From the NCBI GenBank assembly GCA_022616275.1, contig JAKEFB010000174.1, positions 1 through 58,690 on the forward strand: DNA of 58,690 bases, read 5' to 3'. A program made the translations under genes and the position numbers. Origin of the DNA: Chloroflexota bacterium. GTDB lineage: Bacteria > Chloroflexota > Anaerolineae > Promineifilales > Promineifilaceae. Position 1 is the stretch's first letter; the number at the start of each line of letters is the position of its first letter. Below, one piece after another: positions 1 to 58,690 of this stretch. Below the pieces are notes generated by a model that was not told the DNA's origin, searched no databases, and saw only the letters and a program-made list of their open reading frames with translations.

Positions 1-65
1 AAAAGGTAATCATAAATCCGGCCGGCGTTGGGCCGACTGGTATCAACGATGCTTTCTCGCGACAT
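1..65 (-). CDS. SAM-dependent methyltransferase, DUF574/SAV2177 type (5' end only)
   Basis: Only the first 21 codons lie in the window; the gene runs off the left edge. The frame starts at an ATG (complement of 63-65) with a GGAGG ribosome site a few bases upstream. The peptide begins MSRESIVDTSRPNAGRIYDY. The signature 'D-T-S-R-P-N-A-G-R-I-Y-D-Y' is what I recall from the N-terminus of the S-adenosyl methyltransferase family PF04672, where it precedes 'LLGG'. That family is best known from actinobacteria, and its substrates are mostly unknown. It is divergent from the NTF2-like gene at 268. The call rests on one short motif. Confidence 0.6.
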   Translation of the reverse strand, partial: MSRESIVDTSRPNAGRIYDYL

Positions 66-98
66 TTTTTCCTCCATCCCAAATAATTAATTATTGAA

Positions 99-107
99 AG
101 TATAGCA
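99..107 (-). promoter_or_regulatory. Extended -10 promoter for the methyltransferase
   Basis: On the minus strand this reads TGC-TATACT, an extended -10 (TGn plus a TATAAT-like hexamer). I see no good -35, as is common for extended -10 promoters. Initiation about 7 bases downstream would leave a leader of about 27 nt containing the GGAGG site before the ATG at 65. Confidence 0.45.
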
Positions 108-267
108 GAAAAGAATGAGGATGCAGCCCTATTTTAACGTTTTTCAATGAAAAGAGAATGATTGTAGTGTTCTATCGTGAAGAAAGTGTGAAATAGGTTA
201 CAATGCAGCGAATTAAAGCGGACAAACGGATGTGCTGCTGAGAGTATCCACGCATCTGGGTGGATAA

Positions 268-732
268 ATGCTGGCGACACGAGGGGGTAATGAGGTGGCA
301 GATTCAGTGAGGGAGATGATTGATGGTATGTTACAGGCGTTTATGAATCGGGATCTGGAGGGGGTGCTGGCTTATTTTGCCGACGAGGCCGTAATATTTG
401 ATCCTCATTATCCAGCGCCGAAGATGAAGGGCAAGGCAGCGATCCGCCAGGGGTTGGCCTGGGCGCTGGGGAATATGGAGAGGCCTGGTTTTACGGTGCG
501 CCATTTTTGGGGCAGTGAGGCAAGCGGAGTGATCGAAACGGAGACGAATCACGTCTTTAAGGGGGGGATGAGGGCCAGGTTTGACCAGGTGTTTGTCTTT
601 GAGACGCGGGACGGCCGGATTACACGACTGCAAGCGTACGGGCCTTATTCACCGGGCGGGATCGCCGGGCTACTGGCCAGGCTGACGCGGTGGAGCTGGA
701 AGTTGACAGGAAAGGTTCAAGTCAGCGGTTAA
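268..732 (+). CDS. NTF2-like / SnoaL-fold protein
   Basis: A 154-residue protein with the cone-shaped NTF2-like fold signature: an N-terminal helix (VREMIDGMLQAFMNRDLEGV), then 'YFADEAVIFDPHYPAPKMKGKAAI', and closing strands 'RFDQVFVFETRDGRITRLQAY'. The family contains SnoaL-type isomerases and many ligand-binding proteins; the residues visible do not pick a substrate. The ATG at 268 has little ribosome site. A GTG at 295 (residue 10) is preceded by GAGGGGG at a good distance and may be the real start. The gene converges on the response regulator at 729, and their stop codons share the four bases TTAA (729-732). Confidence 0.7.
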   Translation: MLATRGGNEVADSVREMIDGMLQAFMNRDLEGVLAYFADEAVIFDPHYPAPKMKGKAAIRQGLAWALGNMERPGFTVRHFWGSEASGVIETETNHVFKGGMRARFDQVFVFETRDGRITRLQAYGPYSPGGIAGLLARLTRWSWKLTGKVQVSG

Positions 733-1130
733 GGTTGGCTCTCTAGAGCGCGCTCATCGTAGACGTTACGAATAACCTCTACAAGCGTATCCGGCGAGAT
801 GGTTTTATCGAGATAGCGAAGGGCGCCGGCGTTATGGGCCATGCCGGCGTAGGTGTTGCCGATGAGGGCACTGAGAGCAACAATGCGCGCCTGGGGGTAG
901 CGGCTGATAATTTCCCTGGTGGCCTGGAAACCATCCATGACGGGCAAATCCAGATCCATGAGCACCACGTCTGGCTGGTGTTGGCTGTAGAAGCGGACGG
1001 CCTCTATGCCGTCGGCTGCTTGAGCTACCAGTTCCAGGTCACTATACTTCTGGATAAGGTACACCAGAGCCTGGCGCACCACAGTATGATCTTCAACGAG
1101 CATGACCCGAATGGGTCTGATGTTGTCCAT
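729..1130 (-). CDS. Single-domain response regulator (REC only)
   Basis: A 133-residue receiver domain with no output domain. Acidic residues E13-D14 and the phosphoacceptor D59 (in DVVLMDLDLPVMDG) are present, as are the switch 'ALSA' and the conserved lysine in 'ALRYLDK'. The start has AAAGGAG upstream. It lies 180 bp downstream of, and on the same strand as, the cNMP-binding histidine kinase (1311-2717), so it is the natural phosphotransfer partner. Lacking DNA-binding or enzymatic output, it should act by protein interaction or as a phosphate shuttle. The sequence resembles NarL-family receivers ('VEDHTVVRQAL'), so loss of a C-terminal HTH is a possible origin. Confidence 0.9.
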   Translation of the reverse strand: MDNIRPIRVMLVEDHTVVRQALVYLIQKYSDLELVAQAADGIEAVRFYSQHQPDVVLMDLDLPVMDGFQATREIISRYPQARIVALSALIGNTYAGMAHNAGALRYLDKTISPDTLVEVIRNVYDERALESQP

Positions 1131-1310
1131 CTGCGCTCCTTTTCCAATACAAGGTAAAAAGAAGGCCGGTTATTAGGACCGCAGTACTAACGCCGTAGAT
1201 GATAACCAGAAACAGGAACTTTGCAAGGAAGAGCACTTACTATTGGCTAACCTGTACCTGGTGAAGGGTATCGGATGATGGCTACGCGTGCCACCCAATG
1301 AAGGACACCT

Positions 1311-2717
1311 TCACCCTCCAATCAAGGCATCACCCGGATGGACCGGCAGGCGTACCTGGAACACAGTCTGGCCAGGTTCAGAAGCGACGGTGATTTGACC
1401 GTGGTGTTTTTGGACGATGTTGTAGCTGATGTTCAACCCCAAGCCCGCGCCTTTGCCGGGCGGCTTAGTAGTAAAGAAGGGGTCGAAAATCTTGGGCAGA
1501 TTTGCCGGAGGAATACCAGGGCCATTATCCTCAATTTCCACGACCACTTCTGCCCCTTCCTGCCGGGTGCGGATGATGATTTCGCCCCGGCCTGGCAGTG
1601 CGTCGGCCGCGTTGTCAATGATATTCGTCCAGACCTGATTCAGTTCGCTGCCATAAGCGGTAATCTGGGGGAGATGGGAAGCGTAGACTTTGTAGACGAC
1701 AACATCCGGTTCTAATTTGCTACGCAGGATAATCAGGGTGTCGTCCAACCCCGCGTGAATGTCTACATTTTGTACCGGGGCCCGGTCGAGGTAGACGTAT
1801 GACTTGAGAGCCTGGACAGTTTCTGCAATACGGCCGGCTCCCTGGGCAATTTCGTTGAGGAGGGAGCGTGCGGTATAGGTGGCTCCTAACCACCTGATCA
1901 GCACTGATAACTGTTCGGGCGGAAAGACTTCCGCAAGCTCGGCCAGATGAGCTGGCTCCAGCCCCAGATTGACGAGTATCGAGGCCAGCTCCCAGGCATC
2001 TGGGATAGCGTGGTCCTCCAGCCAGGTTTCCAGTTCCTCCTCGCGATCACTGCGGGTCAAGACGTTCAGCGCCAACGGCCGGGCGGCTACTTCTTGAACC
2101 TGACGAGCCAGGGCAGCCACTCTGGCCTGTTGCCCGGCCGTCAGGCTCAGGCGATCCAGGGCCACGCGCGCCTGTTCTGAATTATCTAACAGCATCTGTA
2201 GCTGGCCAACGCCACGCAAGACGGTTGCGGCCGGGTTGTTCAACTCGTGGGCGATGCCGGCTGTGAGTCTGCCCAGTTGGGCCATCTTCTCGTTGTGGTG
2301 TACCAGAGCTTCCATTCCTCGCCAACGACCCATGATGGTGTGGAGCATTATTTCGGCAGCGCCAGGACTCAGGTTGAAGAGTTCGTGAATCTGGTTATGA
2401 TCCAGGGTAAGCAGAAGTGTGTCGCGAGCGGCGCGCACGGTGGCCAGGCGGGCGGTCTCTTCGAGTAAGGCCATCTCGCCAATAACTGTGCCGGGTACAC
2501 TCTGCACGTCAAGAAGGATCTCGCGGCCGTCTACGTTCTTAACGATTTCCAGCTCGCCTTCGTAGATGATGTAAGCCCTGTCAGCCAAGCTGCCCTCGGT
2601 GAACAATACCTGTCCGGCGGGCAGGTGAACCTCTCTGGTCATCTGGCACAGTTGGGCCAGGTCTTCTGCCGGTAAATCGGCAAAGAGCGGAACTTTGCGC
2701 AAGAAATCCTCGATCAT
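1311..2717 (-). CDS. Cyclic-nucleotide-binding-domain sensor histidine kinase
   Basis: 468 residues, no transmembrane segment, so cytoplasmic. Residues about 10-125 form a Crp/FNR-type cNMP-binding domain ending in the phosphate-binding cassette [15 protein letters not shown], with the typical Glu (81) and Arg (90). The kinase core follows: H157 in [11 protein letters not shown]-box '[12 protein letters not shown]', G1 'EDNGPGIP', F-box '[13 protein letters not shown]', G2 'GLGLNIS'. A long helical region (about 175-290) separates the cassette from the ATPase. The retained cassette residues suggest real cNMP binding, not a degenerate fold. Probably co-transcribed with the receiver protein at 729. 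The gene is divergent from the aminotransferase at 2928. Confidence 0.9.
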
Positions 2718-2865
2718 TGTACGGCGCTTCCCTTCGATAACCTTCCGGCCAAGTTGCTATTGCAGCTTGGAAGATACGGACCTGGAGAAAATTATAGATG
2801 AAGGGGGAGGTCTTTACCAGGATAGGGCTCTAGAAGCGCATGATGGGGACGGGCCGGCCAGGTGG

Positions 2866-2871
2866 TATAAT
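2866..2871 (+). promoter_or_regulatory. Candidate -10 box of the aminotransferase gene
   Basis: A perfect TATAAT hexamer 57 bases before the chosen ATG (2928). No convincing -35 lies 16-18 bases upstream. The remainder of the divergent gap 2718-2927 holds the repeat at 2900-2917 and nothing else I can name. Confidence 0.3.
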
Positions 2872-2899
2872 CGGCTGGATAAAAGGGCAACGAATTGGC

Positions 2900-2917
2900 G
2901 CGAATGAACGCGAATAG
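2900..2917 (+). repeat. Dispersed repeat CGCGAATGAACGCGAAT
   Basis: A short repeat built from GCGAAT words just upstream of the aminotransferase ribosome site. A longer version lies directly after the gene (4344-4379), so the gene is bracketed by direct copies. Relatives rich in CGAAT also occur at about 18690-18715. Confidence 0.6.
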
Positions 2918-2927
2918 GAGGAGGTTT

Positions 2928-4340
2928 ATGAGTTTGAACCACGCTGAACTGGTTCAGGCCAATAAGGCCTACACGCTGGCAAGCTGGCAAGCGCAGAAGG
3001 AGTGGAATCCCATTTCGATGGTCCGAGGGGAAGGGGTCTATTTCTGGGATGCAGACGGGAAGCGCTATCTGGACTGGTCGTCGCAGTTGATCAACGTCAA
3101 TGTGGGCCACGGCCACCCGCACGTGATCCGGGCCATCCAGGAGCAGGCGGCGCGGCTGACATACGCCTACCCGGGCATCGCCACGGAGCCGCGCGCCCGG
3201 CTGGGCGAGCTGCTGGCGGAGGTGGCGGCCGCTGGCCAAACCAGCGGGGCCGCTGGCCAAACCGGCGGGGCTGCTGACCAGACCAATAGGGTCGGGCTGA
3301 ACAAGGCATTTTTTACGCTGGGCGGGGCGGATGCGATTGAGAATGCGATGAAGATGGCCCGGCTGGCGACCGGCCGGCAGAAAATTATGGCCCGTTATCG
3401 CTCGTTTCACGGTGGGACGTTTGGGGCGATGAGCGCCGGGGGAGACCCGCGCCGGCTGGCCAATGAGCCGGGCGTGCCCTGGGTGGTTCACATCCACGAC
3501 CCGTATACTTACCGCAGCCCACTCTACCGCGGCCGGACGGCCGAGGAGGGGGACCAGGCGCTGGTGGACCAGATTGAGGAGACAGTGTTGTTTGAGGGGC
3601 CGGAGAACGTGGCCGCTTTTTTGCTGGAGGGGTACAGCGGCACGAGCGGGATTATCCAGGGCGGGGACGTCTTCTGGCGGGGTATCCAGGGGCTGTGCGA
3701 CCGCTATGGCATTTTGTTGATTGTGGACGAAGTAATGAGCGGTTTTGGCCGGACGGGGGAGTGGTTTGGTATTGACCATTACCCGGCGGTGCGGCCGGAC
3801 CTGGTGGCGATGGCCAAGGGGTTGACGAGTGGCTATGTGCCGTTGGGAGCTGTGATGGTCAATGAGAAGGTGGCCGGTTATTTTGAGGACCACGTGTTGT
3901 GGGCGGGGTTGACGTATAGCGCCCACGCGCTGGCCTGCGCGGCCGGGATTGCCAATATTGAGGTCTACCGGCAGGAGGGGCTGATTGAGCGGGCGCGGGA
4001 GATGGGCAAGGTGTTGCGGGCGGGGTTGCTGGAATTAGCGGAGAAGCACGAGATCGTGGGGGAGGTGCGCGGCACAGGGCTGCACCAGGTGATTGAGCTG
4101 GTGAAGGACCGAGGGGGCCAGGAGCCGTTAAGTGAGTTTAACCAGCCGTTGAGCCGGCCGATGCAGGCGGCGGCCGCCTCGCTGCGGCAGGATGGGCTGA
4201 GTACGTTTGTGCGCTGGAACTTGATTTTTTGTTGCCCGCCGCTGGTGATTACGGAGGCGCAGATACAGGAGGGGCTGGCAATGATTGATCGGGCGTTGGA
4301 AGCTGCGGAGCAGCTTTTAGCGGCCGAGCAGCAATTATAG
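2928..4340 (+). CDS. Class III (omega-type) PLP-dependent aminotransferase
   Basis: 470 residues from the ATG at 2928, chosen because AGGAGGAGG (2916-2924) sits right in front; upstream in-frame TTG/ATG codons lie in a repeat. Fold-type I features: N-terminal 'YFWDADGKRYLDW', 'NVGHGHPHVI', PLP-stacking region 'RYRSFHGGTFGAM', cofactor Asp D267 in 'LLIVDEVMSGFGRTG', and the Schiff-base lysine K297 in 'AMAKGLTSGYVPLGA'. Closest in style to taurine:pyruvate, beta-alanine or GABA aminotransferases; the substrate cannot be read from sequence. An in-frame 21-bp tandem repeat adds about 20 low-complexity residues (101-120). The amidohydrolase gene follows 110 bp downstream, suggesting a shared amino-acid or amine salvage role. 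Confidence 0.92.
   Translation: MSLNHAELVQANKAYTLASWQAQKEWNPISMVRGEGVYFWDADGKRYLDWSSQLINVNVGHGHPHVIRAIQEQAARLTYAYPGIATEPRARLGELLAEVAAAGQTSGAAGQTGGAADQTNRVGLNKAFFTLGGADAIENAMKMARLATGRQKIMARYRSFHGGTFGAMSAGGDPRRLANEPGVPWVVHIHDPYTYRSPLYRGRTAEEGDQALVDQIEETVLFEGPENVAAFLLEGYSGTSGIIQGGDVFWRGIQGLCDRYGILLIVDEVMSGFGRTGEWFGIDHYPAVRPDLVAMAKGLTSGYVPLGAVMVNEKVAGYFEDHVLWAGLTYSAHALACAAGIANIEVYRQEGLIERAREMGKVLRAGLLELAEKHEIVGEVRGTGLHQVIELVKDRGGQEPLSEFNQPLSRPMQAAAASLRQDGLSTFVRWNLIFCCPPLVITEAQIQEGLAMIDRALEAAEQLLAAEQQL
3228..3290 (+). repeat. In-frame 21-bp tandem repeat inside the aminotransferase
   Basis: Three units encode AAGQTSG, AAGQTGG and AADQTNR. The first two units differ at only a few bases. The 21-bp period keeps the frame. 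It falls between the helix ending 'LGELLAEV' and 'GLNKAFFTLGGADA', where class III enzymes normally have a short loop. Confidence 0.85.
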
Positions 4341-4343
4341 AAA

Positions 4344-4379
4344 TCGCGAATCACGCGAATGAACGAATGACGCGAATAG
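4344..4379 (+). repeat. GCGAAT-rich dispersed repeat after the aminotransferase
   Basis: Contains CGCGAATCACGCGAATGAAC and a further ACGCGAAT, matching the copy upstream of the same gene (2900-2917). A partial inverted relative (TATTCGCGTGATTGGCG) follows at 4411-4427. Confidence 0.6.
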
Positions 4380-4437
4380 TTTTCAGAGCAGATTATTCAC
4401 GTCAGCCGCCTATTCGCGTGATTGGCGTTCCCTAAGC

Positions 4438-4443
4438 TATAAT
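4438..4443 (+). promoter_or_regulatory. -10 box placed for leaderless start of the amidohydrolase
   Basis: TATAAT ends 7 bases before the ATG at 4451, and no Shine-Dalgarno sequence precedes the ATG. Transcription would start at or beside the A of the start codon. No consensus -35 is seen at 16-18 bp. Confidence 0.5.
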
Positions 4444-4450
4444 CCTATTT

Positions 4451-6073
4451 ATGGAAAGTGTAGACGTTCTGATTCGCAACGGTACGATTTATGACGGTAG
4501 CGGTGAGGAGCCGTTGGTGGGGGACGTGGCACTTCGGGGAGACCGGATTGTGGGTCTGGGGTCGCTGGCGGTGCGCGGCCGGCTGGAGGTGGACGCGCGG
4601 GGGCTGGCGGTGGCGCCAGGTTTTATTAATATGATGTGCTGGGCCAATGAGACGTTGATTCATGACGGCCGGTCGCAAAGTGACATTCGCCAGGGGGTGA
4701 CGCTAGAGGTGCTGGGCGAGGGGTTCTCTATGGGGCCGCTCAACGACGAGCTAAAAGCCTATGTGAAGGCTCGCCAGGGGGATATCCAATATGAGATTGA
4801 GTGGACGACGCTGGACGAGTACCTGGAATACCTGGCGCGGCGGGGCGTGTCCTGCAACGTGGCCTCGTTTGTCGGCGCGGGCGGGGTGCGAGCCAACGTA
4901 GTCGGTTTTGACAACCGCCGGGCGACGGTTGAGGAGCTGGCCCGAATGCAGGCGCTGGTGCGGCAGGCAATGGCCGAAGGGGCGTTGGGCGTCTCCTCGG
5001 CGCTGATTTATACGCCGGATAGCTTTGCCGACACCGCCGAGCTGATCGCCCTGACCCGGGTGGCGGCCGAGTACGATGGTATCTACGTCAGCCACCTGCG
5101 CAGCGAAGGTATCCGCTTCCTGGAAGCATTGGAAGAGTTCCTGACGATTGTGCGCGAGTCGGGGGCCCGAGGGGAAATTTACCATTTGAAGGCTTCCGGC
5201 CGGGCCAACTGGCACAAGCTGGACGAGGTGATTGCCCGGGTGGAAGCGGCCCGGGCCGAGGGACTGCCGGTAACGGCCGACATGTATACCTATCATGCCT
5301 CGGCCACAGGGCTGGACGCGATGATGCCGCCCTGGGTGCAGGAGGGTGGCCACGATGCCTGGGTACGGCGACTGCAAGACCCGGCCGTCCGCCAGCGGTT
5401 GATAGAGGAAATGTCGTCCGACTCTCTGAGCTGGGAAAGCTCTTACCACGAGGCTGGATCGGCCGAGGGAGTGCTGCTGGCCAGTTTCAAAAGTGAGGCG
5501 CTCAAGCCACTGACGGGCAAATCGCTGGCCGAGGTGGCGGCTATGCGGGGCAAATCACCGCTGGAAACGGCGATGGACCTGGTGGTGGAGGATAACAGCC
5601 GCGTAGGGGTAGTCTACTTTACGATGTCGGAGGAGAATGTCCGTAAGAAGGTAGCTCTGCCCTGGGTCAGTTTTTGTTCGGATTCAGCTTCGATGGCGCC
5701 GGAAGGCATTTTCTTGAAGTCTAATCCCCACCCCCGAGCTTATGGCAGCTTTGCCCGGCTGTTGGGCAAGTACGTGCGGGAGGAGCAGATCATTTCTTTG
5801 CCGGAAGCGATTCGCCGGCTGGCGGCGCTACCGGCCAGGGTGCTGAAACTGGACCGGCGCGGCCGGCTGCGGGAAGGTTACTTTGCCGACGTGGTGGTTT
5901 TTGACCGGGCGACGATCCAAGACCACGCTACCTTCGCCAGGCCACACCAGTACGCGACGGGGGTGAGCCACGTTTTTGTCAACGGGGTGGCGGTGGTGGA
6001 GGATGGAGACCATACAGGAGCCACGCCCGGCCGGGTGGTGCGAGGACCAGGCGCGCGCCGGCTGCGGTCCTGA
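4451..6073 (+). CDS. Amidohydrolase, N-acyl-D-amino-acid deacylase family (variant metal site)
   Basis: 540 residues, urease-superfamily amidohydrolase. It has the small beta-sandwich N-terminus 'DVLIRNGTIYDGSGEEPLVGDV' and the C-terminal return 'LREGYFADVVVFD'. Conserved ligands of D-aminoacylases appear as H215 (YVSHLRSEG), H245 (IYHLKASG) and catalytic D411 (FCSDSAS). The usual HxH after 'PGFID' is absent: the sequence reads PGFINMMCWANETL, and the Cys of the usual 'GNCG' is replaced (LGEGFS, residues 88-93). I recall a subfamily with this 'WANE...SDIRQGVTLEV' block, so it is probably a real mononuclear variant rather than a dead copy. Function is likely hydrolysis of N-acyl amino acids or a related amide; the substrate is unknown. 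Confidence 0.85.
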   Translation: MESVDVLIRNGTIYDGSGEEPLVGDVALRGDRIVGLGSLAVRGRLEVDARGLAVAPGFINMMCWANETLIHDGRSQSDIRQGVTLEVLGEGFSMGPLNDELKAYVKARQGDIQYEIEWTTLDEYLEYLARRGVSCNVASFVGAGGVRANVVGFDNRRATVEELARMQALVRQAMAEGALGVSSALIYTPDSFADTAELIALTRVAAEYDGIYVSHLRSEGIRFLEALEEFLTIVRESGARGEIYHLKASGRANWHKLDEVIARVEAARAEGLPVTADMYTYHASATGLDAMMPPWVQEGGHDAWVRRLQDPAVRQRLIEEMSSDSLSWESSYHEAGSAEGVLLASFKSEALKPLTGKSLAEVAAMRGKSPLETAMDLVVEDNSRVGVVYFTMSEENVRKKVALPWVSFCSDSASMAPEGIFLKSNPHPRAYGSFARLLGKYVREEQIISLPEAIRRLAALPARVLKLDRRGRLREGYFADVVVFDRATIQDHATFARPHQYATGVSHVFVNGVAVVEDGDHTGATPGRVVRGPGARRLRS

Positions 6074-6199
6074 CTAATTTCCCTCTCAGACAATAACCAA
6101 ACATTATGTTATACTATGGTCGCACATAAAATCTAGTGAGGGGAGGCTGGTAGTCCTCTCTCCTGGACGGGGTTTTAGGGGATTTAACAAGTGTAATCA

Positions 6200-8890
6200 A
6201 TGGAAAAGCGAAGGGGAGGCTCGTGGCCGGGGCCGGTGGGTATGGCCCTCCTTTACTTCCTGGCTGGCAGCCTGTGGATTGCGGGATCAGACCAACTGGT
6301 TGCCCGGTATATTCGGAATGAGGCCCTGCGAGATCAATGGCAGAGCTATAAAGACTGGGTGTTTATTGCCTTCACGGCCGTTGTTCTTTATGCTATGCTG
6401 CGGGCTTTCAGCCGCTCGCAGCAACACCAGGCCGATCAATTCCGGCTATTAATCAACAATTTGCCCTCTGTGCTGGTGATCCACGACGGCCAGGGCCGGT
6501 TTGAGTTTGTCAATACCCTGGGGGAGGCGTTGGGTGGTTACCGGCTGGAAGAGATGGTCGGCCACACTCACGATGAGTTATTTCCTCCAGAAACGTATCG
6601 CGAGTACTTACCCCTGCTCCAGGAGGCTATCGCTACCGGCCAGCCTCAGAGTGGTGAGTGCCAGGTGACGCTGCCCCATGGCACCTATACGTTCTTTATC
6701 AATTTCGTACCGCTATTGGAGCAGGACGGGAAGGTGCAGCAAGTTTTTGCCATTGGTGTGGATATTACCGGCCGCAAGCGGGCGGAGCAGGAGCTTCGGG
6801 AAACCAAAAACCTGTTGGAAAAGACGTTTGCCAGCCTGAATGAGGCGGTCTTTTTAATCAATCCGGCAGACAGGACGGTTATCACCTGTAATGCGGCCGT
6901 AGAGCGCATTCTGGGTTACCAGGTAGAGGAACTGGTAGGCCAGAGCACAATGGTGCTTTACGTCAGCCCGGAATCCTACCAGCACTTTGGTGAAATGTCC
7001 GCTACTACCCGGATGGAAATGGGTGAGTTTCAAACAGAATATACCCTCCGCCGTAAAGATGGCCAGGTGATTCAAACGGAACACAACGTGATCTGGCTGC
7101 CGGGTGAGAACGGCAAAGATGGTTTAGCGATCAGTGTGGTGCGGGACATTACCGAACGTAAGCGGGCCGAAGAGCAGTTGAAGCTATACGCGCAGCGGCT
7201 GGAGGTGCTGCAACAAATTGACCGGGCTATCCTGGCGGCGGAATCGCCGCAGTTTATTGCCAGAACGGCTATCCAGCACCTGGCTTCCTTAATCCACTGC
7301 CAGCGGATCGTGGTGATGGTGTTTGATTTTACCAGGCGGGAAGTGAAGCTGCTGGCTGTTTATATGACGGGAAGGCCATGGTCTGGTGAGAGTTCAAGCT
7401 TTCCTCTGGAGCAGATAGAGTCTGCTATTCCCATGCTGCGCCACGGGCAACCTTATCACGTAAACGATATAGCGGCCATGAAGGAGCGGTCCGCTTTTCT
7501 CCAATTGCTGTATCAGGAGGAAGGTTTACAGTCACTGTTGATGGTGCCGCTCATAGCCCAGGGAGAGCTTATGGGTAGTCTGAACCTGGGGACTCCTTCC
7601 CCGAGCGTTTTTACGCCGGAACAAATCGCCCTGGTCCAGGAGGTGGCTAACGAAGTGGCCGTGGCCATCCAGCACACTGGCCTGATTGAAGAGTTGGAGT
7701 ACCGGCTGGCCGAGTTAAATTCTATCCAACAGGCCAGCCAGGAACTGCAGCAGTTGTTGACGCCGGATAAGTTAGCGCCTCGGATTATTTCAGTCTTGAA
7801 CCAAACGCTGACGTACGAGTATGCCGCGGTGATGTTGTTTAATGAGCGGGGATATCTGGAACTGTTTGCCGGCAGCGCGCGGGATGGCCGGCCAGTCCCG
7901 GTAGCCTCTCAGGAGACCAGGATAAATCCACGGTCCCTAGAGCCAGACGAAGGTATTTTGAGCCGGGTAGCTCTACACGGCGAGAGTTTGAACGTGACGG
8001 CCGGCGTCAAAGGGGAGCTTCACCTGGTGCGAGAGGACGCCTGCGCCGAGTTGTGCGTGCCGCTGCGCCTGGGCAACCACATCATCGGCGCAGTAGCAGT
8101 GGGTACCACGCAGCCTGTGGCCTTCGAGCCGGCCGAGCAGCGGGTGTTGGAAACGGTTGCCGTCCAGATCGCGACGGCCATCCAGAACGCCCGGTTGCTG
8201 GAACTGGAACGAGAAGCACGCCAGCAATTGCGTGACCTGGCAAATTATCTCCAGACGGCCCGCGAGGAGGAACGGGCGCGAATCGCCCGCGAGATTCACG
8301 ACGAGTTCGGCCAGGTATTGACAGGATTGAAGATGGACCTGTCATGGATGGCCAAACGGCTGCCGGCCGACCAGCCACAATTAGCAGACAAGGCCCAGGT
8401 CATGTCGAAAATGATAGACCAGACCATCCAGGTGGTGCGACAAATTGCCACCGAGCTGCGGCCGGGTCTGCTGGACGACCTGGGGTTGGTGACAGCACTG
8501 GAGTGGCAGGCCCGGGAGTTTTGCCGCCGGCGTGAAATTGCCTTTGAATTGACGTCGTGTGTCAAGGAAGTGGAACTGGACCGGGATTTGAGCACAGCTA
8601 TTTTCCGTATTTTTCAGGAAATCTTGACCAACGTAGCCCGGCACGCAGAGGCCCACAAGATTACTGTGTCGTTTGAAAGGCAGGATTCGGAGCTGACACT
8701 CACCGTCCACGACGACGGCCGGGGGATTACCAGGAAGCAAATTAACAGTCCAAAATCATTGGGGCTTATTGGGATGCGCGAGCGAGCCCACGCCTGGGGA
8801 GGTAACGTGACGTTTCAGGGCGCGCCGGATAAGGGAACGACGGTGACCGTTTGCATACCGTGGCGGCCTCAAGGAGGGGTAAGTGGATGA
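6200..8890 (+). CDS. Membrane sensor histidine kinase, NarL type (PAS-PAS-GAF-GAF-HisKA_3)
   Basis: 896 residues. Two N-terminal membrane segments (about 14-31 and 53-68) flank a very short external loop, then two PAS domains (about 80-195 and 205-320; each ends in the 'ITGRKRAE/ITERKRAE' linker), two GAF domains (about 340-490 and 510-675), HisKA_3 with H700 in REIHDEFGQVL, and an HATPase with 'EILTNVARHAEAHKI', 'DDGRGI' and 'LGLIGMRERA'. With so little outside the membrane, signals are probably read inside by PAS/GAF. Its stop overlaps the start of the LuxR-type regulator by ATGA (8887-8890), so the pair is translationally coupled and surely cognate. Confidence 0.95.
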   Translation: MEKRRGGSWPGPVGMALLYFLAGSLWIAGSDQLVARYIRNEALRDQWQSYKDWVFIAFTAVVLYAMLRAFSRSQQHQADQFRLLINNLPSVLVIHDGQGRFEFVNTLGEALGGYRLEEMVGHTHDELFPPETYREYLPLLQEAIATGQPQSGECQVTLPHGTYTFFINFVPLLEQDGKVQQVFAIGVDITGRKRAEQELRETKNLLEKTFASLNEAVFLINPADRTVITCNAAVERILGYQVEELVGQSTMVLYVSPESYQHFGEMSATTRMEMGEFQTEYTLRRKDGQVIQTEHNVIWLPGENGKDGLAISVVRDITERKRAEEQLKLYAQRLEVLQQIDRAILAAESPQFIARTAIQHLASLIHCQRIVVMVFDFTRREVKLLAVYMTGRPWSGESSSFPLEQIESAIPMLRHGQPYHVNDIAAMKERSAFLQLLYQEEGLQSLLMVPLIAQGELMGSLNLGTPSPSVFTPEQIALVQEVANEVAVAIQHTGLIEELEYRLAELNSIQQASQELQQLLTPDKLAPRIISVLNQTLTYEYAAVMLFNERGYLELFAGSARDGRPVPVASQETRINPRSLEPDEGILSRVALHGESLNVTAGVKGELHLVREDACAELCVPLRLGNHIIGAVAVGTTQPVAFEPAEQRVLETVAVQIATAIQNARLLELEREARQQLRDLANYLQTAREEERARIAREIHDEFGQVLTGLKMDLSWMAKRLPADQPQLADKAQVMSKMIDQTIQVVRQIATELRPGLLDDLGLVTALEWQAREFCRRREIAFELTSCVKEVELDRDLSTAIFRIFQEILTNVARHAEAHKITVSFERQDSELTLTVHDDGRGITRKQINSPKSLGLIGMRERAHAWGGNVTFQGAPDKGTTVTVCIPWRPQGGVSG

Positions 8891-9519
8891 TCCGGGTTTT
8901 GGTAGCTGACGATCACGCAGTCGTGCGCCGGGGTGTTCGCGAAATTCTGGAAGAGGAGCCACTCCTAGCCGTAGCCGGGGAGGCCAGCAGCGGCCGAGAC
9001 GTGCTGCGGGCGGTACGCGAAGAAGAATATGACCTCGTTTTGCTGGACGTGGCTCTGCCGGACATGAATGGCCTGGAGGTGTTGCACCAGTTACGGACCA
9101 TAAAGCCGACGTTAAAGGTGTTGATTTTGAGTATGTACCCGGAGCATCAGTATGCGATCCGGGCTTTACGGGCGGGGGCGGCCGGTTACCTGACCAAGGA
9201 AAGCGCGCCTGACGAACTGGTAGCCGCCGTGCAGCGTGTCTCTCAGGGAGGGAAATACGTTTCACGAGAGCTAGCGGAGATGATGGCCGAATTTTTGGCC
9301 AATGAGGGGGAGGCGTTGCCGCACTCGTTCCTTTCGGACCGTGAATACCAGGTGATGGTGCTGTTGGCCAAAGGTAAGACAGTGAGCGAGATTGCCGGTG
9401 AACTCTCTTTGAGTGTAAAAACAGTTAGTACTTATCGCCACCGGGTCTTGACCAAGCTTCATCTACAAAGTACGGCCGACATTATCCGTTACGCTTTTCA
9501 GCATGGTCTAGTGGAGTAA
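8887..9519 (+). CDS. NarL/LuxR-family response regulator
   Basis: 210 residues from the ATG at 8887, chosen because AAGGAGG (8871-8877) precedes it and it overlaps the kinase stop. The REC domain carries D8-D9, phosphoacceptor D54 (LVLLDVALPDMNG) and the 'GYLTK' lysine. The C-terminal LuxR helix-turn-helix (about 145-205) reads 'LSDREYQVMVLLAKGKTVSEIAGELSLSVKTVSTYRHRVLTKL'-like; the canonical Glu and the KTV..H pattern are intact. This is the only regulator in the window with a DNA-binding output, so it is the likely transcriptional endpoint for its kinase and possibly for orphan kinases. Targets unknown. Confidence 0.96.
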   Translation: MIRVLVADDHAVVRRGVREILEEEPLLAVAGEASSGRDVLRAVREEEYDLVLLDVALPDMNGLEVLHQLRTIKPTLKVLILSMYPEHQYAIRALRAGAAGYLTKESAPDELVAAVQRVSQGGKYVSRELAEMMAEFLANEGEALPHSFLSDREYQVMVLLAKGKTVSEIAGELSLSVKTVSTYRHRVLTKLHLQSTADIIRYAFQHGLVE

Positions 9520-9524
9520 AGTTT

Positions 9525-9542
9525 AGAGCTAGAGTAAGAGTT
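9525..9542 (+). repeat. Dispersed repeat AGAGCTAGAGTAAGAGTT, copy 1
   Basis: An 18-bp sequence that recurs exactly at 20405-20422, beginning a few bases after the regulator stop codon. Looser relatives occur at about 10990-11020 and 38930-38980. The rest of 9543-9736 holds no gene I can support; a TATAAT lies at 9634-9639. Confidence 0.7.
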
Positions 9543-9736
9543 GGAGCCAGAACTGGAGCTACTCAATTATCGAGTTGTGACGGCGGCCGATGGGGATGCG
9601 GGGGGAGCCGACGGCCAGCAAGATAATTATCCTTATAATATTGGCAAAGCAGCCCTGATCGGTTCATAATCAGTAGCGGGTAAGGTGGCCTGCCTGGCGG
9701 TTGCCGCCGGACAGGCTGGCATGGCGTTTAGAGATT

Positions 9737-10996
9737 ATGAACCAGGAATCGAGGAAACCTCCGATAACGATTCAGAAAATTGCCGATTTTGCGCCGGACG
9801 AGGTGGAAGCAGGGGTGGGACTGGTGCTGGAAGATGAAACCGGGCGCTACCTGTTTTTCCTGGCAGGGCCGCGCTACCAGTGCCCGCCAGGGGAGTTGTT
9901 TTACGCTGGGGTGGGCGGACACCGGGAAGAGGGGGAGAGCTGGCTGGCTTGCGCTCAACGGGAGGCCCAGGAGGAAATAGGGACCGGTGTGGACGTTTTA
10001 TCGGCGTCCGCTACCTGGTACATTCCTCAGGGCGGCCCGACCCGGCCGGTGGAGCTGGCAGAGGAGCCCCGGCCGCTAGCCCTATACGAAATGGTTAACC
10101 CCCCGGGCACCCCACGGGGAGGCCAGTTGTATCGTCTGGTTATTTACCAGGCCCGGCTGCAAGGCCAACTGCAGCGGCTGTCGCCAGACGAGATCCGTGG
10201 CGTTGTGGCTCTGACGCCTGGACAAGTGGCCCGGAGCCTGGAGCGCTGGCCGACGCTGGCCGAGCTGCTGGCCGAAGGGGCAGCGGTGGTGGCCGGCGCG
10301 GAGAACCTGGACCAGCAGACGCGTCTGTATCCGCTGGGCACGGCCGTGGCTCTGGCGCGGGTGTTGGGTCAGGCAACGTCAAAGGAGCTGGAGGAGACGC
10401 CTTTCCGCAGCGCGCGGGCCGGGGATATCTGCATCTTGCTGGAACCGGCCGACGAGGAGCTGGCAGTTATTGAAGAGAAACAACACGCACTGCAGGCTTA
10501 TTTTGGCGGGCAGTCGGTGACGCCGGTTCACTTTACCTGTGAACGTTTTGAGCTGGGTGGCGCCGACCAGCTTGAGACGGTGATTGACCGGATGAGGGAC
10601 GTCGCTGCGAAGATTCAGCCGTTTCCGCTTACGGCTGTGTCGTTAGTTACGCTGGAGTCACAGTTTAGAGGGGGGTATATTTTGAAGTGGTCAGTACATA
10701 TCACGGAGCCAGTGAGGCAATTTATCCAAACGGTTGAGGAGGTCCTGGATTCGGCCGGCACGACACGTTTCTACGGCGCTCATGGCGATACGCGACTGAT
10801 CACGGCGTTGCAAGGAATTACCCAGGTCAATACAGAGCCTTATTTGCGGCGGACGCGTTTTCCGCAACACCTGTTTGTCGCCCGCCAGGTGGTGGTGTCG
10901 AGAATTATCGGCCCAGAAAAGTACGATATCCTGGCTCGTTTTGACCTGGCCGGGGTGGATGAAATGGGGCGGGGGTCATATACTAGGCTAGACTGA
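9737..10996 (+). CDS. Nudix hydrolase fused to a 2H phosphoesterase-like domain
   Basis: 419 residues from the ATG at 9737; an upstream in-frame TTG (9701) is possible. Residues about 20-185 form a Nudix domain with a complete box: G61-x5-E67-x7-R75-E76-AQ-E79-E80-I-G82. Residues about 228-400 look like a 2H phosphoesterase (LigT/cyclic-phosphodiesterase superfamily): 'ICILLEPADEELAVIEE', then H265-x-T267 and H321-x-T323, the paired catalytic motifs. The protein would therefore join a diphosphate-cleaving enzyme to a cyclic-phosphate-opening or RNA-ligase-like one. That suits nucleoside-diphosphate-linked products such as ADP-ribose cyclic phosphate, but this is inference. No signal peptide. 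MscL follows 27 bp downstream. Confidence 0.75.
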   Translation: MNQESRKPPITIQKIADFAPDEVEAGVGLVLEDETGRYLFFLAGPRYQCPPGELFYAGVGGHREEGESWLACAQREAQEEIGTGVDVLSASATWYIPQGGPTRPVELAEEPRPLALYEMVNPPGTPRGGQLYRLVIYQARLQGQLQRLSPDEIRGVVALTPGQVARSLERWPTLAELLAEGAAVVAGAENLDQQTRLYPLGTAVALARVLGQATSKELEETPFRSARAGDICILLEPADEELAVIEEKQHALQAYFGGQSVTPVHFTCERFELGGADQLETVIDRMRDVAAKIQPFPLTAVSLVTLESQFRGGYILKWSVHITEPVRQFIQTVEEVLDSAGTTRFYGAHGDTRLITALQGITQVNTEPYLRRTRFPQHLFVARQVVVSRIIGPEKYDILARFDLAGVDEMGRGSYTRLD

Positions 10997-11023
10997 GAGC
11001 GAGAGTAAAAAGAGGGTAGAGCT

Positions 11024-11521
11024 ATGTTGGAATCGTTTAAAAAGTTTGTTATACGAGGTAATGTGGTGGACATGGCCGTTGGTTTTACTGTTGGCGCGGC
11101 CTTTGCCACCATTGCCCGTTCGCTGGTAGACGACATGATTATGCCTGCGGTCAGCCTGCTAACTGGCGAGGTAGATTTTGCCGATCGGTTTTGGATCCTC
11201 AAACCAGGCGTCGAGCAGCCTCCGCCGTATACCACGCTGGCCGAAGCCCAGGCGGTCGGGGCGGTGACGATGAATTATGGCATTTTTATCAATAACGTTT
11301 TGACATTTCTACTCATCGCCCTGGTTATGTTTGCCATTATCCGGTCGGTGACCAGGGTTGAAGAAGAGCTTGAAGAGTTGGCCGAGGAAAAGAAGGAACC
11401 AGAAGCGGCCGAGCCGGCGAACAAAAAGTGTCCCTACTGCCTGTCTACAATTGCCTATGAAGCGACCCGGTGCCCTCATTGTACCTCCGAGCTGGAGCCG
11501 GTAGCGGCCGATAGTTCATAA
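11024..11521 (+). CDS. mscL: Large-conductance mechanosensitive channel with C-terminal zinc ribbon
   Basis: 165 residues. The N-terminus 'ESFKKFVIRGNVVDMAVGFTVGAAFATIARSLVDDMIMPAV' is the MscL amphipathic helix plus TM1 pore. An extracellular loop follows, then TM2 ('GIFINNVLTFLLIALVMFAIIRSV') and a charged helix rich in Glu/Lys. The channel ends near residue 130. An added tail has a CxxC-x(12)-CxxC zinc ribbon (CPYC and CPHC, residues about 136-154). MscL opens at near-lytic tension during osmotic downshock. The ribbon would sit in the cytoplasm at the end of the C-terminal bundle, one per subunit. Probably follows the Nudix-2H gene in one transcript (27-bp gap). Confidence 0.95.
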   Translation: MLESFKKFVIRGNVVDMAVGFTVGAAFATIARSLVDDMIMPAVSLLTGEVDFADRFWILKPGVEQPPPYTTLAEAQAVGAVTMNYGIFINNVLTFLLIALVMFAIIRSVTRVEEELEELAEEKKEPEAAEPANKKCPYCLSTIAYEATRCPHCTSELEPVAADSS

Positions 11522-11522
11522 G

Positions 11523-11579
11523 GCACACAGAGTAACAGTCTGCGCTACGCGCAGCACACAGAGTGACAATCTGTGCTAC
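11523..11579 (+). repeat. Two direct copies of a 26-bp CACACAGAG repeat
   Basis: Copies at 11523-11548 and 11554-11579 start GCACACAGAGT and end GCTAC; they differ at three positions. The array begins two bases after the mscL stop codon. The core word ACACAGAG recurs at about 17545-17620 and 38810-38870, so this is a dispersed family. Confidence 0.75.
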
Positions 11580-11640
11580 ACTCAGTAAGGTAGGCAGTTC
11601 GTTTGCAGGGTTTGTGTAATATAAGGAGCGTGCAAACAGA

Positions 11641-12705
11641 ATGAGAGTTGCCCTGTTAGCCAACTTGAAAAAAAATGCGCCCACCTGGCCGGGAATGTCG
11701 CCGGATCAATGGGACGATCTAGACTCGGAAAAGACGATCCAGGCCATTATGGGCGCCCTGGAGTCGCATGGTCACCAGGTCACGTTTTTGGAAGGGGACG
11801 TGACGCTTTATGACACAGTGCGCGAGTTACGGCCGGACATTTGCTTTAACATTTGCGAGGGGCATTTCGGCGATTCGCGCGAAGCGCAGGTACCGGCTAT
11901 CCTGGAGATGCTGCGCGTTCCTTACACTGGGTCTCGGGTGTTGACGCTGGCGCTGGCCCTGGATAAGCCGATGACGAAGCGCGTTCTAGCTTACCACAAC
12001 CTGCCCACCCCGGCCTTCCAGGTGTTTGAACGAGCTAACGAGCCGCTGGACCCGGATATGTACTTTCCTTTGTTTGTCAAGCCGAGCCGGGAGGGGACCG
12101 GGATGGGCGTGAGCGCTGATTCGATTGTTCGCGACGAGCAGCAATTGCGGACCCAGCTTCAACAGCTCCTGGACCGCTATGAGCAGCCGGTGCTGGTGGA
12201 GCGGTTCGTGGAGGGCCGCGAGGTGACGGTGGGGGTGGTGGGCGACCTGACGGCCCCGGTGGCCTGGCGCGTGCCAGAAGACGAGGAGGCCCGGCGCATC
12301 ACCCGGGGGCTGTATTTCTTCCCACCGCTGGAAGTGGATATGGGTAAGTATCCCATTGAGGAAGGTGGTGTGTACACCAATCGGATCAAGGTGGAGCTGG
12401 CCGAAGATTTCCATTACCTTTGCCCGGCGCCTCTGACGGAAGAGCAAGTGGAGGAGCTGAACTGGTTGACAGCGGCGACGTTTCGAGTGACGGGCTGCCT
12501 GGACGTGGCCCGGGTAGATTTCCGGCTGGACGCCAGCGATAACTTTAAGCCTTATATCCTGGAGATTAACCCGCTGCCGGGTTTAAACCCCGGCTACTCT
12601 GACCTTTGCATTGAAGCCCAGGGGGCAGGTTGGACCTACGAGGAATTGGTCAACCGTATTCTAGATGAAGCAATCCAGCGCTACGGCCTGGAAGAGAAGT
12701 CCTGA
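11641..12705 (+). CDS. D-Ala-D-Ala ligase-like ATP-grasp enzyme
   Basis: 354 residues, AAGGAG upstream of the ATG. ATP-grasp landmarks: preATP domain with 'FNICEGHFGDSREAQVPAILEMLRVPYTGS', 'ALALDKPMTKRVLAYHNLPTPAF', grasp lysine in 'PLFVKPSREGTGMGV', 'LVERFVEGREVTVGVVG', and the metal-binding C-terminus 'VARVDFRL...PYILEINPLPGLNP'. It resembles Ddl but the region after 'TVGVVG' diverges and it is not near cell-wall genes, so ligation of another amino acid or peptide is just as likely. Cytosolic. The hybrid kinase begins 72 bp downstream on the same strand. Confidence 0.85.
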   Translation: MRVALLANLKKNAPTWPGMSPDQWDDLDSEKTIQAIMGALESHGHQVTFLEGDVTLYDTVRELRPDICFNICEGHFGDSREAQVPAILEMLRVPYTGSRVLTLALALDKPMTKRVLAYHNLPTPAFQVFERANEPLDPDMYFPLFVKPSREGTGMGVSADSIVRDEQQLRTQLQQLLDRYEQPVLVERFVEGREVTVGVVGDLTAPVAWRVPEDEEARRITRGLYFFPPLEVDMGKYPIEEGGVYTNRIKVELAEDFHYLCPAPLTEEQVEELNWLTAATFRVTGCLDVARVDFRLDASDNFKPYILEINPLPGLNPGYSDLCIEAQGAGWTYEELVNRILDEAIQRYGLEEKS

Positions 12706-12777
12706 GCCACCTGGTTGAGGGTGTTTTACCGGATGTCGCCTGAATCGCTGGAATAAGAGTCACAGGTAACAAGAGGC

Positions 12778-15576
12778 GTGAAACAGACCGCTGCTGAAGT
12801 CTCATGCCGGATGACGGGGTTTTTGCTCCAAGAGCTGCGGAGGAAGGGCCTGCCACCAGAGAGATTGGTGGTGGGGGTTTCTTACTCTGTTGAACATTTA
12901 CTGAATAAGCACGAACGAATCAGTTGGGATAGCTATTGTATCTTTATGGCCAACGCGGCCAGGGTATGGAGCGCCGACGAGCTGGTCGCTATTGGACGGG
13001 GCCTGGTCAATTCTCCCTGGACACGTCCTTTCACGCTAATAGCCCGGCTGCTTTTTTCTGTAATGGGCATTTATGAGTGGGTGACACGCCTGGATTCAGA
13101 CGGTCCTGGCCAGCTTATTTCCTGCCTGCGTGGTTCTATACGATACCTGGGGCCCTACCAGTTGGAAATTGACCTGATCCTGGAGCCTGGCTACCCTGTC
13201 TGCCGGCCGCTCAACGCGTTGATGAAAGGGGGGATGTTAGCCGTGCCGAACCTTTTGGGCCTGCCAGATGCGTCTGTTCAAATGGCGGAATTGCCCAATG
13301 GGGCGCGCTATACCGCATTAGTTCCCCCGGATAACCGGTTGTTGACTCGTCTGCGGCAACTCGTGACCCGGCCGCTGGTCTGGCAGAAGGCCAGGCACGA
13401 ATTGGTGGAGGCTTACCAATTGCTTCACCTGCGCTACATCCAGCTCCAGCATGAGATCGATGAGCGCAAACGGGCGGAATTGCTCCAGTCGGCCGTTTAT
13501 CGTATCGCTACCATTGCTAATGACCCTGACATTGGCCTGGAGGAGTTGTACCGCTCGATTCACGAGGTTGTTGGCGAGTTGATGTATGCTGAGAACTTTT
13601 TTATTGCTTTCTACGATCCCCAGGCCGATTTGCTCGACTTTCCTTATTTCATTGACGAGTACGACACCTACAAGGGACCGTTCAAACCGGAAAAAAGCCT
13701 GACGTATTACGTTATTCAAACAGGGGAAGCGCTGCTCATTAACGAAGAGCAACACGATGAATTAATCCGGCAGGGTAAAGTCGCCTTATTGGGGGCGCCT
13801 TCACTGATTTGGCTGAGCGTCCCTTTGAAATCTAAGGCGGGTACGTTTGGCGCGATGGTGGTCCAGCACTATACAGACATTAACGCTTATGGCCAACAGG
13901 AGAAACAGTTATTGTCTTTTGTCTCCGGGCAGGTGGCGGCGGCTATTGAGCGTAAACGGTCCGAGGACGCGCTGCGGGAGAGCGAGCAGCGATTCCGGCA
14001 ACTGGCGGAGAATATTGACGAAGTATTCTGGCTTTTATCGCCAGACGGGACAAGGGTCTATTACGTAAACCCAGCCTACACTCGAGTAACGGGCCGGAGT
14101 TGTGAAAGCCTTTATACAAACCCTGCTTCCTGGCTGAAGGCGCTGCATGTTGAAGACCGCCGGCAAATAGTAAAGGAGTTCCGGGAGCGCGGGCCGGGCA
14201 TTCGTAGGGATTCACAAGAGCGGGAAGTGCGGGTGGTCCGGCCGGATGGCTCGGTGCGTTGGGTGTGGATACGATCTCACCCTGTCCAGGATGACGATGG
14301 AGGGGTGCTTTTTCAGGTGGGTGTGGCGGTGGACGTGACCGAGCGCCAGGCGGCCGAGATGGCCTTGCGGGAGCGGGAAGAGGCGCTGCGCCTGGCCCAA
14401 AAGCGGGAAAGCCTGGGGGTGCTGGCGGGAGGCGTGGCCCACGATTTTAATAACCTGCTGGTGGCTATGTTGGGACAGACATCGCTGGCCCTGGCCAAAA
14501 TGCCACCGGATAGTCCAGGGTGGCCACACGTGGAAAAAGCGGTCATGGCGGCGCAGCGAGCAGCCGACCTGACGCGGCAGATGTTGGCGTATTCTGGCCG
14601 AGGCCATTTTGAGTTCCGGCCGTTGGACCTGAATGCTCTCGTCCAGGACAACTTGCCTCTCCTGGAGGCGACGATTCCCAAGCACGTTCGCCTCTGTTCC
14701 GCACTGACAGCCCCTCTGCCTGACATTGAGGCAGACGCCGGCCAGATGCAGCAGGTAGTAATGAATCTGATCCTGAATGCGGCCGAGGCTATTGGCGAGC
14801 AGCCGGGGACGGTGACAGTGGCGACAAAGAGCTGGACGGTCACGGAGGCGGCCAGCCACTTCTGGCGTTATACAGGTGATCCCTTGCGTGTTGGCCCTTA
14901 CGTGTTGTTGGAAGTGGAGGACGACGGGAGTGGTATGGACGCTCAGACGCTGGCCCGTATTTTCGATCCCTTTTTCACGACCAAGTTTACCGGCCGGGGG
15001 TTAGGGTTGGCGGCGGTGTTGGGTATTGTGCGAGGCCACCAAGGAGGGTTGCGGGTAACCAGTACGCCGGGCAAGGGAACGGTGTTTCAGTTGCTTTTTC
15101 CGCTGGCCCTGGCGACGGAAGAACCGGCTGCGCTGCGTGAAGGAGCAGATGGAGCGGCGGAAGCGCCTGTGAAAATACCGGCGGAAGTTGCGGCCGGGGG
15201 ACAGGATAGGGTGGTCCTAGTCATTGACGACGAGCAGCCGGTGCGCGAGGCGGTGACGGATATCCTGGAATTGGAAGAAGTCCCAGTTATCTGCGCGGCC
15301 GACGGCGCGCAGGGGGTGGCGTTATACCGCCAGTACGCAGCCAGGATCAGCCTGGTGCTGCTGGACCTATCCATGCCCGGCCTGAGTGGAGAGGAGACGC
15401 TGCACCAATTGCAGCAGATTAACCCAGAGGTACGGGTTGTGCTTTCGTCGGGTTACAGCCAGGCCGAGATTAGCCCGCGTTTTGACGGGGAGGGATTGGC
15501 CGGTTTTATTCAAAAACCGTATGACGTGGCAACACTGGTCAGTGAGGTCAGGCGGGCGTTATACTTGACAAGGTAA
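12778..15576 (+). CDS. Hybrid histidine kinase with unassigned N-terminal domain (GAF-PAS-HK-REC)
   Basis: 932 residues from a GTG with AAGAGG in front. No clear transmembrane helix. Residues 1-220 form a helical/mixed module I do not recognise with certainty; 'LPPERLVVGVSYSVEHLLNKHERISWDSYCIFM' faintly recalls AraC-type N-terminal ligand domains. Then a coiled linker, GAF (about 245-395), PAS (about 400-530), HisKA with H555 (GVAHDFNNLL), HATPase ('LILNAAEAI', 'DDGSGM', 'GRGLGLAAVLGIV') and a C-terminal REC with D863 (LVLLDLSMPGLSG). Phosphate can pass internally from H555 to D863. The last codons and the TAA lie in a repeat shared with 55009-55024. Confidence 0.92.
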   Translation: MKQTAAEVSCRMTGFLLQELRRKGLPPERLVVGVSYSVEHLLNKHERISWDSYCIFMANAARVWSADELVAIGRGLVNSPWTRPFTLIARLLFSVMGIYEWVTRLDSDGPGQLISCLRGSIRYLGPYQLEIDLILEPGYPVCRPLNALMKGGMLAVPNLLGLPDASVQMAELPNGARYTALVPPDNRLLTRLRQLVTRPLVWQKARHELVEAYQLLHLRYIQLQHEIDERKRAELLQSAVYRIATIANDPDIGLEELYRSIHEVVGELMYAENFFIAFYDPQADLLDFPYFIDEYDTYKGPFKPEKSLTYYVIQTGEALLINEEQHDELIRQGKVALLGAPSLIWLSVPLKSKAGTFGAMVVQHYTDINAYGQQEKQLLSFVSGQVAAAIERKRSEDALRESEQRFRQLAENIDEVFWLLSPDGTRVYYVNPAYTRVTGRSCESLYTNPASWLKALHVEDRRQIVKEFRERGPGIRRDSQEREVRVVRPDGSVRWVWIRSHPVQDDDGGVLFQVGVAVDVTERQAAEMALREREEALRLAQKRESLGVLAGGVAHDFNNLLVAMLGQTSLALAKMPPDSPGWPHVEKAVMAAQRAADLTRQMLAYSGRGHFEFRPLDLNALVQDNLPLLEATIPKHVRLCSALTAPLPDIEADAGQMQQVVMNLILNAAEAIGEQPGTVTVATKSWTVTEAASHFWRYTGDPLRVGPYVLLEVEDDGSGMDAQTLARIFDPFFTTKFTGRGLGLAAVLGIVRGHQGGLRVTSTPGKGTVFQLLFPLALATEEPAALREGADGAAEAPVKIPAEVAAGGQDRVVLVIDDEQPVREAVTDILELEEVPVICAADGAQGVALYRQYAARISLVLLDLSMPGLSGEETLHQLQQINPEVRVVLSSGYSQAEISPRFDGEGLAGFIQKPYDVATLVSEVRRALYLTR
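15559..15574 (+). repeat. TTATACTTGACAAGGT repeat, copy inside CDS end
   Basis: A 16-bp match to 55009-55024. Here it encodes the last residues (L-Y-L-T-R) of the hybrid kinase and provides its TAA. A related GGTGACAAGGTGAGGG lies at 15604-15619, showing the GGTGACAA octamer family also seen at 46874-46903. Confidence 0.7.
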
Positions 15577-15659
15577 CGGCAACCGGTGGTTGCTTGGCGA
15601 TAGGGTGACAAGGTGAGGGAAATGTCACTTTACGACCGTGCTGGGTACAAACAGGTCGG

Positions 15660-15684
15660 AGAGACGTTGCACTGCAACGTCTCT
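15660..15684. repeat. REP-like palindrome AGAGACGTTGCA-C-TGCAACGTCTCT
   Basis: Two perfect 12-base arms around one base, between the convergent hybrid kinase and fasciclin genes. The minus-strand stop TAG of the fasciclin gene (15683-15685) overlaps its right arm. As RNA it would form a hairpin on either strand and could work as a bidirectional terminator, although no clear T-run follows. Confidence 0.85.
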
Positions 15685-16285
15685 ACCGGCCCCAGCCGGG
15701 GGGTAGCAGGACGGCGTCAATGACGTGGATGACGCCATTAGTGGCTCTCATGTTCCCGTCAACGATCCGGGCCTGGTCGTTGAAAATAATTGAGCCGTTC
15801 CGCACGCCGACGGTCAGGTTCTGGTCCAATAAGGTATTAACTGTACTCAGGGCCAACAATGATTCGGTGTCCCTGGCCCCCTCCAGGATATGATAGACGA
15901 GGACGTTGGTCAGCAGGCCGTCGGGTTCGCCCATCATTCGCTCCCAGACGCCCTCAGGTAAGGCGGTAAAGGCTTCGTCGGTGGGGGCCAGGATGGTGAA
16001 AGGACCAGAGATGGCGAAGGTTTCGACCAGGCCGGAAGTTTCCATGGCGGTGGCCCACATTGAAAGCCGACTATCGCTGGCAGCCAGGTCTACCAAAGAG
16101 TTGGGCGGTATGGAGGCCAGGGCGGGGTTTTCCGGCGGCGCGACGGTCCGCTCTTGTTCTGCGGCCGGGTTCGGAGAGGGTGTGATGGCGGATGGGCGGC
16201 GGGTGGATGTGGCCCCGGCCGGACCGCAGGCGGCCAGCCAGACGCAGAAAGTTAATAGCAAACTTAGCGTGGCAGCGTGTTTCAT
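15683..16285 (-). CDS. Fasciclin-domain lipoprotein
   Basis: 200 residues. Signal peptide with lipobox LAAC (C20), a Thr/Ser/Pro-rich spacer to about residue 58, then one FAS1 domain: 'SLVDLAASDSRLSMWATAMETSGLVETFAISGPFTILAPTDEAF' (H1 motif) and a C-terminal 'NMRATNGVIHVIDAVLLP' (H2 motif). FAS1 lipoproteins sit on the cell surface and usually mediate adhesion or matrix interaction. AAGGAG precedes the ATG. The stop codon is contributed by a palindromic repeat. Divergent from the small acidic protein at 16396. Confidence 0.93.
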   Translation of the reverse strand: MKHAATLSLLLTFCVWLAACGPAGATSTRRPSAITPSPNPAAEQERTVAPPENPALASIPPNSLVDLAASDSRLSMWATAMETSGLVETFAISGPFTILAPTDEAFTALPEGVWERMMGEPDGLLTNVLVYHILEGARDTESLLALSTVNTLLDQNLTVGVRNGSIIFNDQARIVDGNMRATNGVIHVIDAVLLPPGWGR

Positions 16286-16395
16286 GGTCGTTTATCTCCT
16301 TATAATTTACCAATGATATAGTGGAAACAGATAACCGGTAACCAGAGATGGCACGGATAGCCGTGTTTATCGGTGATATTGTACAGGAGATAGCA

Positions 16396-16797
16396 ATGGA
16401 CGTTGACGAAATTGAAGCCATTGGCCTGATTCTGGAGGCAATTCTGGTCCAGCCGACGCCAAACACGCCCGGCGAGTATATTGACGATGAAATCACGTAT
16501 GCCTACGAGCAGTTCATGAGACTGGTGGAGGAACGCCTGGGAGGAGAGCCGGATAAGCAGGACATGATTGACCGCTACCTGGAGGCGCCGGACATTTGGG
16601 AAGGCGTGGTGAGCGATGGGCTGCTGTACGCCGGTATTGGGCGTGACGAAGAAGTGATCGAAGCAGCCCGCGAACTGTTACAATTAACTGGACCGTTAGA
16701 CCCTGAGGGAGAAGGAGAAGGGCAACCAGAAATATTCCAGTTGCCCACTAACTTGCCGGGTTTGGTGGAAGAAGAAGGGTTCGAGGAGGAGTCTTAA
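16396..16797 (+). CDS. Small acidic protein of unknown function
   Basis: 133 residues from the ATG at 16396, preferred over an ATG at 16348 because AGGAGAT sits 7 bases ahead of it. Very acidic, mostly helical. Visible blocks: 'DEIEAIGLILEAILVQPTPNTPGEYIDDEITYAYEQFMRLVEERLGG' and 'AGIGRDEEVIEAARELLQL'; the tail is rich in Glu and Pro. No signal peptide, membrane segment or catalytic motif. I do not recognise a family. It converges on the BI-1 gene, and both stop codons use the same TTAA (16794-16797). Confidence 0.65.
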   Translation: MDVDEIEAIGLILEAILVQPTPNTPGEYIDDEITYAYEQFMRLVEERLGGEPDKQDMIDRYLEAPDIWEGVVSDGLLYAGIGRDEEVIEAARELLQLTGPLDPEGEGEGQPEIFQLPTNLPGLVEEEGFEEES

Positions 16798-17513
16798 CGG
16801 CGCCGGCCGAACAGGCGTAGGATGAAAAGGAACAGGTTGATAAAGTCGAGGTAGAGCCGCAAGGCGCCTAAGATGCCGATGCGGGCGACGGCGGTGCTTT
16901 CATCCTGAAGCAGCGCGCCTACGGTCATGCGCTTGATTCGCTGGGTGTCGTAGGCGGTGAGGGCCAGGAAGAGGCCGATGCCGAAGTAGGTGATGATCCA
17001 ATCCAGGGCTGAGCTGGCCAGGAAGAGGTTGACCAGGGAGGCGACGATCAGGCCAATCAGGCCGACAAGCAACAGGGCGCCCCAACGGGTGAGGTCTTCC
17101 TTGGTCGTGAAGCCGATGACGGACATGATGCCAAAGAGCAGGGTGGTGGAACCAAAGGCTAGGGCAATAGTGCCCAAGTTGTAGACGATGAAGACGACGG
17201 AGAGGGTCAGACCGTTGACGGCTGAGTAGAGAAAGAAGAGGGCCAGGGCCGTTCCTGGCGAGAGCCTGTGGATGGCGGCCGAGATGGCGAGCACGAGGCC
17301 AAGCTCGACGAAGATCAAAACAAGGAAGACGGGGCCGCCGAAGACGAGGGAGAGGAACGTTTCGCTGCTGGAGACGAAGACAGCTACGCCGGTCGTCAAC
17401 AGGAGGCCGAAGAACATCCACAAATAGACGCGCTGCATGGCAGCGGTAAAGGTTTCGGCCAGCTTTTGCGGCGAAAAGGGTATAGACATTCCTTGATTAA
17501 CGTCTTGGTTCAT
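16794..17513 (-). CDS. Bax inhibitor-1 / YccA-like membrane protein
   Basis: 239 residues from the ATG at 17513, which has GGAGGAG directly upstream (an in-frame GTG at 17528 lies within that site). Seven hydrophobic segments fit the BI-1/TMBIM fold: 'YLWMFFGLLLTTGVAVFV', 'FLVLIFVELGLVLAI', 'ALALFFLYSAVNGLTLSVVF', 'IALAFGSTTLLFGIMSVIG', 'WGALLLVGLIGLIVASLV', 'WIITYFGIGLFLALTAYDTQRI' and 'LYLDFINLFLFILRLFG'. The two Asp residues of the pH-sensing dyad have counterparts in 'AYDTQ' and 'LYLDF'. The family comprises pH-gated calcium-leak channels and proteins that interact with FtsH. Confidence 0.93.
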   Translation of the reverse strand: MNQDVNQGMSIPFSPQKLAETFTAAMQRVYLWMFFGLLLTTGVAVFVSSSETFLSLVFGGPVFLVLIFVELGLVLAISAAIHRLSPGTALALFFLYSAVNGLTLSVVFIVYNLGTIALAFGSTTLLFGIMSVIGFTTKEDLTRWGALLLVGLIGLIVASLVNLFLASSALDWIITYFGIGLFLALTAYDTQRIKRMTVGALLQDESTAVARIGILGALRLYLDFINLFLFILRLFGRRR

Positions 17514-17544
17514 TGGAAACTCCTCCACGATTAGATATTAGGGA

Positions 17545-17620
17545 ACACAGAGAACCGAGTTTTGGCTTTTGCCAAAACCTGGGAGGCACAGAGTTTCACA
17601 GAGAGGAAACAGAGTGATCT
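17545..17620 (-). repeat. ACACAGAG repeat with GTTTTGGC-TTTT-GCCAAAAC hairpin
   Basis: Within the gap 17514-17719. GGGAACACAGAG and GGCACAGAGTTTCACAGAG words surround a perfect 8-bp hairpin with a TTTT loop (17559-17578). Same family as 11523-11579 and 38810-38870. It occupies the 5' leader region of the BI-1 gene. Confidence 0.6.
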
Positions 17621-17719
17621 TTCTCGGTGTTCTCAAGGCAACTACAGGTTGTTCTTTGGTGACGAACTTCATTTTTTTGATGACGGTAGGATACCACAGA
17701 GTGGCGACTTTTCATAGGG

Positions 17720-18538
17720 TTAGTTGAGGCGGACCCAGTTTTCGAGGGCGGGGCGAAGGCCTTCGCGGATGGTGGAGGCGTCGGGGCCGTTGGGAGCCTG
17801 CCGAAGGTAGGCTTCCAGCCACTGCAGTGCCCTGGATAGGGAGCCGGTCTGGTAGTGGACGAGGCCAATATCGCGCAGGTGCTCCGGCACGTGGGGCTGG
17901 GCAAGGCGCAAGTGTTGGATGACACTGAGGGCTTCGTTCCAGGCGGCGCGCTGGACGTAAATGAGGCGCAGGTTGTTCAACATACGGACCAAAATGTCAC
18001 GCGGCGCGGCCGGTTCTAACCAATCCTGGCGGAAAGGGCCTTCGTAGCCGGTGGTCTGCTGGATCAGCCGGGCGCAATCGGCCTGGGAGAGCCGGCCGCC
18101 CCGGTGGAAGGGATCGAAGAGGTAGGGCCTGTCACCATCGCGCACGCCGACGATGAAGTGGCCGGGCATGCTGATGCCATAGGCAGCCAGGCCCAGCCGC
18201 TCGGCCACGGCGATATAGACGACGGATAGAGTGATGGGAATGCCAAGCCGGCGGTCTAACACTTCGTTGAGAAAGCTATTGCGTGGATCGTCGTAACTGG
18301 TTACGTTACCCCGGAAGTCGTATTGTTGGAACAGGAAATCGGCCAGTAGTTCGGCCTGGATGGCGGCCGGGTCGGCGGGGGAAACCATTTCTTGGGCTTC
18401 GGCCGCCAGTTGATCCAGCCGGGCCAGGTAGTGATTGATGTCCAGGTCAGGGTAGGCGACTGAGCGGGCCATACGCAGCGCGGCACGAGGGATGTTCAGC
18501 GTTGTCTGATGGAGTTCGGAGGCGAAGGATGAGTGCAT
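17720..18538 (-). CDS. SirB1/transglutaminase-like protein with TPR region
   Basis: 272 residues. Residues about 30-160 match the SirB1 (UPF0162) transglutaminase-like fold: 'YDFRGNVTSYDDPRNSFLNEVLDRRLGIPITLSVVYIAVAERLGL' and 'GISMPGHFIVGV', followed by 'LFDPFHRGG'. The C-terminal part (about 175-265) looks like two TPR hairpins ('AWNEALSVIQHLRLAQPHVPEHLRDIGLVHYQTGSLSRALQWLEAYL'). The Cys of true transglutaminases is absent ('GIPITLSV'), as is usual in this family, so a non-enzymatic role is likely. No signal peptide. The start at 18538 has a weak ribosome site. Confidence 0.85.
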   Translation of the reverse strand: MHSSFASELHQTTLNIPRAALRMARSVAYPDLDINHYLARLDQLAAEAQEMVSPADPAAIQAELLADFLFQQYDFRGNVTSYDDPRNSFLNEVLDRRLGIPITLSVVYIAVAERLGLAAYGISMPGHFIVGVRDGDRPYLFDPFHRGGRLSQADCARLIQQTTGYEGPFRQDWLEPAAPRDILVRMLNNLRLIYVQRAAWNEALSVIQHLRLAQPHVPEHLRDIGLVHYQTGSLSRALQWLEAYLRQAPNGPDASTIREGLRPALENWVRLN

Positions 18539-18977
18539 AAGTAATTGAGTAATTGGTAATTGTTCGGATGCTTCAAGCGTTCACGAGAGATGAATTCTAT
18601 ACGGTGAATTATGGGGTTTTGGCGACAAATTGCAAGAGTACTCTGGGGGCTGGAGGCCAACTTCCAGAAGGCGCTGCCCTGCAAAAATAGCCACGAGTTG
18701 CACGAATTATTCGAATTAATTTTTGATGCATGGTGGTGGGCGCTACCCAGACAAACTTCTTGAAAGTTAATATGTGTCTAAAATGTATCCCGGCCGGACG
18801 CGGGGGCCTCTATAATGAAAACGTGGGGAGGTGGGAGGCGGGAGATTGGAGATTAGAGATTAGAGATTAGAGATTGGTTTTTGTTGAGGAGGGTGGGGTG
18901 AAGCCCAGGAGATATGAGGAAAAAACTGAAAGCTGGTGGGCTCGTAGCCTGCCGGCTGGTGACGAAGGAGTGTTATC
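18539..18977. other. Intergenic region, divergent promoters and repeats
   Basis: 439 bases between the divergent SirB1-like and stress-protein genes. It contains a CGAATTATTCGAATTA-type repeat near 18695-18720, a TATAAT at 18811-18816 that may serve the stress-protein gene, and the GAGATTR heptamer array (18842-18876). I found no convincing open frame on either strand. Confidence 0.5.
18842..18876 (+). repeat. Heptamer tandem repeat GAGATTR, five units
   Basis: Five 7-bp units, GAGATTG or GAGATTA, in the leader region of the stress-protein gene. The same heptamer forms a four-unit array at 58549-58576, about 40 kb away. Confidence 0.85.
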
Positions 18978-19334
18978 ATGGCGAAGGTTTTAGGTTTGTT
19001 TGGTTCGCAGGCTGACGCGACAGACGCGCTGGACGCGCTGACGGCGGCTAATTTCGGCGAGGTGCGTACGAAAGTGTTTGGTTGGGGGGCATCTGACGCA
19101 TCGCCGGTGGCAGTAGCTGCGCTACCGGTGAATCAAGCGACGATGCCGCCTGGTATCATTGTCTATGAGGCGTATAGGGAGTTAGATTTTGATCTGGACG
19201 AGGAGGAGGAAGCATACGTGACCCGCCAGATTAACGATGGCGCGATTATTGTGGTCGTGGAAACAGACGACGAACACACAGCGCCGGTACAGGAATTGCT
19301 AGAGGCGCACGACGCGCGCACATTGGTTGAGTAG
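18978..19334 (+). CDS. Small general-stress-type protein (GSP 17M-like)
   Basis: 118 residues, ribosome site GAAGGAG before the ATG. The opening 'KVLGLFGSQADATDALDALTAANF' resembles the N-terminus of general stress protein 17M/YflT-type domains, which form a ferredoxin-like fold. A conserved-looking central stretch 'LDEEEEAYVTRQINDGAIIVVVETDD' follows. It is acidic and has no membrane segment. Function is unknown; stress-linked in the recalled family. The stop codon lies in the left arm of a 28-bp palindrome shared with the convergent patatin gene. Confidence 0.65.
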   Translation: MAKVLGLFGSQADATDALDALTAANFGEVRTKVFGWGASDASPVAVAALPVNQATMPPGIIVYEAYRELDFDLDEEEEAYVTRQINDGAIIVVVETDDEHTAPVQELLEAHDARTLVE

Positions 19335-19358
19335 GGGCACGAGGCCTCGTGCCCCTAC
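19331..19358. repeat. Perfect 28-bp palindrome holding two stop codons
   Basis: Arms GTAGGGGCACGAGG and CCTCGTGCCCCTAC with no loop base between them. The plus-strand gene stops with the TAG at 19332-19334. The minus-strand patatin gene stops with the TAG complementary to 19355-19357. The element therefore occupies the whole convergent gap and terminates both reading frames. Confidence 0.9.
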
Positions 19359-20386
19359 TCCCCTTCCACCTTCCGGCCGGAGTCGCGCCAGGCGCGTTTG
19401 GCGTCGTGGTAGCCCATTTCGTAGACGGCTTCGTGCCCTTCGAGGGTGTAGCGGATGATCTGCTCGACGGGGATGGGGTGGCGCGGGGCGACGATGATCG
19501 GCTCCGGTAACTGGTGGTATTCTTTTTCCAGGATGTCAGGGATGCCGTCGTTGTCCTCGTCGGGTAGCTTTTCGGCCTTGTCGCCGTAGAGCTGGTCCAT
19601 GAGCATGGCATTGCGGGCGCGGAGGTAGGCGTTGTCTAGCTGCAGGCGAACCAGCTCGTTAATGCGGCGGAACATTTTCAGGTCGGCCTGAAAGGAGGCC
19701 AGGAGGGCCCACTCAAAGGCTGCCCCGGCCGCTTCGAGGAGGTTGGTCGGCTTTTTAAACCCCCGGCGGCCCTCGTCATCCCAGGGGGTCATGATGACGA
19801 CGACAATTTCTTCGGCGCCGGCGTCTATGGCTGGGCTGAGGGGGGTGTTGGCGACGGTGCCACCGTCCCAGTACAGGACGCCGTTGAGTTCGGTGGCCGG
19901 GTAGATGATGGGGATGGAACAACTGGCGATGATGTGATCCAGGCCGAGCTGCTCCTGGCGCATCTGGCTGGGGAAGACGTCAGGGCTGTTGCCGAACACG
20001 CGCAGCCGGCCGGTTTCCACCTCCATGGCCGTCACCCGCAGGTGGACGGCCGCTTCGGCGGAGTTGACACGATCAAAATTGACCCAGCTTTCCCGTTTCA
20101 GCGTTTCTTTTAACGGGTTGGTGTCGAGAATGAAGTTGCCCTTGAAAGGGTTGAGATTGGCTTTTTGCACATCCCCGCTTTCCAGGCGGCGCCACAAGGC
20201 CCACAGGGATTGGGCGGTGTGACCGGAGGCCAGGGCAGCGCCGTTGACTGCGCCAATGGAGGTCCCGACGACCACGTCGGGGAACCATTCGTGTTCGGCC
20301 AGGAAACGCAGGACGCCGACGTGGTAAGCACCCCGGCCGCCACCCCCGGATAGGACGAGCGCGCGTTTTCGTTGGTTGGTTGGCAT
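19355..20386 (-). CDS. Patatin-like phospholipase with an EF-hand-like loop
   Basis: 343 residues. Patatin Ser/Asp dyad hydrolase: oxyanion loop 'SGGGGRGA' (13-20), nucleophile S43 in GTSIG, and D174 in WDGG. Such enzymes remove acyl chains from phospholipids or neutral lipids in the cytoplasm or at the inner membrane. Near the C-terminus, residues 276-287 read DEDNDGIPDILE, a textbook calcium-binding loop (D at positions 1, 3, 5 and 9, G at 6, E at 12). No signal peptide. AAGGA precedes the ATG. The stop lies in the palindrome 19331-19358. Confidence 0.93.
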   Translation of the reverse strand: MPTNQRKRALVLSGGGGRGAYHVGVLRFLAEHEWFPDVVVGTSIGAVNGAALASGHTAQSLWALWRRLESGDVQKANLNPFKGNFILDTNPLKETLKRESWVNFDRVNSAEAAVHLRVTAMEVETGRLRVFGNSPDVFPSQMRQEQLGLDHIIASCSIPIIYPATELNGVLYWDGGTVANTPLSPAIDAGAEEIVVVIMTPWDDEGRRGFKKPTNLLEAAGAAFEWALLASFQADLKMFRRINELVRLQLDNAYLRARNAMLMDQLYGDKAEKLPDEDNDGIPDILEKEYHQLPEPIIVAPRHPIPVEQIIRYTLEGHEAVYEMGYHDAKRAWRDSGRKVEGE

Positions 20387-20404
20387 GGCAGAATCCTTGG
20401 AGCT

Positions 20405-20422
20405 AGAGCTAGAGTAAGAGTT
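20405..20422 (+). repeat. Dispersed repeat AGAGCTAGAGTAAGAGTT, copy 2
   Basis: Exact 18-bp match to 9525-9542. It sits just upstream of the patatin gene and is preceded by another GAGCT unit. Confidence 0.7.
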
Positions 20423-20535
20423 AAAGTGCTGGCCGCGATGGGTGAATTATAGGGGGGAGTTGGGAAAGCTGCTAACATTTTTCTAATATCTTGCCAACGC
20501 CTCTCTGACACTTGGTTCATATGCTATTGTTCAGC

Positions 20536-20576
20536 GTTCAGGTGCCAGGCACTTTGGAAGTGCCTGGCACCTGAAC
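20536..20576 (+). repeat. Perfect 19-bp inverted repeat in the clpB leader
   Basis: GTTCAGGTGCCAGGCACTT, a 3-base loop (TGG), then its exact complement. The word recurs partially (TTGCCAGGCACTT) at 32127-32139, so it is a dispersed REP-like element. It ends about 10 bases before the clpB ribosome site, where a hairpin this stable could affect translation or act as an attenuator. No T-run follows on the plus strand. Confidence 0.8.
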
Positions 20577-20598
20577 GGCATCACTTGAAGAGGGGAAA

Positions 20599-23202
20599 AT
20601 GAATCTGAATAAATTTACGCAAAAAGCGCAAGAAGCAGTTCTGCAAGCGCAAAATCTGGCCGAAGAGAGGAATCACAGCCAGATTGAAGCGATTCACTTG
20701 CTGGCGGCGTTGATTGCACAGGAAGACGGGGTAGCGCCGCAGATTATTAATCGGATTGGCGCCAACCGCCACTTACTGGCGCAGCAGGTCCAGCGGCAAC
20801 TGGAGAGCTTGCCGCGCGCCTATGGAACGACGACGCAGGTAGGGGTCTCGCGGGAGCTAACCAACATCGTCCGGGCGGCCGAACGGGAAGCGTCGAAGAT
20901 GAAGGATGACTTTGTCAGCACCGAGCACCTGTTCCTGGCGCTGGTGGATGCGGCCAAGGACATTCGCGCCCTGTCGCCACTGGTAGAGGCGGGAATTGAT
21001 CGGGACGGCGTGCTGCAGGCATTGATGGGCATTCGCGGTGGCCAGCGGGTGACCAGCCAGAACCCGGAAGCGACTTACGAGGCGCTGGCCCGGTATGGCC
21101 GAGACCTGACGCAACTGGCCCGGCTGGGCAAGCTGGACCCGGTCATCGGCCGGGATGAGGAGATCCGCCGCGTTATCCAGGTGTTGAGCCGGCGGACGAA
21201 GAATAACCCGGTATTAATTGGTGAGGCGGGTGTGGGGAAAACGGCCGTGGCCGAAGGACTGGCCCAGCGGATCGTTAACGGCGACGTGCCGGAGGGTATG
21301 AAAGATAAGCAACTGATTGCTCTGGACCTGGCCGGCCTGGTGGCCGGGGCGAAGTACCGAGGTGAGTTTGAGGAGCGGTTGAAGGCAGTTCTGAAGGAGA
21401 TTGTCGACAGCCAAGGGCAGATTATCCTGTTTATTGACGAGCTGCACACGGTGGTCGGCGCCGGGGCAGCCGAGGGGGCGATGGACGCCAGCAATATGCT
21501 CAAGCCGATGCTGGCCCGGGGGGAATTGCACACGATTGGGGCGACGACGCTGGACGAGTACCGAAAGCACATTGAGAAGGACGCGGCCTTAGAGCGCCGT
21601 TTCCAGCCTGTTTTCATTGACGAGCCAAGCGTCGAAGATACCATTTCCATTTTGCGGGGCCTGAAGGAGCGCTACGAGGTCCATCATGGGGTGCGGATCA
21701 AGGACAGCGCGGTGATTGCTGCGGCGACCCTTTCCCATCGCTACATCACCGACCGGCAACTGCCAGACAAGGCGATTGACCTGATTGACGAAGCGGCCAG
21801 CCGGCTGAAGATGGCCATTGACTCGAAACCGGCCGAGCTGGACCAGGTGGACCGCCAGATCTTGCAACTGGAAATTGAGCGCGAATCACTGAAAAAGGAA
21901 CGAGACAAAGCGTCCAAGGAGCGGGTCCAGGCGATTGAGGCGGAGATAGCCGAATTGAAGGAACAGGCCAACGCTTTGCGGGCCCGGTGGGAAACGGAAA
22001 AAACGGTTATTGAAGAGATCCGGGCGATTAAGGCGCAGATTGACGAGACGCGGGTGCAGATTGAGCAGGCCGAACGGCGGGCCGACCTGGAGGCCGCGGC
22101 GCGGCTACGCTACGGGACGTTGGTGGAGCTGGAGCAGCGCCTGGTCCGGCAGGAGGGCCGGCTGGCCGAACTGCAGCGGGACGGGGCGATGCTTAAGGAA
22201 GAGGTAGATGGCGAGGACGTGGCCGAAATCGTTTCCAAGTGGACGGGTATCCCGGTGAGTAAACTGCTGGAGGGGGAGATTGAGAAGCTGCTGAAAATGG
22301 AGGAGCGGCTGCACCGGCGGGTGATTGGCCAGGATCAGGCCATTGAGGCGGTCAGCAACGCCATACGCCGGTCGCGGGCGGGGCTGCAAGACCGGCAGCG
22401 GCCGATTGGCTCGTTCATCTTCCTGGGACCAACGGGTGTGGGTAAGACGGAGCTGGCTCGCGCCCTGGCGGAGTTTTTGTTTGACGACGAGGACGCCATG
22501 GTGCGGATTGACATGAGCGAGTACCAGGAGCGGCACACGGTCAGCCGGCTGCTGGGCGCGCCACCCGGCTACGTAGGTTTCGAGGAAGGCGGCCAGTTGA
22601 CGGAAGCGGTCCGCCGCCGGCCGTATTCGGTGGTGCTTTTTGACGAGATTGAGAAGGCCCACCCGGACGTTTTTAATACGTTGCTGCAATTGCTGGACGA
22701 CGGCCGGCTGACGGACGCACAGGGCCGGACGGTGAATTTCCGCAACACGGTAGTGATTATGACCAGCAATATTGGCAGCCAGTATCTACAGGGCCAATTG
22801 TACGACCCGGAGAAGGCGATGGCTGCTTTGCGGGGCCATTTCCGGCCTGAGTTCCTGAACCGGGTAGACGACATCATCACTTTCCACAGCCTGGGCCTGG
22901 AGGAGCTAAAACGGATCGTGGAGATCCAGGCGGAACGGCTGCGGCGGATGCTGGCGGAACGGAATATGCGGTTGGAGCTGACGGAAGAGGCCAAGGAGTT
23001 GCTGGCCGAAAGAGGCTTCGACCCGGCCTATGGCGCCCGGCCGATCAAGCGAACACTGCAACGGCTGGTGGCCGATCCGCTGGCGCTGGCCATCCTGGAA
23101 GGACGTTTCAGGGATGGCGACACGGTTCGCGTGGCTGCGAACGGCAACGGTATTCACTTTGAAAGGGCTGAAACAGCGCTGGAAGGTGAAGTTGTCGAGT
23201 GA
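20599..23202 (+). CDS. clpB: ClpB disaggregase, AAA+ ATPase
   Basis: 867 residues, full length. Clp N-terminal repeat domain (1-145), NBD1 with Walker A GEAGVGKT (208-215) and Walker B 'ILFIDELHT', and a long middle coiled coil (about 405-530, '[25 protein letters not shown]'-like) diagnostic of ClpB rather than ClpA/C. NBD2 has Walker A GPTGVGKT (610-617), '[11 protein letters not shown]' and the C-terminal '[15 protein letters not shown]' sensor-2 region. It threads aggregated proteins through a hexameric pore together with DnaK. No tripeptide for ClpP docking is expected or seen. I found no CIRCE element; the leader instead carries a REP-like hairpin. Confidence 0.98.
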
Positions 23203-23221
23203 GGTAACCTCTGGGGAAATG

Positions 23222-23257
23222 AAAAGAGGGTAGCGTTACAACAGCTACCCTCTTTTT
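23222..23257. terminator. Bidirectional intrinsic terminator
   Basis: A 13-bp stem (AAAAGAGGGTAGC with GCTACCCTCTTTT) and 9-base loop, followed by T5 on the plus strand and by a matching A-run for the minus strand. It separates the convergent clpB and kinase genes. Confidence 0.9.
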
Positions 23258-23259
23258 AC

Positions 23260-25515
23260 TTAGCCAATGAGCCACTCCGGCCGGTCGGCCGGTTCGGATT
23301 GGCGTTTTTCCTCTTCAGCGCCGGGGGGGCAGACGGGGAGGATGACGTGGAAACGGCTGCCAGGCAGGCGGGTCTCGTCCTCACCCTCGGATTCGACCCA
23401 GATGCGGCCGCCGTGGGCCTCGATGACGCCCTTGGCGATGGGCAGGCCCAGGCCCGGGCCGGCCCCTTTGAACTTGGTTGAGCCGGTGGAATGGAGCTGG
23501 GGGTTGCCAACGCGGAAGAATTTCTCAAAGATTAAGTCGTGATATTGGGGGTCAATGCCAACGCCACTGTCGGCGACGACGATTTCCAGGTATTCCTGTT
23601 TATCTTCGGCGGTAATAAATTCGGCCGAAACGGTGATGGCGCCGCCGTCGGGGGTGTATTTAATGCCGTTGCTGATGAGGTTATGAAAGGCCTGAACCAG
23701 GCGCTTGAAATCGGCCATGATGGGGGGCATTTCGCGAACCCCTTCCAGCCGGAGGGTCAGACGCCGTTCGCGCATGGCCGGGGCCACCGGTTCCACCGCC
23801 AGGCGCAAGACGGTGTCCAGCTTGGTTTGGACGAAGGTCAATTTCATGCCGTTGACGTCGAGCTGGCTGGCGTCGAGCATGGCCGAAATGAGACGTTCAA
23901 GTTGGAGGGTGGCCCGGTTGATGTGGCCGACGATTTCGTTGGTCTGCTCGCGGGTGAGGGCATCTTCGTCGTTCATGGCGTGGAGGATGTCGGCGTAGCC
24001 CTTGACCTGGGTCAGCGGCGTGCGCAATTCGTGGGAGGCAATAGTAATGAAGTCGGACTTGACCTGGTCCATAATCTCCAGACGGGTGTTTTGCTGGCGC
24101 AGGTCGGCGTTGAGCAGGCGGATGCGCTCATTCTGAGAACCCAGCTCGCTGTAGAGGCGGGCGTTCTGTAGGGCGACGACCGTCTGGTCGGCCAGTACCT
24201 GGACCAGCTCCAGCTCGTTGGGCCGGTAGGTGAGGCCGGAACCTTTCGGCCCCAAGGCAATCAGGCCGGTCAGCTCGGCGTCGGTGCTGATGGGTACGTA
24301 AACATCCATGGCCAGCTCAGTCAGCCAGGCTCTTTCTTCGGCCGCCAGGGCCTGGAAGCGGGGGCTGAAGTCGAGGTCGTACTGGAGCAGCGGCTGGCGT
24401 TGGGTGGCCAACGTTTGGACAAAGGGGTGGTCTTTGCCGAAGGCGACTTTGTAGGTGGGAATGCGGCCCATGGCCGGGATGGGTTCCAGTTCGTAGCCTT
24501 TCTCGGTGGTGGAGATAAGCATTAACGCGCCGCGGTTGGTCTCCAGGAGTTCGCTGATGGTGCCGACGATGACCAGGGACAGTTGTTCGACGTCCAGGGT
24601 CCGGGCAATGGCCTGGCTGTAGCTGCGGAGGGCCTTGCTGGTCTCAAATTCCTCGCCCAGCAGGTAGCGGTAGAGGATGCGCTCGATGAAGCGATAGAAC
24701 GGCCGGTAGACGAGGAAGCCGATGGCAATGACCAGGACGGTGATGAACGCGCTCTGGCTGAGGGGCAGCCGGCTGGTGAAGCGCTGGATAAGGAAGAGGA
24801 CGAGGGTGGCCAGCCCGGCGGCGATGAGGACGATGATGGCGAAGACGGCTACGCGGCGCAGGCGGGTCTGGACGTCGAAGATGCGGTGGGAGGAGACGGC
24901 GTAGGTCATGCCCAGGACGCCAATGAAGCGGATAAACTGCCCACTGATGGCCAGCCCGGGGTTGGTGTAGAAGAGTAGGGCCTCGCCGACAAAGGTCACT
25001 AACAAGGTGACGGCCCAGTAGAGAAGGCGGTTGGCGTGCCAGGGCAGGGGGGCGTTGCGGTAACCGCGCCAGGCGATGAGGAGCATAGTCCCGCTGAAGA
25101 TGAGCCAGAGGGCCAGGGAGACCAGGCCGCCCAGGGTGGGCTGGAGAAGGATGTTGGACGGCTGGGCAAAGAAGAGCGTTGGTAAGAACAGGTCGAGGAG
25201 GATGGCGGCCAGGACGGCCGGGCCGGTGAAGGACAGCCAAAGGCGTTTGCCGGGGATGTCTACGTAGTAGAAGGTGATGGCGCCCAGCAGGAAGGTGCCG
25301 GCGAGGAGGGCTTTGACGGGCAGGTTAGGAACGACGCGAACGATGGGAAAGGGCAGGAGCAGGACCTGCCAGATGAGGGAGACGAGGAGAAAACCAAGGA
25401 ACCAGCGCGCCTGCCGCTCCTGCCAGCCCAGGCGAATGAGCAGCACGACGAGCAGAATTGCATAGCCAGCAGCCATGATGATTGGAATTAAGGCGTTGAC
25501 TTGTGCTAGACCCAT
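23260..25515 (-). CDS. Multi-TM sensor histidine kinase with GAF domain
   Basis: 751 residues. About eight hydrophobic segments in residues 1-285 make a 7TM-type membrane sensor ('IPIIMAAGYAILLVVLLI', 'WFLGFLLVSLIWQVLLL', 'FAIIVLIAAGLATLVLFLI' and others). A GAF domain follows (about 305-450), then a coiled linker 'LNADLRQQNTRLEIMDQVKSDF', HisKA with H495 (ASHELRTPLTQVKGY), and HATPase with 'NLISNGIKYTPDGG', 'DSGVGI' and 'GAGPGLGLPIAKGVIEAHGG'. The G2 box reads GAGPGLGL, slightly altered from G-x-G-LGL. No receiver domain is adjacent, so this is an orphan kinase. Confidence 0.94.
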   Translation of the reverse strand: MGLAQVNALIPIIMAAGYAILLVVLLIRLGWQERQARWFLGFLLVSLIWQVLLLPFPIVRVVPNLPVKALLAGTFLLGAITFYYVDIPGKRLWLSFTGPAVLAAILLDLFLPTLFFAQPSNILLQPTLGGLVSLALWLIFSGTMLLIAWRGYRNAPLPWHANRLLYWAVTLLVTFVGEALLFYTNPGLAISGQFIRFIGVLGMTYAVSSHRIFDVQTRLRRVAVFAIIVLIAAGLATLVLFLIQRFTSRLPLSQSAFITVLVIAIGFLVYRPFYRFIERILYRYLLGEEFETSKALRSYSQAIARTLDVEQLSLVIVGTISELLETNRGALMLISTTEKGYELEPIPAMGRIPTYKVAFGKDHPFVQTLATQRQPLLQYDLDFSPRFQALAAEERAWLTELAMDVYVPISTDAELTGLIALGPKGSGLTYRPNELELVQVLADQTVVALQNARLYSELGSQNERIRLLNADLRQQNTRLEIMDQVKSDFITIASHELRTPLTQVKGYADILHAMNDEDALTREQTNEIVGHINRATLQLERLISAMLDASQLDVNGMKLTFVQTKLDTVLRLAVEPVAPAMRERRLTLRLEGVREMPPIMADFKRLVQAFHNLISNGIKYTPDGGAITVSAEFITAEDKQEYLEIVVADSGVGIDPQYHDLIFEKFFRVGNPQLHSTGSTKFKGAGPGLGLPIAKGVIEAHGGRIWVESEGEDETRLPGSRFHVILPVCPPGAEEEKRQSEPADRPEWLIG

Positions 25516-25770
25516 CGAGATTTGGCTACTGCTAATTGACTATAGTAAAGAAAGCGGACGGCACGGCCGTGAAAAGCTGCGCTGGTTCAGCCAAGTGTTA
25601 GACAACTAAAGGTCTATTTTACCTGGCGGAGGCGGCCGGGGCAATGGTGTTTGAGAGGAAAGCGCCAGTTCTTGGGGCGAGAATATCTCTCGACTGTGAC
25701 GCGAGGGGTAATTGTAGAGGAGGTTGAGGCTCCCCCTGGCTTGATCCATCAATAAGAGGGCCTTGTTGGT

Positions 25771-26133
25771 TTATGGCGTTATGGTGATCGTGCCGGCCAT
25801 ACCGGCGGCCGTGTGGCCGGGGACGGCGCAGTAGAATGAAAAGGTTCCGGTTTTCCGTGGCGTGAACGTAACCGTCTGCGACTCGCCAGGTCGCAACAGG
25901 TCTGTCTCTACCCCCCACTCGTCAATCGCCAGCTCGTGGTCAATCACGCCCTTGTTTTCAAAGTGGAGTGTGACCGGCTGGTTTTCACGAACGGCGACAG
26001 CCGGGGCTTTGAATTCAAACTCATACGCTTCCAGTGCAACAGTTAGAGGTTCTGGTTTAGGTGCGTCTGCGCCGCAGGCGGCCAGAAAGGCCAGGGACAG
26101 CAGGAGAAGAAAGATTCGTGTTAATGGAGACAT
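25771..26133 (-). CDS. Cupredoxin lipoprotein (type 1 copper)
   Basis: 120 residues. Signal peptide with lipobox LAAC (C20), then a single blue-copper domain with the complete type 1 ligand set H66 (IDHEL), C102 and H107 (FYCAVPGH) and M112 (AGMAG). It should be anchored outside the membrane as an electron carrier. Third gene of the metal operon, 19 bp after the ZIP gene, with GGAG near the start. It may pass electrons to or from the multicopper oxidase. The 255 bp downstream (25516-25770) show no gene. Confidence 0.93.
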   Translation of the reverse strand: MSPLTRIFLLLLSLAFLAACGADAPKPEPLTVALEAYEFEFKAPAVAVRENQPVTLHFENKGVIDHELAIDEWGVETDLLRPGESQTVTFTPRKTGTFSFYCAVPGHTAAGMAGTITITP

Positions 26134-26152
26134 ACATAAACTCCGCTAAAAG

Positions 26153-27340
26153 CTATTTGATGAAAAGGCCGGTCATATAGAGTAGCAACATACCGGCTGT
26201 TACTCCGGCAAAAACGGTAGCAGGCATTGGCCGTTTGGCCGTATCTTTGCGGATGAGCTTGGCAATTTCGTAGACGACCTCGAACACAGCGCCCGCGCCA
26301 ATGGCCAGAAAGAGCACGGCCAGGGGTTGAGAAAAGGTCAGGCCGCCTATCCAGGCTCCGATAACGGCCGGCGCGCCGCCAATCAGCCCCATGTAAACCA
26401 GGCTGGATAGGGCTGGCCGGTCTTTGAGGACCGGAGCGATAATACCCAGTCCCTCGGTGATATTCTGGATAATGAAACCAATGACCAGGAATGTGCCCAG
26501 CGCGGCCGCGCCGACGCTGTAGGCCGCCCCAATAGCCAGCCCTTCCCCCAGGTTATGCAAGCCAATGCCGGTGGCAATCATAAAGGCCAGGGTCAACCGT
26601 TGGGCCGTTTCACTACGGCCGACGCTCACCTGGCGGCGGGTAATGGCGTCCAGCAGCAAAAACGTGGCGACAATACCGATACCAACGAGGCCAACCCCCT
26701 GGAATGGACCGCCTAACTCGCCGGCAATTTCCAGCGCTTCGGCCGTTGCGTCAACGCCCAGGTAGATGAGCAACCCGGCAGTGACGGCCATTAGAAAGGT
26801 CAGCCAGCGCGGGCCGAGCTGGCGCAGGGCAGGGAGCCAAAACATCCCCAAGAACACAGGGATGACCCCAACGTAAAGGCCGATCAGAGTAAAGCTTAAC
26901 AAGGTAGCGCCGGACGGCGTCACCGTTTCGGCGGCTACCCCGATTTCAGTACCAAAGGCAATGGAGTTGGACGAGAAAAGTTCGATGGCATAAGCGCCCG
27001 CTTCGACCCAGGGATATTGCAGGGTGACAACGGCCCGCCCCAGGCGCGGGATGGTGGGACCAGGGGAAACGGTGTAGGGCCAGATGGCGTCGTTGATAAT
27101 AGCCTGCGACAGGGTAATTGCCTGGGGACTGGTGTTGCGCACGTGGAGTTCAATGCTGCCGGGGCGCAGAACAGTGCGCTCAAATTGAAGCTCCTCAATC
27201 GGCGCGGCTGGTTCAATGTTGAGCCCGGCACCATTGGTGAGCAGGAACAGAGCAATGACGCCTGCCAGAAGAAGAATTGGGGCAATAAACAGCAGGAGTG
27301 TTCGGCTACTTTCGGGGCGGGAGGAAGCGGTATGGTTCAT
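26153..27340 (-). CDS. ZIP-family metal transporter with an extracytoplasmic N-terminal domain
   Basis: 395 residues. An N-terminal membrane anchor (about 15-36) is followed by a ~100-residue beta-rich outer domain (45-140) that recalls a cupredoxin-like sandwich without copper ligands. Eight transmembrane segments follow. The metal path is marked by 'IATGIGLHNLGEGLAIG' (TM4) and 'IIQNITEGLGI' (TM5), the ZIP binuclear-site motifs. ZIP proteins import Zn, Fe or Mn. It starts three bases after the multicopper-oxidase stop with GGAGGAAT overlapping that gene's end, so translation is coupled. The outer domain may accept metal from the oxidase; that is inference. Confidence 0.9.
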   Translation of the reverse strand: MNHTASSRPESSRTLLLFIAPILLLAGVIALFLLTNGAGLNIEPAAPIEELQFERTVLRPGSIELHVRNTSPQAITLSQAIINDAIWPYTVSPGPTIPRLGRAVVTLQYPWVEAGAYAIELFSSNSIAFGTEIGVAAETVTPSGATLLSFTLIGLYVGVIPVFLGMFWLPALRQLGPRWLTFLMAVTAGLLIYLGVDATAEALEIAGELGGPFQGVGLVGIGIVATFLLLDAITRRQVSVGRSETAQRLTLAFMIATGIGLHNLGEGLAIGAAYSVGAAALGTFLVIGFIIQNITEGLGIIAPVLKDRPALSSLVYMGLIGGAPAVIGAWIGGLTFSQPLAVLFLAIGAGAVFEVVYEIAKLIRKDTAKRPMPATVFAGVTAGMLLLYMTGLFIK

Positions 27341-27343
27341 CTC

Positions 27344-28366
27344 TTATTCCTCCACCAGGAAAACACCGGTCCAGCCCAGCTCAGCAAATTCGGTTTTGTG
27401 GGCGTGGAACATGTAATGGCCCGGATATTTGTAGCGAAACTCCATAATCCCACGCTGGCCCTGCATAAAGGAGATGGTGTCGGTGTATTCATTGGGGGTC
27501 AGGCTGGTGCCGGTTGGGTAGTAATAAAAGAAGTTGGCGTGCAAATGAAAGGAGTTGGACTGGTCGAATTCCAACAGGTTAACGACGTAAAGCCGGACGA
27601 GTTCACCCACCTTAATCTTGATAGGGTTGATATCGTAGTGGAATGGAATGGTGTTAACGGTGTAGACGTTGTTCTCGCCGTCAAAGTCGGGGTCAAAACC
27701 AGCCATGACCATGATGAATTCCCGGTCGGCCGGCGGCCGGCCCTCTCTAGGGTCAATGATAAACGCGCCGTACAAGCCCCGCGAAATATGGCTGGCCAGC
27801 GGGGCTATGTGACAATGGTACAGATGCAGGCCAAAAGGCTCGGCGTCGAATTCATAGACAAACGTCTCACCAGGGGCAACCGGCTCATAAACGCCATCCA
27901 TATTCGCCGGGTGAATGCCGTGGAAATGGATGCTGTGCTGGTGGTCGGTGCCATTGTTAAAGTTGATGCGAATGCGGTCGCCTTCGGTGCAGCGAATGAT
28001 GGGGCCAGGTACGCGGCCGTTGTAAGTCCAGGCCTCATATTCCAGACCCGGCAGTATTTCAATCGTTTTGACCCCGGCAAAAAAATCATATTCCCGAAGC
28101 GTCTGGCCATTTTCCAGCATGCTGACCTTACCATGGTCGAAGTCGGTCAGCAGATCGGTGGGATTGAAGCCATTGGCCTCGTGGTTGACCTCCCCTACTA
28201 CGCCGGGCATGTACAGCCCGTTGTGGCCATAGTGGCCCTCCGAGTGGGTTGGACCCAGAGCAGGTTTACCCCTTAGCGAAGCGGCTAATTTGCCGGCGAG
28301 ACCCAAACCGGTTACACCTAAACCACCTTTGAGAAAATCGCGACGTGAAAGCGTGTCCCATTTCAT
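27344..28366 (-). CDS. Two-domain multicopper oxidase, Tat-exported
   Basis: 340 residues. Twin-arginine signal (R8-R9 in SRRDFLKGG). Copper motifs: H147-F-H149-G, H184-C-H186 with a further H193, H274-x-H276, and H321-x-H323. The His-Cys-His lies only in the first domain, while the second ends in HAH without Cys. So one type 1 site (domain 1) and a type 2/3 cluster built between domains are expected, as in short trimeric laccases. Folded export fits Tat. First gene of an operon with ZIP and cupredoxin, preceded by GAGGTGAGG and a promoter with a DtxR-like palindrome. A ferroxidase or Mn/Cu oxidase role coupled to uptake is the natural guess. Confidence 0.93.
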   Translation of the reverse strand: MKWDTLSRRDFLKGGLGVTGLGLAGKLAASLRGKPALGPTHSEGHYGHNGLYMPGVVGEVNHEANGFNPTDLLTDFDHGKVSMLENGQTLREYDFFAGVKTIEILPGLEYEAWTYNGRVPGPIIRCTEGDRIRINFNNGTDHQHSIHFHGIHPANMDGVYEPVAPGETFVYEFDAEPFGLHLYHCHIAPLASHISRGLYGAFIIDPREGRPPADREFIMVMAGFDPDFDGENNVYTVNTIPFHYDINPIKIKVGELVRLYVVNLLEFDQSNSFHLHANFFYYYPTGTSLTPNEYTDTISFMQGQRGIMEFRYKYPGHYMFHAHKTEFAELGWTGVFLVEE

Positions 28367-28403
28367 AGATTCCTCACCTCAGATTTACAAATAGCGCAAT
28401 AAT

Positions 28404-28423
28404 AATTTAGATACAACTAAATT
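28404..28423 (-). promoter_or_regulatory. DtxR/MntR-like operator palindrome
   Basis: Perfect 7-base arms AATTTAG and CTAAATT separated by six bases (ATACAA). The TTTAG...CTAAA pattern recalls metal-dependent DtxR/IdeR/MntR operators (TTAGGTTAGCCTAA-like), although the centre does not match. It overlaps the predicted -10 of the metal operon and lies 38-57 bases before the oxidase ATG. Confidence 0.6.
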
Positions 28424-28447
28424 ACCATTTTTCTATATTTTTGTCAA
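28419..28447 (-). promoter_or_regulatory. Promoter of the oxidase-ZIP-cupredoxin operon
   Basis: On the minus strand a perfect -35 TTGACA (28442-28447), a 17-base spacer and a weak -10 TAATTT (28419-28424). The -10 lies inside the palindrome, so a bound repressor would block polymerase. Confidence 0.55.
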
Positions 28448-28483
28448 TAGTTTAAGTGTGGGAAATATCAAGCGAGACAGGAT

Positions 28484-31400
28484 TCACGTCTCTAAAGCTT
28501 TATGGATTACCGTGCCGATTTGGGCGGGGGAGAAGGGTTTTTGGACCCAGGCGACGATGCCCTGTTCTAACAATGTCCGGCCCTCGTCGTCCAGTGGATA
28601 GCCAGTCATGACGACGACTTTCACTCCCGGTTGGACCTCACACAAGGCCTCGTACAGCTCGACTCCACCCATTTCGGGCATGACCATGTCGCTCAAGACA
28701 ATGTCTATCGTTTCCCGGTGTTGGGTAAACAGGTCAAGGGCTTCCCGGCCGTCGGCGGCGGCCAGAACGTGATAGCCCAGGCTGTCCAGGGTGCTCTCCA
28801 TGGCAGCGCGGGCGATGGGGTTGTCTTCGACGACGAGGATGGTTTCCTGGCTGCTGGCAGGAAGAACGGCCGGCTCGGGTGCTGTACCGGCAGGTCCGGC
28901 CGAGTTTGCTGCCGGCAGATAGATGGTGAAGGTGGTCCCCTGGCCAACCTGGCTGGCGACGCCAATCTCGCCGCCGTGCTGCTTGATAATCCCGTAGACC
29001 TGGGCCAGGCCCAACCCGGTCCCTTTGCCGGGTTGCTTGGTGGTGAAGAACGGCTCAAAAATGTGGGGCAGCGCATCAGAGGAAATGCCAGTCCCGGTAT
29101 CGGAAACAGCCAGGATGATCCAGTCGCCTGGGGCCATGTCGGGTAGGGGTGGTGGCTGGCCGGGAGACAGGTTGAGGCGTGAAAGGGTGATGTGCAGCGC
29201 TCCGCCGCCAGGCATGGCGTCGCGGGCGTTTATGGCCAGGTTCATTAAGACTTGCTGCAGGCGGGTCGGGTCGGCGTCAACCGGGTACTCCGCTGCGCCG
29301 GCGTTCAGCTTGACAGTGACGTTCTCCGGCAGCGTGCGCTGCAACAGCCTGACCACTTCCTTGACGAAAGACAATAAGTCGAAACGGCTGCGCTCCATGA
29401 CCGAGCGGCGGCTGAAGTCGAGAATCTGGTTAATGAGCCGCGAGGCGTGCTGGGCCTGTTCAATCATGGTGGTCAGATAACGGGCCCGCTTGGGATGGTC
29501 GGGATTTTTGGCCAGGGTGCCGCTGTAAAGGGTGATGACGGCCATGATGTTGTTGAAGTCGTGGGCAATGCCGGCCGCCAGTTGGCCAACGGTGGCCAGC
29601 CGTTCCTGGGCGTGGAAGTGCTCCCACTGGCGGCGCTCCTGGCTGACGTCGCGCACGACCATGACCCAGCCGGTGGGGATTGAGTCGGTTTGCACCGGCC
29701 GGGTGACCACTTCAAAGAAGCGCTCTTGATCCGGGAGGGCGACTTCATGCCAGGGCGCGTCGGGGGCCAGGGGGGCTAATAATTCGGCCAACGGCCGATC
29801 GCCCAGGCGCTCCAGCCTGTCGCCGTTTACCGGGCTGGCCAGCACGGGGAGATAGGCCTGGGCGGCCGGGTTCATGAGAACGATGCGCTGATCATGGTCC
29901 AGGAGGAGAACGCCTTCGGGCATGGTGTCCATGATTTCCTGGACCTGCCGGGCCTGTTCCTGGGTCTTCTCAAGGAGGAGGCGGGTCTCGAGGTAGAGGC
30001 TGGCGTTATCAATGGCGATGGCAGCCTGGGCGGCGAGCGACTCCAGGAAGGCGAAGCGGTCAGGGTCAAGCTCGAGCGGCGAGCGGTGGAAGAGGTTTAA
30101 GACGCCAATAACCTGCTGCTCGGCTACCAGGGGAACAACGTAGTAAGTGACGAAGTCCTCGCCAGCCAACAAGGCGGCGTGGGCCAGCCCTTCGGCCTCG
30201 GCGAGGTTGGGAACGTAGATAACGCGGCGTTCCAGGGCGGCCCGGCCGGCGTAGCCTTCGCCTACCGGCAAACGCAGCCGGCGGACGGCCGGGGTGTGGA
30301 AACCACGGCCGGCGGCGTAGACGAGGAGCTGGGTTTCCTGGTCGAGCAAGAGGACGCTGGCGGCGTCTACCTGCAACTGGGTGAGCACCTGTTCGAGGAC
30401 AACGTCGAGGGCGCCGGGCAGGCTGAGGCGGGCGGTAATGGCCCGGTCAATGGCGTTGAGGGCCTGAAGCTGGTGAAACCGGCGCTGCGTTTCTTCGAGC
30501 AGGTTGGCGTTGTTGATGGCCTGGGCGGCCTGGTCGGCCAGCCCCTTTAGAAGGGCCAGCTCGGCGGCGTCGAAGGCGCGCTCCTGGCCGACGCTGAAAA
30601 TGCTGAGTGAACCGACCAACGAACCGTTGCGTCGCATGAGGGTGAAAGCAGCGGTGCGAATGTCGTGGGCGGTATAGAAGCCGGTATTGGGCAGCCCTGG
30701 CTGGCTCTGTAAATTGGGGATGACGCCGGCCGGGCCGAGCCGGTCAATTATTTCCTCGTAAACGGCACGGGGAACGGGCTGGAGCCGGCGGCGCTCTTCG
30801 GGCGAGACGCCAAAGGCCTCGGCCTGGTACAGGATGCCCTGTTTCTCGTCGCAGAGGTAGACGATAGCAATGGGAACGTCCAGGGCCTGGGCAGTTTCCT
30901 GGCAGATAGCGCCCAGGACGGTGTCGAGGTTCAGTTGGGCGTTCAGGCGGGTAGCCACGCGGGCCAGGGCCTCGGCGCGGGCGGCGTTTTGGCGGACCTG
31001 CTCCTCAGCTTGTTTACGTTGGGTGATGTCCTGGGCGACGACAAGGGCAGCCGGCCGCCCGGCAAAATTAAGCCGGTGTGAGGCAATGTCAATGTCAATG
31101 ATGCGGCCGTCTTTGAGGCGGTGCCGCCAGGAGCCGGAGGATTGGAAGGCAGGGCGAGGCTGCTGGACATCTTGCAAGAGCAGGGGGACATCTTCAGGCG
31201 GCCGGATGTCGGTGATGCGGCGCTGCAAGAATTCATCGCGGCTATAGCCGTAACGGCTGATGGCGGCTTCGTTGACCTCGAGGAAGGCGAGGGTTTCCAG
31301 GTCGTAGACCCACATCGGATGGGGGTTGTTGGCGAACAGGTGGCGAAAGCTGGCTTCGCTTTCGCGAAGCGCCTCCTCGACCTGGCTACGCCTGGCGGTT

Positions 31401-31798
31401 TGCTGTTCCAGCGATTGGGCCATGTGGTCGAGGGCCTGGGCCAACTGGCCCAGCTCGCCGGCGTTGCCGCTCAGACGGACGCGGACGCTGAGGTCGCCTG
31501 CGGCTAGCCGCCGGGTGGTGGCAACGAGCGCCCGGATCTGGCGCAGGATGAAGAGGTTGCTGAATAGCCAGGTAGCGGCCAGGGTAAAAATGACCACCAG
31601 GGCTAAGGCGGCCAGGTTGAGAGCGAAGAGTTGATTGGCCTGGGCCAGAGCCGGGTCAAGGATATCTTCTGGGGTGGCGGTCATGGCCAGGCGGCGCTGT
31701 TCCAGCCGGGTGTAGAGGACCAGCGCCAGGGCGGGCAGGCTGGCCAGGAGGACCAGGAGCATGAGGCGAGTGCGAAGACTGGAGAGAAGTCTCGTCAT
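28484..31798 (-). CDS. Hybrid histidine kinase (HAMP-PAS-GAF-GAF-PAS-HK-REC)
   Basis: 1104 residues. TM1 (about 10-30) and TM2 (about 56-80) enclose only ~25 external residues, then HAMP (80-135), PAS (about 145-270), two GAF domains (about 285-440 and 455-610) and PAS (about 625-735). The kinase core has H746 (GIAHDFNNIM), 'LMNLAINARDAMPGG', 'DTGTGI' and 'GKGTGLGLAQVYGII', and a terminal REC has D1037 (IVLSDMVMPEMGG). The TM/HAMP frame strongly resembles the kinase at 50499, which has a full dCache sensor between the same helices; here that sensor is missing. Sensing is therefore probably cytoplasmic. No separate regulator lies next to it. Confidence 0.94.
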   Translation of the reverse strand: MTRLLSSLRTRLMLLVLLASLPALALVLYTRLEQRRLAMTATPEDILDPALAQANQLFALNLAALALVVIFTLAATWLFSNLFILRQIRALVATTRRLAAGDLSVRVRLSGNAGELGQLAQALDHMAQSLEQQTARRSQVEEALRESEASFRHLFANNPHPMWVYDLETLAFLEVNEAAISRYGYSRDEFLQRRITDIRPPEDVPLLLQDVQQPRPAFQSSGSWRHRLKDGRIIDIDIASHRLNFAGRPAALVVAQDITQRKQAEEQVRQNAARAEALARVATRLNAQLNLDTVLGAICQETAQALDVPIAIVYLCDEKQGILYQAEAFGVSPEERRRLQPVPRAVYEEIIDRLGPAGVIPNLQSQPGLPNTGFYTAHDIRTAAFTLMRRNGSLVGSLSIFSVGQERAFDAAELALLKGLADQAAQAINNANLLEETQRRFHQLQALNAIDRAITARLSLPGALDVVLEQVLTQLQVDAASVLLLDQETQLLVYAAGRGFHTPAVRRLRLPVGEGYAGRAALERRVIYVPNLAEAEGLAHAALLAGEDFVTYYVVPLVAEQQVIGVLNLFHRSPLELDPDRFAFLESLAAQAAIAIDNASLYLETRLLLEKTQEQARQVQEIMDTMPEGVLLLDHDQRIVLMNPAAQAYLPVLASPVNGDRLERLGDRPLAELLAPLAPDAPWHEVALPDQERFFEVVTRPVQTDSIPTGWVMVVRDVSQERRQWEHFHAQERLATVGQLAAGIAHDFNNIMAVITLYSGTLAKNPDHPKRARYLTTMIEQAQHASRLINQILDFSRRSVMERSRFDLLSFVKEVVRLLQRTLPENVTVKLNAGAAEYPVDADPTRLQQVLMNLAINARDAMPGGGALHITLSRLNLSPGQPPPLPDMAPGDWIILAVSDTGTGISSDALPHIFEPFFTTKQPGKGTGLGLAQVYGIIKQHGGEIGVASQVGQGTTFTIYLPAANSAGPAGTAPEPAVLPASSQETILVVEDNPIARAAMESTLDSLGYHVLAAADGREALDLFTQHRETIDIVLSDMVMPEMGGVELYEALCEVQPGVKVVVMTGYPLDDEGRTLLEQGIVAWVQKPFSPAQIGTVIHKALET

Positions 31799-32003
31799 GA
31801 TTCCAGATTCAAATGTAGTGGCTCCTTTTTCTCCTTTCCCTGGAGCAGGCAGACAAGAGTTTCCTGAAAAAGCCTGCCGTTCGCATCTGAGGATGCGAAC
31901 TCCTCCACTCTTTCCCTGGAGCAGACAGACGTTGTTAGCAGGTTAAACCAGTATTGAGGCGCCGTCTATAGGTCAAGATGTGATTAAGAAAGTAGGACAA
32001 AGC

Positions 32004-32022
32004 CGCGATTTGCCAAATCGCG
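32004..32022. repeat. Palindrome CGCGATTTG-C-CAAATCGCG
   Basis: Perfect 9-base arms around one base. Another REP-like palindrome family, unrelated in sequence to those at 15660 and 19331. Confidence 0.75.
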
Positions 32023-32086
32023 CCACAGTACACCATACCCAAAATTGAACGATACGACCAGGATAGCATAAGTCGGGTTATCGTGA

Positions 32087-32130
32087 GCTATCAAGTGGCT
32101 ATCAAGTGGCTATCAATTAGCTATCAACTT
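32087..32130 (+). repeat. 11-bp tandem repeat GCTATCAAGTG, four units
   Basis: Units one and two are identical; unit three is GCTATCAATTA and unit four GCTATCAACTT. No open frame uses it. Confidence 0.85.
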
Positions 32131-32202
32131 GCCAGGCACTTGGGTGGCGCGATCGGAGACCGGCCACAGCTTAAGGGATTGGCTGCAGTTTGAGGAGTGG
32201 AT

Positions 32203-32751
32203 TTATTGATAGACTTCGGGCTTTAGCTCGGCGATGTAGGGGAGGGTGCGGAAGGTGTCGGCGTAATCGAGGCCGTAGCCAACGACCCAGACGTCGGGGA
32301 TCTCGAAGCCCAGATAGTTTACTGGCACGGGCAGGCTGTCCCGTTTCTTCTGGACGAGGACGCAGGTGTGGAGGGAGGCCGGCCGGCGGCCGTGGAGGGT
32401 ATGGAGGAGGTAGTCGAGGGTCTGGCCGGAATCTACAATGTCCTCGACCAGGAGGACATGCTGGTTTTCGACAGGTTCGCGCAGGTCCATGAGCAGGCGG
32501 ACGGCGCCAGAGGCGGCCGATTTGCCGTAGCTGGAGACGGCAATGAAATCTACGACATGGGGGATGGTCAGGTGGCGGGCCAGGTCGGCCAGGAAGATAA
32601 AGGCGCCGCGGAGGACGCCGACCAGATAGAGGCGTTCAACGCTGGCGTAGTCGTTGGAGATTTGTTGGGCCAGCTCGCGGACGCGTTGCTGGATGGCTTC
32701 TTCGGAGATGAGGATGCGGGAGAGTTGGGGGGGGAGGGAAGTTAGAGTCAT
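32203..32751 (-). CDS. hpt: Hypoxanthine phosphoribosyltransferase
   Basis: 182 residues, the usual length. The PRPP-binding loop 'VLLVEDIVDSGQTLDYLL' is intact, as are the substrate-binding 'LVGVLRGAFIFLADLAR' near the N-terminus, the flexible-loop 'SSYGKSAASGAVRL', and the C-terminal 'DVWVVGYGLDYADTFRTLPYIAEL'. It salvages hypoxanthine (and usually guanine) to IMP/GMP in the cytoplasm. It starts 14 bases after the end of the REC-kinase gene (32766) on the same strand, so co-transcription is likely although the roles are unrelated. Confidence 0.97.
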   Translation of the reverse strand: MTLTSLPPQLSRILISEEAIQQRVRELAQQISNDYASVERLYLVGVLRGAFIFLADLARHLTIPHVVDFIAVSSYGKSAASGAVRLLMDLREPVENQHVLLVEDIVDSGQTLDYLLHTLHGRRPASLHTCVLVQKKRDSLPVPVNYLGFEIPDVWVVGYGLDYADTFRTLPYIAELKPEVYQ

Positions 32752-32765
32752 GCGTTTGAGTTAGA

Positions 32766-33971
32766 TTAAGGTAATTGGTGGTCGGTGGTTGATGGTTGAT
32801 GGTTGATGGTTGGTAGTTGGTGGTTGGTGGTGGGGCGGGGGAGAGTGACGTGGACGGTGGTGCCGTGGCCGGGGGTGCTGTGGATGGCAATAGCGCCACC
32901 GCTGCGGTTGAGCATTTCGTGGCACATGAGGAGGCCCAGGCCGGCGCCGGCTTCGTTGGCGGTGCCGGGGGTGGAGTGCTTGACGCCGACTTTGAAGAGC
33001 TTGTCCAGGTCTTCCGGGCTGATGCCGACGCCGGTGTCGGAGACGATTAGCTCTATGTGGCCGGCGCCGGCCGGGCCAGCGGAGATGGTGACAGAGCCGC
33101 CGGCCGGGGTGAATTTGACGGCGTTGGATAGGAGGTTGCGCACGACGGTGTCCACGACCTGCTCGTCGGCCAGGGCCAGCGCCGGGCCGTCCAGCCGGTT
33201 GTGGACAGTGATCTGTTTAGGGGCGGCCTGGTTGGCGATGAGGTTGAGGTTGCGTTGAATGATGGGGGTGAGGTCGAGTTCGGCCGGTTCAAACAGGACG
33301 TGGCCCATTTGCAGTCGAGCCCACTGTAACAGTGTTTCCAACAGCCCGGCAATTTGCAAGGCTGATTGGTAAATGGACTCGCCAGCACGGGCCATTTTTT
33401 CCTGGCTCAACTTGCCGGACTGGCGGGCGAGCATCTGGGCACGCATGAGCAAGGGAGCAAAGGGACCGCGTAAATCGTGGGCGACGATGGAGAAGAATTT
33501 GTCCTTGTTGGCATTGAGTTTCTGCAGCTCGTCGTTGGCCTGCTGCAGATCGTGGGTCAACTGGCGGAGGCGCAGGTGGGTGGCAATCCGGGCCAGGAGT
33601 TCGGCCTGATGGAGGGGCTTGGTGACGTAATCTACCGCGCCGACCTCGAAGCCCTTGAGCTTGCTTTCGATGTCGCCCAGGGCGGTCATGAAAATGACGG
33701 GGATGTCGCTGGTCTTGTCGTTGCTTTTCAGCCGACGGCAGGTCTCAAAACCGTCCAGGTCGGGCATCATGACGTCGAGGAGGATGATGTCCGGCCGGGC
33801 GTATTCGGCTTTTTGTAGACCGCTTTCGCCGCTCTGGGCGACCAGGAGGGTGAAACCGTACTGTTCGAGGTAGTCAAAGACGACGCCCAGGTTGGTGGGG
33901 TTGTCGTCCACAATCAGGATGGTGTAGTGATGGAAGTCGAGTTGTTCGGGCAGCCCGGCCGGCATGGTCAT
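32766..33971 (-). CDS. Receiver-histidine kinase with repeat-derived C-terminus
   Basis: 401 residues, soluble. N-terminal REC (about 17-130) with D66 (IILLDVMMPDLDG) and 'TKPL', a short coiled linker, HisKA with H165 (FSIVAHDLRGP), and HATPase with 'NLLSNAVKFTPAGG', 'DTGVGI', 'AGAGLGLLMCHEML' and 'HGTTVHVTLP'. The final 24 residues, rich in N-H-Q-P-T, are translated from the GGTTGAT tandem repeat. The start overlaps the stop of the hybrid kinase 33968-36778 by ATGA, so the two are translationally coupled. Receiver-first architecture implies its activity is set by an upstream kinase, most simply its coupled neighbour. Confidence 0.93.
   Translation of the reverse strand: MTMPAGLPEQLDFHHYTILIVDDNPTNLGVVFDYLEQYGFTLLVAQSGESGLQKAEYARPDIILLDVMMPDLDGFETCRRLKSNDKTSDIPVIFMTALGDIESKLKGFEVGAVDYVTKPLHQAELLARIATHLRLRQLTHDLQQANDELQKLNANKDKFFSIVAHDLRGPFAPLLMRAQMLARQSGKLSQEKMARAGESIYQSALQIAGLLETLLQWARLQMGHVLFEPAELDLTPIIQRNLNLIANQAAPKQITVHNRLDGPALALADEQVVDTVVRNLLSNAVKFTPAGGSVTISAGPAGAGHIELIVSDTGVGISPEDLDKLFKVGVKHSTPGTANEAGAGLGLLMCHEMLNRSGGAIAIHSTPGHGTTVHVTLPRPTTNHQLPTINHQPSTTDHQLP
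32787..32832 (+). repeat. Heptamer tandem repeat GGTTGAT inside a CDS end
   Basis: Three exact units and one GGTTGGT, followed by degenerate TGGTTGG words. On the minus strand it is translated as the C-terminal tail of the REC-kinase. Confidence 0.85.
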
Positions 33972-36778
33972 GCGCTTTTTTCGATCAGTTGTTGAATCAG
34001 GCGTAAGAGTTCCTTTTCTTTATAGCCGCGCGCCAGTTGTTCCAGGGTATTGGCAAAGGGCTGGTACTTCTTGTCTAGCAGGGCGATGTGCCTGGCCTGG
34101 CGCTGGATAGCCCGCATATTACCCTGTAATGCCAGGTCAAGCAAAATGGCCATCTGGTCGGCCGGGGGCGGGGCGATTTCTCCTGGCGTACCGGCCGGCG
34201 CGTCACCGCCCGGCGTCTGGCTACCCTCGCCTGGCGAGACGCCGGGCCGGTAGATCCATTCCAGGTTGAGGTGGCTTTGCAGCACGGCCAGTAACTCTTC
34301 ATCCCGGATAGGCTTGGGCAAGAAGTCGTCGCAGCCAGCCTGGCGGCTTTTCTCTTTCTCCTGTTCAAAGACACTGGCCGAAACAGCAATGATGACTATA
34401 TTCCTCAGGGCGGGGTTTTGGCGGATGGCCTGCGCCGTTTCAAAACCATCCATGCCAGGCATGACCAGGTCCAGAAGGATGAGATCGGGGCGGCCCTGGC
34501 GGGCCAGGGCCAGGGCCTCGCCACCGCCCGTGGCCAGGGTGACGACAAAGCCCAGGGGTTCGAGCAGATAACGTAAGACCAGGCAGTTTGAGTGGCGGTC
34601 GTCTACGACGAGCACCTTGCGCCGGACCCCCTGGTACCCGGCAATGGCCTGCCGGATATTGCGAGGCGTGGCCGAGAGGACGGTCCAGGTGGAGAAAGGA
34701 ATTTCAAAAAAGAAGACGCTGCCCCGGCCGGGCTGGCTACTGACATGAATCCGGCCGCCCATCATAGCGACCAGTTGCTGGCTGATGGCCAGGCCCAAGC
34801 CGCTGCCTTCCACCTGTTCTTGGCCGTCACCGGCCTGCTCAAAAGGCAGGAAAATCCTTTCAAGCTGGCCGGCCGGAATGCCGGCGCCGGTGTCGGCGAC
34901 CTGGAAGTGTAAATAGTTTTTCCCGCTGACCGGGCTGACTTGCAGCGACACCTGGCCCTGGTCGGTAAACTTGATGGCGTTGCCCAGCAAGTTGATCAAT
35001 ACCTGGCGCAGACGTGTTTCGTCGGCCAGGATATAATCCGGCAATTCAGGGGAGGCTTCGTAGGAGAAGGCCAGGCCCTTCTCGCGAGTCCAGAGGTGGA
35101 TCATGCTGGCAATGTGGAGCAGAAAGCCAGGCAGGTGGACGGGGCCAAGGCGCAACTCCATTTTTCCAGCTTCAATGCGGGCCATGTCGAGGATGTCGTT
35201 GATGAGGGTCAGTAGATGTTCGCTGCTCTGCTGGATGACGTTGAGGCCGTCACCCTGACGGGTGGTGAGGGCAGGGTCTTGTTGCAGAATCTGGGCGTAG
35301 CCCATGATGCCGTTTAGAGGCGTGCGCAGTTCGTGGCTGACGCTGGAGAGGAATTCGCTCTTGGCCCGGCTGGCGGCCTCGGCCGCTTCTTTGGCCTGAG
35401 CCAGCTCGGCCGCCTGCCGTTCCAGTGTCTGGGCGCGAGCGCCTAACTCGCGGTTGGCGGCCTGGAGGGCTTCTTCGGCCCGGGCGCGCTCGGCCAGCTC
35501 CTGTTCGAGCAGGCTGTATAGCCGGGCGTTTTGAATGGCCACGGCAATCTGGTCGGCAATGATTTTGAGGACGGCCACTTCTTCGACGGGAAAAGCATCT
35601 ACTTTTTCGCTCTGAACATCCAGGACGCCCAAGACCTGCCCACTGATCTGGAGAGGGAGGGCGGCCTCGGAGCGAGTGTGGGGCATGAAGGGGTGGCTAA
35701 GGAAAAGCGCGTCCTGGCTCACGTCAGGGACGATACGGGCGCTGTTTTGGGCGGCAACGGTGGCGACGATGCTGCGGCCGCCAACCTGGAGGCGGTGGCC
35801 TTCGTCGCGCAACTGCCGGCCGGCCGGGCTGGCGGCCGCTTTGAGAATGGCCCACCGGCCGGTGTCGTCCAGCAAAAAGATAAAGGTCTGGTAAAAGCCA
35901 AAGGCACCGGCAATCAAGGCGACGACCTCGTCTAATAACGTCTGAGGCTCCAGGACGGAGGTGGCGTGGCGGGCAATTTCAGCGGCTGTTTCCAGTTGGG
36001 TGGAGCGGCGGGCCAGCTCGGCTGTGCGCGCGGCCACCCGCTGCTCCAGGTTGTTGACGGTTTCCTCCAGCCGGGAGACGGTGGCATTGATTCCTCGCTG
36101 CAGAGCACCCAGCTCATCCCCGGTGGCCGGCTCGCCGGTCCGGGCGGTCAGGTCTCCGGCCTCCACTTGCTGCAGAACGCGCAAGACGCCGGTGATGCGG
36201 GCGAGAATGCCGGAGCGAAAGGAGATGACGATGATGAGGGTGGTGGAAATGAGGGTGAGCGCCGAGCCGAGAAAGAAGATACGGGCCAGGGTGGCTTTGG
36301 CTGCTTCGGCCACGCTGGTATCGGCCTGGACGTAGACGAAGAAGCGGGGGGTGCGGCCGTCGGCGGCGAAGATGGGCGAGACGCTGATGATGTGGCCCGG
36401 CCCGTGAAGGATCATTTCCTCGCGGTTGTCCGGGTCGAAGAGGGAGGGGTCCAGTCCGGGGATGGTTGTGACGCGCCGGCCCAGATAGCCGGGATTAAGG
36501 GAAAAAAAGACGTTTTGGTTGACGCCGACGACGAGACCTTCTAATAATTCCTCGCCGACCATTTGGGTCATGGTTTGTTGGTCGGCAATGGAGCCCAGAT
36601 CCAGGACGCCGGCATTCATGAGTTGGCCGGGCAGGCGGACCTGGTTTTCGATACGCTGGTCAATTTCGGCCGAAAAACGGTTGACGTAGACGTAGCCGGC
36701 AATGGCCAGGATGAGGATTTCAACCAGGATAATGTTAGCGCCTATCTTGAAGGTCAGGCTGTTGTACAATTTTTTCAT
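33968..36778 (-). CDS. Hybrid histidine kinase with extracytoplasmic sensor (HAMP-GAF-HK-REC)
   Basis: 936 residues. TM1 (about 10-32), a ~130-residue outer domain (35-165, sCache-like: 'LVVGVNQNVFFSLNPGYLG', 'HIISVSPIFAADG'), TM2 (about 168-190), HAMP (190-245), coiled coil, GAF (about 270-420), coiled coil, HisKA with H482 (SVSHELRTPLNGIMGY), HATPase ('NLLGNAIKFTDQG', 'DTGAGIP', 'GSGLGLAISQQLV') and REC with D770 (LILLDLVMPGMDG). A Pro/Gly linker and a ~65-residue helical tail ('ILLDLALQGNMRAIQRQA') of the kind seen after cyanobacterial hybrid kinases follow. It starts 70 bp after an oligopeptide-binding lipoprotein gene, a plausible ligand partner, and overlaps the next kinase by ATGA. Confidence 0.94.
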   Translation of the reverse strand: MKKLYNSLTFKIGANIILVEILILAIAGYVYVNRFSAEIDQRIENQVRLPGQLMNAGVLDLGSIADQQTMTQMVGEELLEGLVVGVNQNVFFSLNPGYLGRRVTTIPGLDPSLFDPDNREEMILHGPGHIISVSPIFAADGRTPRFFVYVQADTSVAEAAKATLARIFFLGSALTLISTTLIIVISFRSGILARITGVLRVLQQVEAGDLTARTGEPATGDELGALQRGINATVSRLEETVNNLEQRVAARTAELARRSTQLETAAEIARHATSVLEPQTLLDEVVALIAGAFGFYQTFIFLLDDTGRWAILKAAASPAGRQLRDEGHRLQVGGRSIVATVAAQNSARIVPDVSQDALFLSHPFMPHTRSEAALPLQISGQVLGVLDVQSEKVDAFPVEEVAVLKIIADQIAVAIQNARLYSLLEQELAERARAEEALQAANRELGARAQTLERQAAELAQAKEAAEAASRAKSEFLSSVSHELRTPLNGIMGYAQILQQDPALTTRQGDGLNVIQQSSEHLLTLINDILDMARIEAGKMELRLGPVHLPGFLLHIASMIHLWTREKGLAFSYEASPELPDYILADETRLRQVLINLLGNAIKFTDQGQVSLQVSPVSGKNYLHFQVADTGAGIPAGQLERIFLPFEQAGDGQEQVEGSGLGLAISQQLVAMMGGRIHVSSQPGRGSVFFFEIPFSTWTVLSATPRNIRQAIAGYQGVRRKVLVVDDRHSNCLVLRYLLEPLGFVVTLATGGGEALALARQGRPDLILLDLVMPGMDGFETAQAIRQNPALRNIVIIAVSASVFEQEKEKSRQAGCDDFLPKPIRDEELLAVLQSHLNLEWIYRPGVSPGEGSQTPGGDAPAGTPGEIAPPPADQMAILLDLALQGNMRAIQRQARHIALLDKKYQPFANTLEQLARGYKEKELLRLIQQLIEKSA

Positions 36779-36848
36779 ATGGTAATAGCGCCAAAGTTAG
36801 ACGAGGGACGAGGGACGATGGACGACAGTATGTATGAACCATGCCGAG

Positions 36849-38792
36849 TTAGGGAGCGGCCGTGGGGGTAATGAAGTATTGGGCCGGGTTGCTGGGCGCT
36901 GGGGTGGGATAGTTGATGACGGACAGGGGCATGAGTGGGGGGACGTTGTGGAGGTTGGTGCTCGTATACAGGCGGGAGTTTGGCGCCAAGACGGCGCCCA
37001 TGACGTAAAACTCGTCGGCGGCAATTTCCAGTAGCTCGGCCATCAGTTGCAGTTGTAAATCGCTGTCCGCCGTGCTTCTAACCTGGTCAAAAAGCTCCAT
37101 CTGGCGCTGGACGGCCGGCGGCGGCTCAACGGCCTGGGGGTTGGCAGGATTTAGGTACCATCTGGCCCAGCCGGTGGCGTACCAGGACGCAAAAGGATGC
37201 AGGGGGAAATAATAAACCGGTTGGAGGATAACGTCCAGCCCACCGACGCCTTCGGAGACATAGGTGTCGTGCTGGTTGGCAAAAAGCGTGTCGGCGTAGG
37301 CCTGGGGCTGGTCTGGCGGGTAATAGGCGACGGTGGTTTCGACGCCGACTTCGCGCCAGCCCTGGCTGATGAACTCCAGCATAGGCACCAGGCGGGCGGC
37401 GTTAGTTTCGAGGCGGAAGGAGAGGCGCGGGCCGTCTGGCCGCAGGCGAAAGCCCTGGGCGTCGCGTTGGGCGTAGCCGGCTTGGTCCAGGAAACTATTG
37501 GCCAGCTCGGAATCGTATTCGGTGTACTGGCGGGCCAGTTGCTCGTTGTAGAAGGGGGATTCCGGCCGAGGGGCGACCTGATATGGCTCGCCGGCGCCGT
37601 CGAAAAAGTCGGCGATGAGGCCCGGCCGGTTGATGGCGTGGGACAGGCCAATGCGAAACGCTTTATTCTGGAAGGCCTGGCGCAACAAAGGGTCGGGATG
37701 GTTCAGGTTGAGGGCGATGACGACAGCAGAGGAATAACTGGAGACGAGGGTGACCGGTTTCAGGCTGGCGGCCGTCTCCGTTACGGAGAGGCCGGTAAAT
37801 TCATTGTCGAAGACCAGATGGGCGGCGCCATCCTGGAGGAGGGCCTGGTATTCCTCCTGGCTTTGGACCTGGACGAAGACGACGCGGTCAATGTAGGGCA
37901 ACTGGTTGAAGTCGGTGTCCACTTTCCAGTAGTAGGGGTTGCGCTCGGCGACAATTTGCCGGCCACGTTCGACGATGACCCAGGCGTTCAGGGTGGGCAA
38001 CTCCAGGTTTTCCAAGCCGGCCCTGCTCTGGAACAACTCGACCCAACTGGCGAAGCCGGCCCCGGCCACCAGTTGCGCGGCGCCAGGGTTGTAACTGGGG
38101 TGAAATTGGGCCAGGTAATGGCGAGGGTAGCGGACGAGGATTGTGCCTAACGAAGTGGCCAGCTCAGAGAGGAAGAGGCTGTTGGGCCGGGCAAAACGGA
38201 AGGTGACGACGTCGCTACCGGTCGTCTCGACCGTGACCGGAGCGCCGTTGACTGACAGCCAGCCTGGGGTCATGGGGGTCAGCTCAGGATTGGTGAAAAC
38301 GGCCTCGTACCAGAAGAGGATGTCGTCGGCGGTGAAGGGCCGGCCGTCTGACCAGCGCAGCCCCTGGCGCAGATGAAAGGTGTAGGTGGTGGCGTCCTGG
38401 CTGCTGTCTACGGCCTGGGCAATGTTGGGGATGACCCGCAGCCACTGGCTGTCCCAGCGGACTAGCGGCTCGTAGCCGATGACGTTGAGCCGGTTGCCCA
38501 GGTTGGCGACGGGGGTTTCCAGCGTCCCACCATAGATGCCAACGCTTTCCTCCGGCTGCAAGATCATTGGGTTGGCCGGCAGACGCTGGTCTACGGGCGG
38601 CAGATCGCCGGCGGCGACGCGAGCAGCCAGCAGAGGGGACTCGTTAAAGAAATTGACGGCCGTAGTCAGGCTGGCAATGTGAGGGCTGGCGGTAGCAGCA
38701 GTAGTTGGCGCAGGCGTGGGCGCAGCGCAGGCGCCAAGCCCCAGGCAAGAGAGTAACAGAATCATCAGTTGTCGGCTTATATGGTACTTCAT
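36849..38792 (-). CDS. Family 5 (oligopeptide-type) solute-binding lipoprotein
   Basis: 647 residues. Lipobox LGAC (C22), Thr/Ala/Pro spacer, then an SBP family 5 body: 'YEPLVRWDSQWLRVIPNIAQAVDSSQDATTYTFHLRQGLRWSDGRPFTADDILFWYEA', 'IVERNPYYWK'-like block, 'NHPDPLLRQAFQNKAFRIGLSHAINR'. Such proteins bind peptides, sugars or nickel for ABC import. No permease or ATPase gene lies beside it; instead two sensor kinases follow on the same strand. It may serve as a ligand-binding subunit for signalling, or work with a transporter encoded elsewhere. Confidence 0.93.
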   Translation of the reverse strand: MKYHISRQLMILLLSCLGLGACAAPTPAPTTAATASPHIASLTTAVNFFNESPLLAARVAAGDLPPVDQRLPANPMILQPEESVGIYGGTLETPVANLGNRLNVIGYEPLVRWDSQWLRVIPNIAQAVDSSQDATTYTFHLRQGLRWSDGRPFTADDILFWYEAVFTNPELTPMTPGWLSVNGAPVTVETTGSDVVTFRFARPNSLFLSELATSLGTILVRYPRHYLAQFHPSYNPGAAQLVAGAGFASWVELFQSRAGLENLELPTLNAWVIVERGRQIVAERNPYYWKVDTDFNQLPYIDRVVFVQVQSQEEYQALLQDGAAHLVFDNEFTGLSVTETAASLKPVTLVSSYSSAVVIALNLNHPDPLLRQAFQNKAFRIGLSHAINRPGLIADFFDGAGEPYQVAPRPESPFYNEQLARQYTEYDSELANSFLDQAGYAQRDAQGFRLRPDGPRLSFRLETNAARLVPMLEFISQGWREVGVETTVAYYPPDQPQAYADTLFANQHDTYVSEGVGGLDVILQPVYYFPLHPFASWYATGWARWYLNPANPQAVEPPPAVQRQMELFDQVRSTADSDLQLQLMAELLEIAADEFYVMGAVLAPNSRLYTSTNLHNVPPLMPLSVINYPTPAPSNPAQYFITPTAAP

Positions 38793-39064
38793 GGCCTTTT
38801 ACTGTCAGGGAACACAGAGATCACGGAGGAGGCACAGAGATCACGGAGAGGGCACAGAGTTTTAATTTTCCAGGTGTGCTGTGTTTTCTTGGTGAAGCTT
38901 TATGGTCTGAGCAGTTGCTTTTCACTTTGAGTTGAGAATAAGAGCCAGGGTTAGAGGGAAGTGCTCTAACTCTAACTCGATAAGCCAGATTTACGTGAGG
39001 AACAACTTTTACTGGCACAGGATAGATGGTAATGCGAGGGGAAGGGAAAGTCAACGAAGGATTC

Positions 39065-39092
39065 GATTTTAGATTTTAGATTTTGGGTTTTG
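39065..39092 (+). repeat. Heptamer tandem repeat GATTTTA
   Basis: Units GATTTTA, GATTTTA, GATTTTG and GGTTTTG immediately before the -10 box of the P450 gene. Confidence 0.75.
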
Positions 39093-39095
39093 GAG

Positions 39096-39101
39096 TAGAA
39101 T
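39096..39101 (+). promoter_or_regulatory. -10 box TAGAAT for near-leaderless P450 mRNA
   Basis: TAGAAT ends 11 bases before the ATG at 39113, leaving a 5' leader of about five bases. No ribosome site of normal strength is visible. Confidence 0.4.
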
Positions 39102-39112
39102 GGGCGGTTGAG

Positions 39113-40351
39113 ATGAGTGGGCCGGAAACAGAGAGGCAGTATGATTTGTTTAGCCGGGAGTTTAAGCGGGACCCGTACGGCACTTTTGCGGCGATGCGGC
39201 GGGAAGCGCCGGTGCATGGCCACCGGGCGCCGGACGGAACGACAATCTGGTACATTACCCGTTACGAGGACGCGGCGGCCGTGCTGCGGGATGACTTCCA
39301 TTTTATGAAGGACGTGCGCCAGGCCCGGCCGGCGGAAGAGGGGGTGGCCGGGACGTCCAGGGTCGCTTATCAACAGTTGATCAACGAAAATATGCTGTTT
39401 TCCGACCCGCCGGACCACACCCGGCTGCGGGCGCTGGTGAGCCAGGCGTTTGCGCCGCGCCGAGTGGAAGAGATGGCCGGTCGGATCGAGGCGATGGCCA
39501 ACGAGTTGCTGGACCGGGTGGCGGCGTGGGAGGAAATGGACCTGATTACTGAGTACGCCTTGCCGCTGCCGTTGAGCGTGATTACGGAGATGTTAGGCGT
39601 ACCGGCTGAGGATCGGGAGCGAGTCTGTGACTGGTCGCAGGCAATTATTTCGCCGGGCAGCCGGGGGCTGAATTTCAGCGCGCGGAAGCGGAAGGTGCGG
39701 GCGTTGGTGGCTTACCTACGGCGGATGTTTGTCAAGCGGCAGCGAGCGGCGCAGGATGACCTGGTGACGGCTCTGGTGCAGGCCGAGGAGGCGGGGGACA
39801 GGCTGGCAGAAGAGGAGTTGTTTGGCATGGTGGCGCTATTGCTGGTGACCGGGCACGAGACGACGGTGAACCTGATCGGCAACGGGGCACTGGCGCTGTT
39901 GCAGCACTCGGAGGAACTAGCGCGGCTGAGGGCCAACCCGGAGTTGATGGGTGCGGCCGTGGAGGAGTTGCTGCGCTACGACGGGCCGGTGGAAAGCTCG
40001 ACGACGCGCTGGGCGCGAGAGGACGTGCGGTTCCGGGGCCACCTGATCCGGCGGGGAGAAGTGGTGCGGGTGGCGCTGGCCTCGGCCAACCGGGACGCAG
40101 AGCAGTTTGCAGAAGCGGACCGGCTGGACGTCGGCCGGGCGGATAACCGCCATCTGGCCTTCGGGCTGGGGATCCATTATTGCCTGGGAGCGCCGCTGGC
40201 CCGGCTGGAGGGGCGGATTGCCCTGGGGACGTTGTTTAACCGCTGGCCGAATTTACGGTTGCAAGTGCCGGCCGAAGAGCTTGTGTGGCGGTCGGGAGTG
40301 TTGTTTCGGGGAGTGAAGGAGTTGCCCGTGGCGTGGGGTGTAGGAGTGTAG
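39113..40351 (+). CDS. Cytochrome P450 (bacterial class I type)
   Basis: 412 residues from the ATG at 39113; the frame upstream is repeat. Soluble bacterial P450 landmarks: 'LFSDPPDHTRLRALVSQAF' (C-helix), I-helix 'LLLVTGHETTVNLI' with T250, ExxR as E285-L-L-R288, and the heme loop 'FGLGIHYCLGAPLARLEG' with C357. It should be a cytoplasmic monooxygenase needing a ferredoxin and reductase, neither of which is adjacent. Style resembles CYP107-type macrolide or fatty-acid hydroxylases, but the substrate is unknown. The last residues (WGVGV) and the TAG lie in the octamer repeat 40335-40374. Confidence 0.96.
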   Translation: MSGPETERQYDLFSREFKRDPYGTFAAMRREAPVHGHRAPDGTTIWYITRYEDAAAVLRDDFHFMKDVRQARPAEEGVAGTSRVAYQQLINENMLFSDPPDHTRLRALVSQAFAPRRVEEMAGRIEAMANELLDRVAAWEEMDLITEYALPLPLSVITEMLGVPAEDRERVCDWSQAIISPGSRGLNFSARKRKVRALVAYLRRMFVKRQRAAQDDLVTALVQAEEAGDRLAEEELFGMVALLLVTGHETTVNLIGNGALALLQHSEELARLRANPELMGAAVEELLRYDGPVESSTTRWAREDVRFRGHLIRRGEVVRVALASANRDAEQFAEADRLDVGRADNRHLAFGLGIHYCLGAPLARLEGRIALGTLFNRWPNLRLQVPAEELVWRSGVLFRGVKELPVAWGVGV

Positions 40352-40374
40352 GGGTGTGGGGGTGTAGGGGTGTA
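40335..40374 (+). repeat. Octamer tandem repeat GGGGTGTA, five units
   Basis: Units GGGGTGTA, GGAGTGTA, GGGGTGTG, GGGGTGTA, GGGGTGTA. The array supplies the end and stop of the P450 gene and forms runs of four to five G that could fold as a G-quadruplex. The same family is at 52771-52818 and 58620-58637. Confidence 0.85.
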
Positions 40375-40407
40375 GGTTCGGTTGTGATTGTTCGGGCTGG
40401 AAGGTTG

Positions 40408-41811
40408 ATGTTGGTGGGGGTGTTGTGGCTGGTGGGGGTTTTGATGGCGGGTTGTGGGATGGGAGGACCGGAAATGGGTGGGCCTGTGGCCGGGGCGACG
40501 CCTGTCGTGGTTGAGCGGGGAGAGGCTTGTGGGGTGGTGGAGGCGAATTGGGGGCGAGATTGGGGGGTCGTGCTGGCGGGGCTGGAGCAGTTGGTGGCCA
40601 GCGGCGGCAGTTGCCGGGCGGAGTCTTTGTCGAGCAAGAAGTACGCGGCCCACTTCAATTATGGGGTGGCCCTGGAGTCGAATGGGGAGATTGAACCGGC
40701 GATTGTTCAGTACCAGGCAGCGGTGGCAATTGATGGACAGCGGCCGGAAGCGTTGGCGGCGCTGCTCCGGCTGGGAGCGCTACCGGAACCGACGACGGTC
40801 CCCTGCCCGGCGACAGTTGCGCCCCGGCCAGACCCGGCACCGGCGGAAGCGCCTGATCCGGCCAGCTTCGTTTACAGGCGGGACGGCCGGCTGTTCTGGG
40901 ATGGCCGGCCGTTCCAGGTGCGGGGGGTCAACTATTACCCCCGCCACGCTCCCTGGCAGCGTTTTTTGCCGGAGGCCGATCTGCCGGAAATGGAGGAAGA
41001 ACTGGCGTTGATTGGAGCGGCCGGCTTCAATACCATCCGCGTGTTTCTATGGTACGACGCCCTCTTTGTTTGCGAGCCGGAGGCAGCGATACCGGTAGAG
41101 ACGGCCTTTGCCAAGGTGGATGGGCTGTTTCAACTGGCCGGCGAGCATGGCCTGAAGGTGATTGTGACGCTGAATGATTTGCCGGATCTGACGTTCCGGC
41201 CGTTGTATAGCGATTGGCCGCGCTATGATGCCCAGACGATGTACATTGTCCGCCGCTACCGGAATGAGGCTGGGCTGCTGGCCTGGGATTTGCGTAATGA
41301 AGGGGACCTGGACTACGGGGCGCGGCTGGGCGACGCGGCCCGGTTCAGCCAGGAAGAAGTGATTGGCTGGTTGGTACACGCGGCGGAACTGGTGCGGGAG
41401 AATGATCCGGACCATCTGGTGACGGCCGGCTGGTGGGGGAATCCGGCGGCGACAGCGCCTTACGCGGACGTTTTGTCGTTCCACCACTGGACCGGGGCAG
41501 GGGAGTTGCAGGCGCGGGTGGCCGTTTACCGCCGGGAGTCGGACAAGCCGCTGCTGCTGGAAGAGGTGGGGTATCATAGCTGGAAAGACGCACCCCGAGA
41601 CGGCCGGGACGAAGCAGCGCAGGCCAGGCTACTGGCCGAGGCGATTGGCGTGGCAGAGGGGAACGGCCTGGCCGGCTGGCTGGTGTGGACGGCGTTTGAT
41701 TTTGCACCGGAACCGGGACAGCCATGGGGTTTTGAGCATTTCTTTGGGCTGTGGCGGCCGGATTTGACACCTAAAGCGGCGTTGGACGGTTGGGGAGATC
41801 AGCGAGAGTGA
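40408..41811 (+). CDS. Glycoside hydrolase (clan A, GH5-like) lipoprotein
   Basis: 467 residues from the ATG at 40408, chosen for GGAAGG in front and for the following signal peptide with lipobox LMAGC (C16). Residues about 75-125 look like one TPR unit ('YAAHFNYGVALESNGEIEPAIVQYQAAV'), then a Pro-rich linker, then a (beta/alpha)8 glycosidase: 'LFWDGRPFQVRGVNYYP', acid/base E298 in 'AWDLRNEGDL', nucleophile E386 in 'LLLEEVGY', and 'GWLVWTAFDF'. It probably acts on external beta-mannan or beta-glucan; the exact sugar cannot be told. It converges on the ABC exporter genes. Confidence 0.88.
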   Translation: MLVGVLWLVGVLMAGCGMGGPEMGGPVAGATPVVVERGEACGVVEANWGRDWGVVLAGLEQLVASGGSCRAESLSSKKYAAHFNYGVALESNGEIEPAIVQYQAAVAIDGQRPEALAALLRLGALPEPTTVPCPATVAPRPDPAPAEAPDPASFVYRRDGRLFWDGRPFQVRGVNYYPRHAPWQRFLPEADLPEMEEELALIGAAGFNTIRVFLWYDALFVCEPEAAIPVETAFAKVDGLFQLAGEHGLKVIVTLNDLPDLTFRPLYSDWPRYDAQTMYIVRRYRNEAGLLAWDLRNEGDLDYGARLGDAARFSQEEVIGWLVHAAELVRENDPDHLVTAGWWGNPAATAPYADVLSFHHWTGAGELQARVAVYRRESDKPLLLEEVGYHSWKDAPRDGRDEAAQARLLAEAIGVAEGNGLAGWLVWTAFDFAPEPGQPWGFEHFFGLWRPDLTPKAALDGWGDQRE

Positions 41812-41969
41812 GTTAAGAGAGATGTAATTGCCGGGTAAGAAATCTGTAACCTTTGTCCTCTGCTTGGCCCTGGGCGTGAAACCCCTTAGAACTGACCGAT
41901 AAGTTATCCTTTATGGCCGGACCGTAGCTTCATATGACTGTGACGGCCGGCTCAAAATATGAAACCAAT

Positions 41970-42001
41970 GCTGCGCCCCCACCACCTGGTGGGGGCGCAG
42001 C
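41970..42001 (-). terminator. GC-rich hairpin at the end of the ABC permease gene
   Basis: A 14-bp stem (GCTGCGCCCCCACC with its complement) and 4-base loop begin three bases after the permease stop. No strong T-run follows, so termination or mRNA 3'-end protection are both possible. Lies in a 192-base convergent gap. Confidence 0.6.
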
Positions 42002-42003
42002 GT

Positions 42004-43089
42004 CTACTCCCAGCGGAAGAAGCGGACGGCCAGGACCGCACAGACGAGGAGCCAGGCGGCCAGGACGAGGGCGTCGAGGCCGAGGCCGTAGACGGGGGGC
42101 GCACCAACCATGATCTGGCGGAGGGCGTCGGCCAGGTAGGTCAGGGGGATGGCGTTGACGACCGGCCGGATCCAGGCGGGCATGACCTCGACCGGGAAGA
42201 AGAGGCCGGAGAGGAACATCATCGGGAAGTTGAGAAGGGAGGTGATGCCGGTGACGCTTTCCTGGGTCTTGGCCAGGCCGGAGATCATGTAGCCCATGGC
42301 GACGAACATGAGCGCGCCAAGGAAGGCGAAGCCGGCCAGGAGGAGCAGGTTGCCGACTATGGTCACGTCGAAAAGGAGGATGCCAACGACAAGGATGAGA
42401 ATCGTTTGAATGGCGCCGATGGTCAGGCGCATGAGGACCTGGGAGGCCAGCAGCGTGGTACGTGGTAGGGGGGTGGCACCAATGCGGCGCAAGACCTGCT
42501 GCTCGCGCAATTGGACCAGGGCTGGGGCCGTGCCGAAAAGGCCCAACTGCATGAGGGCCATACCCAGGATGCCGGGGATGAAGAAGTCAATGGTTCGCAA
42601 TCGGTCGGAGGTGACCGGGATGGGAGCGATGGAAAGCAGGGTGGGGCTGTTGCTGCGCTGGCGGTCGAAGCCGTCTACGACTTTTTCGGTGATGGTCAAC
42701 ACGACCTGGGCGGTGACGGTATTGGTGGGATCGTAAATGACTTCGACCTCGGCCGGCCGGCGGGCGGCCAGGTCGGCCGAGAGGGTGGCGGGAATGACAA
42801 CCACCAGCCGGTAGTCGCCCTCTTCGAGCCGGGCGACCAGTTCTTCGCGGCGGCCGGTGGTGACTTCAAAAGCTTCAATGGATTGAAAGACCTCGGCCAG
42901 GGCCTGACCGGCCGGGCCTTCGTCTTCTATGGCCAGGCCGACGGGGTAGGAAGGGTCGTCGCCACCGCTGAAGACAATGCCGAAGATGAAGATGAAGAGG
43001 ATAGGAAAGGCCAGAGTCCAGAAAAGGGCCATGCGGTCGCGCATGAATTCTTTGACGCTGGCGATGTAGAGGTGGGTTAGGGCGGACAT
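42004..43089 (-). CDS. ABC-2 type transporter permease
   Basis: 361 residues from the ATG at 43089 (AGAGG in front). ABC-2 topology: TM1 (about 22-42, 'ALFWTLAFPILFIFIFGIVF'), a ~130-residue outer loop, then five membrane segments including 'FFIPGILGMALMQLGLFG', 'IGAIQTILILVVGILLF', 'LAGFAFLGALMFVAMGYMI' and 'SLLNFPMMFLSGLFFPVEVMP', the family signature. Exports a drug, lipid or polysaccharide. Downstream partner of the ATPase at 43170 (80-bp gap), giving a two-gene exporter. Confidence 0.94.
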   Translation of the reverse strand: MSALTHLYIASVKEFMRDRMALFWTLAFPILFIFIFGIVFSGGDDPSYPVGLAIEDEGPAGQALAEVFQSIEAFEVTTGRREELVARLEEGDYRLVVVIPATLSADLAARRPAEVEVIYDPTNTVTAQVVLTITEKVVDGFDRQRSNSPTLLSIAPIPVTSDRLRTIDFFIPGILGMALMQLGLFGTAPALVQLREQQVLRRIGATPLPRTTLLASQVLMRLTIGAIQTILILVVGILLFDVTIVGNLLLLAGFAFLGALMFVAMGYMISGLAKTQESVTGITSLLNFPMMFLSGLFFPVEVMPAWIRPVVNAIPLTYLADALRQIMVGAPPVYGLGLDALVLAAWLLVCAVLAVRFFRWE

Positions 43090-43169
43090 AGAACCTCTAA
43101 TGGGCGTGATTGGCCCGGCCAATCGCGAGCAATGAGCAATGAGTGATGAGGTGGGGGAGCATGGTTGGT

Positions 43170-44090
43170 TTAGTCGCGGATGCGGCGGCCGGTTAGTTTG
43201 AGGAAGACGTCTTCAAGGGTGGCGCGGCGGACGTGGAGGGCGTCGAAGTGAATGGTTCCGGCTTCGGCCAGGCGGGTGAGGGCGCCGAGGGTGGCGGTGG
43301 TGTCGGTGGTGAAGAGGGTGACGGTGGCGCTGTCGCGTTGGGAACGGGTGACGCCGGGCAGGGTAGAAAAGGTGCCCTGGGCGGGCATGTCCATCAGGTC
43401 TTCAAATTCAACGGCCGTTTCGGCAAAGTGCTGGCTGATAAGCCGGCCGGGGGAGTCCAGAGCGATGATGTGGCCCATGTCCATGACTGCTACCCGGTGG
43501 CACAAGAGCTGGGCCTCTTCCATGTAGTGGGTAGTCAGAAAAACGGTGGCGCCGTTTTGGCGGATGGAGCGGATGGTGTCCCACATGCTGCGGCGGGCCT
43601 GGGGGTCCAGGCCGGTGGTCGGCTCGTCCAGGAAGACAATTTCGGGCTGGTTGACCAGGGCCAGGGCAACGGACAGCCGCTGCCGCTGGCCACCGGAGAG
43701 GTCTTTGCTGAGGGTGTCTTCCTTTTCTTCCAGGTTGACCAGGGCAATCAGCTCGCCGGCCGTGCGGGTCTGGCCAGGAAAGAAGGTGCGGAACAGCTCG
43801 AGGACCTCGCGCACCGTCAGGCGGGGGTAGAGGGCAGTGGTTTGTAACTGGACGCCGATGCGGCTTTTGACAGCTTGGGGATGGCGTTGCACGTCCAGGC
43901 CGAGCACGTGGACCTGGCCGGCGTCTGGCTCGCGGAGCCCTTCAACGATTTCGACGGTGGTGGTTTTGCCGGCGCCGTTGGGGCCGAGCATACCGAAGAT
44001 TTCTCCCTGTTCGACGTGGAAGGAGATGCCGTCTACCGCTTTGGTGCTGCCGTAGTGTTTCTTCAGGTCGCGGACTTCGATGGCCGGCAA
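43170..44090 (-). CDS. ABC transporter ATP-binding protein (DrrA/ABC-2 type)
   Basis: 306 residues. Walker A GPNGAGKT (36-43), Q-loop 'GVQLQTTALYP', signature LSGGQRQRLS, Walker B 'EIVFLDEPTTGLDP', and H-loop 'LTTHYMEEA'. A C-terminal ~80-residue extension ends in 'ATLEDVFLKLTGRRIRD', typical of DrrA-like exporters. It starts at a TTG with GGAGG ten bases upstream. It dimerises and powers the permease encoded just downstream. No dedicated regulator is visible. Confidence 0.96.
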   Translation of the reverse strand: MPAIEVRDLKKHYGSTKAVDGISFHVEQGEIFGMLGPNGAGKTTTVEIVEGLREPDAGQVHVLGLDVQRHPQAVKSRIGVQLQTTALYPRLTVREVLELFRTFFPGQTRTAGELIALVNLEEKEDTLSKDLSGGQRQRLSVALALVNQPEIVFLDEPTTGLDPQARRSMWDTIRSIRQNGATVFLTTHYMEEAQLLCHRVAVMDMGHIIALDSPGRLISQHFAETAVEFEDLMDMPAQGTFSTLPGVTRSQRDSATVTLFTTDTTATLGALTRLAEAGTIHFDALHVRRATLEDVFLKLTGRRIRD

Positions 44091-44284
44091 TTTGTGCCTC
44101 CTTGAAGAGAAGAGCGGCGGGGATTGGGGGATTAGGGGATTGAATATTGATCTTTGAATTCCAGCCGTTCTGAGATCTTTGGGTCGGCGCGAGGGTTATT
44201 GTAGCCTTCTTTGCAGGCAAGACCAACAAAAACTATATGGGCAGACGTTGTTTTTCCACTATGCACGAGCGAAGTACAATCATA

Positions 44285-44345
44285 CCTACACAACCACACA
44301 ACCCTGCGGGCTGAGCCTCAGGGCGAAGCCACACAACCACATTGA
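44285..44345 (-). repeat. CACACAACC repeat (minus-strand GGTTGTGTG family)
   Basis: ACCACACAACC words around a small CCTGCGGGC/GCCTCAGG region, within the 267-base gap 44091-44357. On the minus strand it reads like the GGTTGTGTG units at 52803-52818. Confidence 0.5.
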
Positions 44346-44357
44346 AGAGGAGGTGTT

Positions 44358-44672
44358 ATGTTTATCGTTCACGTTTTTGTCCACGTGAAGGCGGAGCAGG
44401 TGGAGGCGTTCAAGGCAGCGACGATTGAGAATGCGCGGAACAGCGTCCAGGAGCCGGGGATTGCTCGTTTTGACGTGATCCAGCAGCAGGATGACCCGAC
44501 ACGCTTTGTGCTGGTGGAGGTGTACCGGACGGCCGAAGATCCGGCCCAGCACAAGGAAACGGCCCATTACGCGCGGTGGCGGGATGCAGTGGCGGAGATG
44601 ATAGCCGAGCCACGCACATCGCTGAAGTACAACAACGTCTTTCCCGGCGAAGACGGGTGGGATTCGGCATGA
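44358..44672 (+). CDS. Antibiotic-biosynthesis-monooxygenase (ABM) domain protein
   Basis: 104 residues, GGAGG before the ATG. One ferredoxin-like ABM domain: '[76 protein letters not shown]'. Family members are small dimeric cofactor-free oxygenases, LsrG-type isomerases or heme degraders. The pattern 'GxxRFDVxQxxDDPxRFVLxEVY...HKETxHYxxWR' looks most like the LsrG/YgiN side. Its stop overlaps the alcohol dehydrogenase start by ATGA (44669-44672), so they are coupled and probably act on linked carbonyl substrates. Confidence 0.88.
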
Positions 44673-45829
44673 CGTTTGAATTTGCCACGGCGACGCGGAT
44701 TCTTTTTGGGGCGGGGCGGCTGGGGGAGGTGGGGCCGCTGGCGGTCGGGTTGGGCCGGCGGGCGCTGGTGGTGACCGGCCGGTCGGCTGAGCGGGCAGGG
44801 CCGCTGCTGGAGCAGTTGGCGGCGGAGGGAGTGGACGGCGTAACCTTCGCAGTGATCAGCGAACCGACGGTAGGCGTAGTCCGGGAGGGAGTGCGGCTGG
44901 CCAGGGAGAATGGGTGTGAGGTGGTGATCGGCCTGGGGGGTGGAAGTGTGCTGGACACGAGCAAGGCGGTGGCGGCGCTGCTGACGAATGAGGGGGACGT
45001 GCTGGAGTACCTGGAGGTGATCGGCCGGGGCCGGCCGTTGGTTCAGGCGCCGGTCCCGGTGGTGGCCATCCCGACGACGGCCGGCACGGGGTCGGAGGTG
45101 ACGCGGAACGCGGTGCTGGCTTCGCCGGAGCACCAGGTGAAGGTGAGCCTGCGCAGCCCGCTGATGCTGCCGCGCCTGGCAGTGGTGGACCCGGAGCTGG
45201 CTTATTCGCTGCCGCCGGGAGTGACGGCCAGCACGGGGCTGGATGCGCTGACGCAGGTGATGGAGCCGTACGTTTCGGTGAAGGCCAACCCGCTAACGGA
45301 TGGATTTTGCCGGGAAGGGTTGCGGCGGGCCGGCCGGTCGTTGCAGCGGGCCTACGAGAATGGCCAGGACGCGGCGGCGCGGGAGGATATGGCCCTGGCC
45401 AGCCTGATGGGGGGGCTGGCGCTGGCCAACGCGGCGTTGGGGGCGGTGCATGGTTTGGCCGGGCCGATTGGGGGGATATTTCCGGCGCGGCATGGGATCA
45501 TTTGCGCTGCGTTGTTGCCGCACGTAATGGCGGCCAACGTGCGCGCCCTGCAGGAGCGCTCGCCCGGCTCGCCGGCGTTGGCCCGCTATGGCGAGGTGGC
45601 TCGCCTGCTGACCGGCCGGGCGACGGCCGAGGCGGCCGACGGGGTGCGGTGGGTGGAGGCGTTGTGCCGGGCACTGGCGATTCCGCCGCTGTCGGCGTTT
45701 GGGCTGAGGGTGGAGGCGTTCCCGGCCGTGGTGGCCCGGGCGCAGAAGGCGAGTAGTATGAAGGGGAATCCGATTGGGTTGACGGAGGAGGAGTTGACAG
45801 TGGTTTTGGAGCGGGCGGTGGGGGTTTGA
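44669..45829 (+). CDS. Iron-containing alcohol dehydrogenase family (maleylacetate-reductase-like)
   Basis: 386 residues from the ATG at 44669. Nucleotide-binding '[13 protein letters not shown]' (88-100) and '[17 protein letters not shown]' are typical. Metal ligands: D192 is present in '[14 protein letters not shown]', but the usual His four residues later is Q196; H261 (AVHGLAG) and H275 (ARHGI) are present. The DALTQ variant occurs in part of the family, so activity is likely but the metal site is three-ligand plus Gln. It would reduce or oxidise an alcohol/aldehyde with NAD(P). Coupled to the ABM gene. The stop falls at the edge of an ACGCAAAGG repeat. Confidence 0.92.
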
Positions 45830-46860
45830 CGCAAAGGCGCAAAGACCCAAAGAATAAAAAGATAGGAGGCTCAAGGGGGATCACTGGTGTTGTGGCTTAT
45901 GCGACTGGGGTGGTAGGGTGGTTTGTTTTATGGTTGCTGGTTGGGGATGGGTGGTGGTGGATGGCTTTGTTGAACCGGGGAGGGGTGCCTTACCTGTTTG
46001 TGCCGGCGCCGCTGGCGCTGGGGCTGGCGGTGCGAAGCCGGCAGAAGAAGGTGGTGGTCCTGGCCCTGGCACCGCTGCTGATTTTTGCCCGGTTGTACGG
46101 CGCTTATTTTGTGCCCCGGCCGGCCCGGCCGGCCGATCCACCGGATTTGCGGGTGATGAGTTACAACGTCTTGTTTGCTAATAACGACGTCGAAGCAGTG
46201 GTCCAGATCGTGGAAAGATACCGGCCGGACCTGTTGGCGTTGCAGGAGGTGCGGCCGAGAATGATGTCCGAACTGTCCGAACGGTTAGCAGATAGTTATC
46301 CGTATGCCATGGCAGGTGAGTACCAGCGTTACCAGGAGCGTTACGGGACCACGGCGGCGTTTAGCCGTTACCCACTGCTGGCTAGGCAGGTGTTGGATTT
46401 AGGCGCGGAGCGCCAGGCTATCGTGTTGCGGGTGATAGCTGGCGAACATGAGGTAGTGTTCATCGCGGCCCATTTGCTGGCGTACAACATGCAATTTGTT
46501 CCGCTTGGCGAGTGGCCCCAAGCCGCGAACCAGCGAGTTCAGGATCAGAATGAGCAAGCACAGCGGATTCTCGCCGAGGGCCAACGGGAACCGGCCGACG
46601 TTTTTATCCTGGCCTGTGACTGCAACAGCCAGGAAACGGCCAGCTCATACCTTATTCTGGCCGAGTACCTGACGAACACGGCCAGGAGCGCCGGCTGGCG
46701 GTGGAGCCAGGCTCCACCGGCCGGGGCCGGCCGGGATCACAATCTGCTGCACATTGATTACATCTTTTATCGTGGGCCGGTAACGGCAACAGGGGTATAT
46801 ACGGTGGATAATAAAGGCGGTTCGGACCACCGGGCGGTGGTGGCGGATTTTGAATATTAG
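45826..46860 (+). CDS. Endonuclease/exonuclease/phosphatase-family membrane protein
   Basis: Up to 344 residues. The N-terminus has two to three hydrophobic segments (about 20-80, e.g. 'VVGWFVLWLLVGDGWWWMALL' split by a loop), then an EEP domain: 'RVMSYNVLFANN', 'DLLALQEV', 'AACDCNS'-type metal motif as 'LACDCNSQE', 'IDYIF' and 'GSDHRAVVADF'. The catalytic Glu, Asp, Asn and His are present. It may cleave a phospholipid, phosphate ester or nucleic acid on one face of the membrane. The frame opens at a TTG overlapping the ADH stop, but its first ~12 residues are repeat sequence; a GTG at 45892 is an alternative start. Confidence 0.85.
   Translation: MTQRRKDPKNKKIGGSRGITGVVAYATGVVGWFVLWLLVGDGWWWMALLNRGGVPYLFVPAPLALGLAVRSRQKKVVVLALAPLLIFARLYGAYFVPRPARPADPPDLRVMSYNVLFANNDVEAVVQIVERYRPDLLALQEVRPRMMSELSERLADSYPYAMAGEYQRYQERYGTTAAFSRYPLLARQVLDLGAERQAIVLRVIAGEHEVVFIAAHLLAYNMQFVPLGEWPQAANQRVQDQNEQAQRILAEGQREPADVFILACDCNSQETASSYLILAEYLTNTARSAGWRWSQAPPAGAGRDHNLLHIDYIFYRGPVTATGVYTVDNKGGSDHRAVVADFEY
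45829..45852 (+). repeat. ACGCAAAGGCGCAAAGACCC repeat
   Basis: Repeat of GCAAAG words of the type often seen between bacterial genes. It begins at the stop codon of the alcohol dehydrogenase and, if the TTG start is used, encodes the basic N-terminus of the EEP protein. Confidence 0.6.
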
Positions 46861-46873
46861 ATTAATGTGAGGG

Positions 46874-46963
46874 GGTGACAAGGTGACAAGGTGACAAGGT
46901 GAGGGGGAGCAGGGGGCGAGTGGGCGAGTTTGCAAGTTTGCAAGTTTGCAAGTTTGCGAGTGG
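46874..46963 (+). repeat. Two octamer tandem arrays, GGTGACAA and GCAAGTTT
   Basis: Three GGTGACAA units (46874-46897, then a partial), then three GCAAGTTT units with a degenerate fourth (46932-46963). Further GCAGGTTTGCAAGTATGCAGG follows to about 47020. They fill the 228-base gap between the EEP and PhoX-like genes. Confidence 0.85.
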
Positions 46964-47076
46964 GCGAGTGATGACCGAGGGTTGCGGCGAGTTTGCAGGT
47001 TTGCAAGTATGCAGGGGGGCAGGGGGTAGGACGTTTTTCTCAGGTTTTTGTTTTGGTGTCGTGGCGGGAAGGGGGG

Positions 47077-47082
47077 TAGAAT
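47077..47082 (+). promoter_or_regulatory. -10 box TAGAAT placed for a leaderless GTG start
   Basis: TAGAAT ends six bases before the GTG at 47089, so the transcript would begin at the start codon. There is no ribosome site. Confidence 0.45.
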
Positions 47083-47088
47083 GCGGCC

Positions 47089-50000
47089 GTGCGGATGTCT
47101 GGTCGGTTCCTGGTGGTGTGCGGTCTGATTTTGCTTTTTGCCGCGCTGGTCTCTGACTATGGGGGCACAGGGCATAGCGCCAGCGCCAGGCCGGGGGCCG
47201 GCGACCTGGGGGGAAGTGAGTTGGCCGGGCCAACTCCGCTGACAGACGATGGGCCTTACGTGAAGCCGGCGATGCCGGGGGTGACGGTGGAACCAATCCT
47301 GACAGTGGCGGAGGCCGTGCCGCAGACGAGTGAACCGGGCCAGACGTACCGGCTGGTGGGCAAGACGGATGGCCTGGGCGCGTACGCGGCCGGCGGCCAG
47401 GTGGGGCTGTTTCTCAACCACGAAATAGCGGGCGACGACGCCACCGAGCCGCTGGTCAACCGCCCTTTTGTCAACGGCGCTTTTATCTCCCACTATTTGC
47501 TGACACCCGGTAGCCCGGCCGTGCTGTCGGGCGACCTGGCTTTTGGGGCTGTGCTTACACGGGTGGGCAACGGCTGGCGGGACGACACGGCCGAGTGGCT
47601 GGCCGGCGATAAACGGTTTGAGCGCTTCTGTTCCGGCTACCTGGCCGGGCCGGCCGAGGGATTCGGCGAGTGGATTTATCTCACCGGTGAGGAGATCGGC
47701 TTCGGCGGTTTTAATGACCTGGGAGGTGCAGCGGTGGCAGTGGCCGGGGGGGTGGCTTACGTGCTGCCGGAAATGGGCCATTTCTCGAAGGAGAACGTGG
47801 TCATTCTGCCGGGCACGGGGAGCAAAACGGTGGCCTTTGCGCTGGAGGATGGGCCCAGCGACCTGAATAACCAGCTTTTTATGTACGTGGGCACGAAGAA
47901 CCCGACCGGGGCGACGCCGGTGGAACGGGCCGGGCTGGTGGGGGGCAGCCTGTACTTTTTCCGCTCGACAGTGACCGGCTGGACGAATGAGTACGATTAC
48001 CACAAAGGAGACAGCCTGCTTGGCGGGGAGTGGGTCGCTGTGGACTCTGTGTTGCTGCCGGGAGAGACGGTGGCTACGATGGATGCCCAGACGCTGAACG
48101 GCCGGGTGGCGGCGGCCGGAGCGTTTGCTTTTATCCGCATTGAAGACGGGGAGGCCGACGTGAGTTCGCCGGGTGACTTTTATTTTGTAACTACCGGCAG
48201 TGGTTATACGCTGGGCAGCCAGATCGTGAACAGGCTAGGGCGGCTGTACCAGCTTGTAGTAGACGTGGACGACCCGGCCGGCGGCGCGCCGACGCTGGAC
48301 ATCTTGCTGGAGGGAGACGCCGGCGACCCGATCGTCAATCCAGACAACGTGGCCATCAACGGCCGGGGCCAGATGTTGATCCAGGAGGACGTTGGCAGCA
48401 GCCAACAGGGAGCTTACCTGGAAGCACTCGGCCGGGACACCTCTATCTGGCTGTATGATCTGCCGGGGGATGACTGGGGCGGCAGCGGCTGGCTGATGCG
48501 GGTGGCCGAGATTGACCAGACGGCCGTGCCGCCCGGCTACCGGGGTATCGCGGGCGCCTGGGAGAGCAGCGGCGTTATTGACGTGGCGGAGATATATGGC
48601 CCGGGCACGTGGCTGCTGGACGTTCAGGCGTTTACAATCACCAGCCTGGGGGCCTCGCAACTGCAAGGCTCGCCGGCCGACCTTCACGTGTCGGGCGGCG
48701 GACAACTGCTCCTGCTGGATACCGGCCAGGTGGGCAAGGGGCCATACCTGAAGCCAATTTCGGCCAGCGCAACGGTTATGCCGCTGCTGACGGTGGGGGA
48801 CGTGAGGCCGCGGACGGGCAACGCCGGCCAGGGGTTTCGACTGGTGGGGCTGCCGGACGGCCTGGGTGTTTACCAGGATGGCGGCCAGGTTCGCCTGCTG
48901 GCCAATCACGAGTTGGGAGCGAACACAGTGTCCGCGCCGCTGGTCAATAGCTCTTTCCTGGTGGGCGCTTTTGTTTCCGAGTATCTGCTGGAGCCTGGGG
49001 TGGTGGCGAGTAGTGGCGACTTGGCGTTTGACCAGGTCTTTGTCGTAACGAGCGGCAGCATCCAGGATGTTTCGGCCGAGTGGCTGGCCGGACTGAAGCG
49101 GTTTGACCGGCTGTGTTCGGGGTATATGGCCGGGCCGGCCGATGGGTTGGAGGAGTGGGTTTATTTAACCGGGGAAGAGAGCGAGAGCGACGACAGCTTT
49201 AACGGCCTGGGCGGTGAGGCGGTGGCCGTGGCCGGCGGGGTGGCTTATTTGCTACCCGAAATCGGCCACTTTGCCAAGGAGAACGTGGTCGTCTTACCGG
49301 GGACGGGGAACAGGACGGTGGTGCTGGCGCTGGAGGACGCGCCGGTGGGGCTGAACAGCCAGCTTTTTATGTACGTGGGCAGCAAGAACCCGGCTGGGGC
49401 GACGCCGGTGGAACGGGCCGGGCTGGTGGGTGGGACGCTGTACTTTTTTCGCTCGACGACGGCCGGGGAGACGGACGAAGACAGCTTTCACAAAGGGGAT
49501 GGCCCGGTGAGCGGCGAGTGGGTGGCCGTGGATTCGGTCTTGCTGCCGGGAGAGACGGTAGCGACCGTGAACGTCTTTACGCTCAATATGCGGGTGAGTG
49601 ACGGCGGCGCTTTTGCCTTTGTGCGGATTGAGGACGGGGAAGCGGACCGGAATTTGCCAGGCGTTTTTTATTTTGCCACCACGGGCAGCGCCGACAGTAA
49701 CGGGGCGGGCGACAGTATCAATAACCTCGGCCGCCTTTACCGGCTGGCGGTCAATGCGGACGATCCGGCGGCCAGCCCGGCCACGCTGGAAATTTTGCTG
49801 GAAGGGGACGCCGGCGATCCGATTGTCAACCCGGATAATGTGGCCGTGAACGACCAGGGGCAGATGTTGATCCAGGAGAACCCGAATATTGACCACCAGG
49901 GGGCGTACCTGGAAGCGCTGGGGCGGGATAGCTCGGTCTGGTTGTACGACCTGCCGGGGGACGGGCTGGGGGAGGACGACACCCTGTTACGGATTGCTGA

Positions 50001-50265
50001 GATAGACCAATCGGCCGTGCCGGCCGAACTCCGGGGAAACCTGGGGAGTTGGGAGAGCAGCGGGGTGATAGACGCTTCGGCCGTGTGGGGGCCGGGGAGG
50101 TGGCTGCTGACGGTGCAGGCGCACTCGATTGACAGCGTGGAGGCTTCGCAGTTGCAGGGTTCGGCGCAAAACCTGTTGCTGGCCCAAGGGGGACAACTGT
50201 TACTGCTGAATACAAGCAATTTGCGGCCGGGCCGCTTTTTCCTGCCGTGGTTAGGACGGGAGTAG
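47089..50265 (+). CDS. Secreted protein with two tandem PhoX-like (DUF839) domains
   Basis: 1058 residues from GTG 47089 (ATG 47095 possible). A signal anchor (about 4-22) precedes two ~500-residue copies, roughly 45-545 and 550-1045. Each has the PhoX-type pattern: 'GLFLNHE/RLLANHE', 'FERFCSGYLAGP/FDRLCSGYMAGP', 'WIYLTGEE', 'NPDNVA', 'QGAYLEALGRD', 'WESSGVID'. PhoX enzymes are calcium/iron alkaline phosphatases with a beta-propeller, and these motifs supply its acidic metal ligands. Parts are nearly identical at DNA level (47875-47965 against 49360-49450), so the duplication is fairly recent. Expected outside the cell. I cannot tell whether both copies are active or whether it is a phosphatase at all. 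Confidence 0.8.
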   Translation: MRMSGRFLVVCGLILLFAALVSDYGGTGHSASARPGAGDLGGSELAGPTPLTDDGPYVKPAMPGVTVEPILTVAEAVPQTSEPGQTYRLVGKTDGLGAYAAGGQVGLFLNHEIAGDDATEPLVNRPFVNGAFISHYLLTPGSPAVLSGDLAFGAVLTRVGNGWRDDTAEWLAGDKRFERFCSGYLAGPAEGFGEWIYLTGEEIGFGGFNDLGGAAVAVAGGVAYVLPEMGHFSKENVVILPGTGSKTVAFALEDGPSDLNNQLFMYVGTKNPTGATPVERAGLVGGSLYFFRSTVTGWTNEYDYHKGDSLLGGEWVAVDSVLLPGETVATMDAQTLNGRVAAAGAFAFIRIEDGEADVSSPGDFYFVTTGSGYTLGSQIVNRLGRLYQLVVDVDDPAGGAPTLDILLEGDAGDPIVNPDNVAINGRGQMLIQEDVGSSQQGAYLEALGRDTSIWLYDLPGDDWGGSGWLMRVAEIDQTAVPPGYRGIAGAWESSGVIDVAEIYGPGTWLLDVQAFTITSLGASQLQGSPADLHVSGGGQLLLLDTGQVGKGPYLKPISASATVMPLLTVGDVRPRTGNAGQGFRLVGLPDGLGVYQDGGQVRLLANHELGANTVSAPLVNSSFLVGAFVSEYLLEPGVVASSGDLAFDQVFVVTSGSIQDVSAEWLAGLKRFDRLCSGYMAGPADGLEEWVYLTGEESESDDSFNGLGGEAVAVAGGVAYLLPEIGHFAKENVVVLPGTGNRTVVLALEDAPVGLNSQLFMYVGSKNPAGATPVERAGLVGGTLYFFRSTTAGETDEDSFHKGDGPVSGEWVAVDSVLLPGETVATVNVFTLNMRVSDGGAFAFVRIEDGEADRNLPGVFYFATTGSADSNGAGDSINNLGRLYRLAVNADDPAASPATLEILLEGDAGDPIVNPDNVAVNDQGQMLIQENPNIDHQGAYLEALGRDSSVWLYDLPGDGLGEDDTLLRIAEIDQSAVPAELRGNLGSWESSGVIDASAVWGPGRWLLTVQAHSIDSVEASQLQGSAQNLLLAQGGQLLLLNTSNLRPGRFFLPWLGRE

Positions 50266-50498
50266 GTCCAGGTCTTTTTTTGCGGGGATTAGGGGATCGG
50301 GGAATTTTTCTTTAAGCAGGTGAGTGGAGGATTTGAGGCTTTGTAGGATAGCTGGTTGCATCTGACCTAAAGTTGGATGATAATGAGTAACTAACCCAGG
50401 TAATAGGAATTTCAGTGGCGGGCCGATCCCCAATGTAGCGTTAGTCTTGTGTTGGGATTGAACGGGCCATAAACAGGATAAAGGGGTAAGGTTTTCCG

Positions 50499-52778
50499 AT
50501 GTCCCGCCAGTCCTCATTTAGTTTACGGATACGCCTGCTGCTCATCGTTTTGCTGGCGATGTTGCCGGTTTTAGGGCTATTGCTGTACAGCAACCAGGAG
50601 CAGCGCCGTTTCGCGATTAGTCTGGCCTCGGAGCAGACGCTGAAGGTAGCCAGGTTGGTTTCCGCCAGCCAGGTGGCCCTTATTGAACAGACGCACCAGT
50701 TTCTGTCTACGTTGGGGCAACTGCCTCAGATCCGGTTGGGGATGGAGCCGTGCAGCGCTTTCCTGCAATCACTGCAAAAAGAATATCCTTATTATGCGGT
50801 CATCAACGTGAGCCGGCCGGCCGACGGAGAGGTAATTTGCAGTACGCTGCCTTTGCCGGACAACGTCGCCGGCCAGGGTTTTTTTCAACGGACGCTGGCG
50901 ACAGGAAGCTTTACGGTTGGCGACTATACCCTGGGTGGAGCAGCCGGCCGGCCCTTTCTGCCTCTGAGTTATCCGGTATTTACCGAGGAGGGGCTGGAAA
51001 TGGTGTTGACGGCCGGCGTAGACTTGAGCTGGCTGAACCGGCTGGCAGCTTCGGCCAGCCCGGCCAATAGCGTGATCCTGGTGGTTGACCGGCAGGGAAC
51101 GGTGCTGGCCTACTATCCGGAGTCGAGCACCTGGACCGGCCGGAACGTGGCCGGCGCGCCGGTGGTGCAGTTGATGCTGGGGCCGGAGCGCGAGGGAGCG
51201 GCAATTATCGCGGGCCTACAGGACAGCGAACGCCTTTTCGCCTACACACCCCTGGTGGAGGGCGACGACCCGAGCAGCGCCGTGCTGGCTGTTGGCCTGC
51301 CCCTGGAGGAAGCGTACGCGGAGGCAAATCGCCTCCTGTGGACCAACCTGGCGATCCTGGGTGTAGTCACCACGGTGGCCCTGGCCGCGGCCTGGGTGGT
51401 GGGCAACGAGTTTATTGTCCAGCCCGTAAACCGGCTGATTGCCGTCACCAGGAGGTTGGCGGCAGGTGACCTTCAGGCCCGAACGGATATCGTCGGCAGT
51501 AGCGAAGTTGGCCAGTTGGCCCGGGCGTTTGACGAGATGGCCAACTCCCTGCAACGGCAAATCAACCAGCGGATTGAGGCGGAAAGCGAAAGCCGGCGCT
51601 ACGCGGCCCGGACTTTGATGTTGATCCAGGTTGCCGATCAGTTGAATGCCCGGCTGGACTTGCCGCTGGTTCTGCGGATGCTTTGCGAGCTGGCGGCCCG
51701 GGCCTTTAACGTCACCGGCAGCCTGGTGTTGCTTTATGATGAGGGGGAGGACCACTTCTACTACGCGGCCGGTTATGGGCTGCCGGCCCACGCTCTTTCC
51801 AAAGTACAGCCGGCCCCGGGGGATAGTTACCGCCAATTTATCGAAACATACGATTTACCAATCGTTGCATCAGATACTCGAAAATTGACTCCTCTGGTTA
51901 GTAGTGAACTATGCCAGGAGCACGACATTCGGACAACCGTCACGGCCAGGATCGCCCACCACCAACAGATCTTGGGTGTGCTGGTCATTTTTACCGTTGG
52001 CGAGAGCCGGGGTTTTACAGAGGAGGAGGTGGGGTTGTTAGGAGGTATCGCCGGCCAGGCGGCCCTGGCGATTAATAATGCCCGGCTGTTTGACCAGCTT
52101 CATGCCAGCCGCGAACAGTTGCGGCAACTGGCCCAGCAGTTAGTCAACGTTCAGGAGAAGGAACGGCGGCACGTGGCCCGCGAACTGCACGATCAGGCTG
52201 GCCAGGTGTTGGTGGCGCTGAAGATTACGATGCAAGGCCTTGAGGCCAGCGTGCCGGAGGAAATGACGGAACTCCAGCAATCTTTCCAGGAGGCCCTGGG
52301 GTTGGTGGATATGGTGATGGACGACATCCGTTCCCTAACCCGTGACCTCCGGCCGCTGGTGGTGGAGATGAGGGATATTAATGCGACGCTGGAGGGGATG
52401 TGCCGGGAGTTTTCGCAGCACATTCAACTGCCGATTCATTACTCTGGCCAACATCTACCAGAACTGGCCGACTCGCTGTCCTTGACGCTTTACCGCTTTT
52501 TGCAAGAATCGCTGACCAATGCGGCCAAGCATGCCCAGGCTTCGCACATCTGGGTGACAATGAAGAGTGAAGATGAGGAGGTCTCAATAGCGGTGGAGGA
52601 TGACGGTGTAGGCTTTGAAACGGCCAATCGCTGGTCCACAGGGATTGGACTGGTGGGAATGCAGGAGCGGATTGAGATGATGGGGGGGGTGTTGGTGATT
52701 GACTCACAGCCCGGCCGGGGTACGTCGCTGGTGGCAACGTTGCCTTACCAGGAGGCGGATGGAAATGTGGGGGTGTAG
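50499..52778 (+). CDS. dCache sensor histidine kinase, NarL type
   Basis: 759 residues. TM1 (about 10-30), a ~240-residue dCache ligand domain ('CSAFLQSLQKEYPYYAVINVSRPADGEVICS', 'GFFQRTLATGSFTVGDYTLG', 'GRPFLPLSYPVF'), TM2 (about 283-305), HAMP (305-360), GAF (about 375-530), HisKA_3 with H564 (ARELHDQAGQVLVALK), and HATPase with 'ESLTNAAKHAQASHI', 'DDGVGF' and 'GLVGMQERIEMMGG'. It should sense a small external molecule such as an amino acid or organic acid. There is no adjacent regulator; the LuxR-type protein at 8887 is the right class. The stop is supplied by the octamer repeat. Confidence 0.95.
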   Translation: MSRQSSFSLRIRLLLIVLLAMLPVLGLLLYSNQEQRRFAISLASEQTLKVARLVSASQVALIEQTHQFLSTLGQLPQIRLGMEPCSAFLQSLQKEYPYYAVINVSRPADGEVICSTLPLPDNVAGQGFFQRTLATGSFTVGDYTLGGAAGRPFLPLSYPVFTEEGLEMVLTAGVDLSWLNRLAASASPANSVILVVDRQGTVLAYYPESSTWTGRNVAGAPVVQLMLGPEREGAAIIAGLQDSERLFAYTPLVEGDDPSSAVLAVGLPLEEAYAEANRLLWTNLAILGVVTTVALAAAWVVGNEFIVQPVNRLIAVTRRLAAGDLQARTDIVGSSEVGQLARAFDEMANSLQRQINQRIEAESESRRYAARTLMLIQVADQLNARLDLPLVLRMLCELAARAFNVTGSLVLLYDEGEDHFYYAAGYGLPAHALSKVQPAPGDSYRQFIETYDLPIVASDTRKLTPLVSSELCQEHDIRTTVTARIAHHQQILGVLVIFTVGESRGFTEEEVGLLGGIAGQAALAINNARLFDQLHASREQLRQLAQQLVNVQEKERRHVARELHDQAGQVLVALKITMQGLEASVPEEMTELQQSFQEALGLVDMVMDDIRSLTRDLRPLVVEMRDINATLEGMCREFSQHIQLPIHYSGQHLPELADSLSLTLYRFLQESLTNAAKHAQASHIWVTMKSEDEEVSIAVEDDGVGFETANRWSTGIGLVGMQERIEMMGGVLVIDSQPGRGTSLVATLPYQEADGNVGV

Positions 52779-52818
52779 AGGTGTGGGGGTGTGGTTATGT
52801 GGTTATGTGGTTGTGTGG
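52771..52818 (+). repeat. Octamer tandem repeat GGGGTGTR to GTTATGTG, six units
   Basis: GGGGTGTA, GAGGTGTG, GGGGTGTG, GTTATGTG, GTTATGTG, GTTGTGTG. The first unit contains the stop of the upstream kinase. The word GGGGTGTGGTTATG recurs exactly at 58624-58637. Confidence 0.85.
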
Positions 52819-52828
52819 TCGTATGGGT

Positions 52829-52948
52829 AATTGGCCGGGTGGGGGCGAAGGGCCAGACCAAATCCTCAATTTCATGCAGGTGGGCATGACTACCGGCCGA
52901 GATATACAGGCGGCTGCCGGGTTTCAGCACCCGTCGAATTTCGGCGCA
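52829..52948 (-). pseudogene. Remnant of a class I SAM methyltransferase (RlmA-like)
   Basis: The minus-strand frame reads C-A-E-I-R-R-V-L-K-P-G-S-R-L-Y-I-S, then A-G-S-H-A-H-L-H-E-I-E-D-L. This is the post-motif 'EIRRVLKPGGRLYI' stretch of class I methyltransferases, and 'SHAHLHEIEDL' resembles the 'NHLxELxxLI' region of rRNA guanine methyltransferases of the RlmA group. No start, SAM-binding glycine loop or end is seen; the frame runs into the octamer repeat on one side and unrecognised sequence on the other. About 40 residues survive of an enzyme that should be ~270 long. Confidence 0.5.
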
Positions 52949-53150
52949 GGCCGGTCGCGTCTTTATACTCCTGGCCCAGGAGGAAGTCCGAGTCTGTCTG
53001 GTTGGTCGCCAACGCCTTTCCTTGCCCTTGGGGCTAGAGGGATTCCAAGGGCAACTACAGAATAGGCGGAGACGGCCACAGCCGCATCAACTGGCAGTGC
53101 CAGTTTAATTAGGGCCGGGGTACTAATTAAACGGTGTTTCTTGACAGCGG

Positions 53151-54845
53151 TTATGGCCAGGTAGAGACAATCGTAGCTGTGGCCAGATCAAGCACGGTCA
53201 GGCCGCCGTCCAACTGCAGCCAGAGCTTGCTGTTATTCCCGCCAATGACGTGGACGCTATACGGCGTAGCGACCTCCAGGGGAATGGTCACCTGGCCGCT
53301 GCTGGCGCCGTCGTTCCAATTCAGGGTTTCCACGACGAGCCGGTAGGGTTCGGAGCGGGCCTGGAGGACGACGACCCCGGCCGGCGTGATGTGCCAGTTC
53401 CAATAGCCTTCGTCGGACGAGGTGACGGTGTCGGAAGAAGGCGACATCAACCGGGTGGCCTGGGGCACAAATTGCCAGCGCCGTTCGCCCGTTGTGGCGT
53501 CAATGACCCACAATTCGTCGCGGGTTGAGCCACGGCTGCGGCTTGCCTGGACCAGGAGTACCCCTGCCTGAGCGGCCAGCGGAACAAGGTTATAGTTTTC
53601 ATCTCCCCCCAACTGGCGGACGATGCCGTCGGCCGTGTTGACGGCGACGAGGTTACTGCCGTCGCTGAGGTACACAGCGTCGGGCGTGAACAGATCGTCG
53701 TCTTGCTCGCGGACCATGTTGACCGGGAAGGTAGCCTGCCAGGTCGCGGTTCTGTTGGTGGCGTCCCAGCGCTGGATGCAGCCGGGCTCAAAAAAGCCGC
53801 CGAAAAAGTAAAGGGCCTGGCCGGCCGGATCGAAAAAGACGGTGGAATAAATGCCCGGCCCCTGGGGGTCGTCGGGGAATGGCTCACTGGGGCAGCGGGG
53901 CGAGAGGCGCTGGACGAGAGTGCCGGTGGCGGGGTCAAAAATAAGAAAGTCGGCTTCGCTGCTTTCCGCTTCGTCAAGCACGCCGACCTGGCCGTTGAAG
54001 ACGACGAGCTGGCGGGGTTGCGCTTCCAGTTGCTGGCTCCAGGCCAACTCGCCGCTCTGGGCGTTAAAGGCTTGCAGGGTCCCATCGTTGGCCAGGGCAA
54101 CGACATGCTGGCCGACTTCCTGGAGGCAGTCCTGGCAGATGTGGCTATAGATTTGATCGGACAGGGAAGCCTGCCAGAGGAGGCGGCCGTCGGCCCGGTT
54201 TAAAGCAACCAGATCGGTCTCGCTGCCGACATAAAGCTGGGAGCTGCCGACGAAGAGCGGCGCCCCATAAGAGGCGTTGAGCGGTGGGCTTTCCCAGCTC
54301 AAGGCCGGTGGTTCCCCGGCCAGGTAAAGCAGCCCGGAGGAGGAATCAGAGGAGTTAAAGGCGCTGACAACAACGTCCGGGGGCAAGCCGTCGCCAGGCG
54401 ACAGCAAGATGGCGGGACCGTTGCTGATATGAAAAGGCGAAAAAATTGGGCCAGAGGAGCCTACGGTGGAGATTTCGGGCACCAGGGTGGTGAGACCGCC
54501 AAATAGCTCGCCGGCCGCCAGAAATCCTCCGCCGGCCAGGAGAGGGACCAGGATGCCGACGCCGACGAAGGCAAAGATAACCAGCATGACGATAATGCCG
54601 ACACAACTACCGGAGCTGCGGGCTGGCTGGATCAGGGGGGGAACTTCGGCGGCCGACCATTGGACCTGAACCGGGGGAGCTACCCCAAAAACCGGCTGCG
54701 GCAGCGATTGTGGTTGCTGCTTCGGGTCGTCAGGGCGTTCCAGCACGTGGCCACAATAGTCGCACTTTCCTGATTTGGTGGCCAATTGGACCGGCGCGCC
54801 ACAAGATGGGCAGACCATTTTGCGCAAGTCAACTTCTTGAGGCAT
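53151..54845 (-). CDS. Zinc-ribbon membrane protein with PQQ-type beta-propeller
   Basis: 564 residues, AAGGAGA before the ATG. An N-terminal zinc ribbon (CPSC...CDYC, residues 12-31), a Pro/Gln-rich linker, one membrane helix (about 83-110, 'GIIVMLVIFAFVGVGILVPLLAGGG'), then a ~430-residue propeller with PQQ-like blades: 'LVALNRADGRLLWQASL', 'LQAFNAQSGELAWSQQL', 'LWVIDATTGERRWQF'. The blade motif ends in W-x(4), as in PQQ dehydrogenases and BamB, but no catalytic residues are evident, so a scaffold is more likely than an enzyme. The ribbon would be cytoplasmic and the propeller external. Confidence 0.85.
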   Translation of the reverse strand: MPQEVDLRKMVCPSCGAPVQLATKSGKCDYCGHVLERPDDPKQQPQSLPQPVFGVAPPVQVQWSAAEVPPLIQPARSSGSCVGIIVMLVIFAFVGVGILVPLLAGGGFLAAGELFGGLTTLVPEISTVGSSGPIFSPFHISNGPAILLSPGDGLPPDVVVSAFNSSDSSSGLLYLAGEPPALSWESPPLNASYGAPLFVGSSQLYVGSETDLVALNRADGRLLWQASLSDQIYSHICQDCLQEVGQHVVALANDGTLQAFNAQSGELAWSQQLEAQPRQLVVFNGQVGVLDEAESSEADFLIFDPATGTLVQRLSPRCPSEPFPDDPQGPGIYSTVFFDPAGQALYFFGGFFEPGCIQRWDATNRTATWQATFPVNMVREQDDDLFTPDAVYLSDGSNLVAVNTADGIVRQLGGDENYNLVPLAAQAGVLLVQASRSRGSTRDELWVIDATTGERRWQFVPQATRLMSPSSDTVTSSDEGYWNWHITPAGVVVLQARSEPYRLVVETLNWNDGASSGQVTIPLEVATPYSVHVIGGNNSKLWLQLDGGLTVLDLATATIVSTWP

Positions 54846-55206
54846 ACAGTCGTCTCCTTAGTAAGTAGCTGTCAGCTTTAAGCTATAAGCGCTTTCATTC
54901 ATGGTGGTAGGGAAGCTCACACGGGCAGTCATCACTGCCGGGCGGGGAAGGTAATAGTTAACGTTACGAGCATAAGATTGACGCCGTCTGGCGCAGCACC
55001 AGGAGATATTATACTTGACAAGGTGATAAGGTGGCAAGGTGGCAGGTAAGGTTTTCCCGATTTTTGGAATATTTATTATAAGACAGTTATTTAAGCTATA
55101 CTTGTACCGGCAGTCCTGTCTACAGGCAGCGGTTGTAGCGTACCCCTTGATCTGTTAACCGGCCAGCCTCAGACTGTTGGGGTCACAGGCGGCGTTTCAC
55201 AACATT
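54846..55206. other. Intergenic region, divergent, with GGTGACAA-type repeat
   Basis: 361 bases between divergent genes. It contains TTATACTTGACAAGGT (55009-55024, also at 15559-15574) running into GATAAGGTGGCAAGGTGGCAGG, and an AT-rich stretch (55060-55105) with TATACT at 55097-55102 that may hold the promoter of the downstream kinase. No gene seen. Confidence 0.5.
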
Positions 55207-58200
55207 ATGTTTTCGGAATGGCAATACACGCCTTATATCCTGCCGTTGGTGGCCGCGGCCGCGGTGGCTGCCTGGTTGGCGCTGTACGCCTGGCGGCGGC
55301 GGCAGACGACGGGAGCCGCAGCCTTTGTGGTGTTAACGCTGGCGGCGGCCGGCTGGGCGGCCGTTTATACGCTGGAACTAGCCAGTGCGGACAGGGCGAC
55401 CATCCTCTTTTGGGTGCGCCTGGAATACCCGGCGATTGTGACGATGCCGCTGGCCTGGCTGGGTTTTGTGCTGCAATATACCGGCCGGGGCCACCTGCTG
55501 ACGCGGCGGAATCTCCTGGCTGCGGCGGTTATTCCTTTCATAACGATCTTGTTGGCTTTCAGCAATGAGGCGCACCACCTGATCTGGGACGAAGTTAATG
55601 TGCGGCGGGTCACCTGGGGAACGGGGGAAGTGACGGTGCTGGACCCGACTTATGGGACCTGGTTTTGGGTACATTCGGCGTACTCTTATCTGACCTTCCT
55701 GGCCGGGACGGTTTTGATGCTGGGCAGTATGTCTCGCTCGCCGCAGTTGTATCGCCGGCAGGCAGGGCCGTTGATTGTGGGAGCGCTGGCGCCGTGGATT
55801 GGCAACGTCCTGTATCTGACCGGCCGGGCGCCGGCCGGGCTGGACCTGACGCCACTGGCTTTTACCGTCAGCGTGGTGGCTTACGCCTGGGCCATCTTCC
55901 GCTTCCGCCTGTTGGATCTGGCGCCGGTGGCCCGCAACCTGGTGGTTGACAGTATGAGCGACGGCATGCTGGTGCTGGATCAAAAGAACCGGATCGTGGA
56001 CTTGAACCCGGCGGCGGAGAAGATCGTCGGCCAGCCGGCGGCCCAAGTGATTGGCCAACCGGCCGGGCAAATCCTGAGCCCCTGGCCAGAACTGGTAGAC
56101 CGCTACCGGGACGTTCTGAGTGTCCGCGACGAAATCAGGTTGCCCCGGGGTGAGGCGCAACAGGATTACGAATTGCGGATTATGCCGCTAACGGGCAAGC
56201 GGGGCCGGGTGACCGGCCGCCTGGTGGTTCTGCGCGACATTACCGAGCAAAAACAGGCGGAGACGGCCCAGAAGCAGGCTGAATTGCAGGTACGCCTCTT
56301 CGCCCAACTGGCCCAACAGTTAAATACGGTGATGACGCCCAAGGAGGCGGCCTGGATTATTGTCCGGGTGGCCGATGAATTGCTGGGATGGGACGCCTGT
56401 TCGTTGAGTTTGTGCGCTGAAGGTCTGGAGCGGATCTATGGCATTTTGAACGTGGACCTGATAGACGGCCGCAAGAGTGAAGTGCCGCAGTCTGACCCCA
56501 GCGGCCGGATCAGCCCGTTGACCCGCAAGACGTTGACCGAGGGGGCGCAACTGATTTTGCGGGAAACGCCCCAGGCGACGTTGCCAGACCTGATCCCCTT
56601 TGGCAACAAGTCACGGCCGTCAGCCTCGTTGATGTTCGTCCCCATTCGCAATGGGCCGCAAGTCAATGGCGTTTTAACCATTCAGAGCTACACACCGAAC
56701 GCTTACACGAATAAGGACCTGGAGACGTTGCAAGCCCTGGCCGACCACGTCGGCGGGGCGCTGGATCGTATTCGTATAGAGACAGAGCTGCGGGCGCAGA
56801 AGCAACTGTTTGAAAACCTGGTGGCAGTGGCCCGGGCAACGGCCGAGGAACCGGGACTGCGGGATACCCTGCGCCGGGCGCTGGAGATGGGGGTTGTCCT
56901 GACCAATGCGCTGCACGGCAGCCTGTTTTTGCTGGACAGCAGCGGCAACGTGAGCCATAGCATTCTGAGCCACGGCCAGATGCCGCCGCAACGGGCCGGC
57001 CTGTTTGTCAAGGAGGGGCTGGCCGGGTGGGTAGCCCAGCAGCGCCAGGCGGCCATTGTGGCCGATACACTGGCCGATGAACGCTGGCTGGTACTTTCTA
57101 CGGATAAGCGCCAGATTCGTTCGGCGCTGGCGGCGCCAATTGCCAGCCGGACGGAACTGCTGGGTATATTGACGCTGACGCACGAGGCGCCAAACCATTT
57201 TACGGACGAGCATCTGCGCCTGATGCAGGCGGCGGCCGACCAGATGGCCCTGGCGCTGCGCAACGCCCGCCTGTATAGCGAGGTGCGGGCCCACGTGGCG
57301 GACCTGGACGCTTTGATTGCTTCCAGTCGCGACGGCTTTGTGCTTATCAGCCTGGACGGCCGGTTAAGGGTAGTGAACGCCGCTGCTTTGAAGCTGGTCG
57401 GGTTGCCTGGGGAGCCAGAGCAGTGGGTGGACCAGCCGGTCGGCGCGGTGGTGGAGGCCCTGCGACGCCGGACGCGAGCCGCCATTCCGGCTTTTATTGA
57501 GGAGATCCGCCGCGTCCGGCGGGGGGATGGCGCGCCGAACGAGGGGGAGTATCGGACGGCGACCGGGGTGATCCGCTGGCTGAGCTTACCGGTGATGGTG
57601 GACGCGGTGACCAGCGGCCGGTTGCTGGCGCTGTACGATATCACCGAGCAGCGGCTCCTGGAGCAGATGCGCGACGACCTGACTCAGACGATGGTCCACG
57701 ATTTACGCAATCCACTGACGGCTATTGCCGGCGCGCTGGAAATGCTGGAGCCGGTCTCGGTTAGAGCATTGCCGGCCGGTTACCAGCAGATGTTGACGAT
57801 TGCCAGCCGCAATACGCAGCGTATGCTGGAGCTATTGCGGGCAATCCTGGACATTAGCCGGATGGAAAGCGGCCGGATGTGGTTGGAGCCCGAACCTGTT
57901 TACCTGGCTGACCTGGTGGGCGAGGTGTTCCAGTTGCAGTCGGTGTTGGCCCAGCAACGGAACCTGGCGCTGGAGAGTGACATACCGTCTACTTTACCCC
58001 CGGCCTTGATGGACCCTGACCTGGGACGACGGATTTTGCAGAATTTGCTCGATAACGCCATTAAGTTTACGCCGGCCGGAGGCCGGATATGCGTGGCCGC
58101 CTGCCTGGAACTGCCCGAAGAAACAGAGCCGGATGGGCCGCCGATGATGCGGGTCACGGTGACCGATAACGGCTTTGGAATCGCCCACGAAATGCAGGGG

Positions 58201-58365
58201 CGGTTGTTTGACAAATTTATTACCGGCCAGCAGGACGGCCGGGGCAGCGGCCTGGGGCTGGCTTTCTGCCGGCTGGCGGTAGAGGCGCACGGCGGCCGGA
58301 TCTGGGTGGAGAGCGAACCCGACCAGGGCAGCGCCTTTCACTTCACGTTGCCCGCACTCGAGTAA
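55207..58365 (+). CDS. 7TM sensor histidine kinase (PAS-GAF-GAF-PAS-HK)
   Basis: 1052 residues from the ATG at 55207 (an in-frame TTG lies at 55177). Residues 1-235 form a histidine-kinase N-terminal 7TM domain ('QYTPYILPLVAAAAVAAWLAL', 'YPAIVTMPLAWLGFVLQYTG', 'FTVSVVAYAWAIFRFRLLDLAPVARN'). Then PAS (about 245-355), GAF (about 370-525), GAF (about 540-690), PAS (about 700-805), HisKA with H831 (MVHDLRNPLTAIAG), and HATPase with 'NLLDNAIKFTPAGG', 'DNGFGI', 'GRGSGLGLAFCRLAVEAHGG'. The 7TM block ends in 'DLAPVARNLVVDSM', the usual junction in this class. No receiver domain or regulator is adjacent, so it is an orphan. Confidence 0.95.
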   Translation: MFSEWQYTPYILPLVAAAAVAAWLALYAWRRRQTTGAAAFVVLTLAAAGWAAVYTLELASADRATILFWVRLEYPAIVTMPLAWLGFVLQYTGRGHLLTRRNLLAAAVIPFITILLAFSNEAHHLIWDEVNVRRVTWGTGEVTVLDPTYGTWFWVHSAYSYLTFLAGTVLMLGSMSRSPQLYRRQAGPLIVGALAPWIGNVLYLTGRAPAGLDLTPLAFTVSVVAYAWAIFRFRLLDLAPVARNLVVDSMSDGMLVLDQKNRIVDLNPAAEKIVGQPAAQVIGQPAGQILSPWPELVDRYRDVLSVRDEIRLPRGEAQQDYELRIMPLTGKRGRVTGRLVVLRDITEQKQAETAQKQAELQVRLFAQLAQQLNTVMTPKEAAWIIVRVADELLGWDACSLSLCAEGLERIYGILNVDLIDGRKSEVPQSDPSGRISPLTRKTLTEGAQLILRETPQATLPDLIPFGNKSRPSASLMFVPIRNGPQVNGVLTIQSYTPNAYTNKDLETLQALADHVGGALDRIRIETELRAQKQLFENLVAVARATAEEPGLRDTLRRALEMGVVLTNALHGSLFLLDSSGNVSHSILSHGQMPPQRAGLFVKEGLAGWVAQQRQAAIVADTLADERWLVLSTDKRQIRSALAAPIASRTELLGILTLTHEAPNHFTDEHLRLMQAAADQMALALRNARLYSEVRAHVADLDALIASSRDGFVLISLDGRLRVVNAAALKLVGLPGEPEQWVDQPVGAVVEALRRRTRAAIPAFIEEIRRVRRGDGAPNEGEYRTATGVIRWLSLPVMVDAVTSGRLLALYDITEQRLLEQMRDDLTQTMVHDLRNPLTAIAGALEMLEPVSVRALPAGYQQMLTIASRNTQRMLELLRAILDISRMESGRMWLEPEPVYLADLVGEVFQLQSVLAQQRNLALESDIPSTLPPALMDPDLGRRILQNLLDNAIKFTPAGGRICVAACLELPEETEPDGPPMMRVTVTDNGFGIAHEMQGRLFDKFITGQQDGRGSGLGLAFCRLAVEAHGGRIWVESEPDQGSAFHFTLPALE

Positions 58366-58404
58366 ACAGGAGAATCAGTTTGTAAAGTTGTCCGACAGAG
58401 TCTA

Positions 58405-58432
58405 TTGACAAATAGAACAGATGTGCTATAAT
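58405..58432 (+). promoter_or_regulatory. Consensus sigma-70 promoter
   Basis: TTGACA (58405-58410), 16-base spacer, TATAAT (58427-58432). It is the only promoter in the window with both hexamers perfect. Expected start of transcription is about 58439-58441. Confidence 0.9.
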
Positions 58433-58439
58433 GCTGCCT

Positions 58440-58547
58440 TAGAAGGAACAAGGGCCATTCAGGCTTATTTCATATAGACCGCGCCTTGCGATGGGAATGC
58501 TGGCCGGGTGTGGAATCTGAAAAGATTCCGCACCCGGCTTTTTGTTT
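58440..58547 (+). ncRNA. Candidate small RNA or attenuated leader, about 105 nt
   Basis: Bounded by the consensus promoter and a strong intrinsic terminator, with no ribosome site or sizeable frame in between. Its 3' half is a 16-bp GC-rich stem closed by a GAAA tetraloop. It could be a free-standing small RNA or the leader of the next gene with built-in termination. I could not match it to 4.5S RNA, 6S RNA, tmRNA or a riboswitch class I know. Confidence 0.55.
58503..58547 (+). terminator. Intrinsic terminator with GAAA tetraloop
   Basis: 16-bp stem (58503-58518 with 58523-58538; one G-T pair) and GNRA-type loop GAAA, followed by TTTTTGTTTT. Confidence 0.93.
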
Positions 58548-58548
58548 T

Positions 58549-58576
58549 GAGATTGGAGATTGGAGAATGGAGATTG
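58549..58576 (+). repeat. Heptamer tandem repeat GAGATTG, four units
   Basis: GAGATTG, GAGATTG, GAGAATG, GAGATTG directly after the terminator; same heptamer as 18842-18876. Degenerate GTGTAG/GTGTGG octamers continue to 58637. Confidence 0.8.
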
Positions 58577-58634
58577 AAGGTGTAGTTGTGTGGGTGTGTG
58601 AGTTGGCTTTCAACTCCGGTGTAGGGGTGTGGTT

Positions 58635-58690
58635 ATGAACGGGCGCGAGCGCCTTCGAGCGCGTTTGGCTGGTTTTCTCTCTGGCCTGGC
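58635..58690 (+). CDS. Possible start of an unidentified CDS (truncated by window end)
   Basis: The frame reads M-N-G-R-E-R-L-R-A-R-L-A-G-F-L-S-G-L and is open to the edge. It has no clear ribosome site and its ATG lies inside the GGGGTGTGGTTATG repeat, so the true start may be elsewhere. Family not recognisable. Confidence 0.3.
   Translation, partial: MNGRERLRARLAGFLSGL

Follow-up and report, generated by a model that had tools for sequence, protein, structure and literature searches.

Two classes of small repeats at gene 3' ends in a Promineifilaceae genome

In the draft genome of a Chloroflexota bacterium of the family Promineifilaceae, small repeats of two unrelated classes, REP-type palindromes and tandem arrays of 7- or 8-nucleotide (nt) units, lie at the stop codons of genes and avoid their starts. 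This placement is real and mostly known already from other bacteria: the 3'-end bias of REPs, the donation of their TAG as a stop codon and stop-hugging heptamers with a G-rich coding strand are in print in the papers cited below. Alongside it we observed a strand rule and a hairpin architecture of the arrays, palindromes next to RAYT-like genes and, for five genes, the C-termini of relatives. We think it probable that both classes have spread in a compact genome and are kept mainly between a stop codon and the next ribosome site.

Results

A sequence-only reading of the window, the 58,690-nt stretch of DNA analysed here, had proposed that genes end repeatedly in dispersed repeats that supply the stop codon, and had named nine coding sequences (CDSs). 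Six of these are solid. The structure of a GTAG-tagged REP, a palindrome of 20–40 bp with GTAG at its foot, was found at three places. At 15660–15686 (minus strand, z −5.2), GTAG is the head of the palindrome GTAGAGACGTTGCA-n-TGCAACGTCTC, the core of which occurs at 11 exact places genome-wide, and TAG 15683–15685 is the stop codon of the fasciclin gene. The palindrome GTAGGGGCACG...CGTGCCCCTAC at 19331–19358, in a convergent gap (z −7.2), closes a frame at each end: TAG 19332–19334 on the plus strand stops a 118-aa ORF, and TAG 19355–19357 on the minus strand stops patatin. The hairpin at 41970–42007 (minus strand, z −7.6) has its stem at 41970–42001 and a GTAG tag at 42004–42007, 2 nt off the stem foot, from which the ABC permease takes its stop (TAG 42004–42006, minus strand). 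The remaining solid cases are arrays of 8-mers on the plus strand: GGGGTGTA at 40335–40376, G-rich on the sense strand, encodes a GVGV tail and holds the stop of the P450 gene (TAG 40349–40351), and the array at 52765–52819 holds that of the dCache kinase (TAG 52776–52778).

The other three named CDSs fared less well. The REC-kinase does have an array-coded tail, which we count as 23 residues past LP rather than the 24 first given; the 7-mer array in its C-terminus (32775–32831, minus strand, sense strand C-rich) is read through, and lies inside the ORF with a TAA downstream, so the stop is not supplied by the array. The case of the Fe-ADH is moderate, its TGA (45827–45829) overlapping TGACGCAAAGGCGCAAAG within a degenerate CGCAAAGG repeat (45827–45853, plus strand); CGCAAAGGCGCAAAG has 6 occurrences in 1.43 Mb. 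The hybrid kinase is a weak case: the genome sample contains two copies of TTATACTTGACAAGGT, which lies at its stop (15559–15574, plus strand), and these copies, at 15559 and 55009, are both within the window; by the criteria used, the sequence qualifies neither as an array nor as a hairpin.

Two hairpins at stops in the window had been missed by that reading. A long imperfect one (4338–4434, plus strand, z −7.0) starts at the stop TAG 4338–4340 and ends 16 nt short of the next called start at 4451, and one in a convergent gap (23222–23256; z −6.8 for the stretch 23212–23266) is 3 nt away from one stop (23260) and about 20 nt away from the other (23202). Arrays of GGTGACAA and AGTTTGCA (46874–46961, plus strand, sense strand G-rich) lie downstream of a gene ending at 46860. 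A perfect hairpin with 20-nt arms in a divergent gap (20535–20577, z −11.0) is not at a stop; a start, at 20599, follows it after about 21 nt. By strict criteria, an element lies within 12 nt of the stop in 7 of the window's 36 genes and within 12 nt of the start in none of the 36. A search of the whole window against Rfam at the gathering score gave no match. Two single arrays, when folded, showed no structure (z +0.8 and +1.1), yet have the same placement as the hairpins.

Placement was then counted in 1.43 Mb of the window's own genome (G000), a draft with a listed contamination of 5.5. Part of this sample came from preselected contigs, C47, C189, C224 and C308 with one palindrome each known beforehand, and C209 and C308 from the RAYT search; the other stretches were picked by contig number and length, C47 among them being already known. 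The stretches added from the preselected contigs make up 400 kb, and the first 1.03 Mb was tested separately. Contigs C20 and C39, equal in length, were considered as duplicates and rejected as such. Genes were called with a custom script, which leaves start positions uncertain, while stops are independent of the choice of start; hairpins were sought in gaps of 15–1500 nt, and arrays at contig ends (6 of 246) were excluded.

An array of 7- or 8-mers or a strong hairpin lies within 10 nt of 167 of 959 stops, compared with 23 of 969 starts, and the preference for stops also holds in genes of at least 250 aa. The idea that unrelated repeat families share a 3'-end placement is borne out in the 1.43-Mb sample. 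Avoidance of starts was strong under both null models: 9 arrays lie within 3 nt of a start, against 27.4 expected when elements are placed in any gap and 44.0 when shuffled within their own gap, and palindromes number 0 against 17.0 and 20.7. The excess at stops was strong against the any-gap null and modest against the own-gap null, with 66 arrays within 3 nt (26.3 ± 4.7 and 50.8 ± 5.6 expected, respectively) and 42 palindromes (16.2 and 36.4 ± 3.9); palindromes that overlap the stop were rarer than under the own-gap null (23 versus 32.5). The first 1.03 Mb by itself left the picture unchanged, with 57 arrays lying within 10 nt of stops (any-gap null 20.4) and 11 within 10 nt of starts (null 21.8). 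In G007, of the same family, no palindrome is as close as 3 nt to a stop, where 2.2 would be expected, and gaps are touched by only 4 arrays.

How much of this follows from lack of room can be read from tandem gaps, sorted by the residual length left besides the element. Where fewer than 25 nt remain, as within operons (46 of 173 single-element tandem gaps), 36 of the 46 elements are no more than 3 nt from the stop, where room alone predicts 31.9; at 25–50 nt there are 9 such elements against 5.2 expected. At 50 nt or more, 26 of 96 elements lie within 3 nt, against about 3.1 expected, and 17 of these overlap the stop; at 100–250 nt the count within 3 nt is 17 of 38 against 1.2. The earlier suggestion that insertion is targeted to, or tolerated only at, 3' ends is supported in part: most tight stop-hugging cases are explained by crowding, and the excess in roomy gaps is not explained by purging alone.

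The sample contains 156 period-7 and 67 period-8 rows in Tandem Repeats Finder (TRF) output, and in its first 1.03 Mb 90 of 107 period-7 and 42 of 52 period-8 arrays are mostly non-coding. The most over-represented words include GAGATTA, AAATCTA, GTTATTG and GTAATTG, and the arrays here do not consist of the GGGAATC or GGGGA(C/T)T unit of Xanthomonas and Nostoc. Among arrays with a G/C skew of at least 0.4, to which all strand counts are restricted (in G000, 141 of the 194 arrays that touch a gap), the sense strand is the G-rich one in 62 arrays at stops and not in 2. The bias is 24 to 0 for arrays lying 0–10 nt past a stop without overlapping it, and 30 to 2 for partnerless arrays at stops. 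Many arrays are followed by a complementary C-rich array and form with it a hairpin whose G-rich arm comes first. Such G-arm-first hairpins number 50 in G000 and 10 in G001 (two genera, 60 elements), and no array has a partner on its 5' side; an independent search for inverted repeats gave 45 G-first, 3 balanced and 0 C-first in G000, and 17, 3 and 0 in G001. We rejected array polarity as a separate property, as inspection of the flanks traced a large part of it to the order of the hairpin arms. In a limited literature search, the same convergent order was found in print for one heptamer family (PMC4692102).

The claim that repeats supply the stop codon holds for 37 of the 69 arrays that reach a stop, which contain it (CDS overlap at most 34 nt), and fails for the others. 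Selection of array units for stop triplets was rejected as a full explanation: 93 of 211 consensus units (44%, units of coding arrays included) have a stop triplet on the G strand, compared with 57% of shuffled units.

Among non-tandem hairpins of the G000 sample, 19 of 137 have GTAG at an outer edge, and in 9 cases the TAG of such a tag serves as a stop codon. Two words headed by GTAG have 11 and 10 copies, of which 5 each start within called CDSs, counting stop overlaps. Dispersed palindromes adjoin three of the six RAYT-like HuH (Y1_Tnp) loci (L094, L095 and L096) and are absent at the other three. The RAYT-like ORFs of these loci carry NHYHF; L094 adjoins AACCTCCSGGAGGTT hairpins, a word found at 47 places in 1.43 Mb (94 counting both strands), and L095 and L096 adjoin AGGTGACAGTCACCT hairpins. 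On sequence, L094–L096 have the make-up of a putative REPtron, a RAYT-type HuH transposase flanked by a dispersed palindrome. A GT[AG]G foot is present at 1 of 10 hairpins of these loci, as GTGG on one strand of one L094 hairpin, and the palindrome families beside the RAYTs are distinct from the GTAG-tagged REPs at the window's stops.

C-termini of relatives were compared for five genes, P450 matches below 44% identity being omitted from the 3'-end comparison. The FRWE end of the ABC permease is shared by 6 of the 16 relatives read, and the VEGE end of patatin occurs in 2 of 11 orthologues, the other 9 being longer by one to four residues; these ends, common to relatives, do not need the repeat. 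The Fe-ADH is extended by 2 residues relative to three orthologues, and the REC-kinase tail compares with 3–10 residues past LP in relatives, of which 16 loci were read and seven have this LP. The 4-residue GVGV tail of the P450 is not unusual, as 4 of 13 orthologues extend 5–8 residues past the same point with no array there; the orthologous P450 of one relative (L109, genome G012) has a different array at its stop. The array-coded tails thus comprise 2, 4 and 23 residues, and the relatives' proteins stop near the same residue. The refuting condition set with the earlier reading, that repeat-free orthologues end at the same point, is accordingly borne out for some genes and not for others. 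We saw no insertion polymorphism between close relatives, the nearest genomes searched being of other genera.

Discussion

On the explanation that we favour, the first class would consist of REP-type palindromes of several families, some GTAG-tagged, probably spread by the genome's RAYT (HuH tyrosine) transposases, and the second of arrays with one strand G-rich, often followed 3' by a complementary C-rich array so that the whole forms a hairpin. Elements would be excluded, presumably through selection, from coding sequence and from about 10 nt immediately upstream of a start, leaving survivors mainly between a stop and the next ribosome site; in short gaps this exclusion by itself would put elements at the stop. 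Beyond purging, an extra preference would place elements at stops in roomy gaps too, with the G-rich strand of an array as sense. An element on or beside the old stop could then close the frame with its own triplets, either the TAG of GTAG or a stop triplet of the unit, which enters every frame within three units because 7 and 8 are not multiples of 3, and the protein would end about where it did before or gain a few residues. Several observations count against this account: the roomy-gap excess, the modest own-gap excess, units that are not enriched in stop triplets, the ordinary P450 tail, the lack of insertion polymorphism in comparisons across genera, the three Y1_Tnp loci without palindromes and the absence of stop-proximal palindromes in G007.

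An entirely neutral history, with random insertion or slippage anywhere followed by purging from coding and start-proximal DNA of a compact genome, would produce the counts in gaps with residuals below 50 nt and own-gap expectations close to those observed at stops; the excess at residuals of 100–250 nt and the 24-to-0 strand bias just past stops speak against it, and we consider it distinctly unlikely as the whole explanation. The elements could instead be RNA-level regulators selected at 3' ends, with REP hairpins near a stop stalling ribosomes and lowering expression, or protecting the mRNA 3' end, and the G-rich arm kept on the RNA for similar ends. The strong hairpins and the avoidance of starts fit such a role, as does work cited in the RepRanger paper (PMC12306157), according to which REPs within 15 nt of a stop cut translation. 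The genes that were examined next to elements in the window, however, come from unrelated families, the elements vary between orthologues, and the two folded single arrays take the same position unstructured, so that we regard this role as unlikely, if worth keeping in mind.

Transcription termination, bidirectional in convergent gaps, would account for the enrichment at stops and for the palindromes of G001, commoner in convergent gaps than expected (14 of 40 versus 3.9). In Xanthomonas RNA-seq, moreover, heptamer repeats capable of forming G4 structures were more often the site of transcript starts or stops than control repeats were (PMC4692102). A termination role had been floated from the sequence; its intrinsic form is rejected here, since TTTT occurs in the 10 nt downstream of the hairpin, read in the direction of the upstream gene, in 19 of 191 cases, compared with 14 of 191 at control positions. 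The operon-like gaps with less than 25 nt to spare also argue against terminators, which we hold to be very unlikely. As to where the arrays come from, a sequence-independent, strand-polar process might deposit sense-strand G-rich 7- or 8-nt arrays at stops, often with their own complement 3' and, in the cases found, never in the reverse order, tied to transcription at 3' ends (R-loops with a G-rich non-template strand) or to telomere-like 3'-end extension with fold-back self-copying; this is speculative, and we rate it as fairly unlikely.

The nearest known systems cover parts of this picture. GTAG-tagged REPs are described by Di Nocera et al. (2013; PMC3733652) as intergenic, with convergent ones mostly less than 20 bp from ORF 3' ends and the tag's TAG often serving as a stop, and Chloroflexi are among their hosts. 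The tag beside the palindrome, the 3'-end position and the use of TAG recur here, but the placement is also shared by several palindrome families, most of which lack GTAG, and by hairpins of tandem arrays. Like the REPtron of REP and RAYT (TnpA-REP) outlined in PMC6006769, our loci combine HYH-type HuH ORFs, putative transposases, with a palindrome family of their own, but the plain GT[AG]G foot is as rare as noted above. The heptamers of Xanthomonas and Nostoc (PMC4692102) have their G-rich strand as the coding strand near or over stops and as the non-coding one ahead of starts, and two Xanthomonas have 70 and 75 repeat pairs in convergent orientation; intergenic 7-nt tandem units with a G-rich coding strand near stops are common to both systems, but here many unit sequences, octamers included, obey the strand rule. 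The TAACTGA direct repeats of Beggiatoaceae are heptamers with stops in three frames, some of which overlap the upstream gene's stop; according to PMC4679880 they lie mostly upstream of, and oriented towards, start codons, whereas starts are avoided here. Finally, a survey of 40 bacterial genomes (PMC1590033) found that stable stem-loops, some of them repeat families, favour the first 50 bp downstream of a stop; those of low-GC firmicutes mostly have a terminator-like T-run, whereas no excess of T-tracts was seen here.

Stop-hugging was thus known piecemeal, in REPs and in one heptamer family, and here unrelated classes occur together in one genome, side by side, which separates the part that room explains from the remainder. 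The G-arm-first order and the sense-strand rule are simple, countable properties with which every account of how heptamer repeats arise has to agree. For annotation, the genome carries a warning: in genomes of this kind, repeats encode the final residues of some proteins.

Results

We sampled 1,429,032 bases of the organism's own draft genome (G000; 8.53 Mb, 309 contigs), consisting of the window plus 1.37 Mb of further stretches, part of them picked by contig number and length and the others long contigs already known from palindrome or transposase matches, together with 400 kb from each of two further genera in the organism's family (G001 and G007). A codon-context script called 990 genes in the G000 sample. 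Among tandem repeats (TRF), periods 7 and 8 were prominent, with 156 and 67 rows, respectively, in 1.43 Mb of G000, 30 and 2 in 0.4 Mb of G001, and 3 and 0 in 0.4 Mb of G007; period-7 arrays thus vary widely within one family. Rows in the first 1.03 Mb were mostly non-coding (90 of 107 for period 7, 42 of 52 for period 8), and the 246 merged G000 arrays divided into 194 touching an intergenic gap, 46 within CDSs and 6 elsewhere.

Elements lay close to stops far more often than to starts, as the sequence-only reading had expected: in the G000 sample an array or strong hairpin came within 10 nt of 167 of 959 stops versus 23 of 969 starts. Within 3 nt of a stop we counted 66 arrays, compared with 26.3 ± 4.7 when arrays were placed in any gap and 50.8 ± 5.6 when they were shuffled within their own gap; the count at starts was 9 (27.4 and 44.0 expected). 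For palindromes with arms of at least 10, the stop count was 42 (16.2 and 36.4 ± 3.9) and the start count 0 (17.0 and 20.7). The contrast persisted among genes of 250 aa or more (arrays 50 versus 5, hairpins 66 versus 5). G001 had 9 arrays within 3 nt of stops against 3.9 expected, and its palindromes numbered 5 within 3 nt (6.2 expected) and 14 within 10 nt (7.3 expected); G007 had 0 palindromes within 3 nt of stops against 2.2, and 2 of its 4 arrays. Inverted repeats scoring at least 13 occurred 185 times in G000 gaps, 69 in G001 and 15 in G007, compared with 0 in each case after one shuffle per gap and with 0, 2 and 1, respectively, in coding sequence (of equal length in G000).

The proposal had been that unrelated repeats are targeted to, or tolerated only at, gene 3' ends. 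To tell room from preference, we took the 173 tandem gaps with a single element and set each element's distance from the stop against uniform insertion into the remaining gap less 11 nt for the ribosome site. Where under 25 nt remained, 36 of 46 elements lay within 3 nt of the stop (31.9 expected), and where 25–50 nt remained, 9 of 31 did (5.2 expected). With at least 50 nt remaining, 26 of 96 did so against about 3.1 expected, and 17 of these 26 overlapped the stop. Of 42 convergent gaps, 31 had a stop no more than 3 nt from an element edge (23.3 expected). Genome compactness thus accounts for most tight cases, with a preference for stops left over.

The arrays follow a strand rule. Their units, read on the G-rich strand, include GAGATTA/GAGATTG, GTTATTG, GTGTAGGG, GTAATTGA, GAGTTTGC and others. 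Of 64 arrays with clear G/C skew that overlapped a stop or lay within 10 nt of one, 62 had the G-rich strand as sense strand, among them all 24 that lay 0–10 nt past the stop without overlap. Of the 141 skewed arrays of the G000 partner test, 61 had a complementary C-rich stretch up to 70 nt away on their 3' side (shuffled flanks 1 of 141, flanks of other arrays 9 of 141); on the 5' side the count was 0 of 141, and no array in the G000 or G001 samples had a 5' partner. Partnerless arrays showed the same strand bias at stops (30 to 2). Merging the arrays that had partners left G000 with 50 array hairpin elements and G001 with 10. In a separate inverted-repeat search, tandem-armed hairpins were G-first, balanced or C-first in 45, 3 and 0 cases in G000 and in 17, 3 and 0 in G001. 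Other G000 hairpins gave 48, 74 and 15, so the G-first order is a rule of the arrays. On the stop side, 41 of 52 edges of G000 array hairpins overlapped the stop or lay within 10 nt of it; on the start side, 4 of 48 lay within 10 nt and 20 of 48 at 11–20 nt. Arms ran in the same direction in loci from the family search (13 to 0, three from the own genome (L126) and one in an already counted G001 stretch (L022)) and in loci from named records (2 to 0, both arms of one element, L234).

The palindromes fall into several families (AACCTCCSGGAGGTT, AGGTGACNGTCACCT, GTGCCTGGCACGGGGCA, AAACCCCGCAGGTT, GTAGAGACGTTGCA, GTAGGGGCACG). At three of six Y1_Tnp loci (L094, L095 and L096) we found ORFs with the NHYHF motif of RAYT-like HuH transposases; L094 (contig C308) adjoins two AACCTCCSGGAGGTT-type hairpins, and L095 and L096 (C22) adjoin five and three AGGTGACAGTCACCT hairpins, respectively. 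At the same threshold L092 and L093 had none, and L097 had tandem-array hairpins only. A transposase ORF beside its own palindrome family matches the REPtron layout described in PMC6006769, although just 1 of the 10 hairpins at L094–L096 has a GT[AG]G foot.

At the nine gene ends singled out in the window, repeats and stops lay where the sequence-only reading had placed them, but the cases differ gene by gene. Four CDSs (fasciclin, a 118-aa ORF, patatin and ABC permease) end on the TAG of a GTAG tag that marks a palindrome foot, the permease's supposed 'three bases before a hairpin' being a tag of the same type. An octamer array contains the stop in the P450 and dCache kinase genes. In Fe-ADH, the stop codon and a degenerate CGCAAAGG repeat overlap. 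The claim that repeats supply the stop fails for the REC-kinase, whose array is translated and whose stop lies beyond it, and is weak for the hybrid kinase, whose repeat has 2 copies in 1.43 Mb. That repeat, the 16-mer TTATACTTGACAAGGT, has both of these copies in the window, at 15559 and 55009, and includes a TTGACA-like hexamer. Pfam backed eight of the nine protein names; the 118-aa 'stress protein' matched no Pfam family. Elsewhere in the window, CGCGAATGA-type repeats form a long, imperfect hairpin (4338–4434) that occupies most of the gap between a stop codon and the next start, and direct repeats of about 74–78% identity, spaced near 1488 nt (47444–50121), lie within the single ORF 47095–50265, which is an internally duplicated protein.

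We compared C-termini with those of relatives for five of the nine CDSs. In the P450 search, the best 12 of 80 loci kept were Chloroflexi/Anaerolineae records, with mostly Actinobacteria lower down. Among 13 family P450 orthologues (56–67% identity; L099–L111), nine stop no more than two residues from the LPxxW tryptophan or the residue that corresponds to it, and four extend 5–8 residues past it; the window protein extends four past it, so that its tail is array-coded yet ordinary in length. One orthologue, L109 (relative's genome G012), has its stop overlapped by a different array, GAGATAGAGAGGAGAGTGTA, which appears to have been gained separately at this gene's end. The FRWE end of the window's ABC permease recurs in 6 of 16 relatives, all distant, followed by TAG, TAA or TGA, and a close variant ends 3 of 16; one further relative gave no alignment. 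The VEGE end of patatin is shared by 2 of 11 orthologues (62–73% identity), the other nine being one to four residues longer. Three Fe-ADH orthologues stop two residues sooner than the window protein. Among 16 REC-kinase loci, the window's own included, seven relatives share the same LP and end 3–10 residues beyond it, the window protein ends 23 beyond, and the remaining loci have different ends.

Discussion

Earlier papers already report REPs at gene 3' ends supplying TAG (PMC3733652), stop-hugging coding-strand heptamers, also as convergent pairs (PMC4692102), and stem-loops at CDS ends (PMC1590033). As far as we searched the literature, what is new is a lineage whose mixed unit families obey a single strand rule, a count set against the opposite hairpin order, and the distinction of room from preference.

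A termination role of the intrinsic type, also suggested by the sequence-only reading, was not supported in this analysis. In Xanthomonas, transcript ends were somewhat commoner at G4-capable heptamers (PMC4692102), and REPs near stops in E. coli are reported to lower translation (PMC12306157).

Most likely, elements arrive or grow in intergenic DNA, any that fall within coding sequence or a ribosome site would be lost, and an element at an old stop would come to close the reading frame itself. A GTAG tag would contribute its TAG as the stop, and over three repeats of a 7- or 8-nt unit every triplet of that unit would appear in all three reading frames. Stop triplets show no enrichment among the array units, so that stop supply by the arrays looks like a by-product.
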